A stretch of DNA of 64,000 nt from Chamaelirium japonicum (lineage: Eukaryota; Streptophyta; Magnoliopsida; Liliales; Melanthiaceae), in assembly GCA_947650365.1 (NCBI GenBank), contig OX393551.1:66191094-66255093 (forward strand), given 5' to 3'. Below, in pieces: positions 1-64,000 of the stretch; the stretch's first letter is position 1; every line of letters begins with the position of its first letter. The position numbers and the translations under genes were made by a program. The notes beneath the pieces are model-generated. The model saw only the letters and a list, made by a program, of their open reading frames with translations, had not been told where the DNA came from and did not search any database.

Positions 1-3
1 GAT

Positions 4-312
4 TGTGACGACCAAGATCCAATAGGCCAAGAGCCAAGACTCCTGAGGTTGGGATGCCAAGATGGATGAGGTGAGGTGAGATGAGGTGTACAAGGCCACG
101 AGTTAGCCCCACATCGCTTGGAGAGAAGGAGATCATGAGATACTTATATAATTTCCCCTCCCAAACATAGAAGACGCATTTTAAAGCCGTGCACCACTAC
201 GGATTTCGTAAGAACTCCGTAGTTAAGCGTGCTCGGACGAGGGTAGTACCAGGATGGGTGACCTCCCTGGGAAGCTCTGACAATATCTTGTGTGTTTGGG
301 GCAGATGTTACC
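4..312 (+). mobile_element. Cassandra-type TRIM LTR carrying a 5S module
   Basis: The LTR begins TGTGACGACC at 4 and ends near GATGTTAC at 305-312. The three bases before it (gat) match the end of the polypurine tract seen in other copies, so this is probably a 3' LTR whose internal region lies outside the window. A TATA-like 'acttatataatttcccc' lies at 140-156. The 5S-derived segment sits at about 190-275. The right end is abutted by a fragment of an unrelated LTR. Cassandra TRIMs are short non-autonomous LTR retrotransposons known to carry 5S rDNA in their LTRs; the assignment rests on that hallmark. Confidence 0.85.
190..275 (+). other. 5S rRNA-derived module inside TRIM LTR
   Basis: The segment reads like the central part of plant 5S rRNA: AGAACTCCGTAGTTAAGCGT, then a GAGGGTAGTACCAGGATGGG stretch and GGTGACCTCCCTGGGAAG. 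These correspond to the internal control region (A box, intermediate element, C box) used by TFIIIA and RNA polymerase III. The beginning and end of mature 5S are missing or diverged, so this is not a functional 5S gene. Equivalent modules lie at 50472-50573 (-), 50882-50993 (-), 51350-51455 (+) and 51762-51857 (+). Confidence 0.85.
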
Positions 313-475
313 CACGTGGAGACGTGGATCAAAGGGACCTTCCAGAGGATCTCTATCAGAATCTCCTGATCAAATCTTCGCCGCACCTAGCTCGCCACCC
401 CCGAGCCCTCGGGTCCCGACTTTGTAATCTTCGTGCACAATAAAGATGACCCGTATCTTTTTTTCCGCACGAACA
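311..475 (+). mobile_element. 3' fragment of the 2-kb LTR family (family A)
   Basis: The segment from CACGTGGAGACG to about 475 matches the last ~165 bp of the LTRs at 13021-15017 and 39806-42190. It includes the 'caaagggaccttccagagga' block, the 'tttgtaatcttcgtg' block and the AATAAA poly(A) signal at 440-446. Only the U5-proximal end is present, joined to the TRIM LTR on the left and to a LINE fragment on the right. Confidence 0.75.
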
Positions 476-477
476 AC

Positions 478-837
478 GCTCAAAAAGTTATCCTGGAAGG
501 TGACAATCTCCAAGTGATTTCTCTCTTGTTGGATGGGGACTTTTCCCCTCCATGGCGAATCCACAGGGACATCGTGGAATGCAGGAGACTCATGAACTAT
601 CTCACTAGCTGTTTCCCCCAGCACTGTTGTCGGTCGGCCAATCAGGCGGTCCATCTACTTGCGGCTTATACCCTTGAAATCAGGAGGGAGTTCCTCACCC
701 CCTCCTATCTAGGCTATATTGAACAACAACTCTCTGATGACTTTTCCTCCGTACGGGTTGAGGAGTCCTCTTCCCTCGAAACCCAAGAAAATAGCCATTG
801 TATCCTTTCCAATCTTTTTGGGTTGGGGGCACCATGA
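478..837 (+). pseudogene. L1-type LINE 3' end with RNase H-like domain
   Basis: The frame continues open to a stop at 835-837. It reads VILEGDNLQVISLLLDG, then CRRLMNYLTSCF and RSANQAVHLLAAYTL. That is the C-terminal half of the RVT_3 / RNase H-like domain of plant non-LTR reverse transcriptases: the E-x-D acidic position, the 'D/E-C-x-x-L' helix and the final R-x-x-N-x-x-A-H-x-L-A motif. No start codon belongs to it; the open frame only begins at a chance ATG at 433 in the upstream LTR. The apurinic endonuclease, reverse transcriptase and most of RNase H are missing. A stop codon and an A-rich tract (861-870) follow, as expected for a 5'-truncated LINE. The family assignment is firm; the copy is inactive. 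Confidence 0.75.
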
Positions 838-877
838 ATAGATCCCCTGTGTTTTGTAAAAAAAAAACCCTCTAAAA

Positions 878-918
878 GATGTGTGTGTGTGTGAGAGAGA
901 GAGAGAAAGAGAGAGGGC
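878..918. repeat. (TG)n/(AG)n microsatellite
   Basis: A short TG run passes directly into an interrupted AG run, just 3' of the LINE A-tract. Dinucleotide repeats often grow from LINE poly(A) ends. Confidence 0.9.
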
Positions 919-1432
919 TTAATTCACACGCAATAAGTATGCAATACATTGGATCTGACAGTGAGTCAACTTGTACTAGGTGAGTAGTAGTCCTTCATAA
1001 TTACAAGGAATGGCTGATAGACACCCTCACAACCGAAAGGAACCCCACCAGATAACGACTAAAGAAGATTCAAAATCCTAAGTCACAAGACTTCGAAGGT
1101 CTTGACTTTTCTAAATCCCGGATATAAGCAAGTAGAGATTTTTTACCCTCCATCTCATTTGGCAACGATAAGCCAAAAGAAGTTATATCGAGTGTGGTAT
1201 TGTCCTCCAACATACTAAGCGGGAGAATCTTCTCTTCATTATCGAGAGTTAAGATTTGACCCCAAAATTTCTAAAGATAAAGATCCGATCCACCGAAAGT
1301 TCAAGATTTTATACCTTCCACCTCATTTTTTGGTGCTTAGCGGCTTACAACATATCATCCCTGGTAATTGGAATTCCCATGAAAATGGGTCTCAAAATAA
1401 GGCTATACATGCGCCTTTTCTTCTTTTAGGAA
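919..1432. other. Intergenic, nothing recognised
   Basis: I see no conserved coding frame, RNA gene or transposon terminus. There are scattered short matches to 'cttccacctcatttttggt'-type sequence only. Confidence 0.5.
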
Positions 1433-1680
1433 AATGCTATGTAGCCAACTCGTTTGCCAAACTTCCTGTTGCCATCTTCACAGGGCACGATCACAGCCGT
1501 TCGTTTCACACATTCCTGATCGTCGCGAACGATGAATGTCACTAGTGACATTTGATATGACACTAGCAAGATTTGAAATGTCACTAGTGATTTGCATCCG
1601 GACAATGAGTAGCTGCCAGTGGGTACCTCCATGTGATGTTGGCGACCAAAAGTTGGCAAACCAGTTGGCTACATAGCATT
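1433..1680. mobile_element. Foldback MITE with ~28-bp terminal inverted repeats
   Basis: The left end AATGCTATGTAGCCAACTCG is mirrored by the right end ...TTGGCTACATAGCATT, with the inverted match continuing through GTTTGCCAA. The centre holds a second palindromic block built on GTCACTAGTGAC (about 1536-1592). No transposase frame is present and no convincing target duplication was found. A related, more diverged copy is at 2413-2556. Confidence 0.75.
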
Positions 1681-2095
1681 GAGTTCATATCTCCTCCGAT
1701 CGGTCGGCCAGTTCGGTGGGCTTGAAGCGCATGGCGCACATTACAGCGACACACAGTTGCTGGAGTGCGATTCACTTTTGGATAGTCAGCCATTACACTA
1801 CTGTATGCATGTGGGCCCCACCAACAGGAGATCTGGACTCTAGCATTACTCCTAAAAAGAGAAAAAAGCTACTTGCACATTGAGATGTACGTACATCCTG
1901 ACATGGCATCCGATTAAAGCCGGCTGATGCCGCCTGTTGAGTGATTTCACTTGTTGGGGGTGGGTGCATCGGATGGTTGTGATCGGCTGCCACATCACGG
2001 TGCCTAAACTAGATATGTCCAAGTATCATCTATCTTATTTTGAATGAAGCATCAAGTTATCGACCATCAAAATGTTGAGATATGTGAATCTTGAG
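1681..2095. other. Intergenic, nothing recognised
   Basis: No coding signature is visible; frames here are short and have no recognisable domain. Confidence 0.5.
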
Positions 2096-2275
2096 AAATG
2101 CAGCTCAGTCTGAAGGTTTTTCCGATTTCAGCGGTTTTCCCGATTGACATGGCAGCGTGTAACTAGTGGTTGAAACCCACTAGTGATCTTAAAGTCGTTT
2201 ACACCACAAGTTGCATGCTGCCACGTCAATCTGGCTGGCGGAATCAGAAAAACCTTCGAGCTGAATAGCATTGCT
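2096..2275. mobile_element. Foldback element (two ~60-bp arms)
   Basis: 'gaaggtttttccgatttc...gattgacatggcagc' at 2113-2155 is the imperfect reverse complement of 'gctgccacgtcaatc...gaatcagaaaaaccttc' at 2216-2257. The pairing extends outward through 'cagctc' and 'gagctg'. The ~55-bp loop contains a CCCACTAGTGATC motif. This is structure only; the superfamily is unknown. Confidence 0.65.
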
Positions 2276-2412
2276 TGTGAATCTTACGGGCTGTTTGGTT
2301 TGCGGAATTGCCTCTCGGCAATCAATTCCGTGGAAACAGAAATGGAATGGATTGCTATTTGTTTGATAGGAAATAGGGGAAGAAATCAGAAGGGCATCCA
2401 TTTCCATTGGAA

Positions 2413-2556
2413 AATGGTTGGTAGCTAACTCGTTTGCCAACTTTACGTGGTATCCCCTAGGGTTCACCCCCATGGCCCATTAAAAAAGCTCTCAGCATTC
2501 CACATCAGGTGGAGTTGGCAGCCGAAAGTCGGCAAACGACTTGGCTATAAAGCATT
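2413..2556. mobile_element. Second copy of the GTTTGCCAACT foldback MITE
   Basis: The left arm 'gtagctaactcgtttgccaa' and right arm 'ggcaaacgacttggctataa' followed by AGCATT repeat the terminal sequence of the element at 1433-1680. The arms are more diverged and the interior is unrelated. The element sits inside the 'gggctgtttggtttgcggaa' stretch starting at about 2286. Confidence 0.6.
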
Positions 2557-2858
2557 ACTCATTTTCATTGCCTAAAGTTGTTTGGTTCGTACAAGAAATG
2601 AGGGGGGACAGGGGTCCATGCCAAACGTCCCCCTCCACAAAAGAGGGATTTCTCACAAAAAATAAAATAAAACAATAAGAAGGGGGGGGAGGGGGGTGGA
2701 ATCCTAAATCCTAGCCAATGACTATATTACCCTTCTACTATTTTTAATTTAAATATTGAATTTGATTTTTTTTTCATGAAGTTTAAATATGACTATGATT
2801 AAAATAAAAGTCTACAAAGCCTATAATTTTTTTTACTAATCCATTTGTATTTAACCAA

Positions 2859-2860
<2 letters not shown>
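2557..2860. other. AT-rich intergenic DNA
   Basis: This is low-complexity sequence with a G-run at 2683-2698. No gene signal is visible. Confidence 0.5.

Positions 2861-2923
<63 letters not shown>
2861..2923. repeat. (TA)n(CA)n microsatellite
   Basis: About 40 bp of TA is followed directly by CA repeats. Confidence 0.95.
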
Positions 2924-3201
2924 TTATCCACTTTCATTCATATATTAATAATTTAATTATACTACTTATAGTCTATGGAATTAAGTTATGGAAGCGGGCC
3001 TGACCATTCCATTATCTATGGAATCAGGCTTCCGTGGTTATGAAGAAAGAGGGAGATATAGATAAAGGGAAAGAAGATTATGTTTGTTAATTATATTTTA
3101 AAATTCAAATTACTTATAAGGTAGAAATAGATAGAGGGAGAAAGGGGGGGGGGGAGGGAAGGTTGGAGGGCTACTTGATTCCGCTTCATATTTGAACTCA
3201 T

Positions 3202-3904
<703 letters not shown>

Positions 3905-4470
3905 TGGTTGACACAATATATATTCGTCTTTAGAAAGAATATACATTCGTTGGGTTGCTACAATGATTTCATTGTAGTTGCTACAATGAAATCACTATAG
4001 ATATAGTATTTATTCGTCTTCAGAAAGAGTATCTATTTGTTGGGTTGCTATAGTGATTCATTGTAGTTGCTACAGTGCAGTCACTGTAGCAAGAGTTCAC
4101 ATTCGTCTTTGGAAAGAGTATACATTCATTTTCAGAAACAGTATCTATTTGCCGTGTTGCTACAATGATTTTACTATAGCTGCTACAGTGAAATCACTAT
4201 AGCAATAGTATACATTCGTCTTCATAAAAGAGTGTATGTTTGTTTTCAGAAAATCATATACATTCACCGAGTTGCTACAGTGATTTCACTGCTACAGTGA
4301 AATCACTATAGCAATAGTATACATTTATCGTCAAAAAAGAGTATACATTCGCCAGGTTGGTACAATGATTTCATTGTAGCTGCTACAATGAAATCACTGT
4401 AACAACCGCTACATGCATTGGGTCAATCGGCGAATGTATACTCTTTCTGAAGATGAATGTGTACTCTTTG
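3905..4470. repeat. Tandem palindromic repeat (GCTACAGTGAAATCAC type)
   Basis: Imperfect units alternate a near-palindrome, 'gctacaatgaaatcactata' or its complement, with a spacer of the type 'cattcgtcttcagaaagagt'. About six units occur, with period drifting around 80-100 bp. The same palindromic core appears at 12330-12500 and in the repeat at 37010-37680. Confidence 0.75.
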
Positions 4471-5049
4471 CTGGAGAGGCAGTTTTGTCATTGAGAAGGG
4501 TGCAGTACTTGCTGCAACACCTGTTGTTTCGGGAGGGACTTGAGCTATATATCGAAATTAACGTGTCCCGCAACTAAGAGTCATCTCTAAAAAAGGACTT
4601 ATGTGAAACTCCCCCTAAAAAAAAAAAAAAAAAAAGGATATGCAACTGACTGCAACTGGTTAAATGCACATCGTAGTCATCCTTAGTTGCCCTGCGATAT
4701 GCAACCCCAATTGCCGAATCTAGGGGGCTTTGGTCAGCTGCATCTCGGTCATATATTTGACATTTCATCACTACCTAATTTAGAAGTTAGACAAAAGAAA
4801 ATAATATATATGTTGAACTATCAAGATAGTTTCAAACAGAATTATCCAAACATATAAAATAAACATGTATAAATTATTACATAATCATTGTGTCAAAACA
4901 AGCTAGATTTTTACATTAAAATCTCATCATTATCTACTGTAGAACCATACAAGATTCTTACAACATACAAGAGTTTGAGATACGATCATACTGAATATAA
5001 GTCTCATCATTATCTACTATAGAACCATTGATCGTTCTTTTAGGCCTTG
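4471..5049. other. Intergenic, nothing recognised
   Basis: An A-run lies at 4618-4635; no coding or RNA signature was found. Confidence 0.45.
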
Positions 5050-5262
5050 GTCCGGGACAAAACCGTATACCCAGAGTCATTTTGGTCTCAGTCGGACTAG
5101 CTCCACACCCAGAGTCATTTTGGTCTCAGTCGGACTAGCTCCACACCCAGAGTCATTTTAGCCTCAGCCGGTAGCTCTACACCCAGAGTAATTTCAACCT
5201 CAATCAGGCTAGCTCAACGCCCAGAGTCATTTTGGCATAAGCCGGGTTAGCTCCACATCCAT
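5050..5262. repeat. Minisatellite, ~44-bp unit, about 5 copies
   Basis: The unit starts CACCCAGAGTCATTTTGG and continues with 'tctcagtcggactagctcca'. The first copies are nearly identical and later ones diverge. It has no reading frame or known role. Confidence 0.85.
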
Positions 5263-5379
5263 AATTGATCAAGTTTTCCACACTCTATGGTAGCAATGAA
5301 TCTATTATAATCAGCATAATTATAACTCTAACCACAAGTGTACTACGAGGATTTTCAAGGGCAATTCCCTACCTGAGAT

Positions 5380-5842
5380 TAGGGGTGGCAATGGGTCGGG
5401 TTGAGACATAGGTATAAGGGCAAAACACCTAGTCCGAACCCGACCCGTTTAATAAACGGGTCAAAAACTTAAACCCAAATTGACCCGCCAAATAAATGGG
5501 TTGACCTGACCCAACTCGTTTAACCTGTTTACTAAACGGGTCGGGTCGGGTCGGGTTGGCTCAACATAACCCATGTAAGCCTGTCGGGTTGGGTCAAGAC
5601 AGGTCGGATTGGACCGGGTTTGACCGGATTGGCTCGGGTCGGATTGACACGACCCATTTGGTAAACGGGTCAAGTCGGGGCAATCGGGTTATAAGTACCA
5701 ACCTGAACCCGACTCATTAAATAAACGGGTCAATCGGGTCGACCCGTTTATGACCCGAACCAGTTTAGGCCAAACCCAAACCGCTAACTTTGGGTCGGGT
5801 TCGGATCGGGTTGGCTGGTCGGGTCAAGGATTGCCACCCCTA
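5380..5842. mobile_element. Non-autonomous hAT element, perfect 8-bp TSD
   Basis: The termini are TAGGGGTGGCAATGGGTC and ...GATTGCCACCCCTA. The flanks carry a perfect 8-bp direct repeat, CCTGAGAT, at 5372-5379 and 5843-5850. An 8-bp duplication and TAGGGNTGNAA-like ends are hallmarks of the hAT superfamily. The 463-bp interior is a mosaic of GGGTCGGGTCGGG-like and ACCCGACCC-like blocks on both strands, with no transposase. Relatives are at 15631-16125, 49076-49532 and 58226-58586. Confidence 0.9.
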
Positions 5843-5990
5843 CCTGAGATTGTGTGTTTATCCTCCTTAGAGTGCTTCCTTAGTTTTAGAGGTATCCCGA
5901 GGTAACATAAATATATTTTAGCATAGTAATTATAGTTTACTGTTAGGGATAGAGGGCTTGCTCCATTGAGGACCGGATCGACCAGAGTAC

Positions 5991-6170
5991 GATGTTGTTC
6001 CAACCTCTTTAAGGAGGTTGGAGCATCCCGCTCTCTCTCATTGGTCCATTCCAAGGATATGTTTGTCATTTCATACTGTTTACCCTGGTGAAATGACTAA
6101 AAGCCCTCGAGATGGACCAATGAGAGAGAGCAGGATGCTCCAACCTCTTTAATGAGGTTGGAACAAAATC
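5991..6170. mobile_element. Foldback MITE with ~60-bp arms
   Basis: The left arm 'gttgttccaacctctttaa...gctctctctcattggtcca' is mirrored by the right arm ending 'aggttggaacaaaatc'. Each arm itself contains a small 'caacctctttaaggaggttg' hairpin. It has no coding capacity and no assigned target duplication. Confidence 0.75.
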
Positions 6171-6722
6171 ATTCTTGAATCAACCATAAGGCCATTAAGG
6201 TGGTTGACTAAGGCCCCATGTGAAAGAAGGCCCCCCCAAAACCCAAAGTGACTTAAATATTCAAGGGCCATATCCATTTAAATAACATGAGAGTCTTACA
6301 ACATAAAAAACTAAAGTTGGCACCAAAAAAAAAAAAAAAAAAAAAAAAAACATAAAAAACTAAAGCCCTATATAAGATAATGCTTGATGCTAGATAAAAA
6401 AAATTATTCTTATTTATAGAACTATATTAATGTTAAAAAAGTCATATTTAACGTTTTTGCCTTAGGTCTCAACTTGTATCAAGCCGGCCCTACTCCCATT
6501 AACACATGGTCACAGACTGATTTGGATTTCGAGTCCTATACATGGACTTAGGGCCTAATTGGTCTATAGAGGTAAAATGGTCCTTTCACCTCAAAGGCTG
6601 TTTTTGGAATTCGTTATCCCCAGTAGGTGCGTCTTGTCTCCATGAGTCCATGGCCACATATGGGACTCAATTCGGAGTTCAAATGACCAAGTTATGGTCC
6701 AAACTGTAGAGGAAACGAAAAA
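6171..6722. other. Intergenic, A-run at 6326-6350
   Basis: AT-rich DNA with a 25-bp A-run. No gene was recognised. Confidence 0.5.
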
Positions 6723-7082
6723 TGAGCTGCCAGCCCATTTTGACGAAATAGGCAGCCACCTATTTGAAGCCCTTAGAAGTTTTAGAATGTGCTGTTTTTT
6801 TGTGAACATAAGCACCTTATCGTAGATAGAACACTCACAAAAAATCAGCACATTCTAAGACTCCCAAGGGCTTCAAATGTTAAAAGTTTACGTCCGTTGT
6901 AACCATTAATCTGAAATGTAACATTTGATGCCCCAAAAAGTTTTAGAATGTGCTGATTTTTTGTGGGTGTGTTATCTAAGGTAAGATGCATATGCTCAAA
7001 AAAAAATCAGCACATTCTAAGACTCCTAAGGGTGTCAAATGGGCGGTTGCCCATTTCGTCGAAATAGGTTGCCAGCCTATAC
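6723..7082. mobile_element. Composite foldback element
   Basis: The outer arms pair 'agctgccagcccattttgac' with the region around 'cgtcgaaataggttgccagc'. The inner arms repeat 'ttttagaatgtgctgatttt' and its complement 'aaaatcagcacattctaaga' several times. The same AGAATGTGCTGA core occurs in the foldbacks at 19189-19800, so this is a dispersed family. Confidence 0.65.
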
Positions 7083-8218
7083 CCCGTATCCTCCCAAAAT
7101 GTATGCTTATATGGCATATAATAGGTTTGGGTTGCTCTCAGCAAAAGGGCTGGGTTGTTCAGAACGTTTAGTGGTATGTATTGATACTGGGATGGTTATA
7201 TCACCGCTTAATGGACTCGGACAAATTGTGTTGGGCTTACTAAATAGCTTTAGCCCAACTATTCATTTGAGGTTGGCCCAATAAGTTAAATGGGCAAGCT
7301 TAATTGTTAAGATGGGCTTGGACCAATGGGTTGAATACTTGAGAGGTTTTAGACTAAATTGACTGTCTATTGCCCAATTATATGGTAAAGGGTTGGCCTA
7401 AATAAGTGGGCTTGGTCCACCGAGATTGGGCAAATCAAATAGGCCAACCTGGTTGGTTGAGAGGGTGACCAAGAGTGGCACCGGCGGTGAGGTCCGGTGA
7501 GCAACAGCCGGCGGCGATTGGTAAAGGCAACGCTCCGACGACGTAGTGGTGGCGTTCCGACGAGGTGGAGACGGTGGTGGCCGGCTACCGGAGTTGTGGC
7601 AGTGGTCAGCGGTGGGTCTCCATCTCTCTTGTGATTTCTGAAAAATGAGAGGGGGTGTGTGCTCTTTTATAGCCCAGTCTTGAAATTTCAAGAAGATTTT
7701 GAGGGTTATAAAGTATAAATATTGTTCTTTATTATAAATAAATAATTATAGTTGATGATTCCAAGAGTTCTTGACTGTACTTAACATGAAGTTTTCTTGC
7801 ATGATTGGGTATTAAGGAGGGTTTAATTAATTTTGCATGTAACCCCAAAGGGAGAGGAAGGGTATTTCTATTAAAAACATAAGGTCTGGCAACTTAATTA
7901 TCATTCACTAGTTTGTTTGCAAGTTTAGGACATAACCAAACAACTAGCATGGTGGTTAGGGATTTAGATTAGTGTAGAGCAAGTTGAGGGTTTAATCATT
8001 CTCTCTTGTAAAGTTTTTATTTGAAATTTGAATTATAGTTAATAAAGTAAGAAAAATAAATAATTACATACGAAATTCATCAACTCGACAATACCTACAC
8101 GTTGGTTGTATTAGAATTTTAGTTTTTATCTGTTTATTTTCAAAATAAGCTTAATCAAGGATAGTGCTCAAAGTATTATAAAAAATAAAATTTTATTTCG
8201 GATTATTACAAATAAGGA
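7083..8218. other. No gene recognised
   Basis: 'ttgggc'-rich sequence runs at 7220-7440. It is followed by a GC-rich patch at 7470-7610 with a 97-codon minus-strand frame, and then AT-rich DNA. None shows a domain. Confidence 0.45.
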
Positions 8219-8273
8219 ACATCTCCAACATGAGAGAGAGGAAATACCACCAGGCCGAGAGCCCGTTGGTAAG
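8219..8273 (-). mobile_element. tRNA-like SINE head fragment
   Basis: The reverse complement contains TCGGCCTGGTGGTATTTCCT, matching the box A-containing head of the SINE at 55600-55785. A second head fragment is at 9230-9275. Both are followed by homologous DNA ('ctctaaagatggtgg'), so this is a duplicated block. Confidence 0.5.
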
Positions 8274-9229
8274 TTAAAAGACTTAAAAAATGGAAGTTTC
8301 GTAAGACGATGACAGGTAGCGGTTGTGAGCCTCTAAAGATGGTGGATATTAGTCTTAGCAAGGGTGCCTTCAAATTCAAGTTAAATCGATGGTTGGGGGG
8401 ACTTGTTGTAATTAGCGCTACAACTCAGGTGGGTTGAGTCAGGCTGGGGGTCAACCAAGCCCAACACAAGCACTAAAACTCTTAACTTAACCCAACCCAA
8501 CCTCCAACCCGAGATTCTCATCCCAAACCCAACCCAAGTAAAAATTTTCATGCTCGGGTTGGGCTCGGGTTAGCCCAAGTTGGTCAGATGGGCTAGGTTG
8601 TACGGGTTCTTGTATACTTATTTCCAATCATTATTTAAAATTTTGACATTTGAAGGTTGTACGGGTTCTTGTATACTTATTTTCAATCATTGTTTAAAAT
8701 TTTGACATTTGAAGATCCAAAAATAAAAAGAACTTATACTTGCTAACACTATTATACAACTTTTGTTGAATTTCTATCAATGCAATTTACAAAATTATTA
8801 GATAATATCTTTATTTGATAAACAATAAGCACATAAATAACATGGGACATGGGGAAATAAATGGCTGTGATTGCGACCCCTTAACACATGAGCACTCAAG
8901 GTGGCTATGATTGTTAACTATATATCACAAACTCACATATATACAAGAGTACTCAGGTTCGGGTTGGGTCGGGTTGCCCGACCCCTCATCCCGAGCCCGA
9001 CCCAAATTTAACTCGGGTTGTATTTTTTTAATCTTAATCGAGCCCAATCTTCAAATACATTAACCCAAACCCGCCCAAAACTCAGGTTGGGCTCGGATTT
9101 TCTTAAAAGGGCTTATGGCCTCGCCCCCCTTTTTATTTGCTAGACCAACTACGGGGTTAGAGGACATGGCACTAGAGCAAGGACTCAAAGAGGTCCGGAG
9201 ATCGAAACGGAGGAGGCGAACAGGGAAAC
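8274..9229. other. Degenerate 'GGGTTGGG'-rich repeat
   Basis: 8430-8610 and 8950-9100 are rich in 'cccaacccaacc' and 'gggttgggctcggg' blocks like the interiors of the hAT elements, but clear termini are missing. A 45-bp imperfect direct repeat ('ggttgtacgggttcttgtat') lies at 8596-8640 and 8656-8700. Confidence 0.5.
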
Positions 9230-9275
9230 ACTCCAACATGGGGAGAGGAAGTACCACCAGGCCAAGAGCCGTTGG
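9230..9275 (-). mobile_element. tRNA-like SINE head fragment
   Basis: Reverse complement TACCAACGGCTCTTGGCCTG followed by GTGGTACTTCCTCTCC. It is preceded on + by the 'gcactagagcaaggactcaa' block that also accompanies the SINEs at 20930 and 55470. Confidence 0.55.
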
Positions 9276-9452
9276 TAAGTCCAAGATCCAAGACTTCAAA
9301 ATTGAAAAGTTTGTAAGATGATGGCGAGTAGCCGTTGTGCTCCTCTAAAGATGGTGGGTATTAGCCTCAACAAACTCATCAAGGGTACCTTCAAATTTAA
9401 GTCACCGGGCTAATTTTAGTAACAGTGCTTGCTTTAATTTAAAACTTAAATC

Positions 9453-9983
9453 TAAGGCTGTAAATGGGCTCGGGCCAGCCCTAGGTCCATCGGGCCAGGC
9501 CCGATTTGGGCCCAGTTTCGGTGGACTTAGGTTGGGTTTGGGCTGGGCTGGGCTGGGCTTGAACATTCAAGCCCGTATTTTTTGTGGGCGGGGTATTATG
9601 GGTAACCGCTAACTCGGCCCAAACCCCGAATTGAAGCCCGTATTATTTATATACAATGAATATAAAATTTTATACCACAAAATATTAATGCTTTAGATTT
9701 TAGGAGTAACAAGTCCATTTAATACCAACCACATGCATTGCTATTTTTCCTATTTTTCTGTGATCAAGAGAGAGAGAAAAAAAAGAGAAGATTTACACAT
9801 ATACTAGGCTATAAGTTCGGGCTTAATTTAGCCGTTGTGTTTGGGCTCAGTCTTCATAAACTGGATTTGGACCAGGCCCAAAATATTTAATCTGGGCCTG
9901 GATTGGGTTTGGGCACACACTCACAAGTTAGGGCAGGGTCCGGGCTTAGGGTGGCCCCGAAACCCAACCCATCTACATCCCTA
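9453..9983. mobile_element. Degenerate hAT-like element
   Basis: The termini TAAGGCTGTAAATGGGCTCG and ...CCCATCTACATCCCTA form imperfect inverted repeats of the hAT TAGGGNTG type. The interior is rich in GGGCC/GGCCC blocks. The flanking 8-mers match only partly, so this is an old copy. Confidence 0.6.
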
Positions 9984-10050
9984 CTTGCAATAGCCTTATA
10001 ATTTTTAATAAGTTCTGTAAATGTATGGCTTAGCCTTACCAAAACAAAAT

Positions 10051-11951
10051 AGGGTAAATTACACTACACCCTCTGGATTATCTGACAGTTACACTGGCAC
10101 CCCCTCTTGTTTCTGAAATTATACTGGCACCCCCTATCAGGCTTGTCTCCTAAGCAGCGTTAACAGATGATATACACTTTCGAATTTATCCCCCCTCCTC
10201 CTCATCCTCCTCTCTCCATCAAATTCGGCCACCATCTCCACCACCCTTCCAACTCCTCCTTTCCACCACTACTCCACCTCTTCATCTTCCTTGATTTCGG
10301 CCACCATATCACTATACTACCATCTCTTCCTCAACCTGCACCACCCCCACTTCAATTTCGGCTTAGGCCTGGAGGGAGGGGGGAATGGGTGGTTTCGACC
10401 AAGGGAAAGAGGAAGAAAAAGAGGAGGGGAAAATATGGAGTTTTGGCCACCACCTCCTTTTCCTCCTCCCAACACCACATTCCACTCTCCTCCTCCATCA
10501 TTTCGGCCAAAGATGAAGGGACAAGGGGGATTTGATTTCGGCCAAACATGAGGGAAAGGAAAAGAATAAGAGAAGGAAGAAAGGGGAGTTGATTTTGGAT
10601 AGATATATCCAAATTCAAGGTACGCTTCCACTACCCTTAGAATTAGGGTTTAAATTAGGGTTGTTCCATACTTAACTTGTGGGTTATTATGCTATAATTA
10701 AATTAAGGTTTGTAGATTTGAGAACATCCATGCTAGGGTTGGTAGATCCATAATTAATTAGTGATTTGTTCATGCTAGGGTTGTTAGAAAAGGATGATGT
10801 ATGCTCAAATTGGATGTTGTTCATGCTTAATTTGAGAGGAGATGCTATGATTTAGTTAGGGTTTGTTCATTACATAATTAGACATGAGTTGCTATGATGA
10901 TTTGGGATAGTCACATGCATAATTCGAGATGTAGTTGCTATGATAATTAGGGTGAATTGCTTGCATGATTAGAAATGAGTTGCTATGATACGTAGGGTTG
11001 GTTACATGCTTAACTAGAGGTGTTGTTGCTATGATAACTTGGGGGTGACATCCATGCTTAATGAAGGGTCATGAGGCCATATTAAGTTGGGTTAACTCTA
11101 TGTTATATTGGAGCAAATGTCATATTTGTTAGTAGAGAATGTTATATAAATTAGTAGGTCAAATGTCATGTTTGTTAATAGAGAATGCCATATAAATTAG
11201 TCGGTTGCATGCCATATAATTTTTTTTTTTAAGGTTATAATAATTTTTTTAAAAAAAATTGGGTGCTTGTTAGGTAATAGATCCTACCCCAATTACCATA
11301 TTTTCTAATAGTATTGTGTAAATATTATCAGGAATAAATGTGGTGTATTTGGTATGTAGTTTTCAATTGATGTTTATTACAATTTGAAGATTTATTATTT
11401 ATCGTCCACTCCTCAATCCACTAGCACAACTTCCACTTGATGCAAATAAATAACAAAATAAAATAAAATTTTCAGAGGAGGATGGACGGATTTGGGCAGA
11501 GATGGACAGAGAATGGGTAGATATTGCTAGAGAATGGTCGGATCTGGGTAAAGCTCGTTAAAGGATGGTCGGATCTGGACAAAGATCAATGGAGGATAAC
11601 CGGATCTGGGCCAAGATCGCTAGAGAATAACGGACCTGGATGGAGTTGGCTGGATTTGTGGGCACCGAAAATCCCCTTCTCTTCCTTATTATCTATCTTT
11701 TCTCCTTCAAGTGAAAAAACTAAAGCATGCTTATTTAAAGAGGTGAGGATAAAGTAGGCATTTCTAAATTAAAGTATGTTGACATCAGCATATGTTAGCA
11801 TTCTCCATCTATTTCTCTAACGGTTGACTAACGGGTGGGGCTATCTGATACAAACGATTAAGCTATAAGGGTGACAATGTAATTTCAGAAACAAAAGGGG
11901 GTGTCAGTGTAATTGCCTGATAATCCAGGAAGTATCAGTGTAATTTACCCT
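10051..11951. mobile_element. 1.9-kb non-autonomous TIR element
   Basis: The left end AGGGTAAATTACACTACACC and the complement of the right end, AGGGTAAATTACACTGATAC, begin inverted repeats. These continue for about 80 bp ('ctggattatc', 'cccccttttgtttctgaaat'). Direct repeats ACAAAAT flank it at 10044-10050 and 11952-11958. The interior is pyrimidine-rich, then AT-rich with repeated 'gttgctatgat' phrases. Open frames at 10167-10631 occur on both strands and look compositional. No transposase is visible. The superfamily is unassigned because the duplication looks like 7 bp. Confidence 0.75.
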
Positions 11952-12329
11952 ACAAAATATATGCTTCGTACCTTGCTGAACTACTGAAGCTACCATCTTT
12001 TCATGCTAAAGCTTAAATTTGGAGGTTATTAACACAAAGCAGAACTCTAAAATAATACTCATCCAATAGTATCTCATGAGCTCCCTTAAACCCTATCAAG
12101 TGCCATTATTTTTGGGGGACTTAGTGATTGGTCTCTGACAACATATCCATTTAATGAAAAGGACATGCAAAGAGTAACAAGTATTTAGAAATAGTGATTT
12201 CTCTGTAGCAAAGAGTAACAATCTTTGCTCTTTACGACAATGTTTTAAGTGTAGCAAAAATTTGCAAAGTATTGTAGCAAAAGAGTAACAATATTCAAAT
12301 TGTTACTCTTTGCTACAATATTTTGCAGA
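11952..12329. other. Intergenic, nothing recognised
   Basis: 'tagcaaagagtaacaa' is repeated a few times near 12205-12300; no gene. Confidence 0.45.
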
Positions 12330-12560
12330 TTGTTAATCTTTGTTACAGTGAAATCATTGTACGGGTATTGCTACAGTGAAATCACTGTAGCAAAATGGAT
12401 GCTAAAAAAATTCATTGCAATTGCTACGATGAAATCACTATAGCAATCTGCTATAGTTGCTACAGTGAAATTAGTATATCAGCTACAGTCAAATGCAAAT
12501 ACAGAATATTGTTACTTTTTTTTATCGAATTGTTACTCTTTTATGTGATTTCATTGTACA
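12330..12560. repeat. Palindromic GCTACAGTGAAATCAC repeats
   Basis: Several units of 'tgctacagtgaaatcactgt' and its variants occur, sharing the core of the array at 3905-4470. Confidence 0.65.
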
Positions 12561-13015
12561 ACTGCATATAGGGGGTAAAATATACATTTTCCAAATAGAA
12601 GGACCTGATGCTAAAGCTTCTTTACGTTTATCGTGATCGTTAAATACAATTTGTTTGAAGGACCTAACACAAATTTGCCCATTACAATACGTCTTTCCAG
12701 GAGAATCCTTTGTTTTACCCACTTTACAGTACAGACCAAACTAGAATCCTTTGTTTTACCCACTTCATGTTGACCTTTCTACCTTATTGGGATGCCTAGT
12801 CATGCAACACCAAGGTAGCTAAGACGGAAGAATTCATCTTTCGAGGAGAATTAGGTGCCAAGGATGAAGTTGGCTTAGTAACTAAGCAATGTTAATTTAA
12901 TCTTATCCTTGTGTTTTAGTTAGAAAGGGACTTTCTTACACCACAATGCAAGGGATAGGATGTCCATTTTATAAGTTGACTAATGCGAACCCCAAGGTAA
13001 GGCCCAAGAGCCATT
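12561..13015. other. Intergenic, nothing recognised
   Basis: A direct repeat 'gaatcctttgttttacccac' occurs twice at 12703-12766. No coding signature. Confidence 0.45.
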
Positions 13016-13020
13016 GACAA

Positions 13021-15017
13021 TGTGGGCATCGAAATTAGCCCGCAAATCAAACCTGGTATGCACATAATGGCCCGCATGCAAACCCAGCCCGCACACAAAT
13101 GGCCCGTATGCAAAACTTGGCCCGCGCGTAACAGGCCGCAAAAGAAACGAACCGGATTTGACTCAAATGAACCCCAAGGGGGCCCACCCATGCAAGTGGG
13201 ACCCACCGGGCCCACCACTTGAAGCCAAAAAGGGGTCAGGTGGGCCCACATGAAATTGAGGCCTACCAGCCCCCTTTTCTTGAAAATCATGCTCCTCCCT
13301 TAGGGGAGGTGTGGCCGGCCATAAAGGAAAGAAAAATAAAAAAAATGAAGAAACAACCGTCATGTGCGGGGAAGGTAGCTCGAACGTCTACACACTGTGG
13401 ATCCATGCCAATGCCTCGATCCGATGAACCAAATTTAACGACGTATCTATTTGAATATGCAAAGATAGCTCATATCTTAAAAGATTGAGTCATATCTAGC
13501 CCATAACTGTCGCTACAAAAAAAGGAAGAAAATAAATATTGTTTTTCCTAAAAAAGGAAGACAAATCCCAATGATTATGAGGAGAGATATCCAAGGGATT
13601 CAAAAAATCGTAGTCATATCTCTCTCATCCCCTCCCCTTTACCTATAAATAGAGGTGTGGAGGGATGACATCAAAGATCGAAAGGTGGGGGCTTGAAGCT
13701 AGAGGCATGGAGGCTCTGAAAATGAGGAGGCTCCAATGCTCGACGTCCCAATGTTTCACGAGGTGAGGGCAAGCGCATCCCGAAGGAATGACTTAGCCCA
13801 CATAAGTCCTCATCAACGTGAAGGCCTTGCATAAGAAGATCAAAGCTTCAACTCCTTGCATGAAGAAGAAACTTGGAGAAGAAGGCCCAGAGTCAACATC
13901 ACCCTATCGTCTGCAACAATCTTCATCAACTACGAAGATGCCTAAAACAAAGGCTGGAGAAGAAGATTGAAGTCGGCATCACCCCATCGTTTTCAACAAA
14001 GTTTCAACTCCTCGTACGAAGAAGAAAACTTAGAGAAGAAGGCCCGAAGCCGGTGCTATACCCGCTGTCTTCATCAATAAAAGCTGACACTACAACTGCC
14101 GCACGGAAATCGGTGCCACACCCATCGTATTTTTCAACAAAAGCTGACGCTATAATCATCGCACGGAGATCGATGCTACACCCGTCATCTTCATCAACAA
14201 AAGCCGACGCTACAACCGTTGTACGGAGATCGGTGCTACACACACTGTCTTCAAAAAAAGCCTTCGATTCCGAAAACACCAAAGAAGCCCAAAGAAGAAG
14301 AGAGCCACAACCGTCATTGCCAAAGTTCTATCCCCGAAAGGAGGAAGCCGAAATAATAAAGAAGTCTTGGAGAAGTCGCCATCGATATTTGAGGAGAAGA
14401 TCAAGCCAAAGGAAAGGTCAAAGCCAAAGTAAGAAAGCCGAAGCAAAGCACTGGTAAAGCCCGCGCCAAAGCAACGAACATACCAAAGTCAATGAACTAA
14501 ACGTACGTTCTAGCTGATACAACGTGAAGTTGATCCGGAAGACCTAAAGCACTGCAAGCTTCCTGTCTACGTTCAAGCGTAAGTGCCAAATCACCGCAAA
14601 TGTCAGAGCCACGCCAAAGCCAACGCCAGAAGCAAGATCGACACCGTGAATCGATGATCAAGGACGTCGAGGTCTAGCAAGAACCGAGCTAGATGCGAAG
14701 ATCGAGCAAACGATGCCGAAATCCTTCTAGCCGAGAAACCGTGAAGGACGAAAGGGACAAAAGCAAAGGCAAAACCACTTGATCTCTCAAGAAACCCGAA
14801 ACCTTGTAAAGTCCTTTATCCTGAGCAACCCCTCCAGAGCTTTCGCACAAAGTAACATGGAGACGCGGATCAAAGGGACCCTCCAGAGGATATCTCCCAT
14901 AATCTTTTGATCAAATCTTCGTCATTCCCGGCTCACCACTCCCGAGCCCCCGGGTCACGGCTTTGTAATCTTCATGTGCGCAATAAAGACGACCCGCATC
15001 TTTTTTCTGCGCATACA
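13021..15017 (+). mobile_element. Solo LTR, family A (1,997 bp)
   Basis: The LTR starts TGTGGGCATCGAAATTAGCC and ends TTTTCTGCGCATACA. Flanking 5-mers GACAA (13016-13020) and GACAG (15018-15022) fit a target duplication with one substitution. There is no primer site or polypurine tract on either side, so this is a solo LTR. A TATA box 'cctataaatagagg' lies near 13641-13654 and a poly(A) signal AATAAA at 14981-14986, implying an R region of roughly 1.3 kb. Inside R is a 60-bp tandem repeat (about 14040-14260) that stays open as a 20-residue peptide repeat. It is probably Ty3/gypsy-like; that is inference, because no pol is attached. Confidence 0.85.
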
Positions 15018-15030
15018 GACAGATCCCCCC

Positions 15031-15032
<2 letters not shown>

Positions 15033-15102
<70 letters not shown>
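15033..15102. repeat. (GA)n microsatellite
   Basis: About 70 bp of GA, beginning 11 bp after the solo LTR's target duplication. Confidence 0.95.
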
Positions 15103-15103
<1 letters not shown>

Positions 15104-15622
15104 GTTGTTGTGGCTTTGTTTCATGTGATTACCACGTGGCATATAGAGAGGATTGAGAGAGAAGGGTTTTCTGCCCAATGGGGGGTGCCATGTTAGGACC
15201 CCCAGCTTATATTATAATATAGATTACCTTATCTTAAATATCCAAAGATTACCGGATCTCCCACAAGTATGATCTCTTCGATTCTCCCATCTTCAATATG
15301 TATAATTCTGTGCCTTGCCATAAAAATGATGGTGGCGAAGGCATCGATCTTACATAAAAAAAACTAGTTGTAGTGGGGAGCCGGCTTATTTTATGTGGAG
15401 CACTCGCTATCTCCATCCACATGCCTAGTAATGCATGTATTTTAAAAGACGATCTAAGTTATCCAGGAATATATTAGGATTTCAGGATCCCTCGTAAGTG
15501 CGATCAACATGATTTCTCCAAGCCCTAGTGACAACTCACATTAGCTCTTTTACGACGAAATATCTATTGGCACGTGTGGCATCCTCGCATAGCATGCCCG
15601 TGCAATCGAAGCCCTAAAACCC
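15103..15622. other. Intergenic, nothing recognised
   Basis: No gene or repeat terminus recognised. Confidence 0.45.
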
Positions 15623-15630
15623 CGTGAGGG

Positions 15631-16125
15631 TAGGGGTGGCAACGGGTCGGGTCGGGTTCGGGTCGGGTTGAGACATATGTATAAGGGCAAAACACCCAAC
15701 CCGAACCCGACCCGTTTAATAAACGGGTCAAAAACTTAAACCCAAACCCGACCCGCCTAATAAACGGGTTGACCCGACCCGACCCGTTTAACCCGTTTAC
15801 TAAACGGGTCGGGTCGGGTTGGATCGGGTTGGGTCAACAGAACCCATGTAAACCTGTCGGGTTGGGTAAAGACCAGTCGGATTGGGCCGGGTTTGATCGG
15901 GTTGGGTCGGGTTGGCTCGGGTTGGGTCGGGTCGGGTTGACACGACCCATTTGTTAAACGGATCAAGTCGGGTCAATCGGGTTATAAGTACAAACCCGAA
16001 CCCGACCCATTAAATAAACAGGTCAATCGGGTCGACCCGTTTATGACCCGAACCCGTTTAGGCCAAACCCAAACCCGCTAACTTCGGGTCGGGTTGGCGG
16101 GTCGGGTCAAGAATTGCCACCCCTA
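15631..16125. mobile_element. Non-autonomous hAT element, perfect 8-bp TSD
   Basis: Termini TAGGGGTGGCAACGGGTC and ...GAATTGCCACCCCTA; 8-bp duplications CGTGAGGG at 15623-15630 and 16126-16133. The interior is closely similar to 5380-5842, sharing 'gagacata.gtataagggc' and 'aataaacgggtcaaaaactt'. It is the less degraded of the two copies. Confidence 0.92.
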
Positions 16126-16778
16126 CGTGAGGGTTTAGGGGGTGGATCGTCTATTTATTAAATTGTCTCTACCTTTTTGTTCGCGGGAGTGTTATCCGAT
16201 TCGAGGACAAGTGCATCGGGAATGTTGTCAAAGAATCCCTACCGACATCCTCTCATGGATCCACTTTTCAAGAATCCTTCAATGGGCTCATTTTAGTCCT
16301 TTTGATTTCTTCTTTGATAAAATGTCGAATAGCATAAGCTCAAAATTTCTCCCCCATTCTCTCTCTCTCTCTCTCTCTCTATATCTCTCTCTCTCTCTCT
16401 CTCTCTCTTCGATAATGTGGATCGAGGATCGTCGGAGCATGGATCTTTGACTATGATCTCTCTCACATCAAGGTGACTCCTCATGGTTTTTCTCCTCATT
16501 CATAGGTTTTAGCCTTTCGAAAAGAGCTTAGCTGTTTCTATTATAGAATGCCCCTTTTTTTTTTTCATGAGCAAGTACGGAGCACAACTTTGAAATCATA
16601 GAGAAGGGAGTGATAAAGGTGTGGAAACCAGTGAAGCAGAGCTGCGCACCCATGTTGTGGCCTTTCATTTAAAATTGGAAAGTGCACTCCAATGTCCTTA
16701 TTGTATAAGACCCATCACAGGGGGGCCTCTCATTGGTGGAGAACACATCTGACACAACCTCTTGGTTCCATCTCCTGA
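16126..16778. other. Intergenic with CT microsatellite at 16360-16408
   Basis: Frames at 16142-16450 and 16293-16499 run through the CT repeat and have no domain. No other signal is seen. Confidence 0.5.
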
Positions 16779-17210
16779 TAGCATCTCCAACCGGCTCCTA
16801 GGTGGTTTCCCCAATTTAGGAGCTCCGAGCTGCCATGTAGGCAAAATAAGAAGTGGGGATTGAAGAGCGCTCCAATGGGCTCCTAGCTAGAGCCCTTTCT
16901 TGTTCGATGTGAACGGGTGCATGATTAGCTCGGGGATCAATCCCAACCGTCATTGCGTGTGACGACGAGAGTAGCGGGTATTCGCTCGGATGCGTGATTC
17001 GTTCGGGTGACAACGACGTGATTCACTCGGGCATGGGGATCACAGAGTAACGAACACTATTTTGTTCGCTGCATGTAGCGACGAGAGAAGCAAAATGCTA
17101 TTGTGGCGAATGACTTCGGAACCTGTTGGAGCACCATTTTAAACCAATACACCGTTTGTTTCGCTACAATACCGAAGGATGAAAGGCCTAGGAGCCGGTA
17201 GGATATGCTC
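16779..17210. mobile_element. PIF/Harbinger-like MITE
   Basis: The left end TAGCATCTCCAACCGGCTCC pairs imperfectly with the right end, complement GAGCATATCCTACCGGCTCC. 3-bp flanks TGA occur at 16776-16778 and 17211-17213. The termini are of the GAGCATCTCCAAC type shared with the next element. It has no transposase. Confidence 0.75.
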
Positions 17211-17216
17211 TGATTA

Positions 17217-17691
17217 GAGCATCTCCAACGGACTCCGAGCTAGGAGCATCTCCTAAGACCGTGGGGCCCATTTTGAACTGCCACCTCATTGAAAATATCC
17301 TTGTTGAGAGGTGCCCGCTCCAACGGCCTCCGAACTAGGATATCCGAGCCATTTTGCACCGAACACCCTATATAAAATAATTTACAAGATACACCCTATA
17401 TAAAATAATTTACAAGTTATCCAAACCCTCCAAATTTACAAGATACATATAAAATAATTTGTTAAAGATTCGGGGTTTTTTTTTATAAAAATGCAGAATT
17501 TTTATTCCTTCAGAGCCTCCGAAGAACCTCTGTTGTATGTGGAGGCCTTCAGAGGTTCCGACCGCACACAGCCTGCGTAGCGCGTCATGTAGGACTTCAG
17601 AGCCCCGTTCGGAGCCAATTGGAGCGGAGGAATTGTTTCCATGTGCCACGTCCTCCTTCAGATCTCCGCTCGGAGTCCGTTGGAGATGCTC
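17217..17691. mobile_element. PIF/Harbinger-like (Tourist) MITE, TTA duplications
   Basis: GAGCATCTCCAACGGACTCC at the left end has a perfect complement at the right end, extending to 24 bp. TTA flanks both sides (17214-17216 and 17692-17694), the classic Harbinger/Tourist duplication. It lies only a few bases from the preceding MITE. It is AT-rich inside with no open transposase frame. Confidence 0.9.
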
Positions 17692-17694
17692 TTA

Positions 17695-19040
17695 GCTCCT
17701 TGTGGTTACAATAAAAAAATGGAACCCTCCTCAAAAGAAAGGGAGCTTACAAAAGCTGGGATCTCAAAAAGTCTCGACAGTCCATGCTTATTTGCTTTTA
17801 TTTTTGAAACCCAACTTCAGATCAGAGAATGTGGGTAATAAAATATGGAAAGGACTAGCTTTGCAGTGGGGTATTTTTCTTTTCTTTTTGATATTTTTAT
17901 TAAGGGCACCTGCATTCCCTCCTTGAATGTATCACTCAACTAGGCCATGGAGAAGTGGGATGAGGAGGGAGAGGGCCATCATTACATGCCATGGTTTCCT
18001 TTGCATCTTTGTCCCCCTTCCAAGCAAAGAGATCCCTAATTGGAAATTCTTAAGTGAGAAGGCAAGGAAATCAGCAAGTGCCACATGTCACATCCCCACA
18101 ACTTTTATTTTTTTTTTTCCCTTCTTGATCTTGTTGATGATATTTTTTGGTAGGCATCTTGTTGATGATATTAATAAGGATTAGAGACTTTGGAGCAACA
18201 CCTTTTCTTTTTTTTTTTTTGGAAGGGGAGCAACACTTTGAAGTGACCTCTAATACTAAGATAGCCCACCATGTGGCGCAACCCCAAGCTAATTGCTCGT
18301 GACATGATTATGTATCGCAAGCGCATTGGCAATTGTTGATTCGAGTTGTCGTGCATTGCAAGCGCATCACCGAGTGTTTTTTTTTTAATCCCTCAACGTC
18401 TCATTCGATTCATTTATGATCCCGAGTTTCCAGACACATTGTACTTCTTATCGGGTCGGCATTGATTGCATTATTACCGCTATAGGTCTTTCATTTCTTT
18501 AAAAATCAGGGAGATGACATAAATTGATTAATTCTTCCTGGGGGAAGAATCAAAGAAACAGCTCTTTCTATGTTAGAGTACTGGAAGCATATAGCAAGTT
18601 AGGGTTGGGGTGATCTATGATTTTGATAGTCAAGAGAAATTGTTGGTGCTCGAATGATATAGTCTTTGGTTCGGGAGTAGAGGGGCGAGGTTGGGTCGGG
18701 GAATAGTCTGATCGTCCGGATGCAAGTATTTGGGAGAGAAGAAGGTAAAATTGTTGGCATGCACTCACTTTCCCATGGTGGTTCGATCTGCAAATGCCAA
18801 AAGTGAAAGGCTGCTACTTAAGTTAAGCTTCCTAAGCTAACCCAACAACAAATTGAACAGCTAGAGATGCATGAGCTGAGCTTTTGTGATGAATGCTTAC
18901 AAGATGTTGCAGATATAGAGAATGAAAGTGATGATGAAGTTAGCAAAAGAAGGAGATAGAGATGGCCAAAGAAAAAATCTTCTCAACAAGTTCTCAAGGA
19001 AAGTATGACCGAGAAGAAAAACTCCAACAAGATAGAATTT
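17695..19040. other. No gene recognised
   Basis: Scattered T-runs (18107-18120, 18208-18221) and short frames, none with a domain. A 'cgcaagcgcattggcaattg' / 'gcaagcgcatcaccgag' short repeat occurs at 18316-18375. Confidence 0.5.
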
Positions 19041-19083
19041 ACACACACACACACACACACAGACACCACACACACACACACAC

Positions 19084-19177
<94 letters not shown>
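19041..19177. repeat. (CA)n then (GA)n compound microsatellite
   Basis: CA repeats to about 19084, then about 88 bp of GA. Confidence 0.95.
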
Positions 19178-19179
<2 letters not shown>

Positions 19180-19188
19180 CCCTGATCG

Positions 19189-19520
19189 GGTGAGAAACCT
19201 CTTATATGTGAAACCTACCTAGAGGTTACAGAATTTGATGAAACTTTGTGGGTGTGATACCCATGGTAAGTTGAACATCCTCACCAAAAATCATCAAATT
19301 CTAAAACCCTTTAAGGATATCAAATGTTAGAATATTTATAGATCGTCCATAAAAATCGTTAATTTGAATAGCTTATTTGTTACACCTAAAGGTTTTAGAA
19401 TTTAATGATTTTTGGTGAGGATGATCAACTTAACATAGGTATCACACCCACCAAGTTTCATCAAATTATGAAACCTCTAAGTAGGTTTCGCACAAGGTTT
19501 CGCATATAAGAGGTTTCTCA
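19189..19520. mobile_element. Long hairpin foldback element
   Basis: 19189-19320 ('tgagaaacctcttatatgtg' through 'accaaaaatcatcaaattct') is the reverse complement of about 19388-19517, with few mismatches and a short insertion in the right arm. The unpaired loop is only ~65 bp. A transcript from either strand would fold into a hairpin of about 130 bp. A related, weaker foldback follows at 19536-19800, with the AGAATGTGTTGAT core shared with 6723-7082. Confidence 0.8.
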
Positions 19521-19535
19521 CACATCATCCAAATC

Positions 19536-19800
19536 GTTGATAGAGGTTTTAGAATTTATTGATTTTTTGTCAGGATGATCATCTTCCCTTATATAGCACA
19601 TCCAAAAAAATCAGTACATTCTAAACCCTTTAGGTGCATCAAGTCTAAAAAGCTTTATTGACCGTTTATTTTAACCTTTAAATTGAAGAAAATATTTGAT
19701 ATGTCTATAGGTTTTAGAATGTGTTGATATTTTACTGATGTGCTATCTAAGGCAAGGTTATCACCCTCACAAAAAATCAACAAATTCTGAAACCTCTAAC
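19536..19800. mobile_element. Diverged foldback of the same family
   Basis: 'gaggttttagaatttattga' at 19551 pairs with 'caacaaattctgaaacctct' at 19779-19798, and internal 'aatcagtacattctaaa' pairs with 'ttttagaatgtgttgat'. No coding capacity. Confidence 0.6.
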
Positions 19801-19835
19801 TAGGATTTTGGAGATGCGTGTCTAACTCTATGGCA

Positions 19836-20150
<315 letters not shown>

Positions 20151-20348
20151 TATATATATATATATATATATATTGGTAATTATTTTTTTAAAAAGAAAAA
20201 AACATCTGTATAAGATTTTTTTTTTTTGAGTGGAACACCTGGGCAATAGCCTTAGGATGGGGTGAGGGTTTGGTATGGACCCTCAACCGATATAATAATT
20301 GAATTTTTTACTAAAAGCCATAAAAACGATTACTAATTGATAATTGCG

Positions 20349-20640
20349 TCATGAAGAGGCCCCGAGATTGATGTAGATCATAAATTCATTAGCTCTCGAA
20401 TATGGAGGATGAGTGCAGATAGACATGCAAACCACACTCCATGACTTCCTTTTGTCTAGCGAAACTTTGGTCTTCCTCCAATAGATCCATAAAGAAGTAC
20501 ATGGATGACTAGTTAACCCCAACTTGAGTTTAAAGGTTCTCAAAATCTCTCTAGCAAATGGGCAGTTAAGTAGCCGATGATTAGTTGATTCCTCTTGCAC
20601 TCTGAACATAGGACATCCTTATAAGAATCTTTTAGTGATT
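20349..20640 (-). pseudogene. LINE reverse transcriptase C-terminal zinc-finger remnant
   Basis: The minus-strand frame reads RVQEESTNHRLLNCPFAREI, then LWIYWRKTKV. This is the zf-RVT pattern (C-x-x-C ... E-x-x-x-H-x-x-x-x-C-x-F-A-x-x-x-W) found between the reverse transcriptase and RNase H of plant L1-like elements and LINE-derived 'ribonuclease H protein' genes. The final H and C are kept and the first cysteine pair lies at or beyond the fragment edge. Reverse transcriptase upstream and RNase H downstream are gone, so it is a relic about 290 bp long. Confidence 0.65.
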
Positions 20641-20879
20641 ATTCACATGTTAGAATTTTAAGCAATCAAAACACATTTATTATCAAATTTTGAATTCTCT
20701 AGCTCTGGTTTTATTACTTGCAACTCCTATAATGGGCCATTAGATCCCCTACGACAACCCAATTAAAGGCTAAATTGTAAAAGAATTAATAATATAAAGG
20801 GAGAAAATATATAGAAAGTCAAGTAATCTAGTAACACATGAATGTCAAAATATTAAAAATACTAATGCCTTTTTCGTTT

Positions 20880-21180
20880 AGTAGTTTTTTTTTTGAAAGA
20901 TCGACCAGGCGGTCAGTGGACAGGGCACTAGAGCATGGGCTCAAAGAGGTCCTGAGATCGAAACAGGAGGAAGACAGCATAAATACTTTTTTATTAAATT
21001 CCATAATCCCATGAACATGACATCAACGGCCAGGATTCACACGTGCAAACAAGGCAACAACGACCTTAAGGGAATTAAAGTTCGCTGCACGATGACCATA
21101 CCGGGTGTCAAACATGGAACCTCTCCAACAAGGGAGAGAAGAAGTATCACTCGGACAAAAGATCGTTAGTTTTTAGTACG
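20880..21180 (-). mobile_element. tRNA-related SINE, degraded copy
   Basis: On the minus strand the order is tRNA-like head (about 21172 to 21110), then 'gtgtgaatcctggccgttga' and 'tgtcatgttcatgggattat', then 'ttaataaaa'. It aligns with 55600-55785 (-) and 47455-47605 (+). The adjoining 'gggcactagagcatgggctc' block (20920-20960) also accompanies the 55 kb copy. Confidence 0.6.
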
Positions 21181-21380
21181 TTGTCTTTCTTTATTATATA
21201 AAAAGAATTCCCTCTTGCTAACACTATAAATTTGATATCCACTTCTACCCCTAACTTAAATTAAATGAAAGATTAAATAGAAAAATATTGGAGGTACGTA
21301 GTTTTGCTTTTTAAGGGTAGTTAATTTGGAGCCCCCAATTAATCGCTATTACTCCAGTGTAAACCACCCACCCCACCACT
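21181..21380. other. Intergenic, nothing recognised
   Basis: AT-rich; no signal. Confidence 0.4.
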
Positions 21381-21381
21381 C

Positions 21382-21443
<62 letters not shown>
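21381..21443. repeat. (CT)n(CA)n microsatellite
   Basis: CT repeats to about 21402, then CA repeats. Confidence 0.95.
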
Positions 21444-21444
<1 letters not shown>

Positions 21445-21806
21445 CCCCTTTGCACACGTGCATCGCACGTACGTATTGCTTTTCTGATAATTAAACAATT
21501 GAAAAGAATTTATTAATTGGTGGGCCTTGGGCATAGAAAGGAGAAGGAAGCAGCCTTAGGATTGTATGTGCAAACTTCTTATGTTAAACCCAAAATGGGA
21601 TGTGTGCAAGGTTGGGAGTTCAAAAACTCTTAATGAGCTGGTTCTCTCTTCTATTTCAAATCACTCGCTGAGATATCTGAACACCGAGTTTCTGATCGAG
21701 ATACCAACCCGGTCTCTGATCACTCTGATCTGGATCGAGTGTTTCAAAGTTTAGCGTAAATCATTGTTCACAAGTCTAGATCTTCCTACACTATCTCAAA
21801 GGGAAG
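21444..21806. other. Intergenic, nothing recognised
   Basis: A 62-codon frame at 21566-21754 has no recognisable domain. Confidence 0.4.
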
Positions 21807-22633
21807 TGTGACAACCAAGATCCAAGAGCTAATAACCAATATCTAAGAGCTAATAGCCAAGACTCATAAGAGGGGGAAAGCTAAGATGGATGAGGTGAGG
21901 TTAAGTGCGGTATACAAGGTCACAAATTAACCCCACATCATCCGGGGAGAAAAAGATTATGCACTATATATATGACATCCCCTCCTTAAACTCAAGATGC
22001 ATTTTAAAGCCATGAGCCATCGGGCAAAATGGATAATATCTTGTATTGGGGCAGTATGTTACATAATACTATTATCAGAGTCGGACCTCCTAGCGGTGGG
22101 GGGATTGATCCCACACGGTGACGTGTCACTCTTAGATGGGTGAATTGTGATGACCAATAGCCAATAGCCAAGACTCCCGAAGCAAGGAAAGTCAAGATGG
22201 ATGAGGTGAGGTGCGATGAGATGAGGTATGATGTCCAAGGCCACAAGTTAGTCCAACATCATATGAGGGAAAAAAGTATTATATGGTTAACATTTAAGAC
22301 ATGTTTTAAAGTCGTGAACCATCAAGCAAAGTGGATAATATCTTGTGTGTTGGGACGGAATGTTATATAATGGTATCAGAGTCGAACTTCATCGTGGTAG
22401 GGGGATTGATCCCACACGGGGACGTGTGAGACCCTTAGGGGGGTGGATTGTGATTGCCAATAATATGTCAATAGCTAAGAGCCAAGAGGCGGAAGGCCAC
22501 ATCGCTTGAGGAGGAGAAAATGATTCTAGACTATATATATGACATACCCTTTTTAACACTCAAGACTTGTTTTAAAGCCGTGAGCCCTTGGGCAAAGCGG
22601 ACAATATCTTGTGTGTTAGGATGGGATGTTACA
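21807..22633 (+). mobile_element. TRIM chain: LTR-internal-LTR-internal-LTR, without 5S module
   Basis: There are three LTRs (21807-22063, 22146-22367, 22449-22633), each starting TGTGA and ending TGTTACA/TGTTATA. Two internal regions of ~80 bp separate them. Each internal region has a methionine-tRNA-type primer site (TATCAGAG after LTR 1; TGGTATCAGAGTCG after LTR 2), a 'gattgatcccacacggggac'-type middle and a polypurine tract ('cttaggggggtggat' before LTR 3). Flanks GGAAG (21802) and TGAAG (22634) suggest one old target duplication around the chain. LTRs match the Cassandra copies elsewhere except that the 5S module is absent: 'ttttaaagccatgagcc' runs almost directly into 'gcaaaatggataatatct'. 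Confidence 0.88.
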
Positions 22634-23244
22634 TGAAGTGAAACCACTTCCTTAGAAGGTCTGAAATAGTTATCTAAAGCTCTATCAAGATTGATCCAAG
22701 TATTTCAGCAGTTTCTTGATTTAAGTATTTGATCAGTTCCTTGATTTAAACATCAGATACGTTTTTGCGGCCAAACATTGGTTTAAGTATTTGATTAGTG
22801 GCTTCACTCAAACTTAAAATTTTTCTTTTTTGGATATCTTTAGGGGTGGCAATTAGCTATCTGATTGGTTGACCGATTGTGATCATAGCAATAATATTTT
22901 CAGAATTTATAAAAAAATCATGAATAATTTGCGAACTTAAAGTCGAGCGTATCGGGATTATACGACAAACTGGAGCATGCTTGAATAACTCTTGCCCTAT
23001 TCACGAATTTTACGAATAATTCACGAACATATATAGTTTTTATACGGTATTTTTTTTCATTATTATAAATATATATTTCGATATCTATTACCACGACAAC
23101 TGTAATATAACATATTTTATGTTTCCGATCTATTCCCGAACTCATTCCTAATTTTTGCGATTATTTCCGAATGCATAATTTGTTACCACGACTGCGATAG
23201 AACAAAGGGTGAGGTTGCATGGTCTATATAACTCCTACACAAGT
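22634..23244. other. Intergenic; one hAT-like end at 22851
   Basis: TAGGGGTGGCAATTAGCTAT at 22851 matches the left terminus of the hAT family but has no partner end nearby. The remainder is AT-rich. Confidence 0.45.
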
Positions 23245-23247
23245 TTA

Positions 23248-23481
23248 GGGTCTGTTTGGTTTGAGGGAGTTGGAACCGGCGTGTTCCAACTCATGCGTGG
23301 GGTACGAACAGAATGAGTTGGAACTCCACCTGAAAACCGTGGGGTACAAACTCATGCGTTTTCTATACAATCGAAATCCACGGAGGAGTTGAAACTCATC
23401 TGGTCGTCTATCTCCGCACGGAACCAAATAGTCGCTTTAGAAAAACACGCGTGTTCCAACTTCCTCCAACCAAACAGACCC
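23248..23481. mobile_element. MITE upstream of the bZIP gene
   Basis: The left end GGGTCTGTTTGGTTTGAGGG pairs with the right end complement GGGTCTGTTTGGTTGGAGGA. The flanking dinucleotide TA is present on both sides (TTA...TAA). It is 234 bp long, with an inner repeat of 'gttccaactcatgcg'. It ends about 290 bp before the TATA box of the bZIP gene. TIRs starting GGGTCTGTTTGG are common in plant MITEs; the superfamily is not fixed by a 2-bp duplication alone. Confidence 0.8.
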
Positions 23482-23772
23482 TAAGAGAGGTTTGATGATA
23501 AATAAAAAATGAGACTTCATTATGCATCACATCTACTTCCATGGCCTGCATTTGGGTCATAACAAACCCTAATCTTCACAAAAACCTTAAACAAGAGAGA
23601 GAGAGAGATAGAGAGAGAGACCTCGTCAGCCTTAACAAACAAGAAATGATGGCCAGACTTAACAAACCAGAAATGCTGGTGCATCCTGAGGATATTCAGT
23701 TTGGAAGACAAAGCAAAAAATCATCCTCAGTGGGTCCGAGGAAGGGGTCATATCAGTATCATATGCTCTCTC

Positions 23773-23780
23773 TATATAAA
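23773..23780 (+). promoter_or_regulatory. Putative TATA box of bZIP gene
   Basis: TATATAAA follows a CT-rich stretch about 750 bp upstream of the chosen ATG. A leader of that length is plausible if a 5'-UTR intron exists: a possible acceptor 'ttctggtttgcag' ends at 24384. The start site is inferred only from position. Confidence 0.5.
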
Positions 23781-24528
23781 AATCCACCCATGGCCCAGAA
23801 CTGGGCCATGTCCTCCTCAAAATGGGCACGAACTGGAGAGGACTGGAACTCCAGCTCTCCATCACTTGGCCCTGTGCCAGTGTCTGGAGTTCCTGCTTCA
23901 GCCAACCATGGAGCCATATGGATCGAGAGATCTGATTCCTGCCATAAGTAGAGTGGGATTTTTGCTCTGTTTGTAATCCTGAGGCTCAGATTCGGATTCC
24001 TCGTGATAGGAATCAGAATCCAGGACAAGATGTCGTAAAAATCATGTTTTTGGCAGTTGGGTCTTGTTCCACATCCTTGTATCTCTCCACTCCTGGATGC
24101 TCTCAATCTTTTTCTTCTGTTTTGATGGCTGGGCCATGGACTCTGTGAGGCTTGAAGCCTGTCTTCTCTGCTTGTAAGCTCTCAACCCTTGTTCTGCCAT
24201 CAGTTGTTCTTGCCGAATCCATTGTCTTGAGGTTCGAATCCTTTGTGGGTCTGCCGGGCTTGTTGGATTCTGTGTTGGAATTGTTGAAACCTGCGACCCT
24301 TTTGATGATTTTGTTTCTGGGGCTCTATTCAAAGGGTTTGTAGGATCATTGGGTGCTCCTTAGTTGTATCCTTCTGGTTTGCAGATTGGGTTCATGGTTG
24401 TTCTGATCAAAAGAGGAGGAGAAAGGAGCATTTCGTGCTTCCCATAGTGGGTGCTAAGAGTTCTGCTTCTGGGTTTTGAGCCTGGGGCTCTAGTTTCTTC
24501 CATTCGATTGAAGAAGAGAAGCCGGTGG

Positions 24529-34743
<10,215 letters not shown>

Positions 34744-35303
34744 CCCACGATAAAGTTCTGTAGATTTGCATTGGGTGTTTCTTTAAATTTTGTTTGAGAA
34801 GAACATATGGTAGCTCTGGTTCTTGAGCTGTCGAACTTTCGTGCTTCTAAAGTGTGTGGAAGCCCTAACATTATTCGCTTGTTGCTTTCGCTGATGTTGC
34901 TGGCTTCTACTTGGGCTTTGTTCTACTGTAAATCCATCTTCCTGTTCTTTGAAATTTTACAGCACCATAGAGTTGGTATTGATATTACAATTGAGTCTTT
35001 GTTCGTCGATCTCTTTTTATAGCATCAAGGGACCCTTCCTTTTCTTGGTTACTATGGTTTCTCATTTTCGCAAGGGTGATGCTATATATACCCCACGAAT
35101 TCCCACAGGCAGCCCTAACTTAAAAAATATATATGTATGTTCCCATTCCGTCACTGGTCTCTTGCTAAGGGCAACCCATGCCCACTGCCCTTCACCGCTA
35201 GCAACCCACGACAGTCCCCCTCCTCCTTAGTCCCTCCCCTTCTTCGTACTCTTACCTTTCTTCTTCCTCCTCCTTTTTCCTTTTTCCTTTGTTCTTCCTC
35301 CTC

Positions 35304-35304
<1 letters not shown>
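34744..35304 (+). other. 3' region of bZIP gene
   Basis: Presumed 3' UTR followed by pyrimidine-rich DNA. No AATAAA was picked out with confidence, so the transcript end is unknown. Confidence 0.5.

Positions 35305-35334
<30 letters not shown>
35305..35334. repeat. C30 homopolymer
   Basis: An unbroken run of 30 C in a CT-rich context (35220-35360). It is prone to assembly error. Confidence 0.9.
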
Positions 35335-35340
<6 letters not shown>

Positions 35341-35831
35341 TCTCCTCCTCTTCCTCCTAGATATAACGACAGTTGGCCATTCCAAGCTGGGTGTGCCTAA
35401 TGTGCATCTAGCCATGGAGGCCAAATGTCTACATGACATTTGGCCACAGCTGGATTGGTCGAGAGTCGTTTGCACAGTAGGAGGAGGAGGGGGACATAGG
35501 AGGAAGAAGAAGGGAAAGTAGAGAGGAGGATGGAGGTGGGGTGATATATGTGGCCGACTGGTGGCGGCTACTGGCAATTTGCATGGGCACAACAGAGGAT
35601 GAAGAAAGAAGGTTGCCTTAGAAGAAAACCTATGTTGCCTTTAGATGGAGATTGCCTTAGGTAAAACACGGACAGTATATAGCCCCACTCTTTCGGTAGT
35701 GTTGACGAGACAGAATCGAGGATTGCCGGTAATTTTATGCATAACCTGAAGCAATTTAAGAATGGTTTTGAAAGGAATAAGTGAATAAGTAAGTTACTTA
35801 GTTGTTGTGCCGTATCTGGCATCTCTTTCTC
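35335..35831. other. Intergenic, nothing recognised
   Basis: GGAGGA-rich stretch at 35480-35540, roughly complementary to the 35240-35300 pyrimidine stretch. No gene. Confidence 0.4.
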
Positions 35832-35982
35832 CACCAGTAGGGTGGTGTTTGGTTAGTTTCCGTCGGGCGGCAGCCGTCTTTTTCCACCTACTGGTGGTTT
35901 TCTATGCTGTGCCGGCATGTGGTGTCTCCCGGCGGTCAATTTGTGACCTCTCTCATCTGATAATACCAAAAAAAAAAAAAAT
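35832..35982 (+). mobile_element. LINE 3' end (family B) with A-tail
   Basis: The segment 'tttccgtcgggcggcagccg' ... 'ccacctactggtggttttct' ... 'gtcaatttgtgacctctctc' ... 'tgataataccaaaaaaaa' recurs at 59240-59367 (+), in part at 49604-49690 (+), and on the minus strand from 61590 to 61488. Shared 3' ends plus an A-tail indicate a 5'-truncated non-LTR element. Confidence 0.7.
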
Positions 35983-36184
35983 TACTAAGTTGTGTCTAAG
36001 AGAGCATATGATACTCTCACTAGAAAACTTTTGAAGTGCCCTAAATGGATTCCACGAGTTTGATAGTCGTTATGGTGTATTTCATAAATGTAAAAGTCGG
36101 GTTTTAAACTTTAAACATTGCTTCCTTGGATTTATAATTTGGTAGAATAATCAGATTTTTTTAATGTGAAAATTCAGTGTCTTG
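35983..36184. other. Intergenic, nothing recognised
   Basis: AT-rich; no signal. Confidence 0.4.
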
Positions 36185-36610
36185 TAGGGCTGCAACCTAG
36201 GTGGCCAACCCGAACCCAACCCGATTTTTCTCGGGCATGGGTTGAGATTTTACAAACTTGATGGGTTGGGTTCAAAAATCCCAACCCGAGTTGTATTTGG
36301 GTTGGGCCTGGATAGGGGTATCAGGTAAGCCAACCCAACCCAACCTTTAAATTGTACTCTAATCCACCTACGGTGTAACAACATACAAAATGATCATCGA
36401 CTATATTTAATTTGCCTAACCATCAAACAACCCGACCCGACCTCACAACCCGACTTATATACAAGCTCAGGCAACCCGAGTTATCCATGTTGAGCTCGGG
36501 TTGGGCTTGGGCAAGCCAACTCCAACTCGACCTCTGGTTGAATTGGGTGTGAGTTAAGGATACAACACCATGGTTGGCTTCGGGTTGACCTCCCAACCCA
36601 CCCAACCTGC
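36185..36610. mobile_element. Degraded hAT-like element, right end lost
   Basis: TAGGGCTGCAACCTAGGTGG at 36185 is a hAT-type left end. It is followed by 'ccaacccgaacccaacccga' and complementary 'gggttgggc' blocks up to about 36610. No matching right terminus was found. Confidence 0.5.
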
Positions 36611-36639
36611 TCAAGTTGAAGCCCAAGCACCTTATGGTG

Positions 36640-36985
36640 TGATGCTCGAGTCCTGATCATGTGCAATCGAATCCCAGAGGCAAAGCACCTGCTCCACCAT
36701 CCGGTAAATCGTGTGATCGAATCATGTGGGCCGTCCTCCCATCTTAGTTGTCGGTTTATATGTTGCCCTTGTGGTGAGCTTATCTCTCGCCTTTGGGTCG
36801 CCTTTGGGGCAGATTTATCTATGTCCCCCGCGTGGCAATATTACAAGCAGAGCATGATTCGAACCCTGGTCTATTTTGTGCTCTAAGCATTAACAGACAT
36901 GATTCGAACCTTGGTCTACCTAGTGCTTTAAGCACTAACAGCGGAAGTATTGATCATGAGTTCCCTCAAAAAAAAAAAAAAAAGG
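36640..36985 (-). mobile_element. tRNA-like SINE relics
   Basis: On the minus strand, 'agaccagggttcgaatcatg' (36850-36872) has a perfect B box (GGTTCGAATC). A second, similar copy lies at 36896-36925 ('gattcgaaccttggtctacc' on +). No cloverleaf can be drawn, so they are not tRNA genes. An A-run follows at 36968-36982. Confidence 0.45.
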
Positions 36986-37009
36986 AAGAGTTTCACTATC
37001 TTTTAAGTA

Positions 37010-37680
37010 ACATACAGATGAAGCAATAATTATAGCAGTTAAAGTAACTCCGAAACCAAGTGAAAGAGTTTCACTATAGGGATAGATTTCTTTAGAAGTT
37101 AGTGTAGAAGATATGGTAAATTAAAATATATTTTGGATAATATTTAATATATTTTTAGTAATCTAAAATATATATTTAGTCATTTAAAATACATTTTAGG
37201 TAACATACAGAAGACGCAATAACCATAGCAGCTACAGTAACTCCGAATCAACGTGAAAGAGTTTCACAACATGACATTGAAGTTACTATAGATGCTATGG
37301 GTATATTAAACTACGCTTGATATAACATTCTACATTTTTTTAGTAATATAAAATACATATTTAGTAATTTAAAATATGCTTTAGGTACCATACAAAGGAA
37401 ACAATATCTATAGCAGTTACAATAACTCCGAAGTCACGTGAAAAAGCTTCACTACAAGATAATTTAAAGTATGCTTTAGATAATGTTTGATGTGATTTTA
37501 GTAATATAAAATATGTATTTAGTAATTTAAAATATGCTTTAGGTAACGTACAAAGAAAGTAATATCTGTTGCAACTACAATAACTCTGAAGTCACGTGAA
37601 AGAGCTTCACTACAAAACAAAAAAAATTCAGAGTTACAGTAGCAGCTACAGTAACTCCGAAAATATTTTGTCATGTAGTA
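37010..37680. repeat. Tandem repeat, ~180-bp unit, ~4 copies
   Basis: Each unit contains 'cagttacagtaactccgaa', 'cgtgaaagagtttcac', 'tttagtaatttaaaatatg' and 'ttaggtaac.tacagaa'. The CG-poor, AT-rich parts and the 'agctacagtaactccg' palindromic part recall the 3905-4470 array. Confidence 0.8.
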
Positions 37681-37787
37681 AAACATTAAGGTGTTGTAGC
37701 AGAAGAATGCATGAATGACGACAATGGACCTAACATTAATTTTTTTTATATTTGGGATGAGCTTTAAAGTTGTCTTAACGATGACTT

Positions 37788-38330
37788 TTTTTTTTGCTAA
37801 CCATTTTGCACTAGCTTATCAAAGGATTACATCAACAATCAGAAACCCATCGAGTATAGCAACAAGGACTGTAGTCACATGTAGCCCGCTACTCTACTTC
37901 AAGGGACAAGTTGGATTGCCAAAACCTAGAGGAGCTTGTAGCCCATGCAAACCCTGCGAGCCAATCAGCCACACAATTTTCTTTCCAACATATGTGCGAG
38001 ATCTAGACACTTGTAAAGAACTGGAGAAGATGCTTGCAGTCAGCAATGAGCAGGGACGATAAGATATCTTTAGACAGTTGGGAGAGAACACATTGTGATT
38101 CATCTTCAATCCAAATCGCATGTCCAGGAAGTAAAGTAGAGGTTGCAAGGAGGCCTTCCCATAGACCCTTGGTTTCCACCACCTGTACAGAAGACGTCAT
38201 TAGAGAAACATAACCAGCATCCAAAAGAACCCCATTTTAATCACAGATGACAAATCCTACACCTGCCAATATATTTAACGGGGACTTATTGTTGCATTGG
38301 GGTCAAGACTTTCATTTCTTGAAAACTTAC
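37788..38330 (-). pseudogene. LINE RNase H domain relic with A-tail
   Basis: The minus strand reads, with one frameshift, GVGFVICD, LLDAGYVSLMTSSVQVVETK, GLWEGLLATSTLLPGHAIWI, EDESQCVLSQLSKDILSS, then a SQGLHGLQAPLG tail. This follows the RVT_3/RNase H-like layout: N-terminal D-G, A/V-E-T-x-x-L-W-E-G-L helix, I-E-D-E/D-S acidic strand, C-terminal helix. A stop and an A-tract (T-run at 37788-37797 on +) end the element. Reverse transcriptase is not attached. Confidence 0.75.
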
Positions 38331-38357
38331 TCAAGAGGTTTTTTTTATTATCTATTA

Positions 38358-39170
38358 GAGCATCTCCAACGGGCTCCTTTGGATTTCTTCCTTCCTTGTT
38401 TTACCAAAAGAAATAAAAAAAGTAGTCAAAAGGGAGCTCCACCAAATTTTCCTATTTTGATATTTTCCTACTCTTCTCCCCAAGTGAGAGAAGCAGGGAA
38501 ACCTAAGAGTAGTGAGCCTCAATTTGCATTGAATGAAAGTCTATTGACATCCTTACTTTCCATAACAGCCCTTGTAAAGATTGTTTTTAGGGTTAATGTA
38601 TGAAAAGTCTCTGACAACAGATCCATCCCATGAACAGGATACCTAAATGTTTCATTTAGCCTAAGGTCCTTGCCTTTTTTGGTAAACCCGAAACTACCCT
38701 CGGTTTAGCCTCCCATCTCTCCCGAGCAGCTTCGGCGATGGTGGCATTCGGTTCGGGGCGGCGAGCAGCTCCGGCCTAGGCCTAGGGTTCATCCCATAGC
38801 CTAGAGATCTTAGGGTTAGGGTTAGGTTCGGTTCGGCGACAATGACGAGGGGCTCCGGCAGCGACGTTCGGTATTTAATGGCGGCGAGCAGCTCCAACGG
38901 GTTCACTAGTTCGATGGCAGGCAAAAGAAAATTTAAAATACAATGGAGGGTATTATCGTCTATAGTATTTCAAAGTCCTTAGGATAAACCGATCTCTTTG
39001 TCAAGGATAGCTCACTAAATTTCCCTTGTTTTTATTGGTCCTGATCATTTTACATAAAAATAAGGAGAGATTAAGGAGTCCATTGGAGTACTCTTTCATT
39101 CCCAGTCCTACGTGACAGTTATAAGCTCTGAAGAATAAGAAAGAATCATAGGATCCCATTGGAGATGCTC
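38358..39170. mobile_element. PIF/Harbinger-like element, TTA duplications
   Basis: GAGCATCTCCAACGGGCTCC at the left and ...CCATTGGAGATGCTC at the right form inverted ends. TTA flanks both (38355-38357, 39171-39173). The 813-bp body includes a GC-rich segment (38690-38900) with 'ttagggttagggttagg', possibly a captured or nested fragment. The minus frame at 38694-38924 has no domain. Confidence 0.75.
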
Positions 39171-39269
39171 TTATACCCTTAACCTGTACCCTATTTACCA
39201 ACTAAAATCTAACCTATAAATTCAAAGCAGCGGCTGGCGGTGGCTATGGCGTCGTCGGCTAAAATCTAA

Positions 39270-39805
39270 CCTACAATGATATAACTTTTATTATGTCATT
39301 GTTGACATAACTTCTATATGTCACTGGTGACATAGCTTATATTATGTCATTGATGACAAAACTTCTATTATGTCACAAATGACATAACTATTATATATCA
39401 CTAGTGATATAGCTCAAGCTTATATGTCACTGGTGATATAACTTCTATATATCACTGGTGACATATCTTATATATGTCAATTGTGATATAGTTTCTATTA
39501 TGTCACTGATGACAACTTCTATTATGTTACTAATAACATGACTTTTATATGTCACTGGTGGTATAGCTCAAGCTTCTGTCACTAATGATGTAACTATTAT
39601 ATGTCACTGGGTGACGTAGCTTCTATTAAGTCACAAATGACATAGCTAAAGCTTATATGTCACTAATGAAATAACTTTTATATGTCACTAATGATATAAC
39701 TTCTATATATCATTGATGACATAGCTTATATTATGTCACTGATGATATAGCTTCTATTATGTCACTGATGATATAGCTTCTATTATCTCACCGATGATAT
39801 AACTT
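39270..39805. repeat. Tandem array of GTCACTGGTGACATA units (left part)
   Basis: More than 15 imperfect ~22-35-bp units of the form 'atgtcactggtgatataact', each nearly palindromic. The array is interrupted at 39806 by the LTR element and continues at 44701-44862. Confidence 0.85.
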
Positions 39806-42190
39806 TGTATGCGCAGAAAAAGATCCGGGTCGTCTTTATTGCAAACACATGAAGATTACAGATACCGGGACCCGGGGGTGGTAAGCCGGGTGCGGCGAAT
39901 ATTTGATCAGGAGATTGTAGGAGAGATCCTCTGGAGGGTCCCTTTGATCTGCGTCTCCACGTGGTATTCGTGCGAGAGCTCTGAAGGGGTTGCCCAGGAT
40001 AGAGGTTTTTACAGGGTGAGGGTTCTTGAGAGGCTAAGGAGTATCGGTCGTTGTTTTTGTCCCTTCCGTGCATTGCGCTTTCTCGGCTAGGCAGTTTTTG
40101 GCTTCGTTCCTCGGTCTTCGTGTTTTCCTTGCTCCTTGCTAGACCTCGGCATCCATGATCGTCGGTTTGCGGCGTCGATCGTGCTTTTACTTTCGGCTTT
40201 TTGCTTCGGGCGTCTGGCTCTGGCTTTGCTTTGGTGTATCTCTGGCGTCAGCGTAGCTTTGGCGTTTAGCACTTGAACGTAGAAGGGGTAGAGACTTGCG
40301 GTACTTTCATTCTTCCGGACTCCATATCGTATCGGCTAGAAGTGCGTTGCTTTGCTCGTGATCCTTCGCAGTTGCTTGGTTTCAGCACGTGTGTGGCTTT
40401 AGCACGAGCGTAACTTTGGCTTTGCTCTGGCTTTAGCTTTGGGCTTTTGCTTTTGCTTTTGGCTTTAGCTTGATCTTCACCATGAATGATAATGGCGATA
40501 TCTAAGAGTCTTCTTTATTCTTCTGGCTTTATTTCGGTGGCGATGGTTGTGCCGTCGGCTTTAACTTCTCTTCTTCTCCGGGCTATTTCGGTATGATCGG
40601 AGTTGAAGTCTTTTTTTGGAGATGGCGGGTGTAGCACCGATCTCTGTGCGATGGATGTGGCGTCGGCTTTGTTTCTCTTCTTCTCCGGGCCTCTTTGGCG
40701 TGATCGGAGTCGAAGGCTTCTTTTGGAGATGGCAAGTATAGCACCAATCTTCGTGCGACGATTGTAGCATCGGCTTGACTTCTCTTCTTCTCCGGGCTTC
40801 TTTGGCATGATTGGGGTCGAAGGCTTCTTTTGAAGATGGCGGGGGTAGCACCGATCTCCGTGCGACGGTTGTAGCATCGGCTTTCGTTGATGAAGATGAC
40901 GGGGGTAGCACCGATCTCCGTGCGACGGTTGTAGCGTCGGTTTTTGTTGATGAAGACGATAGGGGTGGCACCGGTCTTCGTGTGACGGTTGTAGCGTCGA
41001 CTTTTGTTGATGAAGATGACGGGAGTAGCACCGGTCTTCGTGCGACGGTTATAGCGTCGGCTTTTGTTGATGAAGACGGCGGGGGTAGCACCGGTCTTCG
41101 TGCGACGGTTGTAGCGTTAGCTTTTGTTGATGAAGATGGCTGGGGTAGCACCGGCTTCAGGCCTTCTTCTCCAAGCTTTCTTCTTCGTGCGAGGAGTCGA
41201 CGCCTTTGTTGAAGACGATGGGGTGTTGTCGGCTTCGATCTTCTTCTCCGGCCTTTGCTTATGGCGTCTTCGGAGCTGATGAAGATCGTTGGAGATATCG
41301 GGATGATGATGACTCCGGGCCTTCTTCTCCAAGCTTTCTTCTTCGTGCGAGGAATCGAAGCTTTGATCTTTGAGTGCAAGGCTTCTGCTTTGATGAGGAC
41401 TTGATGGGCTAAGTGTTCCCGTAGGATGCGCTTGCCATGCCTCATGAAGCCTCCGATCTTCAAACGTTGGAGCTCCTTTTTGCAGAGCCCTTTCGTCTTC
41501 AGCTTTCGGTCCTTGATGCCTTCCCCCACCCCTTCTATTTATAGGCAAAGGGGGGAGGTTGGGAGAGATATGGCTGAAATCTTTTTGTTTCATCCAATAT
41601 CTCCCTCCATAACCATCAAGATGTGGTTACCTTATTTGGGGGAACCAACCCTGATTTGTTTCCCTATTTTTGTGGGGATGGTTATGGGCATGACGTGACT
41701 TGATCTTTGAAGATTGAGTTGTCATCTTTACACTTTCGGATTGTATGGCGACACGACGTCATCTTGTCCGTCGGATCGAGGGATCGTCGTGGATCTACGG
41801 TCGTGTAGACGTCCATGCCACCTCCCCCCGCATCGAGGCGGTTAGGGTTTTTTTTTTTTTTCTTTTCTTCCCTTTATGGCCGGCCCCACCTCCCAATGGG
41901 GAGGGGGCACGGTTTTCCATGAAGGGGGGGCCGGTGGGTCCCCTTTTTGTATTTGAGTTATGGGTCCAATGGGGCCCGTTTGCTTTGAGTCAGGTCCGCT
42001 TCATATGCGGGCCGTGTTTGCATGCGGGACATTGTGTGCGAGCCGTGTTCACATGCGGGCCATTGTGTGCGGGCCAATTTCGTATGTGGGCCGTTGTGTG
42101 CGGGCCAATTTTGCAAGTGGGCCTTTGTGTGCGGGCCAATTTCGTATGTGCGGGTCGGGTTCGACCCGTGGGCTAATTTCGATGCCCACA
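39806..42190 (-). mobile_element. Family A LTR, 2,385 bp (3' LTR with polypurine tract)
   Basis: On the minus strand the LTR begins TGTGGGCATCGAAATTAGCC at 42190 and ends CTGCGCATACA at 39806. Directly before it (minus strand) is the polypurine tract TTGAGGGGGCATT (42191-42203), so this is a 3' LTR with some internal sequence left. TATA box CCTATAAATAGAAGG lies at about 41534-41548 and AATAAA near 39836-39841. It is longer than the 13021 copy mainly because of extra tandem units: five 60-bp units (40840-41160) and three ~120-bp units (40540-40860). It also carries a 'gtgcgggccaatttcgtatg' minisatellite (41990-42170). Confidence 0.85.
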
Positions 42191-42934
42191 AATGCCCCCT
42201 CAAGTTCGAGTGCGCTCGCGGGAAACGCATAGTGCTTGGACTTGACTTACGTGTTTGCTTGGGATTGATGCCTTTATACGGACTCCCGCCCTTTCGTTTT
42301 CCCCGTCGTTTTGCTAGTACGGGAGACGAAGGGCTTTGGCAGCTTAGAGACGAAGACTCCTTCCAGGGTTTTGGTCTTGTCCCTTGTTACAGGCTTCTTC
42401 TTGCTTCGGAGATGGTGCAAATGTCGACGTCGGCCGCTACGCAAAGTCTGAGGGCGGTAAAGCGACAGGAGGGCGAAGACGACCACGGTGCTCCTCGGCA
42501 GAGTGTCGTCATCGTCTCTTCATTGCGGGATTGCGATGGCGGAGGAGAGTTGTCGCCGCCGATGGTGGTGACGACACAGATGGCGCACCGAGCGGAGGAG
42601 GCGGAGTGGTCGAAGACGCGGTAGGTTCCCTCCTTCTTCCTACTCCTCTTTCTCCTTCCTTCTTCTTTTTTTTTTCTCTTGTTTCTGTTATGAAATGGTA
42701 GTTGCATCGGATCGGGATGCACTCCGGATTAGACCCCTAGATTATGGGATAGGAGATTTACCCGTCTCTATCCCAATAACCGATTATGCCTATATATAGG
42801 GGGTTAAATGAATAACAGTTTTTCCCAACATTCTTTCCCCTTTTTTTTTTCATCTCCGTTTCCTTTTTTTTTACCATCTCCAACCCCACGACCGTCATGT
42901 CAGTTGAGATTGTCCCCCTCCTTTCACGCGTGTT
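42191..42934 (-). mobile_element. Internal remnant of the family A element
   Basis: GC-rich DNA between the polypurine tract and the nested solo LTR. Open frames occur on both strands (to 42624 on +, 42387-42722 on -), but no gag or pol motif is seen. With the nested LTR removed it would run into 44689-44700 and then back into the tandem array. Confidence 0.55.
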
Positions 42935-42939
42935 GATCG

Positions 42940-44683
42940 TGGCTGCAGTCGGCCTAGAGCCGACATAAGGCAAACCATATTCCGGCATAGCCTAACGCAC
43001 ACCACCAAACCTTAGTCGAGTCGGGCGGGAGTCCGACGATGCCAAGCCCTGGCCTAGCACACCAACCCCGACGCTTGATCTCCCCACGCTGTTGATCTAG
43101 CCCCATGAGCCCACACTTGATGTTAGCGGGTCCGATCTTATCGGGTCATGCATGCCGATATGGGTTCGACCGCCTAGGTAAAGTAAAGGCATAAAACACC
43201 CTGTGTAGCCATATGCGCACGAGATCGACCCCATGACGGCGATGATGCGCTACTTAGCGGCCTCGGTTGGCCACTAGTGTGATTCTCGTGTAAACCCCTA
43301 TTTGCATGCTAGTGGCAACAACCGACGCGGGTATGATCGTTTAGTCGGATTAGTATAATTGGACCTTAGTGCGACCCTTGGCGTTGGTAACACTGACTAA
43401 CCAAGACTGTACGATTGGGCATCGTTTTGCGTGCCGATAGACCAATGTCCAATGCCTAAATTTCTTAACTCAACCAACTCGGGTCTAAACCTGTGTTACT
43501 CGGTAGCAAGCAATGACCATAGGCCCGCTGTGTGTGTTTGACAATTCGTGACCGTGTTGACCCTGTTGGAGACGAAGTGGAGGTCGCCTAGCAGAAGCCC
43601 ACCAACCAGGTGACATTTACTTCCTTTGTCGTGGTCTTTGATAGTGAGAAATAAGAACAACTAGGGTAGATATCCATGATACTGCATTTAGGTGCCGCCG
43701 GGCATTACCGCATGTGGTCACGTGGATCCCTCCTTGCATGCAAAGTCACGAGTCCAGCGACGCATACTTTAAAATATTAATAAAATAATCATAATTATTG
43801 CATGGACACTATAATTAGACATTCCCTTAAATTAAACTGTAATTTGAATAAAATAATAATTAATGGCAAGTTTGAATCCCACTCTTTTGGTAGGAGTATG
43901 GGGATCATACCTAAATTGGGTCCCAGGAGAGTGTTTATTTTTATTATATATCATGTGATGCATGGGTTGTGAGTGCGATGCGAATCCCGGGGTAAAACGT
44001 TGAAACTAATTAATCACTGTTTAGCCTTTTCGGTAACTATGTAATAATCTACCTTGTATAAAGATTGGGATCCTATGCACGCAAGGGCCGTGAACCACCC
44101 TACGCGCATAGCTGAAGATCAGATTGAACTAAGGATTCTTTAGTCTAGTTAGTGTTCTGTGATTATTAGTGGTGATGATCCAGCTGAATCCTTTTGGGTA
44201 TGCCTCTCTTCAAGGCCCTAAGCATATGTTAGATCATCCAAAAATATAATAATACATAAATGGCCTAATTGATTAACCATGTAGATAAATCTACCAGGCC
44301 GGTGCAACCGAGTGTTAGGGCGTGAGTGAGATTACTTGGCTTGTCGTTAGAGGCTTGAGTCTTGTGCTCTTTTAGAGGGACTTCTGTAGGTATGTAGTGG
44401 CACCGACATGCCACTCATACTGATATGATAGTCCTTTTAAAGGTCGAGCTTGGTCTTTTCTCTGTTGATAGATTTGTGTTTCTCTGCCTTTAATAAAATG
44501 TTTTTATAAAAATCAAGTTTAAAATATCTTCTCTTGTTTCTCCTCTTCTTTCTCTCATTGTGTGAGAGTGAAATAGAAGCCCGATGAGAACCCCAATTGG
44601 CATAGTTAAGTGACCAGACCCAAAACCCTCTTTTTCTCACCTCATACTCCAGGGATTGATCTTCGGATTTCTGGGGCGTGACA
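42940..44683 (-). mobile_element. Solo LTR, 1,744 bp, perfect 5-bp TSD (probable Ty3/gypsy)
   Basis: On the minus strand it starts TGTCACGCCCCAGAAATCCG at 44683 and ends GACTGCAGCCA at 42940. GATCG is repeated exactly at 42935-42939 and 44684-44688. A TGTCACGCCCC start is typical of plant Ty3/gypsy LTRs. No primer site, polypurine tract or pol adjoins it. It was inserted into the internal remnant of the family A element. Confidence 0.88.
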
Positions 44684-44700
44684 GATCGCCTCGATTAGCA

Positions 44701-44862
44701 TCAATTGATGACATATCTCAAGTTTATATGTCACCGATGACATAACTTATATATGTCACTAGCCGCATAGCTTCTATTATGTCACTGATGACATCTTTTA
44801 TTATGTTACTGATGACATAATTTTTATGTCACAAGAGATATAACTCAAGCTTATATGTCTTA
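44701..44862. repeat. GTCACTGGTGACATA tandem array (right part)
   Basis: The same units as 39270-39805 resume ('atatgtcaccgatgacataa'), showing that 39.8-44.7 kb is an insertion into one array. Confidence 0.85.
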
Positions 44863-45878
44863 GGCAATTATAAGTTCTTTTCATTGTTTTATCATGGGCA
44901 AATCGAAGCCCAACTCGAGCTTGAAACTTTTTGTTTGGGTTAGAATTGAGCTTGGGCTTGGGCTGGGCATCTCGGGTTGGAGTTTGGGTTGGGTTGGGCT
45001 AGGTTAGGATTGAGGATTCAAGTACTTGGGTTAGGCTTGGGATAACCCCTAACTCGACCCAACCCACCCGAGTTGCAGCCGTAATTCATAATGTAGGTTA
45101 ATGTAAATTATTACAGACCCAAATTATAAAATTTAAGGTACTTAGGGTCACTATTAAGTGAGTTTGATGTTGACATTATTGGATGCCATGAACCACCGGA
45201 AGTTTTTTTGCTCTAGTGAGGGGACGCTCCAGATGCTTAGTGATTTTTTTAGACCGTTCCCTAATGTGCAAGAAGAATGGAATCAGTCTGATGGTGTGTA
45301 AAAAGGATATAGGTGACATGCACGAGTCAGGCTGGGTGTAAAGTTTAGATTGGACGGCTCCCTATTCTTCAGTGAACAGTTCAAATGTATCACTAAGCAA
45401 CTGGAGCAATAGTCCAGCAAAAAAAATTGGAAGACTTAGCCATAAGTCCTTTTGAGAAAACCATTTTGAACTAAAGGACAAGCAAAATATGGATTTTACA
45501 CCAAGTCCCTTCCCAAAATACTGTATTACAACAAGTCCCCCCAACCATCGATTTGACTTTTTCAAACCATCCAAATGACAAAAAATATCCTTATGCAATT
45601 TGCTACAAAAAAATCGGTAGGATTTATCGAAAAAAAACCCAATGCAGAGAGTAACAATTACTATAGTGATATGTGTCAACATCCGGAGTCTATATGCTTT
45701 TTATGTACAGCCGCATGTATTGATCAAAACGGATACTTAAAATAAATTAGATATACAAAGGCTTTTCATCAAATTGGAATATTGTTTGTCATTTTCATCA
45801 AATCGATCTCTTGTCAGGGACCTAACACATATTAATCCAAAAAATTCTCTAAACCGTACGATGTCCCAAATGGAGTAA
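44863..45878. other. Intergenic; hAT-like right end at 45083
   Basis: 44880-45083 is 'gggttgggc'-rich and ends GAGTTGCAGCCGTA, like a mutated hAT terminus. The rest is AT-rich. The 106-codon minus frame at 45362-45682 covers MITE-like 'acaagtccccccaacc' sequence and is not a gene. The 3' flank of the RING gene lies at 45700-45878. Confidence 0.45.
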
Positions 45879-46346
45879 TCAGATCCACCAAACATATCGA
45901 ATATAAGCCATGAAAGAGAGAAATGAGCAATCGGCCGCGGCCTCCTCCTCCTCATCAATCTCCATTTCCACAAGCTCCCCCCTCGCTTCCAACGACACCA
46001 AAGGATCTCGACAAAGAGGGCACGTTGGCCGCCGGCACTGCTCGAGCCACATACCCAAGCAAGCACCATGGAAGAGGTGCCTGCATCTTATTTCTCCAAT
46101 CTCCTCCCCTTCCTCGACGTCACGAAGACAGAACACACACATGACTGGCTCCCCCAAACTGTCCGCCCCTCGCTCCCATCGAGCGACTTTGAGTTCCACA
46201 TCATGGCGGGCACGGATTGGGGTGCCCGGCCGCCAAGCGCAATGAGCAAGTAGGAGAGCCCCTTTGATGAGAAGGAATACAATGCTGAAACAAGGGAACA
46301 AGAGGAGGGAAAGGGGTAGAGACAGCAAATGGATGGCTCTCCCCAT
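45879..46346 (-). CDS. Membrane-anchored RING-H2 finger protein (putative E3 ubiquitin ligase)
   Basis: A single-exon gene of 155 residues. It starts MGRAIHLLSLPLSLLLFPCF, giving a hydrophobic N-terminal segment (about 5-35) that probably anchors it in a membrane. A RING-H2 domain follows: C70-x2-C73-x14-C88-x-H90-x2-H93-x2-C96-x12-C109-x2-C112, with the W at 100 and P before the last zinc pair that contact E2 enzymes. All eight zinc ligands are intact. The tail is acidic (EIDEEEEAAAD). The family transfers ubiquitin from an E2 to substrates; small plant members of this layout (RHA/BRH/ATL-like) act in stress and hormone signalling. I prefer the start at 46346 to the in-frame Met at 46424, because a TATA box lies between them. 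The specific substrate cannot be told. Confidence 0.88.
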   Translation of the reverse strand: MGRAIHLLSLPLSLLLFPCFSIVFLLIKGALLLAHCAWRPGTPIRARHDVELKVARWERGADSLGEPVMCVFCLRDVEEGEEIGEIRCRHLFHGACLGMWLEQCRRPTCPLCRDPLVSLEARGELVEMEIDEEEEAAADCSFLSFMAYIRYVWWI

Positions 46347-46393
46347 GGTTGCAGTGGTGGAGAGTAGGGATGCCGACCTTGCGAGAAGCAGCC

Positions 46394-46403
46394 CCTTTAT
46401 ATA
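46394..46403 (-). promoter_or_regulatory. TATA box of the RING-H2 gene
   Basis: TATATAAAGG on the minus strand, 48 bp upstream of the chosen ATG. Transcription would start near 46370, leaving a ~20-25-nt leader and excluding the ATG at 46424. Confidence 0.7.
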
Positions 46404-46602
46404 CTTCAAAGATTGGGTAGACATAGCTCATAAATTTGGAGATATTTAAGAGGATAAGTCTAGCTAGCTAGCTATCCAAATTATTTATTTGTACCACCAA
46501 CTTGAGGTTTTTTAAGCTCATGAGATGAGATGCATGAACCGATGTAATCTTCTATAAACACCCCCATGTACTTCTCTACTTGGACCAATCAAAGATGTGA
46601 TG
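46404..46602. other. Upstream flank of the RING-H2 gene
   Basis: AT-rich with a 'ctagctagctagct' run at 46461-46474. No element defined. Confidence 0.4.
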
Positions 46603-46645
46603 TTTAACCAACGGGTTCTTGGCCTGGTGGTACTTCCTCTCTCCT
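46603..46645 (+). mobile_element. SINE head fragment
   Basis: ACCAACGGGTTCTTGGCCTG followed by GTGGTACTTCCTCTCTCC matches the tRNA-like head (box A TGGCCTGGTGG) of the SINE family. Confidence 0.6.
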
Positions 46646-47454
46646 ATGTTTAAGGGCGGAGCTAACATAGGCCCAGTAGGGACAGCTGCCCACACTGAGA
46701 ATTTTTTTTAAAAAAAGTAATGTTATTTGTACAATCTCAGTCAACAAATTAACACATTGACAATGCAGACCAATGAAACGGAGGTGGGTCTGGTTTGTCA
46801 AAAAAAAAATTAGTAAATATAGTACACTTTCGCCCCTGGAGTTTAACTAAAAGACACTTAACCCCCCTATACTTTAAAAACTACATGTTATCCCCTTCAA
46901 CTCGGTTTTGATCAGATAAAGATTACCAAATGAGAAAATTAAGTAGTTGACAAAAGGGTGTATTGTGCTAACATTTCAAACTTTAGGAAGCCATTTGGAA
47001 TAAAATAAACTGAGGGGTTTAAGTATTTTTGAGCTAATTTTAAGTGGGTAAAGTGTAATTTGCCTTAAAAAAATTGGTGTTCGTCTCTTTCGTTCATCCC
47101 ACGACTACCCACGGTAGACTCGCATAATCTCACGGTTCGAATTGTATTATCCAAGACTCCATCCCTGTTCATTCCAGCCATCCTCTACTCGAAATCTGTG
47201 ACCGACGATGCGATCAGCAAGTGCGGCTCGCCCGTAGCGCTAGCCGAAATCGTATTCTCTCTCTCTCGATAGTTATTCACGATTTTTTGTGTAATGTTTT
47301 TTTTGGATGGAAGATTTTTTTGTGCTTATAAACTGAAAGCAAAGTATTTTTGTAGTCAATTCAAATCCTTTATTGGTAGAAATTGAGTAAAATTTTTAAA
47401 ACCAAGCAAAGGTCGTCCCCACTGGAGTGAATTCTTGGCTCCACCACTACCCAT
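46646..47454. other. Intergenic, nothing firm
   Basis: 'agtacactttcgcccctgga' (46820) and 'ggtaaagtgtaatttgcc' (47045) might be ends of a MITE, but no clear inverted repeat or target duplication was found. Confidence 0.4.
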
Positions 47455-47605
47455 GATGTTCGACTTCCGGTTTGGACACCGTGGAGCGAACTTTTCCTCA
47501 ATCAAATGTTCCTTGTTAATTTGCACGTGGGAATCCTGGCCGTTGATGTCATGTTCACGGGATTATGAAAATAATAAATAACAGTTGCTGACTGCGTCCC
47601 CCCCA
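47455..47605 (+). mobile_element. tRNA-related SINE, 3' part
   Basis: 'gttcgacttccggtttggac', 'gcacgtgggaatcctggccg' and 'ttgatgtcatgttcacggga' followed by 'ttatgaaaataataaataac' align with the SINEs at 55600-55785 and 20985-21172 in opposite orientation. Confidence 0.65.
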
Positions 47606-47957
47606 TTCCAGTAAAAAAAAACAAAATTTGATGTTCATGTGGGAAATATAGGGGAAAAAATATCAAAATGAAATTAAAATGAAAGAAAAAGAGGAGTGCG
47701 GATAATAGTGGTTTACATTATGAGAGGTATAAGGGCAGCGAGGCTGGCTCCGTCGCTGTGTTGTTGACTCCCAGTGGGCTGTACTTATAAACCATGGGGG
47801 CGGGTGACCCTCTTTACTCACTGTTTAATGTATGTTTGCATGCCTACGTGTTTACATTATCACTGTACAATGTGTGGGGTGTACATGTATCACAACTTCT
47901 GAGTTGGCAACCCACCTACGTACCTAGTTGACAATTACATCTGATGAGTTGGTATGT

Positions 47958-48002
<45 letters not shown>

Positions 48003-49075
48003 GCAAATGGGTGATGATCGATCTACAAACGTGTGCTATATATGATAGATCACCATTCATGGGATGGTATTGAAGCCCTTAACTTAGTCGCCCGAACCAC
48101 GGTGGTTCGGATCGTTCAGGTTCCGGCCATCGATATATGTTTTCTCGATCCGATTGGATGGTTTCAGATTGTTAAGATCTACAGGCTACCGAGAGAATCC
48201 CAGAGGGCTCCCATCATAAGGGTTGGGTGATCGAACGGGAGATGACATGTGACGATGGCTAGACCCTGAGCCATGGTGATTATGTGGTTCAGATCGACTA
48301 TTTTAAGTCATGGGTGATAATATTGGGGTTTGCTATTAAAAAATAAATTTTTTTTATATTTTTTTTGTAGGAACTATAAAGGGCTATAATTATTTAATTT
48401 ATCCTTTTCTGAAGAAATCAGAGAAGCAATACAAAAGAAAATGGGCGTGGTCCGTAGAGAAGGGACAAGAGTCAGTACTCTTAAGTGCGGATTGGTTGGT
48501 AGCTGAGAGCATATAGGAAGGGCTAGAGAGAGAAAGAATGGGAGACAATATTTTCTCTCTCTTCGTTTCTTATATAATATGTGAGATGATGAGAGAAGAA
48601 TGTGTTGTGTTTTCTTAAAGGTCCTCTTACCTTCTTCTATGTATAGTTTGGGCAGTTAAAAAACTGATTTTTCCAAATTGGTCCTGAACTTTTGCATAAT
48701 TGTGTATTAACCCTAACAAATTCACTATTTGAAACGCAAATCTGCTGTCGCAATTAGATATGGCTGTCATATTTTTTGCTTCATCATCCACCCCGCAAAC
48801 CACAACCCCTATTTTGACTATTGGTTGGGGTGAAAGCGACTCAACCGTCCGATAGGAGGTGTAACAAATGGCTATGGTTTGCGGGGCAGATGATCGAGTG
48901 GCTAAGGAGACTGCGACATTTAATCGCGATAGAAAATTCGCATTCCACTGTTGGATACCGACCCTGTCAACATACCAAGTTGTCCATATTCCTCCCACCA
49001 TTACCGTAAGGCAAAAGAGTGTCTAGTGTAACTATGGTGATCGAGTACCTATAAGGGCAGCGAGGCTGGCGCAAT
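47606..49075. other. No gene; AG microsatellite and a 21-bp direct repeat
   Basis: (AG)n lies at about 47959-48001. A perfect 21-bp repeat, 'tataagggcagcgaggctgg' plus c, occurs at 47728-47748 and 49050-49070. Frames at 48033-48230 and 48627-49001 show no domain. Confidence 0.5.
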
Positions 49076-49532
49076 TAGGGCTGGCAATTTCGGACCAGGC
49101 ATGAAGTTAGCGGGTCTGGGTCAAGGCTAAACGGGTTCGGGTCGTAAATGGGTTGACACGATAGATCCGTTTAATAAACGGGTCAGGTCCGGGTTTAGGG
49201 CCTGGACACGGTAGACCCGCGAAGACCCGTTTAAAATTCAATAGGTCATGTCGGGTCAGGCCGGGTCGAGTCTACCTGCAATCCGATACTGTAATATATA
49301 GTATCAACAGGTCTATCGGGTTAGGTCGGGTCGAGTCGGATTGGGTCGGATCGGGTCAACTAAATAAACCCATGTGGTAAACGGGTCTACCCGTTTATAA
49401 ATGGGTCAGGTACGGATTTAGGATCTAGACACGATTAGTTAAACGGGTCGGGTCCGGGACTAGGGGTTTTGGACACGACCTGAAACTAGACACGACATGA
49501 ACCCGCCCCGACACGACCCATTGCCACCCCTA
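49076..49532. mobile_element. Diverged non-autonomous hAT element
   Basis: Ends TAGGGCTGGCAATTTCGGAC and ...CCATTGCCACCCCTA; flanking 8-mers GGCGCAAT and CTCTCAAT match at 5 of 8. The interior is 'ggtcgggtc'/'gacccg'-rich, like the other family members. An older copy. Confidence 0.7.
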
Positions 49533-49603
49533 CTCTCAATTGAGCGTTAATGTGCGGAAATAAGCAAGCTTCTTCAAAATAAACATATCACGTCTGTGGG
49601 TGC
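49533..49603. other. Short intergenic gap
   Basis: Nothing recognised. Confidence 0.4.
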
Positions 49604-49690
49604 AGTTATTGTGCTGCTTTCTTATATAGTGCCGGCATGTGACGTCTCGAAAGTCCGATTGTAACCTCCCTCTTGAAAAAAAAAAAAATA
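49604..49690 (+). mobile_element. LINE family B 3' end fragment
   Basis: 'tagtgccggcatgtgacgtc' and 'gtaacctccctcttgaaaaa' match the 3' end at 35900-35982, with an A-tail to 49688. Confidence 0.6.
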
Positions 49691-50427
49691 TTTTTTTATA
49701 AAAATACCTAAAAAAGGAACTTTTTAAGATTTAATAGCCTAATTGCATTGGATTTAGATAATCCCTCACCTACAAATTCTTCTTGACCTTAGACATGAGC
49801 AACACATGATTAATTTGATTTAGGTTTCTCCTTGAATCCATTCTCACAACCCTAAAAGTTTTCAGCACATGATCTTGCGTACCATACAATCGTGGGGCCC
49901 ACTACCCTCAGAGCCTGTTAAGTATTCGCACGCTCTGAGTGCTGGGGACCACTAACCCCATGTACTGGGGCCTACTATCCCATGTCTCTTGAATCGCAAT
50001 GGGCCCCATGGTTGTATGATACAACGGTTGTGCTGAAAATTTTCCCCCTCACACCCACATGTTCATCTCCTAGCTGTGCCACTAGCAGTGATCAAAAGGT
50101 TAAGGTGTACTTGGGATTCTGAAAGAGTAATCTATCTCAAGGGGGCCAGGAATAGTAAAGTTTCTTTTCCGGCTTTTCGGTTTTCTTTTTATGCTTTTCC
50201 GGCTCTCTCTCTTTCATGGTCCTCTTTCATGACCTCAGCATAACGGGCTGCTGTGCAATCACACGAATCACCTCCGCCATCAGATCTAGATCCTCATGTG
50301 CCCCTAGCCTCTTGAGATTAGAGATTAAATCTCGGCCAAGGATTTGGTCGCGATCCAAATCAACGGACGTCCGTCGCTTCCGACTGGCATCCGCACCCTC
50401 GGATCTACCGCGAGCAACGTCGGGTTC
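49691..50427. other. Intergenic, nothing firm
   Basis: An 84-codon minus frame at 50227-50481 runs from TRIM LTR sequence into unassigned DNA. No domain. Confidence 0.4.
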
Positions 50428-51165
50428 AATAACGCTTGCCCCAAATACACAATATATTGTCCGCTTTGCCTGTGCCCGCATGAGAACTTCCCCGGGAGGT
50501 CACTCATCCTAGTACTACTCTCGCCCGAGCATGCTTAACTACGGAGTTCTTATGAAATCCATAGCGGTGCACGGTTTTAAAATGTGTCTTTTATGTTTAG
50601 GAAGGGAAATTATATAAATAGCTCATAATCTCCTTTTCTCCAAGCGATGTGGGACTAACTCGTAGCCTTGTACACCTCACCCCACCTCATCCATCTTAGC
50701 GTCCCAGCCTCAGGAGTCTTGGCTGTTGGTTATTGGTTATTGGATCTTGGTCGTCACAATCCACCCCCCTTAGGGCTACACGTTCTCGTATAGTGTTAGA
50801 TCCCCTCATTCTGAGGAGAACCGGCTCTGATATCATTTAATAACATCCGCCCCAAACACATAAGATATTGTCCGATTTGCTTGTTCCCGCACGAAAACTT
50901 TCCAGGGAGGTCACCCATTCTAGTACTGCTGTCGCCCGAGCACGTTTTACTACGGAGTTCTTACAAAATCCATAACGGTACGTGCATGGTTTTAAAATGC
51001 ATCTTCAATGTTTGGGAGGGGAAATATAAGTATCTCAGGATCTCCTTCTCTCTAAGCGACGTGGGGCTAACTCGTGACTTGTACCTTACATCACCTCACG
51101 TCATCCATCTTAGCATCCCAGCCTCAGGAGTCTTGGCTCTTGGCTATTGGATCTTAGTTATCACA
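50428..51165 (-). mobile_element. Complete Cassandra TRIM with 5S modules
   Basis: Minus orientation. The 5' LTR is about 50841-51165 (starts TGTGATAACTAAGATCC). The primer site is TGATATCAGAGCC (50823-50835), complementary to initiator Met-tRNA. The polypurine tract CCCTAAGGGGGGTGGAT is at 50759-50775, and the 3' LTR runs 50758 down to about 50428. Both LTRs carry the 5S module (50882-50993, 50472-50573). There is no coding capacity, so mobility would depend on an autonomous partner. Confidence 0.9.
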
Positions 51166-51170
51166 ATAAT

Positions 51171-51857
51171 TGTAACGACCAAGAGTCAATAGCCAAGAGC
51201 CAAGACTCCTGAGGCTGTGATGCCAAGATGGATGAGGTGAGGTGAGGTGTATAGGGCCACCGAGTTAGTCCCACATCGTCTGGAGAGAAAGAGATCCTGA
51301 GCTACTTATATAATTTCACATCTCAAACAAAGAAGATGCGTTTATAACCTTGCGCCGCTACGGATTTTGTAAGAACTCCGTAGTTAAGCGTGCTTGGGCG
51401 AGAGTAGTACTAGAATGGGTGACCACCCTAAGAAGTTCTCGTGCGGGTATCGACAAAGCGGATAATATCTTGTGTGTGTGGGATAGATGTTACAAAACAG
51501 TATCAGAGCTGGTTCTTCTCGGGATAGGGGGGTCTAACCCTACACGAGGACGCGTAACCCTAAGATGTTGGATTGTGACGACCAAGAGCCACTAGCCAAG
51601 AGCTAAAACTCATGAGGCTGTGATGCCAAGATGGATGAGACGAGGTGAGGTGAGGTGTACAAGGTCATCGAGTTAGTCCCACATCGCCTGGAGAGATGGA
51701 GATCCTGAACTACTTATATAATTTCCCCTCCCAAACATAGAAGACGCTATTTAAAACCGTGCACCACTACGGATTTCGTAAGAACTCCGTAGTTAAGCGT
51801 GCTCAGGCGAGAGTAGTACTAGGATGGGTGACCACCCTGTGAAGTTCTCGTGCGGGC
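51171..51857 (+). mobile_element. Cassandra TRIM with 5S modules, 3' LTR truncated
   Basis: The 5' LTR is 51171-51494 (TGTAACGACC...GATGTTACA), followed by primer site CAGTATCAGAGCT (51498-51510). A ~60-bp middle is next, and the 3' LTR starts TGTGACGACC at 51574. The 3' LTR breaks off inside the end of the 5S module, at about 51857. The 5S cores 'gtagttaagcgtgcttgggc' (51380) and 'gtagttaagcgtgctcaggc' (51790) keep the internal promoter boxes. It lies five bases from the preceding TRIM, head to head. Confidence 0.9.
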
Positions 51858-53813
51858 ACGAGCACGCCGAAGAGACACGCCACAGGCCGCCGTCCTGTGT
51901 CCTGCGCTCATCAAATCTCTGCTTCTTCATTTTTTGCCACTCCAGATTCTGAGCTCCCCTCGTGTCAGCAGCAACTTCTTCGATCTCTACCTCGCCGACG
52001 GGCCTCGACAGCCGTCCAGATCCTCTGCAGCACACCCGAGCTGACCTCCTGTTGATTTGATGCTACCTGCCGGCCTTTTGACGTCTACATCATTGAGAAA
52101 CCATCCATATCCATGCAGGATGATTTCACATGCATCGCCACGCTTGCCCATGTAGTCTTGTGCTCAATCCATATCCATACCATTATTACCATATCCATTG
52201 AGAAACCATCCATATCCATCCATACTCACGCCCGTCTTACTGATCTTACCGGCCATCAAAGCCCCTGCACTTGACGAGATCTGGCCGACGCCACGTGCGT
52301 CCCTGCCACCTCCGGTGAGCTGCTCGATCTCTTGCGCATCCCTATTGGAACTAGAGCGCATCTCTGTTGGTTCTACCCTACCTGACGTGTGTGAAAATCC
52401 GATTACGAGTCGGCCACGACACACACTCGACACCCCCTACCGTACGTGGGTGTCCCTATGTGTGTGCTCATGTTTTGGGTATAGTACTCTCACTATTGTA
52501 CCCCCGTATGTTGCTGTTGAGTGTGTCCCTTCGCATGTCCATATGTGTTCTGGCCGTGCGAAACGCTGACACCATGCCTAAGGGACTTGTTGTATCTACT
52601 TCTCTACCTTGTGCACCGTTGTTCTTTTCGACGTCGTCGTCGTCAACCCCTGCATCACCTCTTCTTTTTTGCATTGGTCATCTTCTAGCTAGCTCGATCT
52701 CCTCCTGCACCTCATCGAAGTTGTCCTCCAGCATCGATTAGTCGCACGTCGCCAAAATCTATCGATCTCCTCTCCATCTCCGATAGAGATTTGTAGCTAG
52801 CACTTGTGGTCGTACGTCTTCTCCATCTCAAATCACTCTCTACCTGTGCGAATCCTTTGTTTCCCGACAGTAACTCTAAGCTTCTCCTTCACCTGCCTGC
52901 ACCTTGCGCTCTACCGGCCTGCCCATCTGATCTTTGTGCTCTACCGGCCCACTTGCGCCCTGCGCTCTACTAGTCTTCCTTTTTGCACTTTAATGGCCGG
53001 CCTGTCTGCGGCCTGCACTCTGCCGATCTACCTGCGCCTTGCACTCTGTCAGTTAGCTTGTGCCTTGCGCTCTGCTGGTCTGCCTACGCATGCGCCTTGC
53101 ACTCCGGTATTTCTTCTACACCGGTCTCTTTAGTCCGGTATCTCTTTTCAGTCTAGCATCTCCAATCTGTCTTGTGCCCGATGCTCTACCGGCCCACCCA
53201 TCTGCACCCCATGCCCTACCGATCGAGATCCTCTCCCTCCTTCTGATCGAGCCTCTCTCCCTCTGGGTCTCTCTCATTGGCCGTTGTCTTATCATCTTTC
53301 GCACTGACCCTCGGATCTACTCTCTCCAATCACACTTGTGCCAGCTCTTAGGTCCTTTCTTTCCTTGGTCATGTGACCCTATCAAAGCTACTACGCTATT
53401 TTCTCTTCTTTGTTTGTGATGATTGAGATCTTCTAGGAGGTGTCAAGTGCTTGCTTTGGCCGAGTGCTTGCCTCCTATGAGGTCTCACGCATCCACACCT
53501 TCTTAGCTGATATCTCCCCTTTTGGCATCCTTTAATGCCGGCTTCCATTACCACCTGTTTCCTCCTCTCCGATCCTTAGTGATCATTGTCAGTTCCCCGG
53601 TTGACTTGCTTATAGGTTGGCCGGGTTTCCCCGGTTATCCTTGTTGCAGATCAACCAGGTTTCCAGAACGACTTGTTCGCAAGTCGTCATGGCACTATCT
53701 TTACTTTACAAAATAAAAATAAAGATATTTGATGTATTTTTTTCTTTCTTTGATTAATCAAACTGATGTCGGTTTATACCTTACACCAGTTTGATGGGGG
53801 GTATTAGATATAA
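51858..53813 (+). mobile_element. Non-coding internal DNA of a copia-type element (probable)
   Basis: Pyrimidine-rich, with phrases such as 'gcgctctaccggcctgcc' repeated through 52900-53220. It ends in a polypurine tract (TTGATGGGGGG, about 53790-53800) directly before the LTR at 53814. Frames of 109-124 codons are compositional and have no gag or pol motif. The start of the element is not defined; it may be a large retrotransposon derivative. Confidence 0.4.
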
Positions 53814-53958
53814 TGTTACTATTAGTCCCACCTTGGTAGTTGTATTGTAATGGTATATGTTCTCTCCTTATATAAGGAGAGTTAGTCTTATGTAATGAAA
53901 TCAATAAAAGGAGTTTCTTCTCCCAAATCCTAGTCTCTCGTCCTCTCTTTTTGTAACA
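53814..53958 (+). mobile_element. Short 3' LTR, copia-like
   Basis: TGTTACTATTAGTCCCACCT ... CTCTTTTTGTAACA, with inverted TGTTAC/GTAACA tips. It has a TATA-like 'ccttatataaggagag' at 53867-53882 and 'aatcaataaaagg' as poly(A) signal. It is preceded by a polypurine tract. No 5' LTR was found in the window. Confidence 0.7.
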
Positions 53959-55065
53959 AATAAATTTTCTAAGTGAAACTTAGTATGATTATAAATCAAG
54001 GATAGATACATACGCTAAAACATTTAAATCATAGTTTTACACTATTTAGGAGTATATATATAGCTCATATATCATGTATTTCTATACATGTTGTGCAGAT
54101 ACATAGCAATCTAAGATTTACAATTTATCCAAAAGTGATTTATCCCCAAATCGATCTGGTGTATGAATAAAAAATCTTAAACCTTGATAGATTGATCGAT
54201 ATTCTTACACCACAATATTATCATTTAAACAACAAGAACAAATTAATTGAAAGGAATCTAAGGTTTACTAGTTTTGATATTTTTGAAAAAGAATGCTTCC
54301 TTTTTTTTTTGGTACACTAAGGAAACATCTGGAGTCAAGAACCCCTTGAGGAACAACTGCAGAGGCGAGCTTGACTATACGTGGGCATAGCCTTGAGCAC
54401 CGATTGGAGGAGGGTCAGCCGACCCGCTTGTGATAGGCAGTGAGATTTCCAGCCAAATAGTTTATGTTGTACCTTAACTACAAGAAATGCTTTGACCCAA
54501 TAGAACGATCAAGCAATGAGTTTTTCACTGAATTGATCTACCCAAATGTGGGGTTGAACAATAAATCTAGCACCCCATAATAATTTTTCTTGAAGAAGTC
54601 CAATGGTTTGCTAGGAGTGTTAGGTTTTAAAGCTTCAGAGTTTAGGGTTAAAAGTTTAGACATTTTTGGAATATTTCTGAACCTCACATTTCGGTTCGAA
54701 GGTCTAGAAATGAAAACATTTCAAGAATTTTTTGAAAATTTTGAACTATGATTTGGATCGATGGTTTATTCTTTTTGTGTAATAGAACCTTTTTTTTTTT
54801 TTTGAGAAATTTTTTGTGTAATAGAACTTGAAACTAGGATCATAGTTACTAGAAAAGATGTTCCATGTAGATTATAACTTCCTCAGGAGTTATAGAATTA
54901 GTGAACTTGTCAAAAGTTGAAACATTTAGATGTTCATGAGTTTCAATCTACCATAGAAAAATAATGAAAAATCGACATCTTGGGTCAGTTTTGGTATCAT
55001 CTAATGCTTATTTGGCTTTTGAAGCATCTTAGATCTTTTAAAAGTCTTTTTATAGAGAAAATTAA
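53959..55065. other. AT-rich intergenic DNA
   Basis: No gene or repeat end was recognised. T-runs occur at 54299-54310 and 54790-54803. Confidence 0.5.
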
Positions 55066-55273
55066 GGGTTATTTTGACTTTGCCCCCCAAACTTTGCCTT
55101 TAATTAGACTTTACACCATCTAAGAGAAAGGGTGAGCTGACGGAAAAGAAATAAAGTTTTGGGGGTTGATCTGATGGAACAGTTAGTTTTGGGGGGTAAA
55201 GTCGAATTAATAAAAAGATGGGGGGCAAAGTCTAATTCAATGCAAAATATGGGGGGCAGAGTCAAAATAACCC
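55066..55273. mobile_element. MULE-type MITE
   Basis: GGGTTATTTTGACTTTGCCC and ...GAGTCAAAATAACCC are inverted ends. Flanks GAAAATTAA (55057-55065) and AAAAATTAA (55274-55282) match at 8 of 9, the duplication length expected for Mutator-like elements. It contains repeated 'ggggggtaaagtc' phrases. Confidence 0.8.
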
Positions 55274-55439
55274 AAAAATTAATTTACACATAATACTCTA
55301 GAGTGCTTAGGACTTAATTGTGTAATGCAAAAGTTGTAAAACAAGTATTCTATCCTGCTTATCCTAAAACTTTCCAAATAAACTATGACAAAAATTAAAA
55401 TATAATTGTTTTAAGTAAAATAATTGTTCTATTTAGTCC

Positions 55440-55532
55440 ACCATTTTTTTTAAAAAATAGCTGGACAGGGCGCTAGAGCAAAGGCTCAAAGAGGTTCGAA
55501 GATCGAAATGTGTGTGTGTGGTGTGTGTGTGT

Positions 55533-55577
<45 letters not shown>

Positions 55578-55790
55578 AACAGCTGCTATTATTAATTTCA
55601 TAATCTTGTGAACATGACATCAACAGTGAGCCAGAATTCGCACGTGCAAACAAGACACAACGGCCTTGAGGAAAAATTCGCTTTACGGTGTCTAGCTATA
55701 TCGGGAGTCGAATAGGGAACCTCACCAACATGAGAGAGAGGAACTTAGGAAGTACCACCAGGTCAAGAGACCGTTGGTATTGTAGTATTT
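55440..55790 (-). mobile_element. tRNA-related SINE interrupted by GT and G repeats
   Basis: The minus strand starts TACCAACGGTCTCTTGACCT at about 55785, with box A-like TGACCTGGTGG and box B-like ATTCGACTCC (55695-55712). The body 'gttgatgtcatgttcacaag' follows, to about 55600. On its far side lie a G-run (55547-55575), a GT repeat (55508-55546) and the 'gggcgctagagcaaaggctc' block shared with the other copies. Confidence 0.7.
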
Positions 55791-55835
55791 TTTGATTGTT
55801 GGTTTGTACGTACACAGGCTAAGTACATATATAAA

Positions 55836-56904
55836 AGATGCTTTTACCAAAATAACCACCAACTCTTAACTATTGTTGAGAATAGCCAATGTTGAGAATT
55901 CTGTCCCAAAATAACGAAACCAACGTCATATGTGAAAAGCTTAGTGGTCAAATTACCTTTTTATCCTTATTATTGTAAAAATGAGACAGAAAGCCATTTT
56001 GCCTCCATCATAATTTTGTCAAAAGCCCTACAATATTTTGTCTGATTTTACTTGTTTTTTGTTTGATTTCCAACATAGGCCTAAAAGATTTCGTCTGATT
56101 TTGTCAGACCTGGAGAACCTGATACTGTCAACTATACTGTCTGGCATAATTTCGTCCCATTTTGTCCATTTTTCATCTAATCCTGAGATTGCAAAGTTTC
56201 AAAGGGCTTTCGTCTGATTTCATCTATTTTTTGTCCGAACCTGGAGAACTTGTTAATGCCAACTTCCATCGCTGCCATGTTTTTATCTATTTTTCATCCA
56301 AACTAGGAGAACGAAATACTGCCAACTTCCCTCGCTGTGTTTTCAGTAGAGAGATCAAGGTTCACTGTTAGAATTAAGTTCTCTTGAATGAAATAGGGAT
56401 CTATAAACAAGGAAAAATAAAATGATGCAATGATCGCATGCACTAACCGTCAAAATGGGTGGAGGGCACTCAATCTCACGATGGCCGTCGAAATGGGCAG
56501 AGTGATTTTGCAACCTCCGTTGTAAGGGTTGGAGGGTTCTCTCATGATTGCAAATTTGCAATAAAAATGGGTGGAGGGCTAGCTCTCTGCCAATCGTCGT
56601 CGAAATGATAAGCGGCCCCGTCGAAAATGGGTGGAGGGCTCTCCGTCGATCGCCACCAAAATGGGTGGAGGGCTCTCCGATGATCGTCGTCGAAATGACT
56701 TGGGCTCTCTCATAGTCGCCTCGCTTCTGTCACATTCAAAATGAGTTAAGGGTTTTTACTCGCAGTGTTATGCACTTAAGGGTATTTTAGTTCAGATATT
56801 TTTTTGTTTTAGAGGAAAATTCTTGGTGGCACTTTGGTAACCTAAAAACAAGTGAGCCTACTTTGAACAATAGTTGAGAGTCGGCCATTTTGATAAAATC
56901 CTCT
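55836..56904. mobile_element. Non-autonomous MULE-like element, perfect 9-bp TSD
   Basis: The left end AGATGCTTTTACCAAAATAA and the right-end complement AGAGGATTTTATCAAAATGG form inverted repeats of ~45 bp. ATATATAAA is duplicated at 55827-55835 and 56905-56913. The 1,069-bp interior has two repeat domains: 'ttttcgtctgattttgt' phrases (56030-56340) and about five 'aaaatgggtggagggctctc' units (56450-56700). No transposase. Confidence 0.88.
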
Positions 56905-56936
56905 ATATATAAATACTGATGAATTATTGATTATCA

Positions 56937-57446
56937 CAGGGCCGATCCAGAGATTTTTGGGGCCTAGGGCGAAGATTGAAAATATGATCATTTTATACAT
57001 ACTAATAGACATAAAACTAGCATAGAATTAAAAATCAATAGAAGCAAAATATTACTTCATAGATCTTGTTGAATTAAAACTAACATAATTAAAATTTTCA
57101 GACAATAAAATTATAGGAAAAAATTAAAACTAGCATATAATCATTTTATATATCTTATTGAATTTTCTAGATAACAAAATTGACATGTTCATCCACATAA
57201 ATCTTTTTTTTTAAGAAAAGAGCCTGATGCTGCAGTCCTATTATCAAGAGATAATTAGATGAATGGTAAAAACTACCTTGGACTTGAGTGATAGCCATTA
57301 GTGAATAATCGATCAAAGTCAGATTGGAGAAAACCCTGTCACAAACACAGACACGGAGAGCGAGCAAGAGAGAAGCCCGCTACTGCAGAGTCGCCGACCG
57401 TGAACGATCGCAAATACATATATGGAGAGCAAACAAGACCGCGCTG

Positions 57447-57543
<97 letters not shown>

Positions 57544-58182
57544 GGGGGGGGGAGGCCACTGTTGTAGAGCCACCGGCCGACGACCGTGAGTGGTCGCTAG
57601 TCGCCGATCACAAACACACACACACGGAGAGGTTGTGGCCTGTCTGTGGCTGTAGGTCTACCATCCGTCCAGTTTCCGTGGTAGGTCACATTGTGTGACG
57701 AGGACGAAAGGGAGAACACCGGCGAGAGGACCGGAGGAGTCGAGGACGACGGGCCACAAACGGTCGAAGAACAGATCACAGTCACCAAGTGAACGAGAGA
57801 GAGTGAGAGCGAGCGAGCGAGAGAGAAAGAGAGATAGATTATGCAAGAGAGTTAAAGGCAAGATTGTTTTTTGTAACCGTGTAGATTTTCGACGCCAACA
57901 TTTCGCTGTTTCGGGGATGGGCGGTTTTAATGGGTAACGGGCAGAATTGTTTTGCAAACTGGGGCCCAGTGCAAAACCTATATATGTTTGTTTGGGTTTT
58001 GGGCCCCCATAGAATGGGGGCCTTCTTCCCAAGTGGGGCGAGTATGCTTTTAACCATTTCTTAGTCTCTGACGCTAGGTGTCCAATTCGTCATAGAGTAT
58101 ACATTATTTTATTTTTTTGGGGCCCTTTGATTGCGGGCCCTGGGCCGGTCACCCACGGCGCCCATGCTCAGGGCCGGCCCTG
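56937..58182. mobile_element. Non-autonomous hAT element, CAGGGCCG ends
   Basis: CAGGGCCGATCCAGAGATTT at the left and ...CTCAGGGCCGGCCCTG at the right; 8-bp flanks GATTATCA (56929-56936) and TATTATCA (58183-58190) match at 7 of 8. The 1,246-bp interior includes a GA microsatellite, repeated 'gccgaccgtgaacgatcgc'-like phrases and 'gggcccccatagaatggggg'. Frames through it are GA-derived. CAGGGCCGG ends with 8-bp duplications fit hAT. Confidence 0.82.
57458..57537. repeat. (GA)n microsatellite with G-run
   Basis: About 78 bp of GA, interrupted once by 'cgag', then a G-run at 57540-57552. It lies inside the hAT element. Confidence 0.95.
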
Positions 58183-58225
58183 TATTATCATTGTAGTTTT
58201 CTTTATTGCTCTGCATGTGTGGCAC

Positions 58226-58586
58226 TAGGGGTGGCAATCCTTGACCAAACCCGAACCTGATCCGAAGTTAGTGGGTTTGGGTTTAGCCTAAACGGGTTCG
58301 GGTTTAGCCTAAACGGATTTGGGTCATAAACGGGTTGACCTGACTAACTCATTTATTAAACTGGTCGGATTTGGATTTGTACTTATAACCCGACTTGACC
58401 CGTTTACCAAATGGGTCATGTCAACCCGACCCGATCCAACCCGCCCCAACCCAACCCAACACGAGATGGGTCGGGTTTGGGTTTAAGTTTTTGAGCCATT
58501 TATTAAAGGGGTCGGGCTCAGATTGGGTGTTTTACCCTTGTACCTATGTCTCAACCCGACCCGAACCCGACCCATTGCCACCCCTG
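58226..58586. mobile_element. Non-autonomous hAT element, GGGTCGGGT family
   Basis: Ends TAGGGGTGGCAATCCTTGAC and ...CCCATTGCCACCCCTG. The order of interior blocks is reversed relative to 5380-5842, so it is inserted in the opposite orientation. Flanking 8-mers match only at 5 of 8, or the right end has mutated. Confidence 0.8.
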
Positions 58587-58593
58587 TGTAGGA

Positions 58594-58702
<109 letters not shown>

Positions 58703-58859
58703 ATTCACAACGAAAAAGTTGTGGGCACCATGCACTCCACATGGGAGAACAGCAAGACTATCGTACCACATATGCTGTATAAAGAACTCTATAAATGGGA
58801 TCTCCATTCTTCCTCCTCCATATATATGTCTTAAAAGAAATGCACTTGCTCCTCTTGCT

Positions 58860-59367
58860 CCTCTGTTGGGTTTTGAAGATGAGAGTTGCCGGAGATCGAA
58901 CCGGTTATTTGCGGCTGCAACAACCGGTTTGGTTTCCTCCAACGTCTCACCTTCACCACCGGCTCAACCAACCGGAGATCCGGGGTCTACCATCGAGTCT
59001 TGATAGTGAGAATTGGAGGCGACCAAACCCGTTATCTGCGGCCTGCAACAATCGGTTTGGTTTCCTCCAATATCTCATCTTCAACAGCTTGATCATCTTC
59101 AAACCGGGCGGCGACAAGGGGCTTGGACTGACCGATGGGCCATGGTGTTTGTGGCTCCGGAGGAGGAGCCCTCCCCTTTGTTCCTTGTGCCCACAGTCTA
59201 GTGGCGGTCTCTGTAGGTGTGCCGGTTGTGGCACTGTTGTCTGTTTCTGTCGGGCGGCGATCGTCTTTCCCCACCTACTGGTGGTTTTTTATGCTGCGCA
59301 GGTATGTGGTGCCTCCCGAAGGTCAATTTGTGACCTCCCCTTCTGATAATACCAAAAAAAAAAAAAG
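58860..59367 (+). mobile_element. LINE family B, 5'-truncated, with internal duplication
   Basis: The 3' end 'gaaggtcaatttgtgacctc' ... 'tgataataccaaaaaaaaaa' ends in an A-tail at about 59365. Upstream there is a ~127-bp tandem duplication ('ggtttggtttcctccaa' at 58927 and 59055; a third weaker copy near 59459). No reverse transcriptase motif is left. Confidence 0.6.
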
Positions 59368-59950
59368 ACAAGGGGCTTGGACTCAGATATGGAGGCATGA
59401 GACTTTGGGCGTGAGAATTTGGAGGTGATGGTACCCATTGTTCCTTGGTATTATATGGGTTCAATTTCCTCCTATGTCTCAATTTCAATGGCTCGATCGT
59501 TTCGGGACGTGATGTCTGATGCCGAGATTTGATCGTGAGAATTAGAGGTAACCTTGATAGATTTATTTTTGTCCATAGGCCAGAGCTTTATACCTCATGC
59601 CATGGTTGACGATGTCGATCCACTCACCTACACTTAGGAGAGAACAATGGAAGATTTTCTAGCCTCCCTCGAGCACCGAATGCGTGCATAGATGACAAAG
59701 GAGAGGAAGAGAGGCGGTGGCGGCTCCAACTGTGGGGAAGCAGGAGGGGATGTTGTATGGACGCAGAAGGATAGGCCAGGGTAGGATGGTAAGAGAGAAT
59801 GGGGTATGCGATAGTGGGAATATATGTGCCGTAATAAAAAAGAAAAATGGATTTCTATGGAAAGCGGGGTATACTAATAGTTTCTGGGGGGTGAATAAAA
59901 GTTTTCTAGAAATAAGATAGGCACTCACCTCACTGACTAATGCTCAGGGC
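59368..59950. other. Intergenic, nothing recognised
   Basis: Short frames only; no domain. Confidence 0.4.
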
Positions 59951-60526
59951 TAGGGGTGGGACTTGGGCGGGTCTGACCCAAACCCGACCCGCCCAACCTG
60001 AACAATGGACAAACATGGGCAAAGCTGGTTAAAAACTTGGACTGGTTTGGAAAAAAAAAGATCAACCCGATTTCAATTTGGACGGGTTTGGGCACCAATC
60101 TCCCCAACCCGAGGAACCTAACGAACCCGAGTAAGTGACACACTAAGGTTGAATGCTTTGATAGTTTTTTTTATGAAAATCAAAGACCGCTTATTTTACG
60201 TTGAATGCTAAGAATTCGTCTGAAATATGCGAGGATATGGGTTGGACTTTATGTTTTTTGTTATGCAAATCAAAGATTTTTTTTATTCAATTCAAAAATA
60301 TGTTGGATTTTTTTTCCATCTATTTATGTGCACAAGCATTTCTAATTGGGCAACCTGCTCAACCCGCTTATTATTTTGTAAATTGGGCAACCCGAGGAAC
60401 TAAAATGGACAAGCACGGGTTGGGCTTCCACGGGTTCCACGGGCAAAACGGGCAAAGGTTTGTGCAAGTCGGGTTGGGCATAAGCAGACCCTTCAACCCG
60501 CCCAACCCGCCCAAGTCCCACCCCTA
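59951..60526. mobile_element. Non-autonomous hAT element, perfect 8-bp TSD
   Basis: Ends TAGGGGTGGGACTTGGGCGG and ...CGCCCAAGTCCCACCCCTA; CTCAGGGC is duplicated at 59943-59950 and 60527-60534. The 576-bp interior has 'aacccgaggaac' and 'caacccgcccaac' blocks at both ends. It inserted into the terminal repeat of the next hAT element. Confidence 0.92.
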
Positions 60527-60995
60527 CTCAGGGCTACAATCGAGCCGAGCTGAGTTTTGATCTGGTTGAGCCGGACTTGTTTAAAAGCTTGGCTGTTCAA
60601 GCTTGGAATTAGCTTGATTAGTAATCGAGCTAAGTCGAGCTTTGGTCTGTTTTGAGTTTGGCTAGTTTAATAAACAAGCCTACTCAGACGTGCTTTTACC
60701 GAGCTTGTTCATGAACTTTATCTTAAGTCGAATCTTTGACAACATATATTTGGTCTATTCATATCTTTTATGAACTTATTAACAAGCCTATTTACGAGCT
60801 TGCTCACGATCGATCCCTAAACAGACATGTTCATGAGCCCTACCGACCGGTGCTTTAGTATGCATGTTTGAGCTTGGCTTGTTCATTAAATGAGCCTAAA
60901 CTCTAGGCTTGGGCTTGGATCAAATAATAATTGAACAAGCTCGAAAGAGCCATTGCCGAGCTTGTCCCCTAGCTACACTTGAACTGCTTGGTTCA
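60527..60995. mobile_element. GAGCCGAGC-family hAT element, right end lost
   Basis: CAGGGCTACAATCGAGCCGA and the following 'gagcttggcttgttcatta' phrases match 33940-34443. The left terminal repeat is split by the 59951-60526 insertion. The right part decays near 'gaactgcttggttcatg' (60980). Confidence 0.75.
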
Positions 60996-61469
60996 TGCTC
61001 TGAGAAGTAATTTTGGGTCTCCGGAATAAACAAAGGATAGAACAGAAATAAAAACTTAAGCCATGTCATCTTTTGAAAGAAAATGAACCATTTTTCACCA
61101 ACCTCGGGAAAAATAGATTTCCCCCATCTAAGCCATCTAACCCCGAATTGATCACCCCCAGAATGAATTTTGGGGGACTTAGTGAGAGGTCCCTGACTAG
61201 GAGATCATTTAAGGGGAAGAACAACAACAAGATGGTGTGGTACCAGGTCCCTCCGAACCTAGTGCAACCCCCCCCGCCGTCGCTGTCACTGTCGCTGCCG
61301 CCGCCGGACCTAATCGAACCCCCTCCCCCCCCCCCCCCCGGCGCCGCTGCCTCCGTCACCACCGCCACCCTCCCCCGCCGCCGCCGGACTTAACCGAACC
61401 CCCCCCCCCCCCCGCCCCCTCGCTGCCGGACTTAACCGAACCATTGATGGAAGGAATGAATCAAGGGAA
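60996..61469. other. GC-rich DNA with CCG and C-runs
   Basis: 61260-61440 has C-runs and 'ccgccgccgg' repeats; frames on both strands are compositional. Nothing else was recognised. Confidence 0.5.
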
Positions 61470-61487
61470 TCTGTTGAGGCTGATCTT

Positions 61488-62282
61488 TTTTCTTTTTTTT
61501 GGTATTCCAAAGTGGAGGTCACCGGACCTCCAGGAGGCGCCACAGCCCGGCGCAAGCGAAACAACCGCACACTGGCTGACTGATAGGCCCCCAGGCTAAC
61601 ACAACACCACCACAACCACCAACAAGAGGGGGGGGGGGGGGTTACACCACCATGCCACACACAGGCAGAAGAACAACCCGCACTCCGGAAAAGCACGTCC
61701 ACCTCCCCGACCGCCGGCGGTGGAAAAGAAATATAAAACACACAAAAAAAAAAGGAAGAAAGCTACACATAGTCACCAGGACTCAAAAAGGAACAAAAAA
61801 ACCCAGATCCCACTCCGGGTCTTACCTCCCTCAGCTCCGGCGAGAAATGAGGGAGTTGCAGCAACTCCTACCGTCTACCGGCGACACCACCGCCGCAACA
61901 ACAACCGGGACCCACGCGCCAACGAGATCTGAAAATCCACCAACTCCAACAAGGGGCTGGGGCCAAATCTATCCTCCGGCGATATATCCGTGCTCCCGAC
62001 GCCGAGTGGAGGAGGCCGCCGCCCGAGAGAAGGTCGCCACGCAATGCCGCCGAGACGAGAACAAAAAACCGACCGCACGGAGTAGCTAGCCCCTATCTAC
62101 AGGAAAAGGAGAGACGGCCAGATCGCATCCCGCAGGCGCCCCAACCACGAGGTCCTGGCCTCCCCGGAGCCGTCATCGGCGTCCGAGGAGGCCAAGATCG
62201 GAACCCCTAACCCTAGGTCAGACGGGGAAAAAGGGAGAGCAGAGTCGGCGCTCGCTTCCGTCTAGTGAATAATGGATGGAAG
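61488..62282 (-). mobile_element. LINE-like insertion (family B) with 18-bp target duplication
   Basis: TCTGTTGAGGCTGATCTT is repeated exactly at 61470-61487 and 62283-62300. On the minus strand the insert ends in an A-rich tail (T-run at 61488-61500) preceded by 'gcgcctcctggaggtcc' and 'gtgacctccac', the family B 3' end. At ~795 bp it is too long for a SINE and has no reverse transcriptase, so it is probably a deletion derivative that kept a GC-rich 5' end ('gacctagggttaggggttcc'). Frames of 97-145 codons have no recognised domain. Confidence 0.85.
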
Positions 62283-62300
62283 TCTGTTGAGGCTGATCTT

Positions 62301-62994
62301 GATTGAAGGGAATCTAGGTCTTTTGATGGATCTTGATGATAGCTTGATTTACCTTTGTGTGCTTATCAAGATATGAAGGTATAGTTTGCATATGAGTCCC
62401 TGTGCAGCCCCCCCCCCCCCCATTGTCCTCTTTCTTTATGGAGCAATTGGTGATTGTATCGAAGAACCAAGAATTCTGTTCATTTCCTATAGGCATCTCT
62501 AATTTTATTTTGAAATCAAGAATTAACGAATGGAAATTATAGAGTATTATTAGATCAGTTGAACAATTACTAAATCTGGAGAAAGATCGGAAAGATTGTA
62601 ATTTCATTTTAAGTTATGTTATAAAGGATCATTGATTTTTTTTAAAAAAAATCTCAATGAAACAAAGAAATTTGATGTATAGCCAATTATTTGTATAACT
62701 AATTTTATTTTATGATTTTTAGAGGAAATTGAGTGAAATAGGGGAAATTTCTTGGTTCACATCTACATAGTAGAATATCTAAAAGAAAAGCAGTTCTTTA
62801 AATTTAATGGAATTATAATATTTTGTGGGAGTTGTGCTTAACTTGTATATTCTTTTGTATGGTCCTTTGTTATTATATTCCCCTAATACTAGTTGGTAGG
62901 TAACGAGGTTCTGTGACATGGTGACTCCTTCAAATGAATGCCAAATGGCATACTATGGTTGAAGTTTTGATCTGCTGAAAGCCTGAAATTCTAA
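62301..62994. other. AT-rich intergenic DNA
   Basis: C-run at 62409-62421; no gene. Confidence 0.5.
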
Positions 62995-63002
62995 AATTCA
63001 GA

Positions 63003-63146
63003 CATTGTTTAAAGACTAGAAACTCGGACTCGACTCGAAAGTCAACCGAGTCGAGTAAACTCGTTCTGACTACGCCAAACAACTCGACTCGAAACCTGTC
63101 CGAGACGAGTCAACTCGGTCGTGTTTTTCTGAGTTTTAAAACAGTG
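63003..63146. mobile_element. hAT MITE, 8-bp TSD
   Basis: CATTGTTTAAAGACTAGAAA and ...CTGAGTTTTAAAACAGTG are imperfect inverted ends. Flanks AATTCAGA (62995-63002) and AATTTAGA (63147-63154) match at 7 of 8. The interior is made of 'actcgactcg' / 'cgagtcgagt' phrases. Confidence 0.78.
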
Positions 63147-63452
63147 AATTTAGAATCCTCCATTTCAATAAATTTTACTAGGAGAACCTCCAATATCGAA
63201 GAGATCCAATCTCTACACTCTAAAGCAAATCGATATAACATGTTAGGGCAGTCCAGATTATTTACGATCCTGCCATCCTCAAAATCACGTTAGACAACTT
63301 TCAGAGACAAGTTGTCCATCCGATCTGATTGTATGTGTCAAACATATCCCCATATCCCCTCAAATCGAACGGATAAAAAACCCTCCCCTCAAATCGAACG
63401 GAAAAGAGAGGAGATCGTGTGCAGATCCCGTCCGATCTAACCCCCGCCCCCT

Positions 63453-63455
<3 letters not shown>
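63147..63455. other. Intergenic, leads into minisatellite
   Basis: 'cccctcaaatcgaacgg' is repeated at 63356 and 63384. No gene. Confidence 0.45.
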
Positions 63456-63518
<63 letters not shown>

Positions 63519-63560
63519 GATTTAACCGCCCCCCTCCTCTACGATCTACCCCCCGCCCCC

Positions 63561-63633
<73 letters not shown>

Positions 63634-63677
63634 ACCGCCCCCCCTCCTCTGCAATCTAACCGCCCCCCGCCCCCTGA

Positions 63678-63766
<89 letters not shown>

Positions 63767-63819
63767 CTCTTGCGATTTAACCGCCCCCCTCCTCTGCGAT
63801 CTAACCTCCCCGCCCCCTG

Positions 63820-63895
<76 letters not shown>

Positions 63896-64000
63896 CTCTC
63901 ACGATCTAACCGCCCCCCATCCTCTGCGATCTAACCCCTCCCCCCCAGATTTCTTTCTCTCCCTCGATCTAACCCCTCCCCCCCCCCTTCTCTGCGATCT
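63456..64000. repeat. Compound minisatellite: (CT)n blocks separated by GC-rich spacers
   Basis: Four CT blocks (about 63457-63516, 63564-63631, 63681-63763 and 63827-63891) alternate with ~45-55-bp spacers of the type 'gatctaaccgcccccc', 'tcctctgcgatctaac', 'cgccccctgat'. The period is about 110-145 bp. The array continues past the window end. Confidence 0.92.

What the first reader, a model, noticed from the sequence alone, without database searches (positions are those of the whole stretch)
21807..51857. One TRIM family with two LTR forms: with and without a 5S rRNA module
LTRs at 4-312, 50428-51165 (two) and 51171-51857 (two) carry a ~90-110-bp 5S-derived module between 'ttttaaagccgtg' and 'aatatcttgtg'. 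LTRs at 21807-22633 (three) and 29358-29762 (two) share the LTR start, TATA region, LTR end, primer site, internal region and polypurine tract. At that point they have only ~15 nt ('agccatcgggcaaa'-like). Cassandra elements are described as universally bearing 5S DNA; I know of no described sister form lacking it. The 5S-less form could be the ancestor that gained the module, or a derivative that lost it. Either would show how a pol III control region entered a pol II LTR.
Basis: partly seen in the sequence, partly recalled or inferred. Interest (0 to 1): 0.78.

Follow-up and report, generated by a model that had tools for sequence, protein, structure and literature searches.

The report
Cassandra mobile elements with empty twin
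A plant genome holds two versions of one tiny mobile element, alike in layout except that one carries a piece of a ribosomal RNA gene in its ends and the other has nothing there, so the step by which such elements gain or lose that piece can be studied directly.

Summary
Confirmed, and extended to the genome. In this monocot one TRIM chassis exists in two forms. The Cassandra form has 5S nt ~29-110 in each LTR (box A-N18-box C in 5 of 5 window LTRs, 0 of 5 in the others). The 5S-less form has there a 16-nt slot without 5S residue. LTR parts on both sides and the internal region are homologous. Two genome searches with 5S-less LTRs gave 97 slot-spanning matches (some places twice), 69 loci, none long enough to hold a 5S module. 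The 19 LTRs read (15 loci) have slots of 16 nt (17) or 15 nt (2): an old, formerly mobile subfamily, not scattered decay. Sampled 5S copies stand on one side of the tree (87/92, below the tool's star), two old copies next to a young burst (L004: identical LTRs, 5-bp TSD). Gain of 5S by the empty chassis is favoured, not shown: no outgroup. Here the LTR itself is shared.

The parts
4..312 (+). 5S-bearing (Cassandra) LTR, no partner inside the window
   Evidence: 5S match at Rfam threshold
200..274 (+). 5S-derived module of that LTR, 3' end missing; box A-N18-box C at 221-263
   Evidence: (against a recalled plant 5S)
21807..22064 (+). 5S-less LTR 1 of a three-LTR array
22015..22031 (+). empty slot of LTR 1 (17 nt by the cut)
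22065..22145 (+). internal region, primer site and polypurine tract decayed
22146..22368 (+). 5S-less LTR 2
22317..22333 (+). empty slot of LTR 2 (17 nt)
22369..22443 (+). internal region, primer site TGGTATCAGAGTC
22444..22634 (+). 5S-less LTR 3 (5' part eroded); most of the query
22583..22599 (+). empty slot of LTR 3 (17 nt)
29340..29448 (+). 5S-less LTR, 5' part lost in an AT microsatellite
29449..29527 (+). internal region of the second 5S-less element, primer site decayed
29528..29762 (+). 5S-less LTR; query
29712..29728 (+). empty slot (17 nt)
50428..50758 (-). 5S-bearing LTR of a two-LTR Cassandra element
50479..50560 (-). 5S-derived module; box A-N18-box C at 50498-50540
50759..50838 (-). 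internal region, primer site and polypurine tract
   Evidence: boundary read by eye
50839..51165 (-). 5S-bearing LTR; 5S match 50890-50961, box A-N18-box C at 50909-50951
51171..51494 (+). 5S-bearing LTR of a second Cassandra element, head to head with the first; 5S match 51361-51443, box motif 51382-51424
51495..51573 (+). internal region
51574..51864 (+). 5S-bearing LTR cut off after the 5S module; 5S match 51770-51852, box motif 51791-51833

Best explanation
The window holds two lineages of one non-autonomous LTR retrotransposon (TRIM) family that share LTR, primer site, internal region and polypurine tract and differ by an occupied or empty slot between the TATA region and the LTR end. The empty form would be transcribed from its pol II TATA region; the filled form also carries the 5S internal control region and so could recruit pol III. 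Both would be copied by the reverse transcriptase of an autonomous element through the same primer site. Shown: the two forms, the uniform junction in the copies read, the multi-locus spread of the empty form, the age of the window's empty arrays, and the youth of the best-matching filled copies. Inferred: mobilisation in trans, promoter use, and the direction, which I take to be a single acquisition of a truncated 5S copy (nt ~29-110) by an empty-slot ancestor, followed by expansion of the filled lineage and decline of the empty one.
For: Homology on both sides of the slot. Slot-spanning genome matches: 46 of 46 and 51 of 56 (some places in both), largest length difference 9 and 30 nt, 69 loci on 17 contigs, window included. 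One junction in the 19 LTRs read, no 5S residue in the 4 tested. 5S copies on one side of a branch, 87/92, the old copies L049 and L068 stepwise next to the young 5S clade; L068 reads GTGAGTC before the 5S part, close to GTGAGCC of the empty form, where most young copies read GTGCGCC or GTGCACC. Window empty arrays are old: LTR-LTR K2P 0.29-0.51 against 0.14 and 0.20 in the window's 5S elements and 0 in L004. Template switching is visible: L002 joins another family's LTR to Cassandra at the primer site.
Against: The tree has no outgroup; direction rests on a midpoint root. With L049 as the only old 5S copy the split was not clean (holding the empty copies together: p-AU 0.41), the first tree gave 42/35, and 87/92 is below the tool's star. 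Only two old 5S copies entered the trees. Cassandra is reported from ferns and angiosperms (PMC10853983, PMC10886601), so a gain within this host's lineage would need a second origin or a very old split. No transcripts were examined.
Confidence: 0.55

Rival explanations
1. The empty form is a derivative of Cassandra that lost the whole 5S module once, then spread by pol II transcription.
For: Cassandra is reported as ancient and widespread (PMC10853983, PMC10886601). The empty copies stand on one side of a branch (42/35; 100/99, young 5S copies only; 87/92), and holding them together is not rejected (p-AU 0.41), as one loss would give.
Against: The loss would have had to be exact to a few nt on both sides, leaving no 5S residue in the 4 LTRs tested and one 15-16-nt slot in the 19 read. 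The empty copies are the more diverse set in the tree, though the 5S copies were picked as best hits and so are biased to young ones. The old 5S copy L049 agrees with the window's empty copies at 11 of 18 diagnostic sites and with young 5S copies at 6.
Confidence: 0.25
2. Module transfer: the 5S cassette came from an already existing Cassandra of another family by template switching between packaged RNAs, making a new Cassandra on the empty TRIM chassis.
For: Would reconcile an ancient Cassandra with a single local gain. Chimeras exist here: L002 at the primer site and composite LTRs in L022, L024 and L032 joined in the slot flanks. PMC10853983 discusses modular uptake.
Against: No donor Cassandra with a different chassis was seen in the sequences held; none was searched for in the whole genome, and other plants could not be searched.
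Confidence: 0.17
3. The empty copies are independent decay deletions of Cassandra copies.
For: Old copies do carry small deletions, such as about 21 nt at the end of the module in the LTR at 4-312.
Against: Same junction in the 19 LTRs read at 15 loci; 69 loci with matches too short for the module.
Confidence: 0.02

Closest known systems
Cassandra TRIM lineage (Kalendar 2008, recalled, not held; Kalendar 2020 PMC7215508, passages seen; Maiwald 2024 PMC10853983, abstract, first part of Results and one Discussion section read)
   Same: 5S-derived region with box A and box C in each LTR, Met-type primer site, polypurine tract, no coding region, tandem arrays
   Different: The 5S-less form fails the defining feature although its LTR is otherwise homologous
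Cassandra-like TRIM without 5S promoter of Carduoideae (PMC10853983, same sections)
   Same: TRIM without 5S, beside Cassandra in two of the three species named, shared internal region, TATA box, proposed precursor or derivative
   Different: There the LTRs differ in sequence and length and the TATA box is 48 nt from the LTR start; here LTR homology continues on both sides of the slot and TATA motifs start 89-161 nt from the LTR start (3 of 4 rows not cut by the microsatellite, one of them eroded at its 5' end)
TRIMp3 / Helenus and Ajax (Kojima 2024, PMC10886601, abstract and Discussion read)
   Same: TRIM LTRs with an acquired pol III promoter; origin by SINE insertion into a TRIM LTR is proposed there
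   Different: No empty counterpart on the same chassis is described in what I read
Canonical plant TRIM families (Gao 2016, PMC4717578, passages seen)
   Same: small non-coding LTR elements, tandem arrays common; it states that no 5S was found in other TRIM families
   Different: In the passages seen it does not link any family to Cassandra by LTR sequence

Membership tests
Cassandra | 5S-derived region in each LTR | tested here: met
   5S form: 5 of 5 window LTRs; old copies L049 and L068
Cassandra | 5S-derived region in each LTR (applied to the 5S-less form) | tested here: not met
   0 of 5 window LTRs; 4 of 4 tested at shuffle level; 97 slot-spanning genome matches too short to hold it. It is therefore not filed as Cassandra
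Cassandra | Met-type primer site next to the LTR | tested here: met
   Read: TGGTATCAGAGC in L004, changed at one or two positions in the two window 5S internal regions; in the 5S-less form TGGTATCAGAGTC in one of three internal regions, decayed in two. Assignment to tRNA-Met follows PMC10853983 and recall
Cassandra | 5-bp target site duplication | tested here: met
   L004: GCTGC on both sides of an element with identical 330-bp LTRs (one element). 5S-less array: GGAAG/TGAAG, 4 of 5 (read); second 5S-less locus not testable. That 5 bp is typical is recalled
Cassandra | pol III transcription of the LTR | not testable with these tools
   no expression data
TRIM | short LTRs, very short internal region, no coding capacity | tested here: met
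   5S-less: LTR rows 191-258 (those not cut by the microsatellite), internal 75-81; 5S: LTR about 310-331 (one more cut off), internal 79-80 (and reading). No room for a coding region
Carduoideae Cassandra-like TRIM | LTR different from Cassandra in sequence | tested here: not met
   LTR parts left and right of the slot are homologous to those of the 5S form

The most novel reading that the evidence does not exclude
The empty-slot lineage is the surviving progenitor chassis of this Cassandra. Its slot is a preferred joint for promoter swapping, filled once by a truncated 5S copy; composite LTRs in L022, L024 and L032, with a second, box-B-like insert followed by the same downstream flank, would be a third filling of the same slot.
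Probability: 0.25. Interest if true: 0.82.

Novelty: new variant of a known kind. Interest (0 to 1): 0.6.

Why it matters
How a pol III gene fragment entered a pol II LTR is open: single or multiple origin of Cassandra is debated in PMC10853983. An empty-slot and a filled-slot LTR with shared flanks in one genome, each at many loci, fixes the breakpoints, supplies a candidate pre-insertion state and makes gain against loss a matter of rooting one tree.

Tried and rejected
Looking for relatives outside this genome: a pattern scan of viral contigs gave 6 matches that are chance hits by their flanks; a gapped junction pattern in genome contigs (prokaryotes) gave 0; a translated alignment of the junction against the protein collection had 2 candidates and no match at E 10. 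A text search for the flank motif listed 7 papers, one of them with a grape small RNA of similar sequence (PMC3353164, passage seen), too short to count. From memory only, eudicot TRIMs with a similar flank and no 5S exist; this comes from no call and carries no weight here.

A sample of 20 stretches of 10 kb, spaced by hand over C1-C4, gave one LTR, the old 5S copy L049, and no 5S-less copy; it is too small for an estimate of density. A tRNA reading of the extra insert was not confirmed: ARAGORN found none in L022, L024 and L032 and Rfam none in L024.

Rows dropped: one search left out 13 of 82 LTRs whose slot motifs were not recognised; one search left out 5 of 96, among them L049, put back by hand, and the 5S LTR at 51574. 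The 5S rows are one in three of the young copies besides the window's, and those had been picked as best hits to a window copy. The matches come from the best 40 scored candidates of 640 and 1241.
Full report
What is there. The window lies at C3:66191094-66255093 of a 1.52-Gb assembly. An ABI5-like bZIP gene in it has monocot proteins, palms first, as its best named hits, so the host is taken to be a monocot; the species was not identified. Five LTRs carry 5S-derived sequence and five do not. The box A-N18-box C motif, as printed in PMC7215508 (passage seen), occurs five times in 64 kb with up to 3 mismatches allowed, once in each 5S LTR, and in none of 100 shuffles.

Same chassis. The alignment and a profile of the 5S-less copies show homology of the LTR left of the slot (E 2e-35 to 3e-26 for the five 5S LTRs) and of the right part with the internal region (E 4e-18 and 2e-16 for the two units that have both). 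Internal regions are 57-75% identical between forms in nine pairs. The primer site TGGTATCAGAGC is intact in L004 and changed at one or two positions in the two window 5S internal regions; it is recognisable in one of three 5S-less internal regions and decayed in two. TATA motifs start at LTR positions 89-161 in three of four 5S-less LTRs not cut by the microsatellite, and at 137-145 in the five 5S LTRs of the window, one of which has a further one near its end. One 5S-less LTR and the old 5S copy L049 have none.

The slot. Against a recalled plant 5S sequence, the 5S LTRs match nt 29 or 30 to 110 in 5 of 7 copies aligned, with shorter matches in the other two. In 5S-less LTRs the slot reads like AGCC-TTC-GGGCAAAGC: 16 nt in 17 and 15 nt in 2 of 19 LTRs from 15 loci, the two being neighbours in one element. 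No 5S residue was found in the 4 LTRs tested: best local scores of 7-10 against a shuffle mean of 8 and 95% point of 10.

Genome-wide. A 5S-less LTR from each window locus was searched in the genome. One search scored 40 of 640 candidates and gave 46 matches, all spanning the slot; one search scored 40 of 1241 and gave 56, of which 51 span it. These 97 include the window copies and some places found twice. Hit lengths differ from the query by at most 9 and 30 nt, too little for a 5S module of about 100. Together they are 69 loci on 17 contigs, C1 to C12 among them; as lower bounds. Apart from the queries themselves, identity of the slot-spanning matches to the query is 68-86%. That is identity to one old query, not between copies, so young copies are not excluded by it; two matches 18 kb apart on C5 have equal scores and may be a local duplication. 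The search is by similarity to 5S-less LTRs, so it does not give the ratio of the two forms. The 5S form had more first-look candidates (4887; 3497 for an old 5S query) and has young members: L004 has two identical 330-bp LTRs and a 5-bp TSD.

Tree of the shared parts, slot left out. With young 5S copies only, the split is 100/99. With the old 5S copy L049 added it is not clean: L049 falls among the 5S-less copies with weak support and holding those together is not rejected (p-AU 0.41). With a second old 5S copy, L068, all 29 5S rows stand on one side (87/92, not starred), in the order L049, L068, young clade. The first tree, with 5 empty LTRs, gave 42/35. At 18 sites where the window's empty copies and young 5S copies differ, L049 agrees with the empty form at 11, with the young at 6 and with neither at 1. 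L068 reads GTGAGTC before the 5S part, close to GTGAGCC of the empty form, where young copies mostly read GTGCGCC or GTGCACC. I read this as the two old 5S copies lying nearer to the empty chassis than the young ones do. That fits gain by an empty ancestor and does not exclude loss, since no outgroup could be had.

How it may work. Inference: the empty form depended on its TATA region and pol II; the filled form can use pol III as well, or instead. Neither has room to code for its own enzymes, so both need an autonomous partner. L002 joins the end of another LTR, also present in L030 and as a relic near window 44673, to Cassandra's internal region at the primer site, which is what template switching between co-packaged RNAs would leave. 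In L024 and L032 an extra piece of about 120 nt sits in the LTR between two copies of AAGACGCGTT, and most of it is also in L022; its inner end repeats the flank GGACAATATCTTGTG that follows the 5S module. It contains a box-B-like stretch (by eye), but ARAGORN and Rfam call no tRNA. Such joints are a plausible route for filling or emptying the slot.

Against what is known. PMC10853983 (abstract, first part of Results and one Discussion section read) reports, as a first case, Cassandra-related elements without 5S in Carduoideae, sharing part of the internal region but differing in LTR sequence and length, and discusses precursor against loss. Five searches of the held library for Cassandra and related terms listed, by titles and abstract starts, no other report of a 5S-less sister; most subscription papers are not in that library, and two Cassandra papers asked for were not held. 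What appears new here is that the LTR itself is shared on both sides, with one empty junction in all copies read and dozens of loci.

Noticed in passing
L024:614-735 and 1157-1278, L032:1136-1256, L022:919-1021 (minus, partial): Cassandra LTRs with an extra ~120-nt insert: box-B-like stretch followed by a second copy of the LTR flank GGACAATATCTTGTG. Stand-alone relatives could not be searched.
   Followed up: partly
L002:about 1320-1503; also L030 near 135; window near 44673: Cassandra internal region and 3' LTR joined at the primer site to the LTR end of another retrotransposon family; in L030 that LTR end is followed by the same primer site. Possible partner or template-switch donor.
   Followed up: partly
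window 50428-51864 (= L001); L017, L018, L022, L026, L032, L033: Cassandra LTRs in both orientations within one locus: 7 of 28 loci listed (L005 counted with L004).
   Followed up: no
L008, L022: Long tandem Cassandra arrays, at least seven LTRs in L008, the last cut by the end of the locus.
   Followed up: no
L051:about 6660-6994: A different small TRIM: two LTRs of about 128 bp with TTAGCCCCACATCG and a similar primer site, found by a weak profile match.
   Followed up: no
window 58997-59087: MIR2275 microRNA precursor match (71.5 bits).
   Followed up: no
window 24448-25365: Open frame of an ABI5-like bZIP transcription factor gene, probably its first exon.
   Followed up: no
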